A stretch of DNA of 64,000 nucleotides, taken from positions 41,279,795-41,343,794 of the forward strand of contig NC_092670.1 of the NCBI RefSeq assembly GCF_964355755.1. The letters are read 5' to 3'. This stretch comes from Antedon mediterranea (lineage: Eukaryota; Echinodermata; Crinoidea; Comatulida; Antedonidae). The stretch's first letter is position 1. Each line of letters begins with the position of its first letter. Below the pieces are notes generated by a model, which had not been told where the DNA came from, did not search any database, and saw only the letters and a list, made by a program, of their open reading frames with translations. This document shows positions 1-64,000 of this stretch, in pieces. A program made the translations under genes and the position numbers.

Positions 1-105
1 GAAGAGAAAATAAGAAATAAGAAACTTGACAATTTAGATGATGTAGAAAAAGAGAAATGTAAACAAAATAATGATGATTCGAACAAAAAAGCAGGTTCTT
101 CATAA
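1..105 (+). CDS. Possible C-terminal end of a gene cut by the window edge
   Basis: Frame 1 is open from the first base to a TAA at 103-105, giving 34 residues rich in Lys, Glu, Asp and Asn (it ends KKAGSS). The other two forward frames have stops within the first 20 bases. The charged low-complexity composition would suit the tail of a longer protein whose upstream exons lie outside the window. No domain is visible and no splice acceptor can be seen, so it could also be chance open sequence. The stop is followed within 50 bases by a tandem repeat. Confidence 0.3.
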   Translation, partial: EEKIRNKKLDNLDDVEKEKCKQNNDDSNKKAGSS

Positions 106-147
106 TATCAAACAAACCACTATTAAATCACTTGTCGTCGCTATATT

Positions 148-520
148 CGTAATAGCCTATATATTGTACCCTATGTTCACACTATACAAGTTTTTCAAAT
201 TGAGTTATCGTCTTCACTGTTCGTAATAGCCTATATATTGTACCCTATGTTCACACTATACAAGTTGTTCAAATTGAGTTATCGTCTTCACTGTTCGTAA
301 AAGCCTATATATTGTACCCTATGTTCACACTATACAAGTTGTTCATATTGAGTTATCGTCTTCACTGTTCGTAATAGCCTATATATTGTACCCTATGTTC
401 ACACTATAAAAGTTGTTCAAATTGAGTTATCGTCTTCACTGTTCGTAATAGTCTATATATTGTGCCCTTTGTTCACACTTTACAAGTTATGATGTTCAAA
501 TTGAGTTTCAAATGTTTTTT
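148..520. repeat. 74-bp minisatellite, five copies
   Basis: The unit begins CGTAATAGCCTATATATTG and recurs at 148, 222 and onward with a 74-bp period. The fifth copy is diverged and partly truncated. There is no coding potential. Confidence 0.9.
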
Positions 521-3500
521 TTATTGCTCTTAATAAACAATCAACACTTTGATAAACATAAATGAATCATAGAAGGTACACCTGATTCTTGGGAGCAGAC
601 GGCAATTTATCTCTCAAATTACTAGATTGTTCAATGCCGCCGGTTTGGTAACCCACGTAAACTTTTATTGGCTTATGATTGATTATACTATAAGAAACAA
701 CAATAGAGACTCTGTATTTGGTCTTCAGATTCAAGTCCATTTTGTTTTCTGACCTCTTTATGTAGAACAGGTGTCCATATTTGTTGTTAAGGAGTGTAGG
801 CCAGGTGACAAGAGTCTTACTTTAAAGGTGTCCATATTTGTTGTTAAGGAGTGTAGGCCAGGTGACAAGAGTCCTACTTTAAAAAGACAGAACCCTAACC
901 ATGGTTTTCGTAAAACCTATTCTGCGAATATTATATTGATTGAGGATTATCTTTATGTGACCAAATAAAATGGAAAGCGATTAAACACCGATGTATCTTT
1001 AATCACAACAACTACGATATTTCACTCCGCGTTCACAGAAGGGTAATGAACTATATCAATATATCATGAGAATAGAAATTGACATCATGATATAAGTTGG
1101 GCTACGTGCATTGTCGACGACGATCCTTGTCCGTACAAGCCGGAGTTACAAAAGTAATTACAAATATTGAAAATACAGAATAATACAATTTTACCGACCT
1201 ACTTGTTAATTCGTGTGACTTTAGTGTTAGAAGGTGATTTCAAGTACATGACTAGCGTGTCTACCACTTACAAAACATCTGCTGTTAAACAACAAAATAT
1301 CTTTTCAACAATGTTGTACTATGTAGTCAAATAAATTATGTCACTTTGTGGTGTCGGATGTAAAATACACAGGCCAAAATACAGTTGAAACAGTTGGTTG
1401 CTTTATATTTTAGAACTTGACATGAGGACTACTACAAACGGCGTCACAAAAAGTGTTAAACCATCTCTGGCTACTATGGTTGACCAAACCAATATTTGCT
1501 TGATTCATCTCCAATGCCAAAAAAAGAAAAGAAAAAAAAAGTGGGGGTTAAACCCCGTGTAATCACAGTTTATTATTTAAGCCTAAATTGTTGTCATTTT
1601 TATCGGCCAACAAGTAGTAATACAACGATTACAAAATGTGAGAGTTGAGACTGAGGCCATGGCCAACCAGTGAACTTCATAGTACATATATATATAGGCC
1701 AGTTGTTCGCTTTCTTGACCAGCAGTCGTTAAAGTAATTCCCACCCAATATTCTGTTTGTATTTTTTTTATAGTTACCGTACTAAATACAGATGTGGTAT
1801 CATTCCATCCCTTTTATAGTTACCGTACTAAATACAGATGTGGTATCATTCCATCCCTTTTATAGTTACCGTACTAAATACAGATGTGGTATCATTCCAT
1901 CCCTTTTTTTACTCTGATGTTATTAAGATGGTATGATTTGCTGTCTACATTGCTGTTGGTGTATTTGATATTAATAGGCCATATTAGTATTACAATGATT
2001 AAGTAGCCGTTTCGATATAAATATTCATAGAATGACGTTAGACTACAATATTTATAACAATGCTACTGATTTTTTTTCGAAATTAATGTATATATGTGTA
2101 TATTTATGACGAAACATGATTCTATAGTGAATATTAAACAAACTTCACAGTACCACACATTATTCATAAACACCCGCTGAACACCAATAAAGACGCCGCA
2201 ATACATTTGAAAAAAATGACCGAAGCAAAACGTCAATAAATAATGACAATACTTGACAGAAGTTGAAGCATAGAATAAGCCTAATAAAGACATGCATCTT
2301 TTCTTAGAAATTATACGGCACTAAAATTTTGATTAAAACAAATTTATGATAGAAATGTTATATAAAATCTCGAATTTGATGTTTTACTGTACATAATTGC
2401 TTTTATTTTTATTAACATAATTTGTGTATTAATATACGGTATATGAAACCCTGAAATTCACCAAAGAATCTGAAATGTTGGGTCCTCCTCGACTCATAGT
2501 GCTGAGTATTATTGGCTATACTTGTTGCGGTCGATTGACGTAGTATAAATTGACAGAGAGTACATTCACAATATTGTTCTGCATTATAACCAATCAAAAA
2601 GGTTGCTTGTGGTCAAATGACCTAATATCGTGAAACGTCAACGTTAAAACAAAGTCAACACTAAACTTTATCGTACAATACATGGTGTCACCTGCGTCTA
2701 CGCAAATCAAACTATTGGAATTACTAGGTGTTTATTGTGGTGAAATTCGTAGTTTTCGAATTCAGTAAAACAATAGTCGGTAAGTAATACAATCATTATG
2801 TTAAAATTTATCTCTAATTTTTAAGTTAAAGAATATTTCTTGCCGTAAAATTGCCTTCTTTATTCAAAATAGTTTTTTTAACGGATTGTGGAATAAACTA
2901 AACTGAACCATATTAGTTTTAATGTACCATAAAGTTTTCTTTAAAGGCAATAAGGTTATTATGGATTGATAAATAATCATCATAATACCGTATGGACTAT
3001 ATCTTCATTGCCCCAAGTGATTGCTATGTTCAAAATGATCTGATACCATTTAAATATAGTTTTTTCTTTAAATATTCATTATTATATTTATTTTTAAACT
3101 GTTTTTTTAATATGCTGCAATAGCTTTTGCAGCTTGTACTATGGACGTGATTCAATCAAAATAAAATCAAATTTGTATTGAATTGATAAATGAGCGTTCT
3201 CGATAATTTTTGTTTCAATGTCGTTCATGCATGTCTTCTTTTTCAAATTAAGGAATAACCGTCTCTATGCCAGAGTTGTTGTTATGTATGAACACATTTT
3301 ATTATAACGCTATTAAAGCCTGGAACAATTATATTCCTGTTTGTATAGGCCTAAATAAATCGTCCAACATAAAACAGTATACTTTTAGACAGACTCTAAA
3401 ATCATATTCTAAGGGTACAATACTCCCATAATCTGGAGACACTGCCTTTTAACTGTATTTTGTGTCTTTACTTGAATTTGTATGTTCAAAAAATGTTAAA

Positions 3501-3809
3501 ACCATTTTTTTAATAAAGATTGTTAACATTTTAACTCATAGTTTTTTTTTACGTCTTGGATTATTGATTTTGAATTTCTTCTTTTACAATTTGTGTATGG
3601 AAGTACTGTGCAATTTGTTTTTCGTGGTTTGGACCCAAAAGGAATTCAGTATTTTACTTGTTGGTATCAACTACTACTGTTGTACTGATTTTAAAATTGT
3701 TTTATATGTTTATATTGTACGTATCTGTGTGACTCTAGTTAAAGTAAATCAATCAATCAAATTAAGTGGTTTAGTGCATTCATTGTTAAAATGTTATTTT
3801 TTAGATAAA
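521..3809. other. No firm gene; two short tandem duplications
   Basis: AT-rich sequence with no recognisable exon. It holds a 57-bp unit duplicated at 771-885 (open in one frame for 65 codons, best explained by the duplication) and a 46-bp unit repeated three times at about 1767-1905. The open stretch 3462-3809 upstream of the next gene is very Phe/Leu/Ile-rich and looks like AT-rich noncoding sequence that happens to be open. Confidence 0.6.
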
Positions 3810-4263
3810 ATGGTAAAAAGAAGTTGGTGTTATTTATTGTGCTTAACAATGTTCCTCACATGTATTCTTACAACTGATGCTATTCTAGGTGTAAGTATAC
3901 TTTTGAAGAAAAAACAGAATGATAAAACAAAATAAAAATCAATCTAATTGGATTGGACGTTTTAATTACCGATTAAAAACAATTGTTTTATTTAATTTTG
4001 TTTAGTCAAGTAGAAGACGACGATCATCAGCGAGTCATTCAAAACGAATTCGAAGAGAAGAAGAAGTAATGATTGGAGTAGCACCAACGTACGACCCAAA
4101 ACAATCGGCTAAAATGGATGAAATCAAACAGGAAGTAATTATTGGAGTAGCACCAAGGTACGACCCAAAACAATCGGCTAAAATGGATGAAATCAGACAT
4201 TTTGTAAAGGAAGGCAAAATAAATATAATCAATAATACATCTACGCCGCTACAAGATTCGTGA
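3810..4263 (+). CDS. Two-exon secreted small protein with a duplicated 23-residue unit
   Basis: Exon 1 is 3810-3890 and exon 2 is 4006-4263, giving 112 aa with a phase-0 join (GGT|gtaagt ... tttag|TCA). Residues 1-24 form a clear signal peptide (MVKRSW, then a Leu/Cys/Thr-rich core ending TTDA). The mature part opens with a very basic stretch (SSRRRRSSASHSKRIRREEE), which includes a furin-like KRIRR site at about residues 40-44. Then come two tandem units of 23 residues sharing IGVAP.YDPKQSAKMDEI, encoded by 69-bp DNA repeats at 4063-4131 and 4132-4200, and a C-terminal tail with one NNTS glycosylation-like site. I do not recognise the family. It could be a propeptide-containing hormone or matrix protein; that is inference. 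I chose the Met at 3810 because it opens the hydrophobic leader. A poly(A) signal AATAAA lies at 5303-5308, which would put the following minisatellite in the 3' UTR. Confidence 0.6.
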
Positions 4264-4389
4264 TTTCTCATGTATTTTCCAAAAAGGATAGTGAATAATG
4301 AAACAATGAATTACTCTATGTCGGGGAGAATATCGCAAACCACGGATGGATAATTGACGTTATATGAGTAATCCTTAAAAACTGATGTG

Positions 4390-5010
4390 AATGGTGAAAT
4401 ATTCTGCTGATGAAGTTCCGACCGTTCGCGTATATAGTATACGTGCTACCCGTGAATCCGTCCTGAGTAAGCCTATTAATAATGAAATATATGCTGCTGA
4501 TGAAGTTCCGACCGTCCGTATACAGTATACCGTTAAACGTGCTACCCGTGGATTCGTCATGAGTAAGCCTATTAATAACGACATGCACGTTTTGTCTGCA
4601 GACGAAGTTTCGACCGTCCGTATATCAGTATACCGTTAAACGTGCTACACGTGGATCTGTCCTGAGTAAGCCTATTAATAACGAAATATATGCACGTTTT
4701 CTCTGCTGATGAAGTTTCGACCGTCCGTATACAGTATACCGTTAAACGTGCTACCCGTGCATCTGTCCTGAGTAAGCCTATTAATAACGATATATGCACG
4801 TTTTCTCTGCTGATGAAGTTTCGACCGTCCGTATATCAGTATACCGTTAAACGTGCTACCCGTGGATCCGTTCTGAGCAGGTCTATTAATTATAACGAAA
4901 TATGCTGCTGATGAAGTTCCAACTGTCCGTATACAGTATACAGTACCATTAAACGTGCTACCCGTGCATCTGTCCTGAGTAGGCCTATTAGTAATAACTA
5001 AATATATGCT
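4390..5010. repeat. ~105-bp minisatellite, about six copies
   Basis: Repeated units share CTGCTGATGAAGTT, CGACCGTCCGTATA and CCTGAGTAAGCCTATTAAT. Periods run from about 95 to 106 bp. Open frames on both strands across this block are repeat artefacts. It lies just downstream of the secreted-protein stop codon and may be in its 3' UTR. Confidence 0.85.
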
Positions 5011-6372
5011 GCTGATAGAGTCTTAACTGAAATAACGGATCTTGTGAATGATGTACTGTTTGTTTCGAATTTTGTTTATAGGCATTACTCCTACATACGT
5101 TTTAAATGTTGTCATTCATCATCATTAATTATGTTTGTCTAATTTAATTATTGCCTGTCTAATTGGAGAGCGCACGCGGCCCACATGCCACCATCCGTAC
5201 CATTAATGTTACGAATACTGTGCATATCATGGACTTGGACTTGTACATGGACTCAGATAATGATAATTGATCCGAAAGGGTGAATGTATATAAAATCATG
5301 TAAATAAAGATATAACATATTTATAAAAGGATTCGTAATTATTTAAATCAGTGTTGGTTTTAGCTTTAATAAACGTGTACCAATCAATTTGTATAGTAAA
5401 TACCGGTTAATACTAATTGCTTACCGTAATGATTTATATAAAAACAGAACACTAACCCTCTACGGAACAACGCTCATCGTTCAATGCGTCCATTATTCAT
5501 GCATGGGGTGCATTCGTCCTAACGGTTTTGACGTCATACAGTTATACGTAATGTGTACGTATGTACGTGTTCGTAAAATTAGCACACATTGCTGAATGGC
5601 CTACACTCGTTTCTGTACAAACTAAACATTTTTATAGATAGACCAATACTCAATGTAACGCGAAACTCGGTGATTTCAGAGCCGCCAATGTAGTGGGTTC
5701 CCGTCTCGTTGCGTTTTCTCAACTCGGTGATTTCCGGGCCGCTAATGTAGTGGGTTCCCGTCTCGTTGCGTTTTCTTTCTTAATTCTAAAATGTACTATT
5801 ATAATATTGGCTGACGTCTTTATGTTTGGAGAAGAATAAAATGTACTGTACGTGTGGTTGTTCAGTAAACAGTATTCAACAGGAATCTATAAGTCGTTAT
5901 TTGGGTTCATGTTGAATCGACTAGGCATGACTAAGGGCGGCTCATGTTAGCACATAAACCACAGATGCACCGAGACTGTGAAATAAAAACAATCATTGAA
6001 TATTGATAGTATATACAATTCCGAGTCCACATAATAAAACAAATGTGGATTAATCAATTACTCCAATTTACTGTGAGTCCTTACGTAGAAATGATCGGGT
6101 TTTCAACACTCAATAGGCGATCGGTCTAACAGACCATGAATGACACACGTCGATGACAAACGAAATGTAAACATTGAAATTGCCTATTTAACCGTATTTT
6201 ATGCCTGATTACAGAAATAAAATACAGCTACCTTTCATTACAAAAAAAGATTGAGTGGAGAGACCAGTTTTTATCCTGTGTTACCATAATTTGCCGATAT
6301 ATAGTACCGTACTGTACTGTTATTAGGTTATACGGTAACGGTATTTATACCAAACTGCGCACGTCTAAAATC
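5011..6372. other. Intergenic; one short direct duplication
   Basis: No exon recognised. A 58-bp unit containing AACTCGGTGATTTC and GTAGTGGGTTCCCGTCTCG is present twice at about 5663-5775. The last 80 bases are the presumed promoter and 5' UTR of the EGF-repeat gene. Confidence 0.6.
6297..6304 (+). promoter_or_regulatory. Candidate TATA box of the EGF-repeat gene
   Basis: GATATATAG lies about 70 bp upstream of the presumed start codon at 6373, on the gene's strand. In an AT-rich genome such motifs are common by chance. Confidence 0.25.
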
Positions 6373-9300
6373 ATGTTTCGAGTTCCACTTTACACACAAT
6401 TAAGAGTTGTATTGGTGTTGGTATCTTGGGTAAGTATGCTGCATATTTGTTGTAAAGATGTAATCAAGCACACGTCTAAAGAAAGGTTTTGTCGGTATTG
6501 AATTGAAGCAAGACAACTATTATGACGAACATTCAACAGCCATGAATCATGATAAATATTTCTTAATTTGAGTTGAAATACTCTGGGGTCTTACGACGAT
6601 AGCCTAAATCTGACGAAATAATATTAAATTGATCATATAGCGCCGATAAGTAGACCGATATAATTTAGTAGGAATAGAATTGTTACATTATTAACTCCAT
6701 AACCAAATAGGCCGATACTTTATTTTTACATTATTAACTCGAAAACCAAATAGGCCGATACTTTATTTTTACATTATTAACTCGATAACCAAATAGGCCG
6801 ATACTTTATTTTTACATTATTAACTCCATAACCAAATAGGCCGATACTTTATTTTTACATTATTAACTCGATAACAAAATAGGCCGATACTTTATTTTTA
6901 CATTATTAACTCCATAACCAAATAGGCCGATACTTTATTTTTACATTATTAACTCGATGACAAAATAGGCCGATACTTTATTTTTACATTATTAACTCGA
7001 TGACAAAATAGGCCGATACTTTATTTTTACATTATTAACTCGATAACAAAATAGGCCGATACTTTATTTTTACATTATTAACTCGATAACAAAATAGGCC
7101 GATACTTTATTTTTACATTATTAACTCGATAACCAAATAGGCCGATACTTTATTTTTACATTATTAACTCGATAACAAAATAGACCGATACTTTATTTTT
7201 ACATTATTAACTCCATAACCAAATAGGCCGATACTTTATTTTTACATTATTAACTCGATGACAAAATAGGCCGATACTTTATTTTTACATTATTAACTCG
7301 ATGACAAAATAGGCCGATACTTTATTTTTACATTATTAACTCCATAAAAAAATAGGCCGATACTTTATTTTTACATTATTAACTCCATAACCAAATAGGC
7401 CGATACTTTATTTTTACATTATTAACTCGATAACAAAATAGACCGATACTTTATTTTTACATTATTAACTCCATAACCAAATAGGCCGATACTTTATTTT
7501 TACATTATTAACTCCATAACCAAATAGGCCGATACTTTATTTTTACATTATTAACTCCATAACCAAATAGCCCGATACTTTATTTTTACATTATTAACTC
7601 GATAACAAAATAGGCCGATACTTTATTTTTACATTATTAACTCGATAACAAAATAGGCCGATACTTTATTTTTACATTATTAACTCGATAACCAAATAGG
7701 CCGATACTTTATTTTTACATTATTAACTCGATAACAAAATAGGCCGATACTTTATTTTTACATTATTAACTCCATAACCAAATAGGCCGATACTTTATTT
7801 TTACATTATTAACTCGATAACAAAATAGGCCGATACTTTATTTTTACATTATTAACTCCATAACCAAATAGGCCGATACTTTATTTTTACATTATTAACT
7901 CCATAACCAAATAGGCCGATACTTTATTTTTACATTATTAACTCGATAACAAAATAGGCCGATACTTTATTTTTACATTATTAACTCCATAACCAAATAG
8001 GCCGATACTTTATTTTTACATTATTAACTCGATAACAAAATAGGCCGATACTTTATTTTTACATTATTAACTCCATAACCAAATAGGCCGATACTTTATT
8101 TTTACATTATTAACTCCATAACCAAATAGGCCGATACTTTATTTTTCAGTGCTGGTTTTGTAGAAGTCAGGGTAAGTGAAATATGGATTGAATATTAGGC
8201 CTAAAATATAATCAACATTGAATGGTTCGAGTTGTAGTTTGGTATTTTTGGGTTATACAAGGTAATATATCAGATCTCAGATGTTGAAATGTATCTTGTA
8301 AATATTGCTAGTATGTGATCCTCGGCCGTGTTTAAACTATGGTATTTGTACCGAAAATCAGGATGGTTCGTTTACATGTGACTGCCGAGGTACTGGATAT
8401 CTAGGAGAAACTTGTAACATAAGTGAGTATCGTGTTTATTATTATGTTTAAACTATGGTATCTGTACCGACAATCAGGACGGTTCGTTTACATGTGACTG
8501 CCGGGGTACTGGATATTTAGGAAAAACTTGTAACATAAGTGAGTATCATGTATTTTATTCCAAAAAATGTTGGTAACAATGATTAGGCCTACTGACTGTT
8601 GATAATGTCTATTATAAACTTATGGATGATGATGTAATAATAAAGTAGCACACAAGAAACAACCGACATAACGTCCTATAAACTGATGTACGTTTATGTG
8701 TAGGAAATCCATGCGTACCTTCACCATGTCGAAATTACGGAGTGTGTTCAATTGTTGACGATGAGGCATATTGTTCGTGTGGTGGCACAGGCTACGTTGG
8801 AGAATTATGTAACGAAGGTGCGTAATACTATTATAGTGTAACATTATACTTAATTTTAATGATACATACTTTTTTGTGGAGTTTAGTAATTTTGTTATGT
8901 TAAATAAATAATAATAAATACGTATAATGAATTGCGATAATAATAAAGTTCAATACCAGTAATAAATAGGAATCTATGAATATATTTGATGTGTCTTATT
9001 TGACAAAGATAAGAAGACATAATTACATTGCAATTTTTATTATCATCGATTCATACTATCAAACCCTGATTAAAAAAAAACAACATTATTTTAATGTACT
9101 TAAATTTTGTTAGACGATCCATGTTCGCCTAGTCCATGTGAGAACAATGGTGATTGTGTTCGTAATGGTTCTGCCTCCTTTATATGTGAATGTGCCGGTA
9201 CTGGATACAGGGGACATCTCTGTCGAGAGGGTTAGTATACATGAATGTTAACATTGTTCTGCCTCCTTTATATGTGAATGTGCCGGTACTGGATACAGGG

Positions 9301-11211
9301 GACATCTCTGTCGAGAGGGTTAGTATACATGAATTGTTAACATTGTTCTGCCTCCTTTATATGTGAATGTGCCGGTACTGGATACAGGGGACATCTCTGT
9401 CGAGAGGGTTAGTATACATGAATTGTTAACATTGTTCTGCCTCCTTTATATGTGAATGTGCCGGTACTGGATACAGGGGACATCTCTGTCGAGAGGGTTA
9501 GTATACATGAATTGTTAACATTGTTCTGCCTCCTTTATATGTGAATGTGCCGGTACTGGATACAGGGGACACCTCTGTCGAGAGGGTTAGTATACATGAA
9601 TTGTTAACATTGTTCTGCCTCCTTTATATGTGAATGTGCCGGTACTGGATACAGGGGACACCTCTGTCGAGAGGGTTAGTATACATGAATTGTTAACATT
9701 GTTCTGCCTCCTTTATATGTGAATGTGCCGGTACTGGATACAGGAGACATCTCTGTCGAGAGGGTTAGTATACATGAATTGTTAACATTGTTCTGCTTTA
9801 TATTATGTGAGTGTGCCGGTACTGGATACAGAGGACATCTCTGTCGAGAGGGTTAGTATACATGAATTGTTAACATTGTGTTAAGCACGATTCGTTCAAA
9901 AAATAGTTCATAAACTTACAATGGACATGTTTTTGATATTATAGACGATGTGTGTTCTCCAAGCCCTTGTAATGGTGGAGTTTGTTCTTATTCTGACAAA
10001 CAACCTGGTTTTACCTGTGACTGTCAAGGAACCGGAAAGCGAGGACAACTATGTGATGAAAGTAAGTGGACGTGTGTGACGTCACGTTGGACTTGTGACG
10101 AATAAGCGTCCTCATCCTCTTCACCATTACAGTATTATGATTATTTGTTATCACAAGGATACATTTTATTTATTTCAGACGACTCGTGCAGACCAAATCC
10201 GTGCAGAAATTATGGTTTATGTGAACGTCTTTCGGAAACGGCATTTAAATGTCACTGCAATAGCACATCATACTTAGGAGATTTGTGTGACGAACGTAAG
10301 AACATTTTGAGATGACGACAGATTCACGACATCCTGATATTATAACTTGTTCGAAGTTACTTAGCCTAATAAGTAGTTAATATAATAATTAATAATATTG
10401 ATTTTTGCTTTTGCAGCTGACCCATGCTACCCGTCACCTTGCTACTATGGAACGTTTTGTAGAAGTTTTTCGCTGACGGATTATATATGTCTGTGTGACG
10501 GCACAGGTTACGCTGGTGTTCATTGTGAAAAAGGTTCGCACTCCACTAGTTATTGACATATTTTATAAAACTTGCAGTTCGAAGTGCCTAATACGGTAAT
10601 AGCACTGCTAGAAATACAATATATTAGCAGATAGGGAATCTAATTTTAATATACATTTGATTTTAGACAACCCATGTATACCGAATCCCTGTCAAAATGA
10701 CGGAACGTGCAGGTTAGACGAGGAGTATAACATGTTATGTAACTGTACGAAAGGATTTGAAGGCAGTACATGCGGCAGTAAGATTTAATTATTCATTATT
10801 AATATTACATACATTATAATATTGAATGTGTAAAACGGACATTACATGATTTTTCTCTACAAATATCGTTTCTGGATCTTTCAATTTGTAACAGATATTA
10901 GCTTGACATCATTGTTAATCTGAGCGTATTTTATTTTTTTAGTAGGCCCACCCAAAATAATGGAAAGCACTACGGAAATGACCACGAATTACCGCATTTA
11001 TGACGTCACCAAGACGCCATGGAATACGGATGACGTCAGAACGAGTGACGCTGTGAAATCTACGAATGACGATAGAATGATAACAGCGAGCGAGGAAACA
11101 CTGCCACCAATCGGTCAATCACCACCCACTGGTGTTGGAACGTCGTCTATGTTAAAATCACATCTTTTAGTTATTGTTATTTTATATCATTTAACGGTTA
11201 CGGTACAATAG
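6373..11211 (+). CDS. Secreted/GPI-anchored protein with seven EGF-like domains
   Basis: Ten exons: 6373-6429, 8150-8171 (22-nt microexon), 8312-8422, 8704-8817, 9114-9230, 9945-10061, 10179-10295, 10417-10533, 10667-10777 and 10943-11211. Together they are 1152 nt and encode 383 aa. Residues 1-19 are a signal peptide (MFRVPLYTQLRVVLVLVSW). Residues 27-294 are seven EGF domains, each on its own phase 1-1 exon of 111-117 nt and each with six cysteines. Domains 1-4 and 6 keep a G-T-G motif between Cys5 and Cys6. None has the Asp/Asn pattern of calcium-binding EGFs. Residues 295-383 are Thr/Ser-rich and end in a hydrophobic stretch (HLLVIVILYHLTVTVQ) with no cytoplasmic tail, which suits a GPI-anchor signal. 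The microexon is needed to move from phase 0 to phase 1, which supports it. A poly(A) signal lies at 11639-11644. The likely role is cell-surface or matrix adhesion; partners are unknown. Confidence 0.85.
6683..8147. repeat. 43-bp minisatellite, about 34 copies, in intron 1 of the EGF gene
   Basis: The unit reads TAGGCCGATACTTTATTTTT followed by ACATTATTAACTCGATAACCAAA, with CGATAAC/CCATAAC/CGATGAC variants interspersed. The last unit breaks off as TACTTTATTTTTCAG, which is the splice acceptor of the 22-nt microexon, so the array supplies that exon's pyrimidine tract and a branch-point-like ATTAAC. Confidence 0.95.
8446..8538 (+). pseudogene. Partial duplicate of EGF exon 1
   Basis: This copies the downstream four-cysteine part of the 8312-8422 exon with a few substitutions and keeps the AA|gtgagt donor. 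It lacks the splice acceptor and the first Cys pair, so it is probably an unused intronic exon fragment. The frame is still open. Confidence 0.8.
9169..9880 (+). repeat. 89-bp array of the 3' half of EGF exon 3 plus its donor site, eight copies
   Basis: The first copy is the real exon end. Seven more follow at 9257, 9346, 9435, 9524, 9613, 9702 and 9791. Each repeats the last ~60 exon bases, the GAGAGG|gttagt donor and ~27 bases of intron. None has an acceptor, and 89 is not a multiple of three, so the copies cannot add EGF modules. The last copy is the most diverged. Confidence 0.95.
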
Positions 11212-12345
11212 GCCCATTAAAACCTCATTGGCACAATGTTGCTAAATGTTGATTTTTAAAGATTCAATATAGGCGGCCTAATATATTACTATTATTATAT
11301 ATGCGGAATTATCAAGTAGGCCATGTGACTGTTTTCAATATTTTATTATTAATTAGTTACTCAGGATTCAATGTATTTTAATACATTTACTGTATAGCAT
11401 ATTGATTATTATGATTATAGAATTATTTTAATGGTTTAACAACCATTTGTTTTTCAATAACCGATCGAGAACTCTAAACAATTTTCGCTGACTCGCACTT
11501 TTGGTACAATATTAGTGTAGCTACACTTCTTACCGACTAGCATAATAGATTGCAATTAACATTACACGTGGGGCGTTGGCTCCAACGAATCGCATGCTTC
11601 GCTGGTTTGCAGTTTGTACCCATCAGACAGACGTTTATAATAAAGTACACCCATTAGTACTTAGACTGTATTAAATTGATAATCCTATAGAATATGTTTT
11701 ACAACTTTTAGCACTCAATTAAATTCTTGTTATGATTTATTCATTGTGTGACTTTCATTTCAACCTCTGATTTTTTTTTCCTACAATATTGAGGCATTTT
11801 GTGCATTTTGATACTGGAACTTCTTTCAAGTTTCATGAAAATGTGTTAAAAAGCTGAAATTTGCCAAAATGCTCAAAATGGATGAAACGAACCCAAAACC
11901 GATTTGAGGCTAATTTGTAATATTTATTTTTTTCACGAAAAAAAATTCGCCAGAATTTCGAAGCAGCCCAGCTGAGAGAAATCAAACCAAAGCATTACCC
12001 GTTCGCCACTATATACCTCCATGATCTGATGATGTCGTGGAACCGACCCCAAGGCGCGGCTGTTAGGACCCGGTGAAAGAGCACTAAAACATTTTCTTCC
12101 GTGGCTGTGCCAGTCGGACGTAAAAATTAGTTACATGTGTAACTTTACATGTGTAATCAGTGATCGTTCGGACGATGAACAATTTACATGTGTAAACTAA
12201 CAAAAAAATACCCAGCAGGGTCATATTTCATGCATCTCTTTACACTAAGGTATTATCTTGCGGTTAATCAGCTTGCGGTTTAATAATTAAAAAATCCACC
12301 TCATGAACCATTACACGTGTAATTGTTCCGTCCGAGTACGTGTCT
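11212..12345. other. 3' UTR and intergenic, no gene seen
   Basis: Contains the AATAAA at 11639-11644 for the EGF gene. The rest shows no exon or repeat I can support. Confidence 0.5.
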
Positions 12346-13227
12346 TATACTAGACTTGCCCCAAGTCTGTATTGTTTTTTTTTTATTTATTTGTTTTTAT
12401 TTCGACCGCGATTTTTGTCTGAAAATCCCAAGTCTGTATTGTTTTTTTTAATTTATTTGTTTTTATTTCGACCGCGATTTTTGTCTGAAAATACAGACTT
12501 GTGAAACGTAGGTTATCATACCGTATTTGGCTATATGTAAATGTGGATTTCGAATCAACCAATGATCATTTTGTTTCAAAATGAAAAAGATCGAGTAGGC
12601 ACACGTACAGTGCTGAATGTACGATCGAGACTGTTAAAATATGAAATCGTGTTGCCAAGTTGTTTTGTTTATTAATTGTTTAGTGCTTAGCCTAGGCCTC
12701 CTCCGTAGGTCCTACTCAACTCGCACGTATGACCTGCCAAATAAAACGCCAACAAGGTAGGCCTACATAATACTGTACCACCACCGGCACACATAACAAC
12801 AGGATTCACACACAACAGACAGGGCTACACCACTACACAGAACAGGACAGGGTCTGGGTGCCCGTCTGGGTGGGAATTAAATCAAATTTTTCCGCGTAAT
12901 ATTAAATCAGGTAGATGTAAATTACTAATTAATCTCCCTGATTAAATTATCCATATAAAATCCTTTCTAGCCTTCAGAAACTGTCATCAATGTACCCATG
13001 GATTAAAGATTCTTTAATCCATGATGTACCCAAGTACACATTGTCTAAACGTAACATAGCGCATGCGTACCATCTTAGTTGTTGAGTATCTGAAATTCTG
13101 AAATATGAATATTAAAACGGTGTACGAGTGATTAGCCAATCGCATGCAGCTGAAACTAGTCAACCGGATAATCTATGCACCAAGAATTCTTGGTGTCAAA
13201 CCACGTGACTTTTGCGTGGTTCCCCCA
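12346..13227. mobile_element. Dispersed repeat element, copy A (left part)
   Basis: About 90-95% identical by eye to copy B at 14213-15030. Both start with ACTAGACTTGCCCCAAG, include a hairpin (AAGTCTGTATTG ... AAAATACAGACTT), a stretch with CCTGCCAAATAAAACGCCAA, and end near GTTTCCCCAG. Copy A has a ~68-bp tandem duplication of the hairpin arm (12360-12500) that copy B lacks. No coding sequence. The element continues after a foldback insertion as CAGACGGAGTATCC at 14185-14212. Related fragments lie at 24819-25012 and 31780-31945. Confidence 0.7.
12997..13023. mobile_element. 27-bp palindromic micro-insertion with 7-bp target duplication
   Basis: CATGGATTAAAGA-T-TCTTTAATCCATG is a perfect palindrome around one base. 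It is flanked by ATGTACC at 12990-12996 and 13024-13030. The paralogous copy B has a single ATGTACC and no palindrome (about 14829-14838), so this is an insertion. Confidence 0.8.
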
Positions 13228-14184
13228 GCCGGCCGCGATTTTTTTTTTCGTACATAAGTTGGGGACCCCTCATGAAACGTCACAAAATTCACATGAATAA
13301 TTCATCAGTTAAATTTTCTTGTTCCGTGTGCACCCAAGCGTATATAGCAACAAGAAGTGATTACACAAGTGCGGTACGATTCTAGGCCTATCTCCGCTGT
13401 TGTTGCGGCGTGCAATTTCATAGAAGAATAGCGGCGTTTTGTGTGGATTGTCGAAATAATCAGCCTTTAGTTTATGGTGTTTTTAATATAATTTATTACT
13501 AAAGAATTACGTGTTAAAATTATAGTTTCTATTAATACTATTAGGCCTAATTTAGTCTCTAAACCCATGTCTATTCTAGTAGTAGTAGCTGTGTGTGACG
13601 TGTGTGTGTTAGGTATGACCAAAGATTATAAGATAGTTACACTATCTTTGGTATGACACAATCCGAGTAATAAGTCAGCAAAATTAAACAATAAACATTA
13701 CACAAAAATACATTTTTTATTCTCGTGGGTCAAATCTTCCCATCTCATGTGTTCATATACGCGCATTTTTAAAGTTCCTTTGAGTACATGCATATTGTTT
13801 GATAATAAAATAGCAGAATTAAAAAAATACAGTACACAAAAATTATACACATTCTTTATTCTTGTGGGTCTAAGCTTTCTTTGGGCTATGTCCAATGAAT
13901 TACTACTTAGTTTAATGTCTTGCCTAGCTGTCGATTAGCCTCGACTCGACACATTTGGTGTGAAGAAGAGTGCGCGAAGGCAATCACGTGAATTGACTTA
14001 GAATCCTAGGCCTACTGTAGAAAGTATCGTAGCGCAGTAAGTTGTGACGTGTAATCACTTCTTGTTGCTATACGCTTGGGTGCACACGGAACAACAAATT
14101 TAACTGATGAATTATTCATGTTTATTTTGTGACGTTTCATGAGGGGTCCCCAACTTATGTACGAAAAAAAAAATCGCAGCCGGC
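13228..14184. mobile_element. 957-bp foldback element inside copy A
   Basis: About 165-bp terminal inverted repeats (13228-13395 and about 14020-14184) start GCCGGC(C/T)GCGATTTT and include the TACGCTTGGGTGCACACGG region. The ~620-bp interior has no convincing gene. The uninterrupted sequence CCCCAGACGGAG at 24813-24824 shows the empty site; the duplication appears to be only CA. Confidence 0.75.
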
Positions 14185-14212
14185 CAGACGGAGTATCCAA
14201 ACTCAAGTAATA

Positions 14213-15030
14213 CACTAGACTTGCCCCAAGCCTGTATTGTTTTTTTTTTTTATTTATTTGTTTTTATTTCGACCGCGATTTTTGTCTGAAAATACAGACT
14301 TGTGAAACACGTATAGAAATCGATTTGCAGACCGCAAACATCCGATAAGAATGACGTAGGTTATCATACCGTATTTGGCTATATGGGGCGGGTGGTATGT
14401 AAATATGGATTTCGAATCAACCAATGATCATTTTGTTTAAAAATGAAAAAGATCGAGTTAGGCCTACGTACAGTGCTGAATGTACGATCGAGACTGTTAA
14501 AATATGAAATCGTGTTGCCAAGTTGTTCTGTTTATTAATTGTTTAGTCCTTAGCCTAGGCCTCCTTCGTAGGTCCTACTCAACTCGCACGTATGACCTGC
14601 CAAATAAAACGCCAATAAGGTAGGCCTACATAATACCACCACCGGCACACAACAGGATTCACACACAACAGACAGGGCTATACACCACTACACAGAACAG
14701 GACAGGGTCTGGGTGGGAATTAAATCAAATTATCTCCGCGTAATATTAAATCAGGGAGATGTAAATTACATCTCCCTGATTAAATGATCCATATAAAATC
14801 CTTTCTAGCCTTCAGAAACTTTCATCAATGTACCCACTACACATTGTCTAAACGTAACATAGCGCATGCGTACCATCTTAGTTGTTGAGTCTTTGAAATT
14901 CTAAAATATGAATATTAAAACGGTGTACGAGTGAGTAGCCAATCGCATGCAGCTGAAACTAGTCAACCGGATAATCTATGCACCAAGAATTCTTGGTGTC
15001 AAACCACGTGACTTTTGCGTGTTTCCCCAG
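14213..15030. mobile_element. Dispersed repeat element, copy B (left part)
   Basis: Direct-orientation partner of copy A. It ends at GTTTCCCCAG (15021-15030), where the giant foldback is inserted. The element resumes at 24819 after a second GTTTCCCCAG. Confidence 0.7.
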
Positions 15031-15269
15031 GTATATAAACTATACCATACTGGCGAGTAAATCATGTTTTACTTTTTAAACCTCGCAACGTCTGGTTGAA
15101 AAGGCTACTCGGACCAATAATTTCTATTAGCCTAGGGGTTATTGCGATTTGGACGTTTCTGATTGGCTGTAGCCATGGACTATATTGATTAACACTGTTC
15201 TGATTGGTTGTAGCTTTGAATACATCTTCTCGGAACTCGTCCTTAATACAATAGCAATTTAGCACAGTG

Positions 15270-16690
15270 TTTTACTATATAACCAGATAAATAATAGGAA
15301 ACATTTAATAATTTGATAAATGACATTTAAATAGCAATTTAGGTAAATGTCTTTTGAAATGAAATTAAATAAATTATAACCAATTTAGTTAGAGTAAAAC
15401 ACAATGATAAAGAATAGGAAACATTTAATAATATGATAAATTACATTTACATAGCAATTTAGCACTGTGTTTTACTATAACCAATTTGGTTAGAGTAAAA
15501 CACAATGATAAAGAATAAGAAACATTTAATAACATGATAAATGACATTTAGCCATTTAGCACTGTGTTTTACTATAACCAATTTGGTTAGAGTAAAGCAC
15601 AATGATAAAGAATAGGAAACATTTAATAACATGATAAATGACATTCACATAGCAATTTACCACTGTGTTTTACTATAACCAATCAGATTAGAGTAAAACA
15701 CAATGATAAAGAATAGGAAACATTTAATAATATGATATATAACATTTACATAGCAATTTAGCACTGTGTTTTACTATAACCAATTTGATTAGAGTAAAAC
15801 ACAACGATAAAGAATAGGAAACATTTAATAACATGATAAATTACATTTACATAGCAATTTATCACTGTGTTTTACTATAACCAATTTGGTTAGAGTAAAA
15901 CACAATGATAAAGAATAGGAAACATTTAATAATATGATAAATTACATTTACATAGCAATTTATCACTGTGTTTTACTATAACCAATTTGGTTAGAGTAAA
16001 ACACAATGATAAAGAATAAGAAACATTTAATAACATGATAAATGACATTTACATAGCAATTTAGCACTGTGTTTTACTATAACCAATTTGGTTAGAGTAA
16101 AGCACAATGATAAAGAATAGGAAACATTTAATAACATGATAAATGACATTTACATAGCAATTTAGCACTGTGTTTTACTATAACCAATTTGATTAGAGTA
16201 AAACTCAACGATAAAGAATAGGAAACATTTAATAACATGATAAATTACATTTACATAGCAATTTATCACTGTGTTTTACTATAACCAATTTGGTTAGAGT
16301 AAAACACAATGATAAAGAATAGGAAACATTTAATAATATGATAAATTACATTTACATAGCAATTTATCACTGTGTTTTACTATAACCAATTTGGTTAGAG
16401 TAAAACACAATGATAAAGAATAGGAATTTAATAATATGATATATAACATTTACATAGCAATTTAGCACTGTGTTTTACTATAACCAATTTGGTTATGGTA
16501 AAGCACAATGATAAAGAATAGGAAACATTTAAAAATATGATAAATGACATTCACATAGCAATTTAGCACTGTGTTTTACTATACCAATTTGATTAGAGTA
16601 AAACACAATGATAAAGAATATGAAACATTTAATAATATGATAAATTGCTAGCACTGTGTTTTACTATACCAATTTAGTTTTGGATAAAGA
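15270..16690 (-). repeat. Left arm array of palindromic ~101-bp satellite, about 14 units
   Basis: Each unit contains an inverted repeat with arms close to GTGTTTTACTATAACCAA and its complement around a single base, followed by a ~60-bp AT-rich spacer. Orientation is opposite to the right arm. Confidence 0.9.
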
Positions 16691-17067
16691 ATATGAATTT
16701 AAAGAATGGATATAATATGATATGATACAATATGATTTTCTCCCAATTAGTAAGACATTTTGGAATACTGCGTGCGTAGTGCACCTAACAAGATCATGTT
16801 CGCTATTTAAAACTCACATTTTAAAACCGTAAACGCATAAATTTGCGGACATACTCGTAAAACACACTTCCAGAGATTTAATAATTTTAACAGTACTACA
16901 AAATCCATAATATAAAGTAGTATAGATTTGTACAAAAAGAGCAGAACAATTAAATTAACTGTCATTACATCTACTGAACTGTCTCATTACATCTACTGAA
17001 AAATTCATCGCGATGAATTTATTTATAATACACCAATCAGATCACACGCAATTAGTATGGAATGCCA

Positions 17068-17997
17068 GTTTAGGCGATGATAAAATCGCGTCGATGATGC
17101 AATGAAAATTGCGTCGATGTGATGAAAATTGCGTCGATGAATATAGTATTGATGTAATGATGTGATGAACATTGCGTCGATGAAAATTGCGTCGATGTAA
17201 TGAAAATTGCGTTAATGTGATGAAAATTGCGTCGATGAAAATTGCGTCGATGAAAACTGCATCGATGAAAACTGCATCGATGAAAAAAAAAATAATTTTC
17301 ATCGATGCAGTTTTCATCGATGAAAATTGCGATCTCCCTGCCGGTATGATTTGAATATGATGTCATGGATGCTGGACATCTGGATTTTATGTACTGAACT
17401 GGTGGATTAACGGAAGCAATTAGCTAGAAGATATAATGTGTCCGAAAGGACAATAATGGATCCATTGCTAAAATGTGTTGACAATAAATCACTAAAATGT
17501 TAATCAGTGCATATATTTCAACATTGTTTTAGTGCGCGATCACTGTGCGCTTGTCTATAACGCGCGCTAGCGCAAGCGGTAAACATGTTTATCATATCAA
17601 AATATTCAGAAACCGTCAATTTTTAGCAACATAATAACATTATTAACATCATTATTAACATCATCATTTACTTTACTAGTAGTCATTTTCATCATTGATT
17701 GAATTAAAACCATTTGGAATTTTTATAATCAATTAAATTCATCACATCAATTTTCATCGATGCAGTTTTCATCGACGCAATTTTCATCGATGCAGTTTTC
17801 ATCGACGCAATTTTCATCGATGCAGTTTTCATCGACGCAATTTTCATCGACGCAATTTTCATCGATGCAATTTTCATCGACGCAATGTAAATTGCGTCGA
17901 CGCAATCTACATTGCATCGACGCAATCTACATTGCGTCGATGCAATTTTCATCGACGCAATTTCATCATCGACGCAATTTTTATCATCGCCAAAAAC
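17068..17997. mobile_element. Nested foldback with 15-bp tandem repeats in its arms
   Basis: The left arm (17073-17330) and right arm (17740-17991) consist of a 15-bp unit, AATTTTCATCGACGC, or its complement, with CGATGCAG variants. Both arms begin GGCGATGATAAAA when read inward. The ~400-bp centre is unique. Open frames (repeated MKIAS/STQFS-type peptides) arise only because the period is a multiple of three. Confidence 0.75.
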
Positions 17998-18267
17998 TTG
18001 TGTAAAACGGCGTTCCAGAAGTGACGAATCGCATATTCGCCGTTTATTGTTGAGGCGCGTAAACAGTGTGCGCAATGCACGTTTTCTTCCCATGACGAGA
18101 CGAATCGATATTCGACTCTTCGTGTGACGAATAATCGTCAAATTATAATTAATATAATTAATTAATGAAATAAGATACGCAGTTGATGTTTGCATCAATT
18201 GTTCTTTAGAATAAATACTTTCGAAATACAAAACAAAAAATGTGTGGTGAGTGACGATATGTTCAAT

Positions 18268-18302
18268 CATGGACCTATAAATTACTAATTTATAGGTCCA
18301 TG
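18268..18302. mobile_element. 35-bp palindromic micro-insertion
   Basis: Arms of 17 bases (CATGGACCTATAAATTA and its complement) around a single C. Flanking 7-mers are GTTCAAT (18261-18267) and ATTCAAT (18303-18309), six of seven matching. Confidence 0.65.
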
Positions 18303-18649
18303 ATTCAATATCTGTAGCTTCAATTCAAACATAATGTAACAGAAAATTTGAAGCGTAAAAAACGTTCGTTTACACAACACTTTTTTTTTATACTTTATTA
18401 TTGATTATTATATTATACAGGAATACTATTTATTTCCTCATTTCTACCCAAGAATAAACAATTTTTGGATACAAAACTTTATGTGAATTACATTACCAAA
18501 ATATTAAAACGAGGATAAAAAAACATCGCGTAAAATACTCGTACTCAAAAGCTTCTGAAATTTGTAAATATATGTCATGAAAAAGAAATTTGACATTCCC
18601 AATAATTTTTTTTGGCAAAAATGTAATATATGAAACATACAATTTACAT

Positions 18650-19244
18650 AGTTTATCATTGTTTTTTATTAGAACCAATATGGTTACACAGTTAAACATA
18701 GTGATAAAGAATAGATACTTGTTAGGTTACTACCCTACCCTCTAGTTTGAAGCGACATTATAAATTCATCGAGAAAAAAAACGTATCGTATTCAGAAACG
18801 TTTGACATTTTGTATAGATATGTTCAATAAGACAAAACAAATTATAAATTTCAAGACAAATCGATGATTTCCATTATTTGCATTTCACAAAATTCACACT
18901 TATGAAAGACCATACATTTTCAACATTTCCTTTTTTCTGTGTACCGAGTTTAGAAACTTTTTGAATACCAGACGTATTTTTTTGTGATGCTTTTTCATTT
19001 GAATTGTAGTATAAAATGTCATTGAAACGAGATAAAAATCATACAAGACATGTTATAATAGGTTGCTCTATATACATAACAAAATTAGTTCTTTTTTTTG
19101 GTAAGAAACGCCAATGAAGTAGAAAGTTATTTCAGATGTAGTGTGCATTTATACGTCATTAATAGTAGGCCTAAAATATAATATTAAATATTATAAAGAA
19201 TATCAAACATTTTATGTTATGAAAAATAAAATTGACATATAAGT
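18650..19244. repeat. Diverged partial copy of the ~560-bp foldback
   Basis: Carries the same ordered motifs as the two elements that follow (a GTTAAACA.AGTGATAAAGAAT block, TAGTTTGAAGCGA, AAAACGTATCGTATTC, TATGTTCAATA) but with rearranged and missing parts. Confidence 0.55.
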
Positions 19245-19810
19245 TTATCATTGTGTTTTACTTAACCATTTTGGTTAAAAGTTAAACACAGTGAGTGATA
19301 AAGAATAGAACTGTTTTAGTTTATTTAACCCTAACCCTAGTTTGAAGCGATCACATATTTAATATTCATCGCTAAAAATACGTATCGTCTTGAAAAACGT
19401 TTGATATTTGGTAGATATGTTCAATATAGGTTCTTACATCTATAATGCAAAAGAAATATCCTAATAGTTTTATTTTGATTTCTGAGAATCATCAATGAAG
19501 TAAAAATGTGTTGGAAATGTATTGTCTTTCATAAGTGTAAATGTTTAGAAATGCAAATTATTAAAATCACGAATTTGTCTTGAAACTTTTATTTTTTGTT
19601 TGTTTTATAGACGTAAGAACCTATTGAACATTTTATTTACCAAATTTCAAATGTTTCTGAATACGATACGTATTTTTTCGCGATGAATTAAGTATGTGAT
19701 CGCTTCAAACTAGGGTTAGAGTTATATAACCTAAAACAGTGTCTATTCTTTATCATTGTGTTTAACTGTGTAACCAAATTGGTTCTGTAAAACAAGATGA
19801 TAAACTATGT
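19245..19810. mobile_element. ~560-bp foldback element, copy 1
   Basis: Inverted arms of roughly 200 bp. TAACCCTAGTTTGAAGCGAT near 19330 returns in complement near 19710, and GGTTCTTAC near 19430 returns as GTAAGAACC near 19614. The loop between is ~170 bp and noncoding. The outer ends resemble the 101-bp satellite palindrome (ACCA(A)TTTGGTT). Confidence 0.7.
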
Positions 19811-19869
19811 AACTTGTATTTATTATTATTACATTATATGTATCCTATAATGTAATATGAAAAATAAAA

Positions 19870-20440
19870 TGTACATAGTTTATCATTGTGTTGTACTAAA
19901 ACCAATTTGGTTAAAAGTTAAACACAGTGTTAAAGAATGAACTGTTAGGTTATTTAACCCTAACCCTAGTTTGAAGCGATCACATACTTAATTCATCGAT
20001 AAAAATACGTATCATCTTAAAAAACGTTTGAAATTTGGTACATGTTCAATATAGGTTCTTACATCTATAATGTAAAAGAAATATCATAATTTGTTTTATT
20101 TTGATTTCTGGGAATCATCAATGAAGTAAAAATGTGTTGGAAAATGTATGGTATTTCATAAGTGTACATTTTTAGAAATGCAAATTATTAAAATCACGAA
20201 TTTTTTTGTGAAATTTATATTTTTTGTTTGTTTTATAGACGTAAGAACCTATTAAACATATCTAACAAATTTCAAAAGTTTCTAAATACGAGACGTACTT
20301 TTTCGCGATGAATTTATTATGTCGCTTCAAACTAGGGTTAGGGTTATATAACCTAAAACAGTATCTATTCTTTATCACTGTGTTAACTGTGTCACCAAAT
20401 TGGTTCTGTAAAACAAGATGATAAACTATGTAACTTTATT
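19870..20440. mobile_element. ~560-bp foldback element, copy 2
   Basis: Second copy in the same orientation, with the same arms and loop and scattered substitutions. It ends next to the right-arm satellite array. Confidence 0.7.
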
Positions 20441-20559
20441 ATATTATTACATTATATGTATCCTATTCTTTTCATAACGTTTAGATAATAAGATATGTTT
20501 AATATAATATTTTGCTATGTAAATAATATCATATAATAAATGTTTCATTATCATTGTGT

Positions 20560-23500
20560 TTTACTGTAACCAAATTGGCTATAGTAAAACACAATACTAA
20601 ATTTGTATGTAAATGTATCATATTATTATATGTTTCCTATTCTTAATTTGTGTTTTACTGTATCCAGCACAGTGCTAAATATCATTTATCATAGTTAAAA
20701 TGTTTTACTCTAACCAAATTGGTTATAGTAAAACACAGTGATAAATTACTATGTAAATGTCATTTATCATATTATTAAATGTTTCATATTCTTTATCATT
20801 GTGCTTTACTCTAATCAAATTGGTTATAGTAAAACACAGTGCTAAATTTCTATGTGAATGTCATTTATCATGTTATTAAATGTTTCCTATTCTTTATCAT
20901 TGTGTTTTACTCTAACCAAATTGGTTATAGTAAAACACAGTGCTAAATTGCTATGTAATGACATTTATCATATTATTAAATGTTTCCTATTCTATATCAT
21001 TGTGCTTTACCACAACCAAATTGGTTATAGTAAAACATTGTGCTAAATTGCTAGCTATGTAAATAATCATTATTATTAAATGTTTCCTATTCTTTGTCAT
21101 TGTGTTTTACTCTAACCAAATTGGTTATAATAAAACACAGTGCTAAATTGCTATGTAATGACATTTATCATATTATTCAATGTTTCCTATTCTATATCAT
21201 TGTGCTTTACCATAACCAAATTGGTTATAGTAAAATATGGTGCTAAATTGCTATGTAAATAATCATTATTATTAAATGTTTCCTATTCTATATCATTGTG
21301 CTTTACCATAACCAAATTGGTTATAGTAAAACACAGTGATAAATTGCTATGTAAATGTCATTTATCATATTATTAAATGTTTCCTATTCTATATCATTGT
21401 GTTTTACCATAACCAAATTGGTTATAGTAAAACACAGTGATAAATTGCTATGTAAATGTCATTTATCATATTATTAAATGTTTCCTATTCTATATCATTG
21501 TGTTTTACTATAACCAAATTGGTTATAGTAAAACACAGTGCTAAATTGCTATGTAAATAATCATTATTATTAAATATTTCCTATTCTTTATCATTGTGTT
21601 TTACTCTAACCAAATTGGTTATAGTAAAACACAGTGCTAAATTGCTATGTAATGACATTTATCATATTATTAAATGTTTCCTATTCTATATCATTGTGCT
21701 TTACCACAACCAAATTGGTTATAGTAAAACATTGTGCTAAATTGCTAGCTATGTAAATAATCATTATTATTAAATGTTTCCTATTCTTTGTCATTGTGTT
21801 TTACTCTAACCAAATTGGTTATAATAAAACACAGTGCTAAATTGCTATGTAATGACATTTATCATATTATTCAATGTTTCCTATTCTATATCATTGTGCT
21901 TTACCATAACCAAATTGGTTATAGTAAAATATGGTGCTAAATTGCTATGTAAATAATCATTATTATTAAATGTTTCCTATTCTATATCATTGTGCTTTAC
22001 CATAACCAAATTGGTTATAGTAAAACACAGTGATAAATTGCTATGTAAATGTCATTTATCATATTATTAAATGTTTCCTATTCTATATCATTGTGTTTTA
22101 CCATAACCAAATTGGTTATAGTAAAACACAGTGATAAATTGCTATGTAAATGTCATTTATCATATTATTAAATGTTTCCTATTCTATATCATTGTGTTTT
22201 ACTATAACCAAATTGGTTATAGTAAAACACAGTGCTAAATTGCTATGTAAATAATCATTATTATTAAATATTTCCTATTCTTTATCATTGTGTTTTACTC
22301 TAACCAAATTGGTTATAGTAAAACACAGTGCTAAATTGCTATGTAAATGTCATATATCATATTATTAAATTCCTATTCTTTATCATTCTGCTTTACTTTA
22401 ACCAAATTGGTTATAGTAAAACACAGTGCTAAATTGCTATGTAAATGTCATTTATCATATTATTAAGTGTTTCCTATTCTTTATCATTGTGTTTTACTTT
22501 AACCAAATTGGTTATAGTAAAACACAGTGCTAAATTGCTATGTAAATGTCATTTATCAAATTATTAAATGTTTCCTATTCTATATCATTGTGTTTTACTC
22601 TAACTAAATTGGTTATAGTAAAACACAGTGCTAAATTGCTATGTGAATGTCATATATCATATTATTAAATGTTTCCTATTCTTTATCATTGTGTTTTACT
22701 ATAACCAAATTGGTTATAGTAAAACACAGTGCTAAATTGCTATGTAAATAAGTATTATTAAATGTTTCCTATTCTTTATCATTGTGTTTTACTCTAACCA
22801 AATTGGTTATAGTAAAACACAGTGATAAATTGCTATGTAAATGTCATTTATCATATTATTAAATGTTTCCTATTCTATATCATTGTGTTTTACTATAACC
22901 AAATTGGTTATAGTAAAACACAGTGCTAAATTGCTATGTAAATAATCATTATTATTAAATATTTCCTATTCTTTATCATTGTGTTTTACTCTAACCAAAT
23001 TGGTTATAGTAAAACACAGTGCTAAATTGCTATGTAAATGTCATATATCATATTATTAAATTCCTATTCTTTATCATTCTGCTTTACTTTAACCAAATTG
23101 GTTATAGTAAAACACAGTGCTAAATTGCTATGTAAATGTCATTTATCATATTATTAAGTGTTTCCTATTCTTTATCATTGTGTTTTACTTTAACCAAATT
23201 GGTTATAGTAAAACACAGTGCTAAATTGCTATGTAAATGTCATTTATCAAATTATTAAATGTTTCCTATTCTATATCATTGTGTTTTACTCTAACTAAAT
23301 TGGTTATAGTAAAACACAGTGCTAAATTGCTATGTGAATGTCATATATCATATTATTAAATGTTTCCTATTCTTTATCATTGTGTTTTACTATAACCAAA
23401 TTGGTTATAGTAAAACACAGTGCTAAATTGCTATGTAAATAATTATTATTAAATGTTTCCTATTCTTTATCATTGTGTTTTACTCTAACCAAATTGGTTA

Positions 23501-24420
23501 TAGTAAAACACAGTGATAAATTGCTATGTAAATGTCATTTATCATATTATTAAATGTTTCCTATTCTATATCATTGTGTTTTACTATAACCAAATTGGTT
23601 ATAGTAAAACACAGTGCTAAATTGCTATGTAAATAATAATTATTATTAAATATTTCCTATTCTTTATCATTGTGTTTTACTCTAACCAAATTGGTTATAG
23701 TAAAACACAGTGCTAAATTGCTATGTAAATGTCATATATCATATTATTAAATTCCTATTCTTTATCATTCTGCTTTACTTTAACCAAATTGGTTATAGTA
23801 AAACACAGTGCTAAATTGCTATGTAAATGTCATTTATCATATTATTAAGTGTTTCCTATTCTTTATCATTGTGTTTTACTTTAACCAAATTGGTTTTAGT
23901 AAAACACAGTGCTAAATTGCTATGTAAATGTCATTTATCAAATTATTAAATGTTTCCTATTCTATATCATTGTGTTTTACTCTAACCAAATTGGTTATAG
24001 TAAAACACAGTGCTAAATTGCTATGTGAATGTCATATATCATATTATTAAATGTTTCCTATTCTTTATCATTGTGTTTTACTCTAACCAAATTGGTTATA
24101 GTAAAACACAGTGCTAAATTGCTATGTAAATGTCATATATCATATTATTAAATTCCTATTCTTTATCATTCTGCTTTACTTTAACCAAATTGTTTATAGT
24201 AAAACACAGTGCTAAATTGCTATGTAAATGTCATTTATCATATTATTAAATGTTGCCTATTCTATATCATTGTGTTTTACTCTAACCAAATTGGTTATAG
24301 TAAAACACAGTGATAAATTGCTATGTAATGACATTTATCATATTATTAAATGTTTCCTATTCTTTATCATTGTGTTTTACTCTAACCAAATTGGTTATTG
24401 TAAAACACAGTATATTTTAC
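20560..24420 (+). repeat. Right arm array of palindromic 101-bp satellite, about 38 units, with higher-order repeats
   Basis: The period is 101 bp (for example CCTATTCT at 21383 and 21484). Blocks of about seven units repeat with a 692-694-bp period. The variant TATCATTCTGCTTTACTTT occurs near 22380, 23072 and 23764, and the CTTTGTCATTGTG variant near 21092 and 21786. Confidence 0.9.
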
Positions 24421-24818
24421 CTCAACAACATCGCCGCAAAATTGTTTATACGTTTATTTTGATTGGCTAACTAAAGTACGGTCTAATGAATATTGATATC
24501 AGAAGATTCCCTAGCTTAGTGAAAAAATTTTATTACCAAAAATATGCTGATTACGTCACTACCGGAAGTTGTAGTCTAGCATGATGCAGACGCAATTGAT
24601 TATGTACGTTTGTTAAACATATAAAAAGCTGTAAATTACCACAAAACGACAATAGGAAAGAATTCAAAGAAATGCCCTACGTGTTCAAAATCATTGTTTT
24701 AATATAGTCTGTATGTATAACTAACAATTGACCTTGTGGAAGAGCGTATACATTTAATTTAAAGTAAAACATGATTTACTCGCCAATTTGGTATAGGATA
24801 TATAGCTCGTTTCCCCAG

Positions 24819-25153
24819 ACGGAGTATCCAAACTCAAGTAATACACGTATGAAACGCCATATGTGCAAAAATATTTATATTTTTACTAATACAGTATTAA
24901 GAAAAAACTCCGTCTGGAGCCCAGACTAGTAATACACGTATGAAACGCCATATGTCCAAAAATATTTATATTTTTACTAATAATATTAAGAAAAAACTCC
25001 GTCTGGAGCCCAGACTAGTTTAGTCTTATATACGTCACCTTTATTGATCTCGAAAATGTTATGTTTAGCGCCCTCAATTTTAATAAAACCAGCCTTTAAA
25101 ACTTGTGTCGTTGTTGTTTCGCATGTTACTATGTTGTACTGTACTACTAGAAA
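24819..25153. mobile_element. Right part of copy B, then UQCC2 upstream region
   Basis: From 24819 the dispersed element resumes (ACGGAGTATCCAAACTC). A ~107-bp unit ending CTCCGTCTGGAGCCCAGACT is duplicated in tandem up to about 25018. 25019-25153 is the short upstream region and 5' UTR of UQCC2; I see no clear core promoter. An ETS-like ACCGGAAGT at 24561-24569 lies inside the foldback element, about 590 bp upstream of the start codon. Confidence 0.55.
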
Positions 25154-28100
25154 ATGGCAGGTAGCAGGTACCGTAGTTTTCTTCGATTATGCCGGAATTG
25201 GGCATTAGATTCTACAAAAGAAGGTCGTGATTTAGGAGCACACATTCGAAAAAAAGTGGCAGAAGGCTTTAAGCACGGGGAAAACACAAGGGTTTGAAAA
25301 TACAAATATTGTTTTTTCTTGCCTAGAAAGGGCCAGCAGTAGTAGGTAGGCTAGGAGGTGAGACTACTTTTAGGCCTAGCTAGGCCTAGCCTGCTAGCTA
25401 GAGCCTAGGCTCAGTGAGTGGCCTATCAATAGTACTGATACCTATTAAACTCACTGTTAACAGTAGTGGCCCGAACATTGAACTAGGGCCTAGTGGTGAG
25501 TTTTAAAGCTAGCGTTACTTATAAAAGGTATCATAAAAAATTATTAATCTTTTTATAAATATATAGCCTACTAGGCCTAGGCCTAGCCTAGTAGGGCCTG
25601 TATAGTATATATATTTATATATGAATAAATCTTTTAATTTTATTCTCTAGTTACTCAGAATGTTTGACCCTGGGCTGGCTGTACTGGAGAGAATAAACTA
25701 ATATTAATAATATCTAGGCCTATCTGTCCTTAATCCCACTAAACTTGATAAATTTTCTTATCTAGGTGGATGAGGTCGAGTGCCAACGCTTGTACAATGC
25801 ACTGGATAAGCTGTCTACAAATTATTATAAGAACAAGGTGACAATTAAGTGTTATTCATTCATTCATTCAGTCTTTTATTTCAGAAACTCTGGTCCATAG
25901 AAAGTAAATTACATATAAATGAAATAAATAAAGTAAACAAAATTACTACTACTCATCTCAGGATGGCATTCTATCTGGAGAGCATCTTCGACTTAACTAA
26001 GACATTGCTTATAATCGTTGAGATTAAAATATTTTTAAAACAACTCATTTTACAAAAAATGTATTTGACATACAGTAATGCCTATACTGTCTTTATTTAC
26101 TGTATACATTTTTGTCTTTTAGTATCCAACAGTGAGCAATTTAGGAGGATCGCTTGGTTTAGATGTTGAAGATTGCAGATTAGCCATGTCTACAGGTTTG
26201 TATTCAAGTTTAAAGGGGGATTCTGGGTTTAAAATTGCTTTTAAATATCGTTTATTTATTAAATAAAAAATATTATAACAATATAGACATTTCAGAATGA
26301 AGAAGTAATAACGAGAAATTAAAAAAATTTAATTTCATATACATTTTAGGGTAAATTCATGGAAAGTCTGTTTTTTAGCAGCTTAGGGAAGCTCATTAAT
26401 ATTCATGAGATATTCACAAAATCACGTCACCAGTGGATTCCAAACTCGCGACGTCATGTACGTTGTGTTTGTCAACTAATTTACATCTCTCTCCCCTGTC
26501 AAACGACGACCACCATTGTGATCATTGTGAAATACATTTTTTGTAGATTTTCTAAGCTAGGCCTAAAGTGTAATCAGGGAAAATTTTCATTTAAAAATTT
26601 TGTTTAGCAATATTGCTAATCAAACTGATTTTTAAGTCCAGAAACATAGTTTTGTATTGTATTTTTTGCTACACAATTTTCAAAATGTGTACCAATAAGG
26701 TTGTTTTGTATAGCTTTTTGCTACGCTACACTGGCGAAAATGTTCCCTGGTAATAATAACAGTAGTAGCATATATTTATTTGACATTTAATGAAATACAA
26801 AATTTAGTACAGATACGGAGTCATAAATTATACTACAGTATTTTTATACCTCTATAGTACAGATCGTATTATCGGCTTCACGTACAATACTACTCTAGGC
26901 CTAGCCTAATAATAATATGGGCGAGAGCCATTCTGACTAGGGATTCCATGCCACGATGGCTACGTTAAAACAATGGGGCCCATGGGCCTAGCTAGCCTAC
27001 TACTAGACGATTGGCCCATAAATAACAAAACCCATCCTATCAACCAAACTCCTAAACAATCTAAACCTAAAACATTCTACAAAATCGGCTGTAAATATTG
27101 AAGCAAAACAAGGTCCGATCGCCGTCCACACGTATGGTGTCCCGATCGTCTAAGTAGGCCTAAAATAAATAGGTTTAGTTTACTCTCCAAAAAAGCGGAT
27201 ACTCATGCATCAAGCAAGTAGACCAGGTAGTAGGAAGGAGACCTAGCCGATCCGGCCCAGTTAAAAATTGAGCTAGCTAGTGTAGTAGACCCTATGCGAA
27301 TTGATACTACCAGGCCTTTTACTATAGGCTGCACTACACAAATATTCCAACTCTCTCATTCGAGCTATATTATCTATACCATTCCGGTAGGTCGAGTCGA
27401 CCTTCAATCAAATACTGTACATCGTTCATGTTGTGATTATAGACGGGGTATACTCGACCCGACCAGTTTGGTATTGTTGTATCTGCTTATCACGTGACGA
27501 TGTGCCAGGCATGGGCATGCAGCAGAGAGAGCACGTGTATCGTCGTCTCGCTCGATCCTCAGCAGAAATGTCCAGTATACGTTACGCTTCATTGATTTTG
27601 ATTTTTCCCTAAGTCGGTGCGAAAATCAGCAAACGTAAAGTGCAAACATATCTAATTTTTCACTGTTTTGATGAATTTTCATAAAAAATTGACTTTATAA
27701 ATGGGAAGACCGACTAAAATTACATCAGATAAGTATAATTTTACAAAAGTAATTGATATGGTTTATGATAACGAGTCGTCGGAAGATGGACCATTTCACG
27801 AATTTCCTATTTTGTAACCACAGTGTGATTTTGCCGTAGCTGCACTTGTAATCTGGCCTGATTTCACAGCCTTCGTTCTGCTTCACTGGGCGCTTATATA
27901 AATTGAAACTTTTACCGTTCAAGAGACAAACAAATATATTTTACATTTTTTACTATTCATTTTAAACCCGGAACCCCCCTTTAAACGAGTGTCTAGAAAA
28001 CTCAGATCTAGAAAACTTAGATCTCCGATATATTTGAGTTTTCTAGATCTAGAAAAGTCAGATATCTAAGTTTTCAAGATCTAGAAAACTCAGATATCTA

Positions 28101-31100
28101 AGTTTTTAAGATCTAGAAAACTCAGATATCTGAGTTTTCTAGATCTAGAAAACTCAGATATCAAGATCTGAGTTTTCTAGTTCCAGAGTGGAACTAGTGA
28201 GGGCGTGTGGCGCAGTGTGTTGGACTACTGATCGTGAGACCGAGGTTCGAATCCAACTCTCGCCGCATTGCTTGTATCTGTAGGCAAGATACTTTACTTA
28301 CGTTTGCCTCTCTCCACCCAGGTGTATAAATGGGTACCCGGTTAAGCCTGGTTTCCATAAAATCGCTACACCGTTTCCATTGAAATCGCTACACCCGCAT
28401 ATGTCGCCGACGCGCATCGGGGAGGTCTCCCCGATTCATCGCAGACAAATCGGCAAAGTTCAACCATGTTCAACTTTGCCGATTTTGTCGGCGATGAGTC
28501 GTATACGCGTGTACCAAAGAATATTTAGCGCTCGCGTACTAGATCGCCGATAAATTCTAGTGTTTCCATAGAATCTGTCGGCGACAGCAGTCGGCGACAC
28601 GGTGTAGCGATTTTATGGAAACCAGGCTTTAGATCAAGACACAACTTTGCGCTGATTACTAGCTGCATTATGGAAGTATGTTTCCATAAGTGTTTGATCA
28701 AAAAAAAAAAATGACTGTGGTAATAATGTTCAGCGCTTAGAGGTTTCATTACATTAGGCGCTATATAAATCCAGGATATTATTATTAAAAAACCCAGATC
28801 ATCAAATGGATCGTTCCATTATTAATAGAGGGTAGCTTGTTTGAAATACTACAGTATTATACGTTTTCTTACTAATAATAATAATTATTGTAACTTGTAG
28901 TAGCAGCCTACGACTTAAATCATAAAGAAATACAGTATACACCTTTTAAAATGTAGGCTTAGCATTTAGGCCTAGCTAAGCAAACTCAATTCAAGGCTCA
29001 ACGTGTGGGCGCTATCGCAATGTATTGCGAAGAGTAGGCCTGGCCCTACTAGGCTAGAAGTGGTCAACTCGTACCCAAAATAACTCGTACCTATTCCCAA
29101 CTTGGCTAACTCGTACCTCAACCAACTCGTACCAACACCAACTCGTACATACCTAATTTTTAAGCCTACATTTTAACGGTAACGTGCACTGTATTTTTTT
29201 AATGATTTAAGCCGTAGGCCGCTTCTACATGTTACAATATTAGTAAGAAAATGTAAACAGTAATCAGTTTTAACAATACTCTAGTATTTCAAATGACCTA
29301 CCTTCTGATTAATAATGGAATGATCCAAATGACCTACCAACCAATCATTTGATGATCTGAGTTTTCTAGTTTCATTTTGGAACTAGAAAAGTCAGATATT
29401 GATATCTGAGTTTTCTAGATCTAGAAAAGTCAGATATTTGAGTTTCTAGATCTCGAAAACTCAGATATATCTGAGATATGAGTTTTCTAGACACCCAAGT
29501 TTAAACAGACATTTTTAGAATGCATTTTTGAATTATAGTAGAAATAAAAAAACTTAAAGAATAATTTTATAAAATACTAATAATAACTAGATTTGAACTC
29601 GTCACTACGGACGAGTTAGGTTATCCGCAGCGCAAAAGCCACGTGCACGTCATACGTTAGAATAGTGCGCGCAGAAAAACTATTATGCCATTGAAAAAAA
29701 TGTTAGTGCGCTCTCTATTTTGCGTCACGTCTAAGTATATACAGTTTACACTATATATATATACAATATATATATTGTATACGTACTACAAACAAGGAAG
29801 AATAGGTGGAAATAAGTGGCTCAAGTTATTGACGCTTTTGGACATGATGACTTCATCACAATTTTAAAAACGGTATATCATGCGAAAGATAATTGATTGG
29901 CCTAGACAATATAAAAAAATGGGAGGAAATGGAATACAGATAGGTGGAGAGGCGCTCTATTAAATGTGATGAGCTATGACGAAAGAGATAAAAATCCGCT
30001 ATTTTATATTCGAGTGGCCATACGATGACGTCACAATGTCCGGTTAGCCATATTGATGCATGATTCGATATCTACAACTCATCTACTACCAGAATATGTA
30101 ATTATAAAAAAGTTCACCACGTAGTTTAGAATCTATGACTGTTTAAAAAAAGGCATAATTTTGACAAATTTTTGAACTTTTTCATAAAAAATGAGCGTAA
30201 ATTGTTTAATTCTACGTGCTCGTATGACGTGATTTTAAGTCGAAATTGTTTGAAAGTTGGTAAATTTTCTAAAAAAGACAGGAAAAACAAAAATCAAGCA
30301 AAAAAATGATGTTTTTGCGCTACGTGCGCACGTGCGCGTAAAAAAATTGCGCACGCGTGGGAATTTTTGAAATGCTCAAAATGACATGAAACGCGTAGAA
30401 AGTTGATTAGAAATTGATTTTTCGCATTTTGAAATTTTAAACGCGCGTGCACGCGTAACTTTTTGTAAAACATGCCATTTTTAATCCATAAAAAGTTTGC
30501 GCATGATATGACTTAAATTTTCACCAAGTTTCAATAGAAAATGACTTTTCATTTTTAATCTATGATCAATCATTGAAATTCATAAAATCGCGCGTAACTT
30601 ACGCTGCGCGACTCAAAATTTAAAAAAAAAAGTTTCTTGCACATCTACAGCTACAGAGCAATCTTTTGACAAAGTTATACAATCATATGTTGGCCAGAAT
30701 TAGAGATACGCTGCGAACAAAAATCGTGGAAAGAAAGAAGAACATAGAAAAAGATCCTGACAATAACAAGGGGTTATCCGCCAAGTGCGGATAACCAATA
30801 AATAATAAATGTAGCTTTTAATATAGCACATTATGCAAAGCCTCAATGTGGTTAACATTATAGTATAGTTTTATAGATTTAAATGTGAAATTTAATCAAA
30901 TACAGAAGGTAAAAGGAGTAATAATAGGGAGGTTTCGCAACCTGACGAATACGATAACGAAAACGGATACGTCACACATTCCGAAACTTTTGAGCTGATC
31001 CCCATTTCATATTCGTAAAGCGTTTTCGTGTTGACGAATATCACCAGTCATATTCGTAACTACAAAACGAGTATAGTTTTTGATCTATTTTGCACATTTT

Positions 31101-31553
31101 GCATTTTAATTAGGAATGATTCATGATTATAATATAATTATAGATTTATTGAAAGTAATTTACTAAAGTAATTTACTAAAATGCCAGGTCAATTTAGATA
31201 AATAGCAGTTTTTGAAGTCCTCACTCGCTTTGATGTTACGCTAGGCCTAGGCAGCCAAGCACCAAGCAACACGTACCTCCTGCGCTTCGCTCAAATTTAC
31301 CGCAGTCATATTTTGGACGACGCCCTCAATATTTCGTTGCCATGCGAAACAGATTTTTACTGGCTTACGAAAACGAATACGTGTGCGTGACGTATCCGTT
31401 TTCGTTATCGTATTCGTAAGATTGCGAAACCTCTCTAATAACATAGGAAATCAATTATTATTAAATATTTCAGAGTCTATAAAAGAGCTAGATGAAATGA
31501 CTAAAAGCTATTGGACCAAGATGAAAGAGTTTGCAACAAAGCATGATAGGTAG
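25154..31553 (+). CDS. UQCC2: Ubiquinol-cytochrome-c reductase complex assembly factor 2
   Basis: Four exons, 25154-25291, 25766-25837, 26123-26195 and 31474-31553, total 363 nt and encode 120 aa, close to the ~126 aa of the vertebrate protein. The start [16 protein letters not shown] and internal [36 protein letters not shown] and the final WTKMKEFA region match the family along its length. Phases at the joins are 0, 0 and 1. UQCC2 works in mitochondria with UQCC1 to stabilise newly made cytochrome b during assembly of respiratory complex III. The N-terminus is basic with few acidic residues, in keeping with mitochondrial import. Intron 3 is ~5.3 kb and filled with mobile elements. A likely poly(A) signal is AATAAA at 31979-31984. 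The next gene (SERINC) converges from the other strand. Confidence 0.93.
28199..28796 (+). mobile_element. tRNA-derived SINE (interrupted)
   Basis: The head at 28201-28266 resembles a tRNA gene: box A-like TGGCGCAGTGTGTTGG and box B GGTTCGAATCC. The body runs to GCGCTATATAAATCCAG and ends in a TATTATTATTAAAA tail. It is interrupted by the MITE at 28345-28628. The complementary arm of the host foldback has no insertion at this place. Confidence 0.8.
28345..28628. mobile_element. 284-bp MITE inserted in the SINE
   Basis: Perfect inverted ends of 29 bp, starting AGCCTGGTTTCCATAAAATC, with TTA target duplications at 28342-28344 and 28629-28631. A 3-bp TTA/TAA duplication is typical of PIF/Harbinger-type elements; that assignment is inference. 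The interior has further palindromic GTCGGCGA motifs and no gene. Confidence 0.85.
29504..30926. other. UQCC2 intron 3, repeat-like, no gene
   Basis: The inverted motif GGTTATCCGC occurs near 29611 and 30767 with its complement at 30780. A box B-like GAGTTCAAATCTAGT on the minus strand near 29590 could be the head of a degenerate tRNA-derived SINE. The middle has several GCGCACGTGCGCG-type blocks. I cannot define element borders. Confidence 0.4.
30927..31435. mobile_element. 509-bp MITE with GAGGTTTCGCAA ends
   Basis: Inverted ends of about 50 bp (GGGAGGTTTCGCAA ... ACGAATACGATAACGAAAAC, and complement from 31435). TAATA at 30922-30926 and 31436-31440 is the likely target duplication. The right end lies 38 bp upstream of the last UQCC2 exon. 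The open frame on the minus strand across 31247-31444 belongs to the MITE. Confidence 0.75.
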
Positions 31554-31779
31554 TACAAAGTTACAGATACCGCTACCAAAAACTACTACCAGAATTAAAG
31601 CAAGTACAGCTTGCTTGGTACAAGTACTTCACGGAGTAACGATACTTTTATACTGTACCTTTAATTTTACAGGCAGTATTAAATATAGGGCGATGTGATG
31701 TATATCTGTACTAGATAATTCACAGGAAATCATGCATTATCTATTTCATAATATTGTATATATCAACAGTTAAACTTGA

Positions 31780-31945
31780 CCCAAGTCTGTAGTTATTGTT
31801 TCTTTTTTTGTTAGTTCACTGATTTTTGTCTAAAAACTACATTGAGCTCAAGTATTATACTTATGAAACGCCATATGTGCCAAAATGTATATTATTTTTT
31901 TTCACTAATATTAATTAGAATCAAGGTCTAGAACCTGACTAATCA
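31780..31945. mobile_element. Fragment of the copy A/B dispersed element
   Basis: Shares ACTTG.CCCAAGTCTGTA, GATTTTTGTCT and TATGAAACGCCATATGTGC with the elements at 12.3, 14.2 and 24.8 kb, in the same order but shorter. Confidence 0.6.
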
Positions 31946-32039
31946 ACAGTGTCAGTCTTCCTTTAGGAGGTAAATCATAATAAAGTTTGCTTTAGCTGCC
32001 TACTTTAATAGCTTTATGAAAAATAATGGAATAAAAATC

Positions 32040-32400
32040 TTTTTTTGTTGCTTAAGCTTGGATGTAAGCAAGTTGACCAATGACAAACGACAGTGTGAAA
32101 TAATCCATCGCTTGTGATTGGACAACGTTGCATCCTTATGTTGCGTCTCTAATGGGAAAAGCTTGGTTCCCACAAGGATACAACACATGTGTAGGCGTGT
32201 TGACCAATGACATGTGACAGTTTGAATAATCCATCGCTTGTGATTGGACAACGTTGCATCCTTATGTTGCGTCTCTAATGGGAAAAGCTTGGTTCCCACA
32301 AGGATACAACACATGGATGTTAAGTGAGTTGACCAATGACATGTGATAGTTTGAATAATCCATTGCTTGTCATTGGTCAAATGGCTTGTGTTGAACCTTA
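32040..32400. repeat. ~127-bp tandem repeat, about 2.7 copies
   Basis: The unit contains GTTGACCAATGACA, ATCCATCGCTTGTGATTGG and GGGAAAAGCTTGGTTCCCAC (an imperfect palindrome around AAGCTT). A related single piece in opposite orientation lies at about 52020-52070 in the SLC20 intron. The 126-codon minus-strand open frame here is a repeat artefact. Confidence 0.8.
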
Positions 32401-33453
32401 TGCTGAATTATGATGTTACATTTTGCTTAGTGGACTAACAGTTGTTAAAAAGTAGTGTCATATAATCATCTGCGATGTCATTACAATACCGGCAAGAGCA
32501 TTTATTTTCTTAAAAAATATTATATAGTAAATTTGAGTGACTCAAACGGAAAATGCTGACCTGTATGTAAATGGACAGTTTTTGTATCACCTGCCTCCAG
32601 ATCCGACTGGTCTATTTTGTATCAGCTGACCAGATTAGAAAGACAAAGATAAAAAAATAATAAACTAGAATTCAACTAACTTTATTCAACCATAATTTTC
32701 TGACAAATGCAAAATAAATAAAAAAGGTCTACTGGAAAAATACAAACACTGTCAAAAAGATAAATTAGGAAATATCCTTTCATTTACAAGTACAGTAGAC
32801 AAACCACAATCTTGAATCAAGTAAATTTTTTATATGATCAGGGTTATACTTGCTTCATATCGAACTAGGTGACACCTGGAAATGCCGACAGAAAGTAAAT
32901 GCGCATCCTACAGTGAACACAATATAGGGGTAATTATTAAAAATAACCTCCACAAAATAGTCGCATTTTATATAATATAAAAAAATCATACAGTATATTA
33001 CCCATACATTTTAAAAAGAACCATAAATGAGGTCATATACCCTTAAACAGGCACATTATGTATAAGTAATGCTTTATATCAAATATGGTTCCCAAAATAG
33101 ATGAAATTATAGAAAATTGGAAATATACATATATCATGGTAATTAATATGGGGAGAAGGCATAATGTTTCAAGGGCCATCCTTCAGCAACTTAACATACG
33201 TAAATGTTCCAATGCTTTTATAATATAAATTGTATATATTTGTGCATAACTACAGTTGCTAATTTTATACTTTATTTTATACAGCTTTTCAGAACAATTT
33301 TAAAATTAAGTATGATTGTAAATATTTTGCATGACAATAATTGTAAGCTTAGTAAAACCAACTGGTGTACACATTAACATCCGTTAAACTACCGTTTGTC
33401 ACCAATATTTACAAAGCATTTATTTTTACGGTACTACTTTATTTTGTTGATAT
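32401..33453. other. Intergenic between convergent UQCC2 and SERINC
   Basis: Minus-strand AATAAA signals for SERINC lie at 33438-33443, only ~10 bases past its stop, and at 32691-32696. No exon seen. Confidence 0.5.
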
Positions 33454-36400
33454 TTATGTAAAGTCCCTTTCACTTAATACAACTGGTGCAATGAGGGTCC
33501 AACCATACAGAAGTACACACAACCAACATGATGAAATCTTCACCCACACTGCTCCACTACTTTCAGTGAACTGGCTATCAATGCTTGATGAAGGTCTGAT
33601 AAAAAGAAAGTGATTTCTAGTATTAAAACCTTTTTAGAACTTGACAGTAATGAATGAATGAACAAGGGTTTTAAAAGCAATGTATGATGTAAAATTACTG
33701 CAGTTACTCACTTGAGCCAATTGGTAAGTGTCATCATGATATACAATGTAGCCAAGAAGAGAAGCAAATGAAAAAAACTGTAACTGTAAGCCACGGCATC
33801 CTCCTCATCATCCCATACAGTTTGTCCGGTTTCTGCATCAACACTATTTCCACCAGACTCTGATACAAAACATTTTTTATTTTAATATAATGAAAACTGC
33901 CATAATGTGTTAAATACTAAGTGACTATTTGTCTAACCCTATAAATAGAGAGTGTTAGAGAGAAACCTCATGGGTCGAGACTTATGTTGTATCGAGGAGT
34001 CCAGTGGCGGCCGATACAATAAAGTTGTTTATAGTTACTGTATGTCTCTCTATTTCTAATAAATGAGTCCAGCGGTGGCCGATACAATCAAGTTGTTTAT
34101 AGCTACTGTATGTCTCTCTATTTCTAATAAATGAGTTCAGCGGCGGCCGATACAATCAAGTTGTTTATAGCTACTGTATGTCTCTCTATTTCTAATAAAT
34201 GAGTCCAGCGGTGGCCGATACAATCAAGTTGTTTATAGCTACTGTATGTCTCTCTATTTCTAATAAATGAGTGCAGCGGCAGCCGATACAATCAAGTTGT
34301 TTATAGCTACTGTATGTCTCTCTATTTCTAAGAAATGAGTCCAGCGGCAGCCGATACAATAAAGTTGTTTATAGCTACTGTATGTCTCTCTCTTTCTAAT
34401 AAATGAGTCCAGCGGCGGCCGATACAATCAAGTTGTTTATAGATACTGTATGTCTCTCTATTTCTAATAAATGAGTCCAGCGGCGGCCGATACAATCAAG
34501 TTGTTTATAGCTACTGTATGTCTCTCTATTTCTAATAAATGAGTCCAGCGGCGGCCGATACAATCAAGTTGTTTATAGCTACTGTATGTCTCTCTATTTC
34601 TAATAAATGAGTCCAGCGGCAGCCGATACAATCAAGTTGTTTATAGCTACTGTATGTCTCTCTATTTCTAATAAATGAGTCCAGCGGCGGCCAATACAAT
34701 CAAGTTGTTTATAGCTACTGTATGTCTCTCTATTTCTAATAAATGAGTCCAGCGGCAGCTGATACAATCAAGTTGTTATAGCTACTGTATGTCTCTCTAT
34801 TTCTAATAAATGAGTCCAGCGGCGGCCGATACAATCAAGTTGTTTATAGCTACTGTATGTCTCTCTATTTCTAATAAATGAGTCCAGCGGCAGCCGATAC
34901 AATCAAGTTGTTTATAGCTACTGTATGTCTCTCTATTTCTAATAAATGAGTCCAGCGGCGGCCGATACAATCAAGTTATTGTTTATAGCTACTGTATGTC
35001 TCTCTATTTCTAATAAATGAGTCCAGCGGCGGCCGATACAATCAAGTTGTTTATAGCTACTGTATGTCTCTCTATTTCTAATAAATGAGTCCAGCGGCGG
35101 CCAATACAATCAAGTTGTTTATAGCTACTGTATGTCTCTCTATTTCTAATAAATGTTAACAAACATTATATGATCTACAGTTACACTGGTGATGATCAGA
35201 CGCAAATTATTCAAAATTAAAATTAGACTAACAAAATTACAAAAACATACCTTTTGCGTTTGCTGAAGAGTCGGAGCTTAGTAACACTTTCTGTCAACAA
35301 AAACAAGTAATGATAGTTAATATTATTGTGTTAAAGCAATTCAGTACCTGGGAATGATACTAAAGCAAAACAATTGCTATGTTGTTGGCATAACCCCACT
35401 ACTTAAGCTAAGGCTGATCCTAGGTATTTGTTATTTATTTTCAGAGAAAGAAAAAAAACAATCTGAAAACTGTTATGAAAAAAATATAAATACTAATACA
35501 AATATTTAAACAAAAATGATCATGCAATTCATTGATTATTTTCCCCATTGGGAAACTCTATAATAATTCTTGTGCTGACTAATGTTAGGGTGCAACAAAA
35601 ACATACAGGTATTTTGGGGCCTGTTGTTAGGCCAACATACAGGTATTTTGGGGCCTGTTGTTAGGCCAACATACAGGTATTTTGGGGCCTGTTGTTAGGC
35701 CAACATACAGGTATTTTGGGGCCTGTTGTTAGGCCAACATTTTAGGCCTAAGCAGTAAATAATAGATAAACGTTCACATATAGTTAAATAATAAATTGTT
35801 AATAATGGTGGTAATCAACAACATACAATGGAAAGTGTAATATTTAGTGAGTAGTCAAGGCAGTGCATAATGCGGCTTGTTGATATGAATATGAAAAGAA
35901 GTGAGCGTGCTACAAGAATGCTATGGTTAATTAACATTCTACGAACTATTCAGGGGTTAACCCAAGTAACAAAGGGTCTACCAACTAACGCAAGGAGAAA
36001 TTAGCACACATTTCCTAATATCCATCCATCCATTCAGACAGACTACAGATTCAAAAACCTTGTTAACATTCTACAAACTATTCAGGGGTTAACCCAAGTA
36101 ACAAAGGGTCTACCAACTAACGCAAGGAGAAATTAGCACACATTTCCTAATATCCCATCCATCCATTCAGACAGACTACAGATTCAAAAACCTTGTTAAC
36201 ATTCTACCAACTATTCAGGGGTTAACCCAAGTAACAAAGGGTCTACCAACTAACCCAAGGAGAAATTAGCACACATTTCCTAATATCCATCCATCCATTC
36301 AGACAGACTACAGATTCAAAAACCTTGTTAACATTCTACCAACTATTCAGGGGTTAACCCAAGTAACAAAGGGTCTACCATCTAACTCAAGGAGAAATTA

Positions 36401-39400
36401 GCACACATTTCCTATTATCCATCCATCCATTCAGACAGACTACAGATTCAAAAACCTTGTTAACATTCTACCAACTATTCAGGGGTTAACCCAAGTAACA
36501 AAGGGTCTACCAACTAACTCAAGGAGAAATTAGCACACATTTCCTAATATCCATCCATCCATTCAGACAGACTACAGATTCAAAAACCTTGTTAACATTC
36601 TACCAACTATTCAGGGGTTAACCCAAGTAACAAAGGGTCTACCAACTAACCCAAGGAGAAATTAGCACACATTTCCTAATATCCATCCATCCATTCAGAC
36701 AGACTACAGATTCAAAAACCTTGTTAACATTCTACCAACTATTCAGGGGTTAACCCAAGTAACAAAGGGTTTACCAACTAACCCAAGGAGAAATTAGCAC
36801 ACATTTCCTAATATCCATCCATCCATTCAGACAGACTACAGATTCAAAAACCTTGTTAACATTCTACCAACTATTCAGGAGTTAACCCAAGTAACAAAGG
36901 GTCTACCATCTAACTCAAGGAGAAATTAGCACACATTTCCTAATATCCATCCATCCATTCAGACAGACTACAGATTCAAAAACCTTGTTAACATTCTAGC
37001 AACTATTCAGGGGTTAACCCAAGTAACAAAGGGTCTACCAACTAACCCAAGGAGAAATTAGCACACATTTCCTAATATCCATCCATCCATTCAGACAGAC
37101 TACAGATTCAAAAACCTTGTTAACATTCTAGCAACTATTCAGGGGTTAACCCAAGTAACAAAGGGTCTACCAACTAACCCAAGGAGAAATTAGCACACAT
37201 TTCCTAATATCCATCCATCCATTCAGACAGACTACAGATTCAAAAACCTTGTTAACATTCTACTAACTATTCAGGGGTTAACCCAAGTAACAAAGGGTCT
37301 ACCAACTAACCCAAGGAGAAATTAGCACACATTTCCTAATATCCATCCATCCATTCAGACAGACTACAGATTCAAAAACCTTGTTAACATTCTACCAACT
37401 ATTCAGGGGTTAACCCAAGTAACAAAGGGTCTACCAACTAACCCAAGGAGAAATTAGCACACATTTCCTAATATCCATCCATCCATTCAGACAGACTACA
37501 GATTCAAAAACCTTGTTAACATTCTACCAACTATTCAGGGGTTAACCCAAGTAACAAAGGGTCTACCAACTAACGCAAGGAGAAATTAGCACACATTTCC
37601 TAATATCCATCCATCCATTCAGACAGACTACAGATTCAAAAACCTTGTTAACATTCTACCAACTATTCAGGGGTTAACCCAAGTAACAAAGGGTCTACCA
37701 ACTAACGCAAGGAGAAATTAGCACACATTTCCTAATATCCATCCATCCATTCAGACAGACTACAGATTCAAAAACCTTGTTAACATTCTACCAACTATTC
37801 AGGGGTTAACCCAAGTAACAAAGGGTCTACCAACTAACGCAAGGAGAAATTAGCACACATTTCCTAATATCCATCCATCCATTCAGACAGACTACAGATT
37901 CAAAAACCTTGTTAACATTCTACCAACTATTCAGGGGTTAACCCAAGTAACAAAGGGTCTATCATCTAACTCAAGGAGAAAGGAAATGTGTGCTCCCACC
38001 CATCCATTCAGACAGACTACAGATTCAAAACCTTGTTAACATTATGTGATGCTTACCTCATTTGCACCATAAAATGTTACTTCCTACAAATAAAATAATA
38101 ATAAAAGTATCATTTTTAACCATTTTCTTAATTTGCACAACAAAATTCCAGTATAAATCAACATTTTTCTCCCACAATTATAGGTTTGAACATTTTTATC
38201 ATTAAACCAAGGATATAATATATAATTATAATTGTGTTGCTATTAATAAACAAACACACACACACTACTTCTTTTCTTAATTCTTGTAATGTGTTGGTGG
38301 GTTATAAAATGATTTATATCATGATAGTGGTAATCAGTCCAAAGCAGTATGCACATGCAAGGTTGGATACAAATGGTATACAATTCCAGCAGTAGTATAG
38401 TTAATAAAATCAACCGTGAATACCTTATTTGAATCTGTCCTCTCCAAGCGAGAGAATGTCTTCCAGAATGAACAGATGGATAAGCAAGTAAGAGAAGAGA
38501 GAGTATAAATGTAACCAGCACCATTTATTAGAGAGTTAATGTATAGTAATTCACAGGGTTTTAAGCAGTTTAACAAATAATTGACCATTACACATGTTAG
38601 CTTATAATGTAGTGAATAACTGACTTGGTTAGGTGCATTAGCAATGCAGTGAATGTATAACACATTTCCCAAGTGCAATAACTATGTAGTGAATAAACAA
38701 TTTGTTGCATGTAATGTTACCTGTATGATATTCATAATTAAACTGTAGTACTTACCTCATTACCAGTCAGTTTGCCTACATTGTTGGTGCTGGCAGTACG
38801 CATACTGTTAGGAGTAAAAATGTATGAATATTATCATTATACATCATTCAGTAAACATACAAATTAACTTTAATCAAATTCTTTAACCAAACAAAGGTTC
38901 TTACCAAGCAAATACAATAGATATAAACCAGATGAAAAAACCAATCCAGCTTTCTGCTTTGACTGCAGATCCAGTGGCTCCACTCAATGTCCCATTGTTT
39001 ACAGTTGGAAATCCAGGATTACATGCTATATAATAAAATGTATCAGTAAGTCTCTATGCTGTTAGGATTGTATATACAGTATACTAGTCAAATACGTTTG
39101 TTCTCATAATAACTATGTTTATTGTGATTGTTTGATCCATATTTCTACATTTTGCAATGTTTGTAATAGAATGCTCTTGTAATAACATTGAATGAAACAA
39201 ATTGTATAATTTGGCAGAACATTCATATGGATTGGTAAGATAATGATGAAATGTTAAATAATGATTTTATCCTTGTTTTATAGAATGTTGATTAATTCTT
39301 ACCTTTTTCTGGTGAGCTAGTCATTGCGGACCATGTCAAATAGACCACATATAGTGATATCACTGATGACTGAAGTAAACCAGATCTAGGTTGTGCTAAT

Positions 39401-42092
39401 AAATGATACCAACAATTAGGTAATTACTTGTGCATATAGATCATTTCAATTTAAACACTTGAATCTAAAAAAATGATTATGTGATCAAAACTGATTTGGC
39501 CATTTAACAAAATGTATGTGTAAGTAGTCTTACCCTCCTGAACTTTAGGTAATATAGCCAAAATTGAGATGCCAATGCACAATGCCATATTGAAAGATAT
39601 AAAGAATTTGTTCTCACTACAGCTGTGAACTGCATCACCCTAATAATAAATAAACATATGGTATTAAAACAGAGTGCCAATCTACTAAATTAACAAATGT
39701 TTTACATTATTTTTAAAACTAAAGCAGAATTAAAATGAAAAATGAAATTATTTACAATGTAGTAAACGTAGAAAAGGACGATTCCAGTGATGCAAATAGC
39801 ATAGTTGATGATGGTGAAGAAAAGCAATCCTATAAATGGAAAAATATTTTGTTTAGCATACATATTAATTTAAATAAAAAAAATAATTTTGTTAATTAAA
39901 TAGCATGTTACACTTTTAATCATCTAAACTTACCTGATATTAATCAATAAATATAAAGACTTACCACAGTACCAGTCTCTATTGACAATTTAAATGATTG
40001 GAATCAACTTATTTTTCAAATTTGTAACCATTTAAAGACTAAAAACGTTATTGCAATAGGACCATATAGCATTTATTTTTACATTAAATGTAGTTTGTGA
40101 CCTTAAATTAGATCTAAAAACATATAGAGACTTACCAAAGTACCAGCCTCTATTGTCGGTTTCTTCCACTTTGTCAACCCACTTTTCATTCCAAGTATGA
40201 GCAAAGTCAACAATTAATACCAACTGGACCAATATAAAAATGAAGGCTCCAACCAGACCAAAGTAACGCCAGACTAAGAAAGAAAGTTATAACAATTAAT
40301 ACCAACTGGACCAATATAAAAATGAAGGCTCAAACCAGACCAAAGTAACGCCAGAGTAGTGATTATTCAATTAAGAGATGATTTGAATGCAACATCACCT
40401 TTATTCTTCACCTACCACAAGACATTTGATTATAAAATCAATGTTTAATTTTGTTTTATTAAACACAAATGTAAAATAAAACATAACAATTTAGTTTACA
40501 AGCAACACTAACCCTGTTCAAAATCACCAGATGGAATATAAAAAGCTCCAACCCAAAGACCAATCAGAGCAAGGAACTTGAAAAACCAGAATCTGTAGAA
40601 AAACAAATATTATAATCAAATAATTTACTTTGTTGTATTTTATGATTTGCTTGTGATAATTGTTGTCAGATGAGATCAGTCAAATTTTTAACTTAATGAT
40701 TATAAGACAGACAGTAGCTGAAATACTGTTGTATATTTAGCTGTCCATAAAAAGTGTCCAGCAAGCAGTTGACGGTCAGCTGTCCACAGCAGCAAGCAGT
40801 TGACGGTCAGCTGTCCACAGCAGCAAGCAGTTGACGGTCAGCTGTCCACAGCAGGGGGTAGCACCCCACTTATCTATGCACTGTATGTACACAGGGTGTT
40901 CATCATCTGTGTTGATGCTACGGCTGTATCCAATTGCTGTTTCTTAGAACATACCCATTTTGTATTTTGGATCTGGGATCACCACTTGATTTTGTATTAA
41001 GCATGATCACAGCAAGCAAGAAGAAGAAACAAGCTAATCCAAAGCAAACACGGTAAACACCCGAGTATCCAGCAACTAGGTCACAATATTCAGATCTTCC
41101 ATCGTCACACACAAACCATAACTAATAACAAAATCAAATCAATATCAAATGAATAAGACCTTACAGCTTGTTCACAACATATATTTTCTTCAATGAAAAA
41201 ATTTTGATCTAAAATCTAGAAAAGTTTTATTTTGCCTGTAATGTATTGTTTTGTTGGTATAAAACAATTGCTGACAATTGATTATAAGGCAAGTGTGACT
41301 TTACTTACATCACTTAATTTCTCTCGCAATCCTGGTATCAACATTATGCAAGATGTGATGGCACCCAACAAGAGGAAAAAACCATAGACAAGACGAGTTG
41401 ATGTAGAGTTTTTGCATGAAGGGCATGCACTGCAACAGCAGCTACATGCTGCTGCACCACAACAACAGGCCAACTGCAAATAAAGTAGTTCAATGTTTTT
41501 AATATTGATGCAGTCTACAGTATTTGTAAAATAATACAAATACATGTAACATTAATATTTACAGAGTGAGTGAGAAACAACACAAGTATAATAATTCTCC
41601 GCATCCAAAATTGGAGCTCGTGTCTCTTGAAATGGTTTGGCATTGGCCTCTAATGTAGGTGTATTAAGCCTTAATAAAAAATAATACATTTTTATGCGCC
41701 AAATGTTTATATAATTCATAAAATTTCATTTTGTACCATTTCACTTATTTATTAATCATGTTTATGTGACAAACAAAATGTGATGTGCCCACCATGATGG
41801 ACACGATGATGTCATAATATTTACTACTATAAATATTAATACCACTACTATTTGGGTACATACATAGATTAGATATTAAGGCTAGCTAGAGTCTAGGCCC
41901 AGGCTAGATAGTAAGCCTAGGCTAGACTACTTGCTCGCGAGTACGAGACAGTCAAGAAGGGTGTGTATTAACTATTATGCAAAAGGCCTCGGCCTACTAA
42001 ATAATAAACATGGCGGCTTATTTTAATTATTTATTACCGCCTAGGCCTAGGCCTAGTTTACTTACTCCAGCCAGTGAGATAACACAACCCAT
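33454..42092 (-). CDS. SERINC: Serine incorporator family multi-pass membrane protein
   Basis: Fourteen exons on the minus strand: 42066-42092, 41309-41473, 40955-41121, 40513-40592, 40136-40273, 39756-39829, 39534-39639, 39303-39395, 38905-39025, 38756-38804, 38057-38083, 35251-35290, 33712-33859 and 33454-33595. They total 1377 nt and encode 458 aa (vertebrate SERINC1 is ~453). Family hallmarks are the Cys-rich N-terminus with [20 protein letters not shown], then [67 protein letters not shown] and the final WVKISS..WTLIAP...ERDFT. About ten membrane segments are expected. SERINCs sit in plasma and internal membranes; they were named for serine-lipid supply, and structures and assays point to lipid scrambling. 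The paralogue cannot be fixed from sequence alone. Introns carry large minisatellites. Confidence 0.95.
33998..35155. repeat. 68-bp minisatellite, about 17 copies, SERINC intron
   Basis: The unit includes GAGTCCAGCGGCGGCCGATA, CAATCAAGTTGTTTATAGC and TACTGTATGTCTCTCTATTT. Variation is concentrated at the GCGGCGGCC/GCGGCAGCC/GCGGTGGCC position. It lies between exons 12 and 13. Confidence 0.95.
35600..35742. repeat. 34-bp tandem repeat, four copies, SERINC intron
   Basis: Identical units of AACATACAGGTATTTTGGGG followed by CCTGTTGTTAGGCC. Confidence 0.95.
35927..38040. repeat. 132-bp minisatellite, 16 copies, SERINC intron
   Basis: The unit runs TTAACATTCTACCAACTATT ... CATTCAGACAGACTACAGAT TCAAAAACCTTG with a 132-bp period. 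Variants are CTAACCCAAGG, CTAACGCAAGG and CTAACTCAAGG. The last partial unit (CCTTGTTAACATT) stops about 10 bases from the donor of SERINC exon 11. Confidence 0.95.
39961..39993 (-). pseudogene. Duplicate of the donor end of SERINC exon 5
   Basis: Matches 40132-40160 (the last ~22 exon bases plus gtaag) with a few changes. No acceptor lies upstream of it. Confidence 0.7.
40292..40356 (-). pseudogene. Tandem duplicate of the 5' part of SERINC exon 5
   Basis: Copies 40209-40273 with an 83-bp offset and two or three substitutions. The acceptor AG beside it is lost, and it has no donor. Confidence 0.8.
40755..40855. repeat. 31-bp tandem repeat, about three copies, SERINC intron
   Basis: Units of CAGCAAGCAGTTGACGGTCA GCTGTCCACAG lie about 100 bp from SERINC exon 3. 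The plus-strand open frame across it is not supported as a gene. Confidence 0.85.
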
Positions 42093-42258
42093 TTCTTGTT
42101 ATGATATGACTACAATACACGGCAACCCAGACTAGATACTAGGAGGCTAGGCCTTCCTATTTAAACGTTTTATATACACAGTTCAGTACAGAATAACTCA
42201 AGACAAAAATACAATGGCGAATAAAATACAGATGATGATGACGAATTTAGTTGTTGAC

Positions 42259-42267
42259 TCACGTGAC
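42259..42267. promoter_or_regulatory. E-box in the SERINC upstream region
   Basis: TCACGTGAC lies about 170 bp upstream of the SERINC start codon. It is a perfect CACGTG E-box, close to the motif bound by USF/TFE-type bHLH factors. A single match; function is inference. Confidence 0.35.
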
Positions 42268-42299
42268 CGCAACGAATTATTTTAAGGTATGACATCATC

Positions 42300-43555
42300 A
42301 GGCAACACATCTTTCAGTATTAGTATTACAGTTTGTTTTTAAATCCCCCACCGATTCATTTTTTCCTATTTTTATTTCAACAATTGTACTTTTTAAAATT
42401 AAAATTGATAAAACAATACCGGTATTACAAATGATAAAACAATAATTATTACAAACCTCTCAAACAGTCGGGCAGCAAAGTGGTTGACCTCGCGAATTAT
42501 TACCAAATCAAAATTTGAATTGCCGCCATCTTGGAATCGCGATAAAGCAAGTAGTGCGGAATTACAAAATGCAGCCAAAAAAAATGTCAATAACATTTAA
42601 ATAGCATATTCATACAATTAAATTTATATTAATAAAATTCAACTAAGGATTTTACGAAAGATAGGCTACTTAAGAAATACTGCCGAGATCGGTTCCCCCA
42701 CACGGCGTAGGGTACCGCAGTGCTAAGGGGCCTAGGTAGGAAAAAATCTGATTTTACCTGTTAAACATGCTTGAACCAAGGCCATTTTAATATATATTAT
42801 CCAGATTATATATCAAAACAAACTGATAAAAGGATTTGTTGATTTGCTTCTGATGAGAAAAGTGCCGGATTCATTTCGCTGACGGCGAATGAATACACGA
42901 ATTTTCGCCATTTTCTAGCACTAGCCTTGGGTACCCAGACAGCTGATAACGATTATATTCGATTGTCCAGACGTCTCTGCTACTGGTGCTCAATACTACA
43001 GTATGTATTACTATGGACCTATAGGTCCATGGTATTACTGTACATATAGTACTGTATGTTTAGTTTTTGCTTTCTTTATGGCAAAATAAATATTTAATTT
43101 TTATTATTGCTTATTTTGCTTTAACTTTATCCAAGAAGAAGTAAATATTATTATATATATGCATATTACAGTCAAGTTGCAACTGCCACGAATCCACTCC
43201 ACTTTGGTTACTAACTAAATAATTAATTAATAGTATAACATCATAACTAACAAACAAATTAACAAGTTAATAAATTAACCACCATTAAATAATTTTATTT
43301 ACAAAAAAGTATTTTACATACAGTATAACATGTAATATCTTATTTACATCGAAGTAAAATATGCCTATCAAACTATCTTGCTCAGGCTAAAATATCAAGT
43401 TATATATGTCAATATTTGAGTTAAATCATCGCGATAATAAAAATTTTTAGTTTTTTTTTATTTTTAAAGACATCTGTTACGTACATCAATTTACAAATAT
43501 CAAAATAGGATTGTTTTTGCAGCACAAGATGAATCACAAGTCGGATAGTTTATTC
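42300..43555. other. Intergenic, no gene seen
   Basis: AT-rich. The only structure I can support is the 20-bp palindrome at 43012-43031. CTGATGAGAAAAGTGCCGGA at 42852 recurs at 44410 as a short shared word. Confidence 0.5.
43012..43031. mobile_element. 20-bp palindromic micro-insertion with 7-bp target duplication
   Basis: TATGGACCTATAGGTCCATG is flanked by perfect GTATTAC repeats (43005-43011 and 43032-43038). The arms share ATGGACCTATA with the 35-bp element at 18268. Confidence 0.75.
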
Positions 43556-44484
43556 TTAGAAACCTGAAAGAAAAAAAAACACCAATAATGAGCTATTCAT
43601 AGTTAAATAATTTTAATGTCAACTTTAGTCATCCTAAATTTTGTCGCCATGATCACTACTATACACAATACTGTATATATAAATATCATATGTACGACCA
43701 TCCAAATTACCTTATCCTACCTACAGTCCTTCCTAGCCTAGGCTACATTATTGTCATATATTTACAAACCTCCAACAGCCACAACGTATTTTCTTTTCTT
43801 TGGCAAAGAATTTCCCGTAATATAGTCCTAAATTAATTAAATAAAAAGGTCTAGGCCTTTCTTTAAATATCCGACGATATATATTATATCCATAATCCAG
43901 TGGATATAGATTCAACATTTTAAACATAATAATAATATGGCTTCACATTGATTATAATAAGTCGGCGATATGCCACTAAAAACTAGCCTGCGGCCCTCTC
44001 TATCCGCCTACAAATAGCATTGGGTTTCCGTCAAATGGGCTAGGCCTAGCCTAGGCCTAGATAATACTAGAAGTTGGGTACATTTTTTTACAACCAAATA
44101 ATCTACAATTATATTGCAATATTTACCAAACTAGCACCAAATCCAAAATAAAAAAGCTACTAATAACATATTTTGGTATATTAACTGGTTTAAAAACGGA
44201 TTGCACATAGTGATTTTGAAGGATTGAAATTACTCAACCACACGGCCTGTACTAAACATACGAATCCAAGATGGAGTCTGCTTAGAATATATCCCCAGCT
44301 TTGAACGGATATTGAATCCGTCCCACAAGCTGAACCAAGCTTAAACTTTCAGAAAAGATAGATTAATAACCTAATAACCAACCACTAAGTTTTTATAAAG
44401 GTTCCGTGCTGATGAGAAAAGTGCCGGATTCCCTACGAAACCAAACAAATAAATCATGTAGCCTACCTCAACGAACACCTCCAT
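43556..44484 (-). CDS. Weak candidate three-exon mini-protein (27 aa)
   Basis: An ATG at 44484 opens MEVFVE with a donor at 44466 (gtaggc). The acceptor at 43828 (tttag) leads to DYITGNSLPKKRKYVVAVG and a gtttgt donor after 43770. The acceptor at 43564 (tttcag) then closes with GF and TAA at 43556. Phases fit (0, then 1) and an in-frame TAG precedes the ATG. An ETS-type site lies 200 bp upstream. I recognise no family, and so short an open frame is easily produced by chance. It may instead be part of a noncoding transcript or a larger gene with other exons. Confidence 0.22.
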
Positions 44485-44682
44485 CTGCACTTTTTTCTTC
44501 AATAAGCTCTGTCGTCGTTTCCTGGGCTACTTATACCAAAATTTTGTGGCGGGAATAATCTTCCATATTAGGAGTAACAATTTCCAAATATAGAAAGATA
44601 TAATTTAACCCGGATGGTGGAAATTGCAGCAGATTTGTAAGGGTATTCCCATGCAAAATGCTTGCCGCGAAGTGAAAAGCGA

Positions 44683-44691
44683 ACCGGAAGT
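44683..44691. promoter_or_regulatory. ETS/GABP-like site
   Basis: ACCGGAAGT is a perfect ETS-family consensus in a locally more GC-rich patch (44640-44760). This may mark a promoter for the minus-strand candidate at 44484 or for a noncoding transcript. Confidence 0.3.
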
Positions 44692-44699
44692 CACTATAA

Positions 44700-45439
44700 C
44701 TTGGCGATGCTCAGTGACCTGCGCAGTTAAAAAACAGCGTTTTAACGGTTAAATGAGCACTTTGCTGCTCGACTGCAAAATGAGTTCACCAATATTGGGA
44801 GGTTGTATAGAGGGCGCTAAAAGAAAAAAAATACATGAAAGATGTACTTGATATCAAAAACATGAAAAATGAAGATTAATAATATCAAGCCATTTTGCAA
44901 TTTTAATCAAGTTATTCACTTTTGTAAAAACAATTACTAACACACTCTGTCAGAACCATGGAGTTAATTATACCTCCAAGTATTTTTTGCTTTAAATAAG
45001 TTTTTTTAAAGTAAATTTTGTTTCGATCCAGTTTTGGTCAAAGTGTTATGTGAAATTAAAAATGACATTCAACAACAAAAAATTAACAAAAATTAATTTT
45101 CAAGGGGACAACATAATCTTTAAAATAATAATAATAATCTTAAAATATTTGAGCGTGCCAAATGCGAACAATGCGCTGCCAACTATTATATTTTTTTCAT
45201 TCTAGCTACATAATTGATGAAATAAAAACTAAAACAAAGCATTTTAAATAAAGGGGTTTTATTCAAGAATCTCAGAGCTTTACTCATCTATATCCATAAG
45301 AAGCATAACGTGTCACCGAAAGCATGTACTGATATAACAATTAAGGGTCAGTTGAAATAATAAATAAAAAAATTGAAATTGATATACAATAAAATGATAA
45401 TGATGGTTACATCTGCACAACTGAATTTGATTAAAATAC

Positions 45440-45476
<37 letters not shown>

Positions 45477-45722
45477 CTGCCATAGAATTAATCTATATGC
45501 ATATCTACCACCGCAGGAAATCCTACCTGCATATTATTATGTATTATTTACCACTGCACGTTGTGATGATAAGGGCTTTGTTGTTTCCAGTATAATTATG
45601 TTTAATAACAATTATATTATTATTGACAATTTTACACTAGTATTAGCCATACGGAAGGGCCCGATTCTACTGGGTTTAGAGCGTTTATAATTACTGTATT
45701 CTGTATTGTTATTATTGTGGCT
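44700..45722. other. SLC20 upstream region
   Basis: No exon recognised. It contains an ATT trinucleotide microsatellite at about 45440-45477; the 105-codon open frame through it is not convincing. The 5' UTR of the phosphate transporter must lie at the right end, but its start is not visible. Confidence 0.45.
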
Positions 45723-48700
45723 ATGTCATGGCCCATGATTGTTCAAAATATTTCAACCCGATCAATTGAATTCTTCTACCATGTCGGTAAGTATACTGTT
45801 CGTAAGTTCCTCGTGTGTACAAAATTAAAATATATGTACAATAATGTAGATTACAACAAATGGGATCGTGTCAATCTTGTCCAGTTAGAGGTGCTGACAT
45901 TAGTTCTATTCTCGAGAATAGTAATCATGACTATTATTATTTGTACATGTAGATTACAACAAATGGGATCGTGTCAATCTTGTCCAGTTAGAGGTGCTGA
46001 CATTAGTTCTATTCTCGAGAATAGTAATCGTGACTATTATTATTTGTACATGTAGATTACAACAATTGGGATCGGGTCAATCTTGTCCAGTTAGAGGTGC
46101 TGACATTAGTTCTATTCTCGAGAATAGTAATCATGACTATTATTATTTGTACATGTAGATTACAACAAATGGGATAGTGTCAATCTTGTCCAGTTAGAGG
46201 TGCTGACATTAGTTCTATTCTCGAGAATAGTAATCGTGACTATTATTATTTGTACATATAGATTACAACAATTGGGATCGTGTCAATCTTGTCCAGTTAG
46301 AGGTGCTGACATTAGTTCTATTCTCGAGAATAGTAATCGTGACTATTATTATTTGTACATGTAGATTACAACAATTGGGATCGTGTCAATCTTGTCCAGT
46401 TAGAGGTGCTGACATTAGTTCTATTCTCGAGAATAGTAATCATGACTATTATTATTTGTACATGTATATTACAACAAATGGGATAGTGTCAATCTTGTCC
46501 AGTTAGAGGTGCTGACATTAGTTCTATTCTCGAGAATAGTAATCGTGACTATTATTATTTGTACATGTAGATTACAACAATTGGGATCGGGTCAATCTTG
46601 TCCAGTTAGAGGTGCTGACATTAGTTCTATTCTCGAGAATAGTAATCATGACTATTATTATTTGTACATGTAGATTACAACAAATGGGATAGTGTCAATC
46701 TTGTCCAGTTAGAGGTGCTGACATTAGTTCTATTCTCGAGAATAGTAATCGTGACTATTATTATTTGTACATGTAGATTACAACAATTGGGATCGTGTCA
46801 ATCTTGTCCAGTTAGAGGTGCTGACATTAGTTCTATTCTCGAGAATAGTAATCGTGACTATTATTATTTGTACATGTAGATTAAAACAATTGGGATCGTG
46901 TCAATCTTGTCCAGTTAGAGGTGCTGACATTAGTTCTAGTCTAGAGAATAGTAATCGTGACTATTATTATTTGTACATGTAGATTACAACAATTGGGATC
47001 GTGTCAATCTTGTCCAGTTAGAGGTGCTGACATTAGTTCTATTCTCGAGAATAGTAATCATGACTATTATTATTTGTACATGTAGATTACAACAAATGGG
47101 ATCGTGTCAATCTTGTCCAGTTAGAGGTGCTGACATTAGTTCTATTCTCGAGAATAGTAATCGTGACTATTATTATTTTTACATGTAGATTACAACAAAT
47201 GGGATCGTGTCAATCTTGTCCAGTTAGAGGTGCTGACATTAGTTCTATTCTCGAGAATAGTAATCGTGACTATTATTATTTGTACATGTAGATTACAACA
47301 ATTGGGATCGTGTCAATCTTGTCCAGTTAGAGGTGCTGACATTAGTTCTATTCTCGAGAATAGTAATCACGACTATTATTATTTGTACATGTAGATTACA
47401 ACAAATGGGATAGTGTCAATCTTGTCAAGTTAGAGGTGCTGACATTAGTTCTATTCTCGAGAATAGTAATCATGACTATTATTATTTGTACATGTAGATT
47501 ACAACAAATGGGATAGTGTCAATCTTGTCCAGTTAGAGGTGCTGACATTAGTTCTATTCTCGAGAATAGTAATCGTGACTATTATTATTTGTACATGTAG
47601 ATTACAACAAATGGGATAGTGTCAATCTTGTCCAGTTAGAGGTGCTGACATTAGTTCTATTCTCGAGAATAGTAATCGTGACTATTATTATTTGTACATG
47701 TAGATTACAACAATTGGGATCGTGTCAATCTTGTCCAGTTAGAGGTGCTGACATTAGTTCTATTCTCGAGAATAGTAATCGTGACTATTATTATTTGTAC
47801 ATGTAGATTACAACAATTGGGATCGTGTCAATCTTGTCCAGTTAGAGGTGCTGACATTAGTTCTATTCTCGAGAATAGTAATCATGACTATTATTATTTG
47901 TACATGTAGATTACAACAAATGGGATAGTGTCAATCTTGTCCAGTTAGAGGTGCTGACATTAGTTCTATTCTCGAGAATAGTAATCATGACTATTATTAT
48001 TTGTACATGTAGATTACAACAAATGGGATAGTGTCAATCTTGTCCAGTTAGAGGTGCTGACATTAGTTCTATTCTATTCTCGAGAATAGTAATCGTGACT
48101 ATTATTATTTGTACATGTAGATTAAAACAATTGGGATCGTGTCAATCTTGTCCAGTTAGAGGTGCTGACATTAGTTCTATTCTCGAGAATAGTAATCGTG
48201 ACTATTATTATTTGTACATGTAGATTACAACAATTGGGATCGTGTCAATCTTGTCCAGTTAGAGGTGCTGACAGTTCTATTCTCGAGAATAGTAATCATG
48301 ACTATTATTATTTGTACATGTAGATTACAACAAATGGGATAGTGTCAATCTTGTCCAGTTAGAGGTGCTGACATTAGTTCTATTCTCGAGAATAGTAATC
48401 ATGACTATTATTATTTGTACATGTAGATTACAACAAATGGGATAGTGTCAATCTTGTCCAGTTAGAGGTGCTGACATTAGTTCTATTCTCGAGAATAGTA
48501 ATCGTGACTATTATTATTTGTACATGTAGATTACAACAATTGGGATCGTGTCAATCTTGTCCAGTTAGAGGTGCTGACATTAGTTCTATTCTCGAGAATA
48601 GTAATCATGACTATTATTATTTGTACATGTAGATTACAACAAATGGGATAGTGTCAATCTTGTCCAGTTAGTAGAGGTGCTGACATTAGTTCTATTCTCG

Positions 48701-51700
48701 AGAATAGTAATCGTGACTATTATTATTTGTACATGTAGATTACAACAATTGGGATCGTGTCAATCTTGTCCAGTTAGAGGTGCTGACATTAGTTCTATTC
48801 TCGAGAATAGTAATCGTGACTATTATTATTTGTACATGTAGATTACAACAAATGGGATAGTGTCAATCTTGTCCAGTTAGAGGTGCTGACATTAGTTCTA
48901 TTCTCGAGAATAGTAATCGTGACTATTATTATTTGTACATGTAGATTACAACAATTGGGATCGTGTCAATCTTGTCCAGTTAGAGGTGCTGACATTAGTT
49001 CTATTCTCGAGAATAGTAATCGTGACTATTATTATTTGTACATGTAGATTACAACAATTGGGATCGTGTCAATCTTGTCCAGTTAGAGGTGCTGACATTA
49101 GTTCTATTCTCGAGAATAGTAATCATGACTATTATTATTTGTACATGTAGATTACAACAAATGGGATAGTGTCAATCTTGTCCAGTTAGAGGTGCTGACA
49201 TTAGTTCTATTCTCGAGAATAGTAATCATGACTATTATTATTTGTACATGTAGATTACAACAAATGGGATAGTGTCAATCTTGTCCAGTTAGAGGTGCTG
49301 ACATTAGTTCTATTCTATTCTCGAGAATAGTAATCGTGACTATTATTATTTGTACATGTAGATTAAAACAATTGGGATCGTGTCAATCTTGTCCAGTTAG
49401 AGGTGCTGACATTAGTTCTATTCTCGAGAATAGTAATCGTGACTATTATTATTTGTACATGTAGATTACAACAATTGGGATCGTGTCAATCTTGTCCAGT
49501 TAGAGGTGCTGACAGTTCTATTCTCGAGAATAGTAATCATGACTATTATTATTTGTACATGTAGATTACAACAAATGGGATAGTGTCAATCTTGTCCAGT
49601 TAGAGGTGCTGACATTAGTTCTATTCTCGAGAATAGTAATCATGACTATTATTATTTTTACATGTAGATTACAACAAATGGGATAGTGTCAATCTTGTCC
49701 AGTTAGAGGTGCTGACATTAGTTCTATTCTCGAGAATAGTAATCGTGACTATTATTATTTGTACATGTAGATTACAACAATTGGGATCGTGTCAATCTTG
49801 TCCAGTTAGAGGTGCTGACATTAGTTCTATTCTCGAGAATAGTAATCATGACTATTATTATTTGTACATGTAGATTACAACAAATGGGATAGTGTCAATC
49901 TTGTCCAGTTAGTAGAGGTGCTGACATTAGTTCTATTCTCGAGAATAGTAATCGTGACTATTATTATTTGTACATGTAGATTACAACAATTGGGATCGTG
50001 TCAATCTTGTCCAGTTAGAGGTGCTGACATTAGTTCTATTCTCGAGAATAGTAATCATGACTATTATTATTTGTACATGTAGATTACAACAATTGGGATC
50101 GTGTCAATCTTGTCCAGTTAGAGGTGCTGACATTAGTTCTATTCTCGAGAATAGTAATCATGACTATTATTATTTGTACATGTAGATTAGGCCTACATCA
50201 AATGGAATCGTGTCAATCTTGTCCAGTTAGAGGTGCTGACATTAGTTCTATTCTCGAGAATAGTAATCATGACTATTATTATTTGTACATGTAGATTACA
50301 ACAATTGCAGGGATAGAATGGATTCCTTCTTCTTCCACAATAAACACTATCCTTACTCAAGAAAAGCTGACAGAGGCTCTATGGATCGTTATTGTTGGAT
50401 TCATCATCGGATTATTTCTTGCCTTTTTTATTGGTGCTAATGATGCTGCTAACTCATTCGGAACATCGTATGGAGCTAAAGCGTTAACTATACATCAGAT
50501 TTGTATTCTTGGTTCAATATTTGAAACTCTTGGTGCCATGCTACTTGGAGCCGGTGTTTCGGAAACAATACGCAGTGGAATTATAGATGTTAGTTTATAT
50601 GAAGGCCAAGAAACTGTTCTTATGCTTGGTCAAGTATCTGCCTTAATTGGTAAGTCGTAGGCCTACAATACCTAACCAAATAATAGTTTACATTTAAATT
50701 AAATACATGCTTGGTCAAGTATCTGCCTTAATCGGTAAGTCGTAGGCCTACAATACCTAACCAAATAATAGTTTACATTTAAATTAAATACTATGCTTGG
50801 TCAAGTATCTGCCTTAATCGGTAAGTCGTAGGTCTACAATACCTAACCAAATAATAGTTTACATTTAAATTAAATACTATGCTTGGTCAAGTATCTGCCT
50901 TAATCGGTAAGTCGTAGGTCTACAATACCTAACCAAATAATAGTTTACATTTAAATTGAATACTATGCTTGGTCAAGTATCTGCCTTAATCGGTAAGTCG
51001 TAGGCCTACAATACCTACCCAAATAATAGTTTACATTTAAATTGAATACTATGCTTGGTCAAGTATCTGCCTTAATCGGTAAGTCGTAGGCCTACAATAC
51101 CTAACCAAATAATAGTTTACATTTAAATTAAATACTATGCTTGGTCAAGTATCTGCCTTAATCGGTAAGTCGTAGGCCTACAATACCTAACCAAATAATA
51201 GTTTACATTTAAATTAAATACTATGCTTGGTCAAGTATCTGCCTTAATCGGTAAGTCGTAGGCCTACAATACCTAACCAAATAATAGTTTACATTTAAAT
51301 TAAATACTATGCTTGGTCAAGTATCTGCCTTAATCGGTAAGTCGTAGGCCTACAATACCTAACCAAATAATAGTTTACATTTAAATTAAATACTATTCTT
51401 GGTCAAGTATCTGCCTTAATCGGTAAGTCGTAGGCCTACAATACCTAACCAAATAATAGTTTACATTTAAATTAAATACTATTCTTGGTCAAGTATCTGC
51501 CTTAATCGGTAAGTCGTAGGCCTACAATACCTAACCAAATAATAGTTTACATTTAAATTAAATACTATGCTTGGTCAAGTATCTGCCTTAATCGGTAAGT
51601 CGTAGGTCTACGTACAATACCTAACCAAATAATAGTTTACATTTAAATTAAATACTATGCTTGGTCAAGTATCTGCCTTAATCGGTAAGTCGTAGGTCTA

Positions 51701-54700
51701 CAATACCTAACCAAATAATAGTTTACATTTAAATTGAATACTATGCTTGGTCAAGTATCTGCCTTAATCGGTAAGTCGTAGGCCTACAATACCTAACCAA
51801 ATAATAGTTTACATTTAAATTAAATACTATGCTTGGTCAAGTATCTGCCTTAATCGGTAAGTCGTAGGCCTACAATACCTAACCAAATAATAGTTTACAT
51901 TTAAATTATATACTATGCTTGGTCAAGTATCTGCCTTAATCGGTAAGTCGTAGGCCTACAATACCTAACCAAATAATAGTTTACATTTAAATTAAATACT
52001 ATTGTTGTTAATGCTTGAACAGATTTGACCAATCACAAGCGATGGATATTTAGAACTGTCATGGGTCAACACGCTCTTGTGGTCAGATGCTCGGATACTG
52101 ACATGCTAATTATTAATCTTTGAATTAAAATTATTTTGAATTCATGTTGAATGTATTACTAATAAAATACCCTTCCTTAGGCTATAGGTACAGTAAATCT
52201 ATAACATTTTAGACCTATTATGCCTACACTTCATCAACAATGCTCGATTTGAATGCACATGATTTTTAGTTGGTAGGCGATGTCCTCTTCCTAAGTTTAA
52301 TTTTGATTACCCCATAATATTTGTATTAGCAGTCCTAAAAATTGTGTATATTTACTACTTCTATCAATTTAAATTATAGATTATGTTTGTTTAATTTAAG
52401 GTAGCAGTATCTGGCTCGTTATCGCAACGGTAGTACGATTACCAGTATCTGGTACACACAGCATAGTTGGTGCAGTCATTGGCTACCATGTAGTGGTGTT
52501 TGGTCTTGAGGGTATACAATGGTCGGAGTTAGGTAAAATCGGTAAGAGTACGATTACCAGTATCTGGTACACACAGCATAGTTGGTGCAGTAATTAGCTG
52601 CCATGTAGTAGTGTTTGGTCTTGAGGGTATACAATGGTCGGAGTTAGGTAAAATCGTAAGAGAATACATATATAGGTATAAAACAAGGAACTTGCGACGG
52701 TATACAATTATGTTAGGTTTTCACCTTTGGTATCTATTTCGATAGATAAAATCGTAAATTGAATCGTACATTGATAAACATTGATATAAAATAATGATGT
52801 CGGTTGAAACTATTGTTGTTTTTACCTATAGTAATATCGTGGTTTACAAACTATTGTTGTTTTTACCTATAGTGATATCGTGGTTTACAAACTATTGTTG
52901 TTTTTACCTATAGTGATATCGTGGTTTACAAACTATTGTTGTTTTTACCTATAGTGATATCGTGGTTTACAAACTATTGTTGTTTTTACCTATAGTGATA
53001 TCGTGGTTTACAAACTATTGTTGTTTTTACCTATAGTGATATCGTGGTTTACAAACTATTGTTGTTTTTACCTATAGTGATATCGTGGTTTACAAACTAT
53101 TGTTGTTTTTACCTATAGTGATATCGTGGTTTACAAACTATTGTTGTTTTTACCTATAGTGATATCGTGGTTTAATAACTATTGTTGTTTTTACCTATAG
53201 TGATATCGTGGTTTACAAACTATTGTTGTTTTTACCTATAGTGATATCGTGGTTTACAAACTATTGTTGTTTTTACCTATAGTGATATCGTGGTTTACAT
53301 CGCCTGTCCTATCTGGATTGTTATCCATATTTTTCTTTTATATTCTTCTAAAAACGGTTTTATTGAAGGTAAGTATTTTGTTCTAGTAACTTTTGTAAGT
53401 AGTTTAGCTTTACATTTACATTCTCGAAAACAGAGACTCCCTTGATAGAACACAACATTGAACATTTTAGTGGGCGTTTTGTTTTAGAGATTTATGAAAA
53501 GAGAAAACCACTATAAGAAAACAATATTAAAAGAATGTTTAAATCTCTCGAAAACAGAGAATCCGGTACAATATTGTAAGACATTTGGCAGCCATTTTGA
53601 ATTTTGTCGGCCATCTTTTTGAGTCGTGACATACTCATTTATAGGTTACATTCTGATGATAACAGCCTAACATTTATCAATCAATCATAATCATACCCAA
53701 ATATTGTTTACCGAGTTTTTTTTAATTATAAAAATAAATTGTCTAGGATAATCCTTTGGAGCCAGGTTTGAAGTCACTACCTGTTTGGTATTCACTCGTC
53801 ATCACTGTCAACTTCTTCTCTATTTTCTATAATACCTCAGGAGGTAAGTAGGCTTACTTTTTCTACTAATGATCTTCTGTTATCTATCACTATTCAGTTT
53901 ATTAAACTTGATCAGTTGTATAGAGAATGTTTAAACAAAATGGTACTGACACAACCAGCATGCTGGTACTTAGTCATTTTTATACATGTACTGATGAATA
54001 AAGTCTCTCTATTTTGGTAATTATACTTATCGTCATTAGCAGTTATGGCTAATTCAAATCGTAAATTGCTAAAATCAATTTAAATAACCTTAAATAGTAG
54101 TTGTATAGTAAAGCTGTGTTTATTTAGAAATATATTTAGAAACACGCATTCCATTAGGTATAGATCTTTTAAACGTCGACTTAATTGCTATTGTGCATGC
54201 TATATTAACTGGAGTGTAACTATCATTGTGACAAATTCTATCGTATTTGTAGTGTTTGAAGGTATAATACCACTGTACGGAGTCTTCATACTCAGCTTTG
54301 GAAGTGGAATTTTGGCTGGTCTTATTGTATTCTGTGTACTGGTTCCGCGTTTGAGAAACAAAATACAAGGTAAATATTCATGAATACCGGTCCTTTCTCA
54401 AAACTTTATTTTAAAATGCAATCTGTACAAAGTCGACCTTTCAATAAAGTAAACGATAAAGTAAACTTTTGAGGAATCGTAGCAATGTTTCAACAAACAA
54501 CAAGTTTGTGTGTGAGTGTTCATTTTTGTTTTCTCGTTTGGCTAGAAATGGTTCCAATTATGTTCCATGCAGATTCAAATGAAATCACTGATATACAAAA
54601 AAACACCAACGATGAAACCTCACAAGGTAAGACACCAATTAAATGAGAGAATAAAAAATGTGCACTTATACTGGAAACACTATAAAAAAGAAATGGTTAG

Positions 54701-55639
54701 ATTGATATAAGCCTTTTTTATGGATAGATGAGCAGAGGCAAAGTAGAGTAGCTGCTGATGATGAATGTGTAGATGAATCGGCGACATTATGTAGAGATGA
54801 TCATCCAATTGTTGTACAACTATGTTCTCCTCTTCTCATACTCTCAGCAGTGTTTTCGTCATTTTCACATGGCGGTAATGATGTTAGGTAAATATACTAG
54901 ACATAAGAAGACTTAGAAGAAAGTATAATATTCAATTAAATTGCACTCTATCTTGTCAGAGTTCAATTTTCGACATATAGAAATTTTTAATTATCATTTT
55001 CCTTTTAGTAATGCAATAGGTCCAGTTATCTCTATTTGGGTCACATATGAGACAGGCGAAGTAGATACAGCAGTTGAAACTCCATTGTGGATTTTGTTCC
55101 TTGGAGGAGTAGCTATTTCACTAGGATTATGGTTGCTTGGAAAGCGAGTAATACAAGTTTTAGGCGAAGAGATTACCATGTTAACACCATCAAGGTAATT
55201 GTAGTTTCTTTGAACCAAGGAAAGTAAAATTAATTTCACTCTTCCCTGTTGGAACGCATTAGGCCCATATTCTTTTTTCTCTTCTACGATGTGTTCTTTT
55301 TTCTCTATTTGAGTAGTAGTAATATCTAATGAAATATCATTTCTGTGATTAAATTCAATAGTGATGTAATGTTTATATATCTATTTTTGCCATTTCAGTT
55401 CGTTTACTATAGAACTTGGATCTGCTTTAACAGTTTTAACGGCTTCCAATCTTGGTATCCCAATTAGTACGACACATTGTAAAGTTGGGTCTATTGTTGC
55501 AGTGGGTTCTTTTCGTTCTGGAACATCATCCGTTGATTGGTCTTTGTTTCGTAATATTGCAATATCGTGGTTTTTAACTGTACCAACTTGTTTGATATTT
55601 AGTGCTGTATCTATGGAATTACTGATGTTCACAGTTTAA
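45723..55639 (+). CDS. Sodium-dependent phosphate transporter, SLC20 (PiT) family
   Basis: Ten exons: 45723-45786, 50311-50649, 52401-52541, 53283-53368, 53747-53843, 54253-54369, 54546-54626, 54728-54887, 55009-55194 and 55399-55639. They total 1512 nt and encode 503 aa, with consistent phases at every join. The two PiT signature repeats are present: [11 protein letters not shown] at residues 63-73 and HGGNDVSNAIGP at 356-367. Also seen are [32 protein letters not shown] and its C-terminal counterpart [12 protein letters not shown]. The family imports inorganic phosphate with Na+ at the plasma membrane. The intracellular loop between the two halves is short (~65 residues, exons 6-8) against 200 or more in vertebrate PiT1/PiT2, accounting for most of the shorter length. 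The ATG at 45723 is preferred because exon 1 ends in phase 1, as exon 2 requires. Poly(A) signals lie at 55860-55865 and 55903-55908. Confidence 0.95.
45850..50300. repeat. 103-bp minisatellite, about 43 copies, SLC20 intron 1
   Basis: The unit runs from GATTACAACAATTGGGATCG through CTTGTCCAGTTAGAGGTGCT, CTATTCTCGAGAATAG and GACTATTATTATTTGTACAT. Each unit holds a perfect 16-bp palindrome around XhoI-type CTCGAG. The last partial unit becomes GATTACAACAATTGCAG|GG, the acceptor of exon 2. A 12-unit higher-order repeat (~1241 bp) occurs within 48.0-49.95 kb, marked by rare variants near 48070/49312, 48272/49512 and 48669/49910. Confidence 0.95.
50623..51995 (+). repeat. 86-bp array of the SLC20 exon 2 end plus donor, about 16 copies
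   Basis: Copy 1 is the real exon end. Each later copy repeats ATGCTTGGTCAAGTATCTGC CTTAATCG|gtaagt and ~58 bp of intron. All copies keep a strong donor and have the same one-base change (ATCG for ATTG). No copy has an acceptor. Confidence 0.95.
52010..52400. other. SLC20 intron 2 tail with a dispersed-repeat piece
   Basis: 52020-52070 (GACCAATCACAAGCGATGGA ... ACTGTCATGGGTCAAC) is the complement of the 127-bp repeat at 32.0-32.4 kb. The rest is unremarkable. Confidence 0.6.
52548..52656 (+). pseudogene. Partial duplicate of SLC20 exon 3
   Basis: Copies 52433-52541 immediately downstream with a few changes. The acceptor is missing, and the junction is now AAATCG|taag because one G is lost, so the donor is shifted or weakened. 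Confidence 0.8.
52812..53300 (+). repeat. 41-bp array of the SLC20 exon 4 acceptor plus exon start, about 12 copies
   Basis: The unit is TTGTTGTTTTTACCTATAG followed by TGATATCGTGGTTTACAAAC TA. The last copy runs into the true exon at 53283, so each unit has a complete pyrimidine tract, AG and the first ~16 exon bases (one early copy reads TAATATCG). None has a donor. Confidence 0.95.
53369..53746. other. SLC20 intron 4
   Basis: TCTCGAAAACAGAGA recurs at about 53424 and 53546. Nothing else is supported. Confidence 0.5.
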
Positions 55640-55748
55640 CACTAACCTATGTGTTGTTTAGTACTGACGTATCTATGGAATTACTGATGTTCACAGTTTA
55701 ATCCTAATCTGTGTTATGGTAGTATCTATGGAATCACTGTTTAACAAC
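55640..55748 (+). repeat. Duplicated end of the SLC20 terminal exon in its 3' UTR
   Basis: The last codons and stop (GTATCTATGGAATTACTGAT GTTCACAGTTTAA) recur almost exactly at about 55668-55701, and a shorter diverged third copy lies at about 55729-55748. Confidence 0.85.
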
Positions 55749-55929
55749 CCTAGTGTAATTGGAATTTCATTTGATTTGCTTTTAACAAGACCGAGCAGAA
55801 AAAGAAGTGTCTTAATATGAGACATAATAATTAGGCCTATAGCTACTATTTTCTTCCTGAATAAATTGATGTTCTTTCGTTTAATTAATAATACTTTTAT
55901 TGAATAAATACTTTCTATGTTGACATAAT

Positions 55930-57000
55930 TGGTTGTGTGAAGATGTACGGTCGTGGAAATTGTTTTTCATGGTAACTCCGATTGTGCATAGCACTGTCGA
56001 ATGCGTGAAGAACTGTGATACAAAGTTAATTATCATATCACATCTTAAACATTTTGTTTTCATGGTAACTCCGATTGTGCATAGCATTGCCGAATGCGTG
56101 AAGAAATGTGATACAAAGTTAATTGTCAAGTCACATCTTAAACATTTTGTTTTCATGGTAACTCAGATTGTGCATAGCATTGCCGAATGCGTGAAGAACT
56201 GTGATACAAAGTTAATTGTCAAGTCACATCTCAAACATTTTGTTTTCACGGTAACTCCGATTGTGCATAGCATTGCCGAATGCGTGAAGAACTGTGATAC
56301 AAAGTTAATTGTCAAGTCACATCTTAAACATTTTGTTTTCACGGTAACTCCGATTGTGCATAGCATTGCCGAATGCGTGAAGAACTGTGATACAAAGTTA
56401 ATTGTCAAGTCACATCTTAAACATTTTGTTTTCACGGTAACTAACTCCGATTGTGCATAGCATTGCCGAATGCGTGAAGAACTGTGATACAAAGTTAATT
56501 GTCAAGTCACATCTCAAACATTTTGTTTTCACGGTAACTCCGATTGTGCATAGCATTGCCGAATGCGTGAAGAACTGTGATACAAAGTTAATTGTCAAGT
56601 CACATCTAAACATTTTGTTTTCACGGTAACTCCGATTGTGCATAGCATTGCCGAATGCGTGAAGAACTGTGATACAAAGTTAATTGTCAAGTCACATCTA
56701 AACATTTTGTTTTTACGGTAACTCCGATTGTGCATAGCATTGCCGAATGCGTGAAGAACTGTGATACAAAGTTAATTGTCAAGTCACATCTAAACATTTT
56801 GTTTTCATGGTAACTCCGATTGTGCATAGCACTGTCGAATGCGTGAAGAACTGTGATACAAAGTTAATTATCATATCACATCTTAAACATTTTGTTTTCA
56901 TGGTAACTCCGATTGTGCATAGCATTGCCGAATGCGTGAAGAACTGTGATACAAAGTTAATTGTCATAGCACATTTCAAAACATCAAACAACGATTTTTC
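55930..57000. repeat. 93-bp minisatellite, about 11 copies
   Basis: The unit starts GGTAACTCCGATTGTGCATA and includes GAATGCGTGAAGAACTGTGA and AAGTCACATCTTAAACATTT. Because 93 is 31 codons, it is open for long stretches on both strands (up to 175 codons). A four-base insertion and one-base deletions in some units break the frame, and there is no leader or splice support, so I treat it as noncoding. It begins just past the SLC20 poly(A) signals. Confidence 0.9.
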
Positions 57001-57091
57001 GTTAATCATGTAAAACCGCAATGATGTACTTTTTGTAATACTGAGTGCTATAATATTAATAAGTAATAATTATAATATGATTCATTATTGC

Positions 57092-59717
57092 ATGCACCTC
57101 AGCAGCTCCCAGGATGTGACGGGCATGGTGGCGCTATTCATATTGATCGCTATCAAGATATCCGGTAAATACTTGACTTGTATTATAGTGTCGGTTTCCT
57201 TTTCAGATACTTAATATCATCGTTTTCGATTGAAAATCTGTTAGAAAAAATGAATCTTATTATCACATTTTCTCAATTTTTTCTTATGATTATTATTTGT
57301 GTCTCTTCAGGTGAGTATTTTGTTGTTGTTTATTAGAAGTAGTGTTTAATAGAAAGTTTCTTTATTAAAGGTTAATTAGTCCATATTAGTACGGTGTAAA
57401 TATCTATGATTTGTTTAATGAAATAAAATATATAGAAAGCTTCCAAATGTAAAATCAGGACGTGGTCATCATCATGTCAAACAGTATAACATTATTAAAT
57501 AATTTTAATTTTAGTATTATATTATGGTGAAGAAATGTTAATGTACAATATAGTTTATATGCAGATTCATTGCACAAATCGCTAAATTCAAAAAGTACTT
57601 TCAGACGTAAAACTCAAACATTGGAAGCAAATGACAAATGATTCGCACTTAATTAAACAGGGTAGGCATATGAGCTATTATAATGCCGTTTTGACTTGTA
57701 AAGTCTGGAAGGTTCATGTGCCAGAACATTTAGCGTTTATCAGTAAGATTAACTCATGGTAATTATTGTACATTGTACGGCAAACCAGTATATTATTATA
57801 ACAAGATTAATTATTATTTTTATGATTCGAAGTATAAATTCTTGATTTTTTTTTCAAATGTAACTGAGTAATAATGCATTGACCTGGAAGTTCCATAGGG
57901 AATACACAGACAGGAAGTTCTTCCCTTGCCACGCGCAGATTATTGTACGCTCACCGACGGCAGTGAAAATAGAACATGTTTGCATCCTGTTTTTAACTTT
58001 TTATCTCTAGTAATACATTTATAATAACATTCCTTAAACACGAAAACAAGAATTGCATCCGTAACGGTTTAAGTATTACATTAGATTATTGTAGAAACTG
58101 TTGTATAAGTTTAAATATAAATGTGTTGCCCTTTTATATTTCAAGTGATTTTAAATGTAACCCTTGATTATGTTTTTAGACAATTTTAATAACTTTTATG
58201 AAATCCGCAATATTCAGCATGTTTGTATAAAAATATTGTATGTAGGTCATAGGTAGGCCTAAATGTTTTTAATATTTGTAAATTTTTTTTATTCACTTTG
58301 AAATATACTATGTCATTAAAATAAAACACGTTTTAACAATAATCACAAATATGTACGCGTCACTTGCATGTGACAAAAAAAATGGAGAACATGACCTTTG
58401 TTTTTAATTTTAATAATACAAGAGAATATACATACTATATGCCTTATTATAGTGAACTTGTATATATTGAAATAATTTGTACTGCAAACTGAATTTACTG
58501 AAATAAAAGTGGGACGAGCCCATAAAAGACAAAACAAAAGATTATTGTAGAAACTGCTGTTAAAATCCCACAGTCTGACCCGTTTATTGGTCAAACAACA
58601 TTTTCTCGTCCTTGCGCAAAGACACACAAAAGACAATTCAATAATTTCTATTCACTACAGAAACATTTATTCACTGAAAATACTTTTTTAAGAGAATACA
58701 CATATTTATCCTTAAAATTTCTTTTATAAAAGTATAAGCCAAATGTTACAAATAATTTCATACATTTATGAAAAGTCTTTTTGATACTTTCTTCGTACAT
58801 GTGAACAATTTATTATGCTGAAATAGTTAATGCCTTATTTGAAAACATACTCACGCCACGTCATCCAAAGAAAATTACTCATTCACAAACGAAATGGTTG
58901 ATGCATGGAGGTATAACTCCATGGTTGATATGAAAGTATCACACGTCAAAAGAGAACCATGGGCAGAAAATACTCGTTCGGCATGACATTTGCTTTATTT
59001 CAAGTTGCAAATGAAAATAAATGTAAATTAGCTATTTAGCATTTCAGAAGTGTTTTAGGGAGTAAAAAGAAATGTTGCTAAGCAAAACAGCTATGGCAAA
59101 CTGGTAAAAAAAAAATTAAAAAATTTGAAAAGGATATACTACAATAATAAACAATCATCATTGATTAAATAAAACTATTTCAGAAATGCGAAATAATAAT
59201 TATCTATTTTCTAGATTCAAAAAGTTTACTGCTGACCTCTAACCAAGAAAGGCGATCGAGTTTTCCACCAAAGATTAATGCAAACCTTTTCAAGGAGTTG
59301 AAACGTCGAAATCCGATTATGACTCCTTGGTGGTCAACAACAGCTACTACAGCAATCAAAGATTTTGAATTGATAACACTGCCCTCTAGAATGCAATCGG
59401 GTAAGTTAGTGCACAGTCCAGGTTAGGTGGTATATTTTCATTGATCCTCTTCGTGTGTATGTTGCATGCATTGTCTGATTATTGGAGGTATACTTCTATG
59501 GTCTGACCATGGAGAGTTAAGTTAATCCTAACTTATTTCTCCATGGTCTGACGGACTCATAACCGACAGTTTCGATTTATTCATACAGGTACAAAACAAA
59601 AAACATATAGCCAAACAGTAGAAATTACACGTTAGTCTATAATGCTTAATGGTAGAGGAATTATTTCATTTCTATACAGTTGAACGTTGGAAGCAATCAG
59701 GTACCATGTTTAATTAA
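57092..59717 (+). CDS. Candidate small secreted or signal-anchored protein (three exons)
   Basis: Proposed exons are 57092-57164, 59215-59400 and 59680-59717 (stop TAA 59715-59717), 98 aa, or 87 aa from the Met at 57125. All joins are phase 1 with good sites (CCG|gtaaat, ttttctag|ATTC, TCGG|gtaagt, tatacag|TTGA). The N-terminus has a hydrophobic stretch MVALFILIAIKIS that could be a signal peptide. The 186-nt middle exon is fully open and reads like a peptide precursor: NQERRSSFPPKINANLFKEL followed by KRRNPIMTPWW. Basic ERR and KRR sites could be processing sites. The end is VERWKQSGTMFN; alternatively TCAG|gtacca is a donor and the gene continues. No family is recognised. The middle exon is the best supported part. 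Confidence 0.4.
57301..57316 (+). promoter_or_regulatory. Candidate recursive splice site (zero-length exon)
   Basis: GTCTCTTCAG|GTGAGT, preceded by a T/C-rich stretch (TTTTCTCAATTTTTTCTTAT near 57265), joins a strong acceptor directly to a strong donor. That is the form of a ratchet point. It lies within the proposed first intron of the 57092-59717 candidate. It could instead be an ordinary acceptor of a short terminal exon, which would stop after eight codons. Confidence 0.35.
58904..58923. mobile_element. 20-bp palindromic micro-insertion
   Basis: CATGGAGGTATAACTCCATG has 7-bp perfect arms. Flanks are GTTGATG (58897-58903) and GTTGATA (58924-58930), six of seven matching. Confidence 0.65.
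59508..59545. mobile_element. 38-bp palindromic micro-insertion with 7-bp target duplication
   Basis: The ends are CATGGAGA and TCTCCATG, with inner arms TTAAGTTA/TAACTTA. Perfect GTCTGAC repeats flank it at 59501-59507 and 59546-59552. Confidence 0.75.
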
Positions 59718-60361
59718 TATAGCCTTATTAGAATGGTTTCGATATTCATTTAAGCTACGTCTTGGGAGTGTATTTTAAATTTACATTTATGACATGCTAT
59801 TTCTTTTTTTTTATTTCCACAAATGAACCACCATCAAGCAAAAGTAGAAGAATAATACTTACAAAACAAAACGAATTCGATCGGCAAAAAAATGTGTTTT
59901 TCTCAATTATTAAGCTCAGGCATTATAGTCTAACAACCAAACATTAGAATTACCCTGTACATGGCTCGATCATCAATAACCAAAAGGAAAGTAAATGTAC
60001 AAATAACATTTTCACAAAATTTGCCATAAACATCGGAGAATGGTATGATTGTAACGCTTTTATTGTTTATTATTTTTATTGTTTAATACCACTAGATCAT
60101 TTATCGCGATGATCCGTTGCATTGTAATCGGGATTTGTCTGTATAATTACAGCCTATCCAATGACTAATTTTTGTGTGATCAATAAAACTTTAAGAATGT
60201 GTTACGTCAATACCATATTGCTGCAGTTAACCTTCATATCATACTTCAATTGTTAAATCTATTGACATTATTCTTCAGGAAAAGGGCGGTTCAACTATTC
60301 GTTTGATACTAAAACTGTGCAATGATGCATATAATTTTATATAGTTGAAATACAATAAACC

Positions 60362-60856
60362 ATGAAAATCGGATATGACGTGCATATCGTAGTTCATGGT
60401 GCTGTGTTAAATACAGCAGTCTACGCAGTGAACTTCAACGTTGTATATTTCAAACGATTGTCAATTATTACGAACAATATTTCTTCTGGTGACAATGGAA
60501 TTGAGGATTTTTATGTGTATATTGTGTTTCACTGCCTCATTAAATGGTAAGTTATTGATTTGAATTATATATTTTGATAACTAATCTCCTTTAAGTATTA
60601 CACTGTGTATTGTAAATTGCAAAGTGCTAGATGTGATCAATTATTAACAAAAGAAAACCCAGATTTGAGTACCGTACATGATTCTCTCTTATTATCTTTA
60701 ACGCCTAGACCTGATTACAATCCATTAGTTAGAACATTTTATAGTATTCCTTTCGATTCTAAGAAAAGTAAAAGTAAACACACATTGTATTGTAAACATA
60801 TTGTAAAAATTGTGATTAATTATGGAACAGACCCAATTGACCTACATTTTAGTTAG
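60362..60856 (+). CDS. Weak coding candidate, possibly two exons
   Basis: 60362-60549 is open and ends at a good donor (AAATG|gtaagt). In one frame it gives 62 residues from an ATG. In another, MELRIFMCILCFTASLN would be a signal peptide. 60622-60856 is open to TAG with codon use more like real protein (KENPDLSTVHDSLLLSLTPR ... YGTDPIDLHFS) and could be a terminal exon. A join from 60549 to an acceptor at 60621 (CAAAG|T) keeps the first frame but needs a ~72-bp intron with a poor pyrimidine tract. No family recognised. Confidence 0.2.
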
Positions 60857-62148
60857 ATGCCTGTTGGATTATGTAATAATAAGTAATTATAATCTATGAA
60901 ATTCGCCAAGCTTTGAAGACGCAGTGAAAATTATATACCGTATTTATTAAATAAACGCCCACTTTGAATACACTCTCCCTCATAAACTCCCCAATAGATC
61001 ATCGTTTGGAATAAACGCCCCACCACCAATACACGGGGGCCTTTATTTTTTCCTCAAATAAACATGCATGTACACACAATATTATTATAACACATTTCTA
61101 TTGTAGTGGAATTCATTGACTTCCATGATCTCGATATATATCTTGATATTAATATTATTGCATTCTTTCATGTGTGATTTAACTAACCGAACCCTCTAAA
61201 TAATCTTATCACTATAAACTACAGTATCCTATGGTAGGCTGCTCGCGACACTGCCGTGTTTTTAACGTCGGTAGACGTAATGCAGCTTATGTATGTTTTA
61301 TAGTTGACGTAAACGTACGAAATAATCTGTTTGGTATTCAAAGGTTTAGAATAATAAGTCTTTGTTTCCAACTGTTTCTGGTTACAGCAACGCAAATGAT
61401 GTGCACTAAGGTGTCATTTATATGTGATTTGTTTCGTTGTCCCCCATTGGCTATCTGAAATTCAATACCAACCAATTAACTGTCAAAACTAGTTTACGCC
61501 TGTTTTGCTACCTAATTTCTTGTTCATTCAAATTCAATTAAAGAGACAGTTTTTTTACTTTTTAAAAATATAAAAAATATACAATTGATTATTATTAAAT
61601 ATATAATATAATGCAAGCATGTAGTATTTTTTTTATCGTTAATTAATTAGTAATCTGGTCACAAATAATAATGCTGCTTGTATTTTATAACCAGCACATT
61701 TTGTAATTACGTGCCATTTCAAACACCATAGATTAACCGTACTGATCATTGAGTTCAAGGGTGTGAGTGCCTAGCAGCTGAACTTTTATTGATCATTTAC
61801 ATCCTGTTCCGACAAATCGTTCATCATAATTATTATTATTACGCTGTAGCAATACCTGTTAAATGCAGGCCACGTAAAAGAGAAAAGTTGTTGATTTTTT
61901 TGTAAATCCGAGGTGGAGAAGTTTAAAAAAAAATGGTAAAAAGGACAAAAAAAGTGAATGTTTTGTTCTGTGTATCGTTATGTTTCTCTTCTAAATTACT
62001 TTATTCAAATGCTTGCACAGTAAATTACAACATACACACCATCTGAGTACCATTTTCTACAAGTAGCTTTGAAATGGAACTTTGCCTGTTAATGTCGCCG
62101 TTTTCAGATCGGCAAGGAAAAAACTTAACTGTCGGAGTTACATTCGGA
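60857..62148. other. No gene supported
   Basis: Contains a 75-codon plus-strand open frame at 61231-61458 with no leader, splice or motif support. Two AAATAAACGCCC words (60952, 61011) sit in a short duplicated patch. Confidence 0.4.
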
Positions 62149-62551
62149 TGCCTGTTTTCCTGTCGACGTTATTCGACGCTATCGTCGTTGATCGTTAACA
62201 TCGACGATCGTTTGAAAACGATCAAGTTGAAATGATAACGATAGCGAGTAGGCCTACCTTTTCCTGTAAATCATTAACATTTCAATGTTTGCGTAGAAGA
62301 TTGCCGATTATTGTTAAGCCTGTTTTTCTGTCGACGTTAATCGACGCTATCGTTAACAATAATCGGCGATCTTCTACGTAAACATTGAAATGTTAACGAT
62401 TTACAGGAAAAGGTACTCGCTATCGTTATCATTTCAACTTGATCGTTTTCAAACGATCGTCGTTGAACTGTTAACGATCAACGACGATAGCGTCGAATAA
62501 CGTCGACAGGAAACAGGCTTTAACGATAGCGTCGACAGGAAAACATACTTT
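62149..62551. mobile_element. Nested palindromic MITE cluster
   Basis: Arms of about 165 bp: GCCTGTTTTCCTGTCGACGT at 62150 returns in complement ending at 62518. Inside, 62317-62519 has AGCCTGTTT ends and TTA on both sides (62314-62316 and 62520-62522), like the MITE at 28345. A further terminal piece (GATAGCGTCGACAGGAAAAC) follows to 62551. No gene. Confidence 0.7.
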
Positions 62552-63435
62552 AGTAGGTGAAGACGTTCTTTTTTACGTAGCCTAATGTACGTAAATGGTT
62601 GTGTTTCTCATCCTATCCAGAGTAACTGCTCTTTTGTGACAAGTCACTTGGTAACCGATTTTGCTACTGTACTGACACTTGAAGTTTAATGCTTATACTC
62701 TACATTGCGTAATTGTTGGCTTATTTTGGCATGCAATGTGATTTACTTAAGTTTGCCATTTTTCAATGAATGACATTCTCTGCTGATGACACTGTTGTTG
62801 ACGAATATTATTTTGCCGTAGGATAATTTCGGTGTGAATAGACACCAATATGCGTACTAGCCGCAAGGTCTCGTAGACATTATGAATGATGCTTTGCAAT
62901 GTTATCTCTCCCTTAAATGATTCTTCATTGTTTTGAATTTCAATGATATTTATTTATATAATTTTTTCTACGAATCTTTGGAGCATCAGGGGGTTAGCTA
63001 TAATTTCAAAACGTGTGTATTTTAATATTCACACTAAATAAGTAGGACATGGATGCCATTGATTTAGAAATAAATTTAGTAAATAAAGCCAAGCAGCGAA
63101 TGTGGTATTAGATAGGCCTAGTACTACACTATGCATGAGTGTTTTTAAATATAGAATTTACTTTTATTCGATTGTCTTTGAAATATTTGGAACGAGTCCA
63201 TAAATAGTCCACTGTAGGCGCGAGATTTTGCTTGTTTTGGCGTAGACAGCGGATGTTAGCATTGCTTATATTAGTCCCTTGTTTGATTTACTGGCAAGGA
63301 ATATGCTAGTCTAGTGAGAGGGTGGCGAGTTTTAAGCAATAAAGAAACGGAAATTAATCCGTATTGATTGCATTCATTGCTCCTTAGGTTTAAATGTATG
63401 TGCCCATATTGTGAATATTGTTACTGGTAACATTA
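62552..63435. other. No gene or repeat supported
   Basis: AT-rich with no exon-like open stretch or clear repeat. Confidence 0.4.
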
Positions 63436-64000
63436 TGCACCAAAAATATGATACAATAGTACACTTAGGCCATACTATTATATGGCCTAGGCCATACTAT
63501 TATATGGCCTAGTAGGCCTAACTTATTAAAAATTAATATGGTACATAAAAAGTAGAAAACGATAGCACACAGATAAAAATGTTTCCCACAATAAAAAAAT
63601 AAATAAATATTAAAATATGATACAATAAGTAGACTTCATTTAGGCCATCTACTATGGCCTAGTATAGGCCTACATTGCTTTTTTAATTTATTTTACACAA
63701 TAGCACACAGCTAAAAATGTTTGCATTACAATAAATAAATAAATAGTAAAATATGATACAATAAGTAGACTTCATTTAGGCCAACTACTATGGCCTAGTA
63801 TAGGCCTACATTGCCTTTTTTAATTTATTTTACACAATAGCACACAGCTAAAAATGTTTGGATTACAATAAATAAATAAATAGTAAAATATGATACAATA
63901 AGTAGACTTTATTTAGGCCATGTCTACTATGGCCTAGTATAGGCCTACATTGCTTTTTTTAATTTATTTTACACAATAGCACACAGCTAAAAATGTTTGC
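63436..64000. repeat. ~137-bp tandem repeat running off the window
   Basis: GATACAATAAGTAGACTT recurs at 63619, 63755 and 63892. Units contain TAGGCC palindromes, an AATAAATAAATA stretch and CACACAGCTAAAAATGTTTG. A 22-bp GGCCATACTATTATAT duplication precedes them at about 63466-63510. Confidence 0.85.

Follow-up and report, generated by a model that had tools for sequence, protein, structure and literature searches.

The window analysed here, 64,000 nucleotides of the crinoid Antedon mediterranea, raises the question of how very short palindromes with CATGG/CCATG ends came to lie between 7-bp direct repeats. An earlier note on this DNA had recorded five of them, read them as repeated insertions, and offered minimal foldback elements moved in trans or scars of internal deletion as their nature. 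We re-read the sequence and recovered all five palindromes and their flanks, three flank pairs being perfect and two matching at six of seven positions. The interpretation is partly supported, and the evidence favours end-joining footprints of P-superfamily excision: with a probability of about 0.95, the palindromes are the mended sites of excised P-superfamily DNA transposons and not miniature mobile elements.

Scar 1 (12990-13030) consists of a 27-bp palindrome (12997-13023) between two copies of the target-site duplication (TSD) ATGTACC. By inspection, one arm takes 13 nt and the other 15 nt from the end CATGGATTAAAGAATAGAAGGATATGCATC, with an overlap of 1 nt, and its parent is extant as two intact 1,289-bp elements with perfect TSDs (L081 and L082). 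The paralogous copy B carries a single ATGTACC (14828-14834) and no palindrome, the empty site that had been reported for it. Scar 2 (18261-18309) has a 35-bp palindrome (18268-18302) between GTTCAAT and ATTCAAT, with, by inspection, one arm of 17 nt and one of 18 nt from a CATGGACCTATAAATTAG end; it recurs with the identical nine flanking bases at C1:8916797, 19300970 and 21486386. Scar 3 (43005-43038) is a 20-bp palindrome (43012-43031, first base T) between two copies of GTATTAC, the arms of which could overlap at TATA; the form with first base C and identical flanking bases is found at C1:2818467, 5100583 and 13148717. Because they recur elsewhere with identical flanking bases, sites 2 and 3 probably lie in dispersed repeats. 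Scar 4 (58897-58930) has a 20-bp palindrome (58904-58923) between GTTGATG and GTTGATA, in which, by inspection, 13 nt of the CATGGAGGTATAA end make up one arm and 7 nt the other; its parent ends are present in L017, L035, L036 and L080. Scar 5 (59508-59545) forms part of a tandem pair at one target (59473-59552), in the order GTCTGAT, a decayed scar at 59480-59500 (TATTGGAGGTATACTTCTATG), GTCTGAC, scar 5 and GTCTGAC. Searches recovered no parents for sites 2, 3 and 5.

That decayed scar was missed by the earlier note, as were several further sites in the window. A second decayed scar, CATGGAGGTATAAAAATA-like and assigned by inspection, lies at 26814-26856 between perfect GTACAGA flanks (26807-26863). 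Three other palindromes likewise have perfect 7-bp flanks. In copy A, a probable scar of another family (12901-12947) has 33 bp at 12908-12940 (CAGGTAGATGTAAATTACTAATTAATCTCCCTG) between copies of ATTAAAT; its copy B equivalent (14745-14785) has the same flanks around 27 bp at 14752-14778 (CAGGGAGATGTAAATTACATCTCCCTG) and differs in the centre. A probable scar of a third kind (13613-13657) has 31 bp at 13620-13650 (CAAAGATTATAAG...CTATCTTTG) between copies of GTATGAC.

Within the window, a loose family-blind scan (arms 6/7, flanks 6/7) gave 52 places, many of them from minisatellites, where six simulated windows gave 9-15, an excess that is by itself a weak sign; the reality of the palindromes is settled by genome-wide counts. 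The plain pattern CATGG-N(0-30)-CCATG has 11,900 matches against 6,247 in the control, so that about half are background. With two more bases in each arm, the exact pattern CATGGAG-N(0-30)-CTCCATG occurs 1,849 times and the reversed pattern 7 times, while gaps of 31-61 yield 136 against 41, several of them composites. The CATGG pattern with arms other than GAG has 801 matches against 240. As the earlier note had proposed, we compared the flanking 7-mers: among 64 CATGGAG matches listed, which include repeat copies (e.g., six from one ACGTTTAC repeat), 47 pairs are identical, nine match at six positions and eight at three or fewer. Thus 56 of the 64 agree at six or seven positions, well above the 111 of 4,032 obtained by pairing flanks across different loci, and they include 43 distinct junctions. 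Identity stops at seven bases, with exact 8-mers at 1/64 and 9-mers at 0/64. For the other arms (57 distinct rows among the matches listed), flanks of 6-7 accompany 20 of 35 loci with arms of at least 8; where the arms are shorter, the figure is 3 of 22. The palindrome with 7-bp flanks is therefore confirmed as a real, genome-wide feature, and the claim of repeated insertion with 7-bp duplications holds. The eight listed CATGGAG loci lacking a TSD count against the scar reading; a TSD is also absent at 15 of the 35 listed non-GAG palindromes, several of which belong to a single CATGGACAACGATCG family, dispersed and probably not scar-derived.

Longer members encoding a transposase, which the earlier note had suggested seeking, are present in the genome. 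The element at L017 is 6,324 bp long; its inverted ends, perfect over 32 bp, start CATGGAGGTATAAAAATAGAAGGAG, and the TSD GATACCG lies on both sides. Its 582-aa ORF matches PF21787 and the P transposase structure 6p5a (E 6e-5). PF21787 is also found in ORFs of L011, L015 and L018, with PF21788 above and PF21789 below cut-off in L011, PF12017 above cut-off in L015 and just below it in L018, and 6p5a matched at E 1.5e-14 (L011) and 3.1e-9 (L015). Judged by these matches, the parents encode transposases of the P/THAP9 type, with an RNase H fold and a GTP-binding insertion. No THAP domain was matched in the eight ORFs scanned, where introns may hide exons; zf-AD matches in L015 and L017 are sub-threshold. 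Inverted repeats with a 7- or 8-bp TSD, as expected of the superfamily, are likewise seen: the TSD is 7/7 in L011-L013, L017, L035 (890 bp), L036 (3,130 bp), L080 (878 bp), L081 and L082, and 5/7 in L073 and L074, whose flanks are identical to each other. L014, L015, L018, L037, L038 and L075-L079 have a single good end only. The earlier note had named P among families with duplications near 7 bp and had claimed no terminal match; the ends do match in L017, L035, L036 and L080-L082. Intact ends are commoner than scars in the CATGGATTAAAGAA family: of the 100 matches listed, 59 continue into the interior as judged by eye. The intact-end motif CATGGA-N(9-14)-AAGGAG matched 68 and 76 times and its control 69 and 41 times; not clearly above the control, it provides no count of intact elements. 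Four 9.8-kb pieces yielded no two-ended parent with CATGGACCTATAAATTAG ends, only one-sided ends followed by GTTTACAAA, and a search for two-ended parents of the CATGGACC and CATGGAGAAATAAG ends found none.

The anatomy of the palindromes links them to these parents. Across 85 listed loci of the CATGG family they hold only the outermost bases of the ends, up to about 20 nt per end, and AGAAGG is absent from all 85; the farther arm stops within 3 nt of the start of GAAGGAG on either side, the lower limit of this range being fixed by the 14-base search word. Outer ends alone, on both sides and between TSDs, are what an excision footprint contains, the exceptions being a few loci that retain interior element sequence (C2:2467402, C2:35210469). 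As to MITE membership, palindromes with no interior beyond about 20 nt per end in these 85 loci do not belong to that class; L035, L080, L081 and L082 do have an interior. A second P family has ends CTGAGACAACAATCAAAGAG and is represented by three copies of about 5.56 kb with 7-bp TSDs and PF21787. Its scar pattern occurs 43 times against 5 in the control, with a longest arm of 17 nt; once one repeat is set aside, flanks of 6-7 accompany just 9 of 25 of these CTGAGAC loci. That this family, with ends unrelated to CATGG, also leaves scars is moderately supported. The arm limits of 17 nt here and at most 20 nt in the CATGG family would agree roughly with a 17-nt staggered cut leaving 3' tails.

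One repeat further provides a same-site series. Of 40 copies examined (from 227 candidates), 37 could be parsed: three have a single GTTTGAC without a scar, and 34 have two to five GTTTGAC/GTTTTAC units, the first slot showing 14 different contents, eight of them two-armed scars. This bears on one rival, that the palindromes are themselves 20-40 bp foldback elements or micro-MITEs mobilised in trans. TSDs on both sides would fit it, as would the recurrence of some palindromes, e.g., CATGGAGGTATACCTCCATG, with different TSDs among the 64 loci listed; yet such recurrence is equally expected from joining at the self-complementary TATA. The 85 listed loci comprise 60 distinct junctions and one homologous target bears different ones, which speaks against the foldback option of the earlier note, and Drosophila P must have no less than 138 bp of one end and 216 bp of the other to transpose and excise, as given in the accessible part of PMC1562414. 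We regard mobile micro-elements as very improbable. Equally improbable is that inserted elements later shrank through replication slippage or deletion of the centre of inverted repeats. The few forms with interior sequence speak for it, and the copies at 12908 and 14752 differ by six bases in a row, perhaps a later indel; however, random deletion predicts a continuum of sizes with no fixed boundary, whereas in both P families, the ends of which are unrelated, arms run no further than 17-20 nt. Scars were among the options offered earlier; their origin by internal deletion is not supported. Chance palindromes or host ones such as protein-binding sites could supply the simulated-window matches and the background half of the plain pattern, but the 1,849-to-7 ratio, the flank agreement and the intact transposons carrying the matching ends make them a negligible prospect. 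Programmed somatic elimination, a separate candidate, is not favoured, since some scars have been copied within dispersed repeats and TSDs have mutated, both suggestive of inherited events.

In the excision reading, insertion would duplicate 7 bp with a consensus of about GTNNNAC. This is a preference and not a fixed sequence: 41 distinct exact TSDs, strand-symmetrised, have G at position 1 (49%), T at 2 (76%), A at 6 (76%) and C at 7 (49%). The excising transposase would make a staggered cut, through one strand where the transposon ends and through its partner about 17-20 nt further in, within the inverted repeat, so that each flank would retain the outermost 17-20 nt of the end as a 3' tail. 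After trimming, these two like tails would be joined, whether through an overlap, bluntly or by way of filler bases, and the product would read TSD, outer end, inverted outer end, TSD. The sequence itself shows the parents, which share the ends and carry 7-bp TSDs, as well as the boundary at which arms stop, the putative second-family scars and the differing junctions at one homologous site; the strand geometry is modelled on Drosophila biochemistry, and we infer the joining pathway and germ-line timing. No excess of microhomology was detected: among direct joins, 11 of 18 overlap by at least 1 nt against 40% expected (p 0.09), and a second sample gave 34/85 against 34/78 simulated.

In arrays, the 7-mer is present as many as five times, and the scars in between belong to different end families. 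We tentatively suggest, at somewhat short of even odds, that restored TSDs (GTNNNAC beside CATGG) remain preferred targets, such that cycles of insertion and excision add TSD-scar units at one and the same 7 bp in a ratchet, the scars forming an archive, genome-wide and locus by locus, of natural end-joining products. In an animal genome, so many natural scars of P-type excision are a readable record of transposon departures, which normally stay invisible. From it, sequence could be used to estimate how far P transposases outside Drosophila stagger their cuts, to what extent end joining is used in place of homologous repair, and how strong the preference for target re-use is. It also warns of a possible misannotation, in which short TSD-flanked palindromes are taken for micro-MITEs.

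The literature searched, of partial coverage that does not establish absence from print, yielded no genome-wide description of such scars. The kind of scar is already known from Drosophila; what stands out here is its abundance and the re-use of one 7-bp target. In the accessible part of PMC2895639, laboratory excision junctions of the Drosophila P element comprise a TSD, the outer end (CATGATGAAATAACATA), an overlap or filler, the inverted outer part and a TSD, a form like that of the Antedon scars (Table 1 therein). Those are laboratory events with an 8-bp TSD, whereas the Antedon scars have a 7-bp TSD, are many in one assembled genome, derive from several end families and have arms of at most 17-20 nt. 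Galileo, a Drosophila member of the P superfamily, shares the 7-bp TSD; its consensus is GTANTAC/GTATTAC in the portion of PMC4168063 at hand, against about GTNNNAC here after strand symmetrising. Its repeats are unusually long and foldback-like according to the available text of PMC3688188, unlike the 32-bp ends of the L017 parent. The P elements and P-MITEs of Anopheles, as far as the accessible part of PMC1562414 describes them, include non-autonomous elements with P-element ends; they have an 8-bp TSD and are elements, whereas the Antedon palindromes are, on the reading preferred here, scars.

The five palindromes of the window (C1:41,279,795-41,343,794) and their 7-bp flanks agree in coordinates and sequence with the earlier note. 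Across the genome (354 Mb in 18 contigs, one strand), the pattern CATGG-N(0-30)-CCATG gave 11,900 matches versus 6,247 for the reversed pattern used as a control, and two extra bases per arm (CATGGAG-N(0-30)-CTCCATG) gave 1,849 versus 7. The flanks were compared at 64 loci among the matches listed, all from the start of contig C1 and including several copies of single repeats: the flanking 7-mers were identical in 47, matched at six of seven positions in 9 and at three or fewer in 8. Exact 8-mers were shared at one of these loci and 9-mers at none; since such longer words are almost never shared whereas 7-mers mostly are, the duplication is 7 bp. The proposal of 7-bp target duplications thus holds, with flanks of 6–7 matches in 56 of the 64 listed loci versus a background of 111 in 4,032 cross-locus pairs. 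Allowing for repeat copies leaves 43 distinct junctions with a good duplication, and 41 distinct duplications, when symmetrised, yield a consensus of about GTNNNAC. In a loose scan, the units of a 41-bp tandem repeat at window positions 52818-53261 imitate palindromes with 7-bp flanks.

We read these palindromes as scars left by the excision of P-superfamily transposons. The P-type transposase domain PF21787 was found at 35 genomic places (E <= 0.001). One of the elements retrieved, L017, spans 6,324 bp, with 32-bp ends CATGGAGGTATAAAAATAGAAGGAGAGAGCTC and a GATACCG duplication at each side; PF21787 lies in its 582-aa ORF, which also matches the Drosophila P transposase of known structure (6p5a). 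It also encodes a PHD-finger ORF of 120 aa (positions 1095-1457) and a 342-aa ORF (1880-2908) without a Pfam match. L017-like ends with perfect 7-bp duplications bound three further elements of 890 bp (L035), 3,130 bp (L036) and 878 bp (L080), and two loci (L015 and L018) each combine a single good CATGGAG end with an ORF containing PF21787. For the end family of site 1, the first window palindrome, nine loci were retrieved. L081 and L082 each hold an element of 1,289 bp whose duplications are perfect; L073 and L074, which have identical flanks, each hold one of 671 bp with a 5/7 duplication; in the remaining five, a single end was seen in the retrieved stretch. No two-ended parents were found for the ends of window sites 2, 3 and 5.

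The scar arms stop at a restricted position in the element end. In 85 CATGGAGGTATAAA loci among the matches listed, compared with intact ends after leaving out three overlapping rows, the longer arm ends within 3 nt of the start of GAAGGAG on either side, i.e., at 14–20 nt, the lower bound of 14 nt being imposed by the search word. AGAAGG, although present as the continuation of intact ends, occurs in none of the 85. When the gap is widened from 0–30 to 31–61, the matches fall to 136 (control 41), several of which are two or more consecutive scars; a few exceptions (C2:2467402, C2:35210469) retain interior sequence. By eye, 6 of 100 ends starting CATGGAGGTATAAA and 59 of 100 starting CATGGATTAAAGAA, among the matches listed, continue into the element interior, so that the excess of scars over elements varies by family. 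An all-family intact-end motif, CATGGA-N(9-14)-AAGGAG, was left out of the counting (68 and 76 matches versus 69 and 41 in the control).

A second P family has ends CTGAGACAACAATCAAAGAG, unrelated to the CATGG type. Its three elements of ~5.56 kb (L011, L012, L013) are 99% alike, and each has a perfect 7-bp duplication and a 794-aa ORF with PF21787 and PF21788, a combination that suggests recent activity. Because excision is the proposed cause, this family is expected to have scars of its own. CTGAGAC-N(0-30)-GTCTCAG matches 43 times in the genome versus 5 in the control. Among the matches listed, flanks of 6–7 occur in 47 of 65 loci; 40 of the 65 are copies of one repeat, and only 9 of the other 25 have such flanks. 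The longest arm is at most 17 nt. These scars lend moderate support to the excision reading. Four retrieved stretches (L075, L076, L077, L079) carry a CATGGATTAAAGAA element end and a CTGAGAC-family scar with an ATGTAGG duplication, ~550-690 bases apart; the repeat with this ATGTAGG-flanked scar shows 10 different junctions among 40 rows listed.

A dispersed repeat provided a junction series at one target. A query from it returned 227 candidates. Scoring covered 40 of these; every one of the 40 had its target read, and 37 could be parsed. Three of the 37 carry one GTTTGAC without any scar; the remaining 34 carry between two and five 7-mers (GTTTGAC or GTTTTAC) separated by sequence. Across these 34, 14 different contents occur in the first slot. 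Two-armed scars make up eight of the 14, including CATGGAGGTACTCCATG (13 copies), CATGGAGGTATATTTTACCTCCATG (4), CATGGAGGTATATCCATG (3), CATGGAGGTATACCTCCATG (1) and, from another end family, CATGGAGTAATTACTCCATG (1); the remainder are shorter remnants or rearranged sequence. Judging from these junctions, independent excisions, perhaps with fresh insertions at the same 7 bp, would explain the spread better than mutation, and gene conversion among repeat copies may have contributed. Point mutation of one finished palindrome is a poor source, from which such a spread would be hard to derive. Tandem scars on one target (TSD-scar-TSD-scar-TSD, TSD being the target duplication) occur at window positions 59473-59552 and in the retrieved stretches L019-L028 and L039-L068, with up to five target copies and adjacent scars from different end families; the 7-bp target seems to have been re-used. 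At C2:11742658-11742730 one scar is apparently nested in another, CATGGAGTAATTCTTTACTCCATG inside a CATGGAGGTAT scar.

Other palindrome families also occur in the window. CAGGGAG-type palindromes (CAGGGAGATGTAA) at 12908-12940 (paralogous copy A) and 14752-14778 (copy B) share ATTAAAT flanks and differ in their centres, much as the copies of the dispersed repeat differ at their target, though a later indel may account for this difference. The palindrome CAAAGATTATAAG...CTATCTTTG at 13620-13650, between perfect GTATGAC repeats, is probably the scar of yet another family.

The interest lies in the number of scars, the same-site series and the target re-use, rather than in any new mobile element. 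The staggered cut of P transposase is given as 17 nt (PMC7776569; PMC10983969), and P excision is described as leaving ends with 17-nt 3' tails (PMC2895639). Repaired laboratory sites in Table 1 of the latter consist of a TSD, a CATGATGAAATAACATA-type tail, overlap or filler, an inverted tail and a TSD; the Antedon scars have the same anatomy. As a measure of possible microhomology use in joining, overlaps of at least 1 nt were found in 11 of 18 direct joins versus 40% expected (p 0.09), and in a second sample in 34 of 85 versus 34 of 78 simulated joins. The Antedon scars are a known kind of lesion, of which this genome offers a large natural collection; their duplications are 7 bp long, the size also described for Galileo (PMC4168063).
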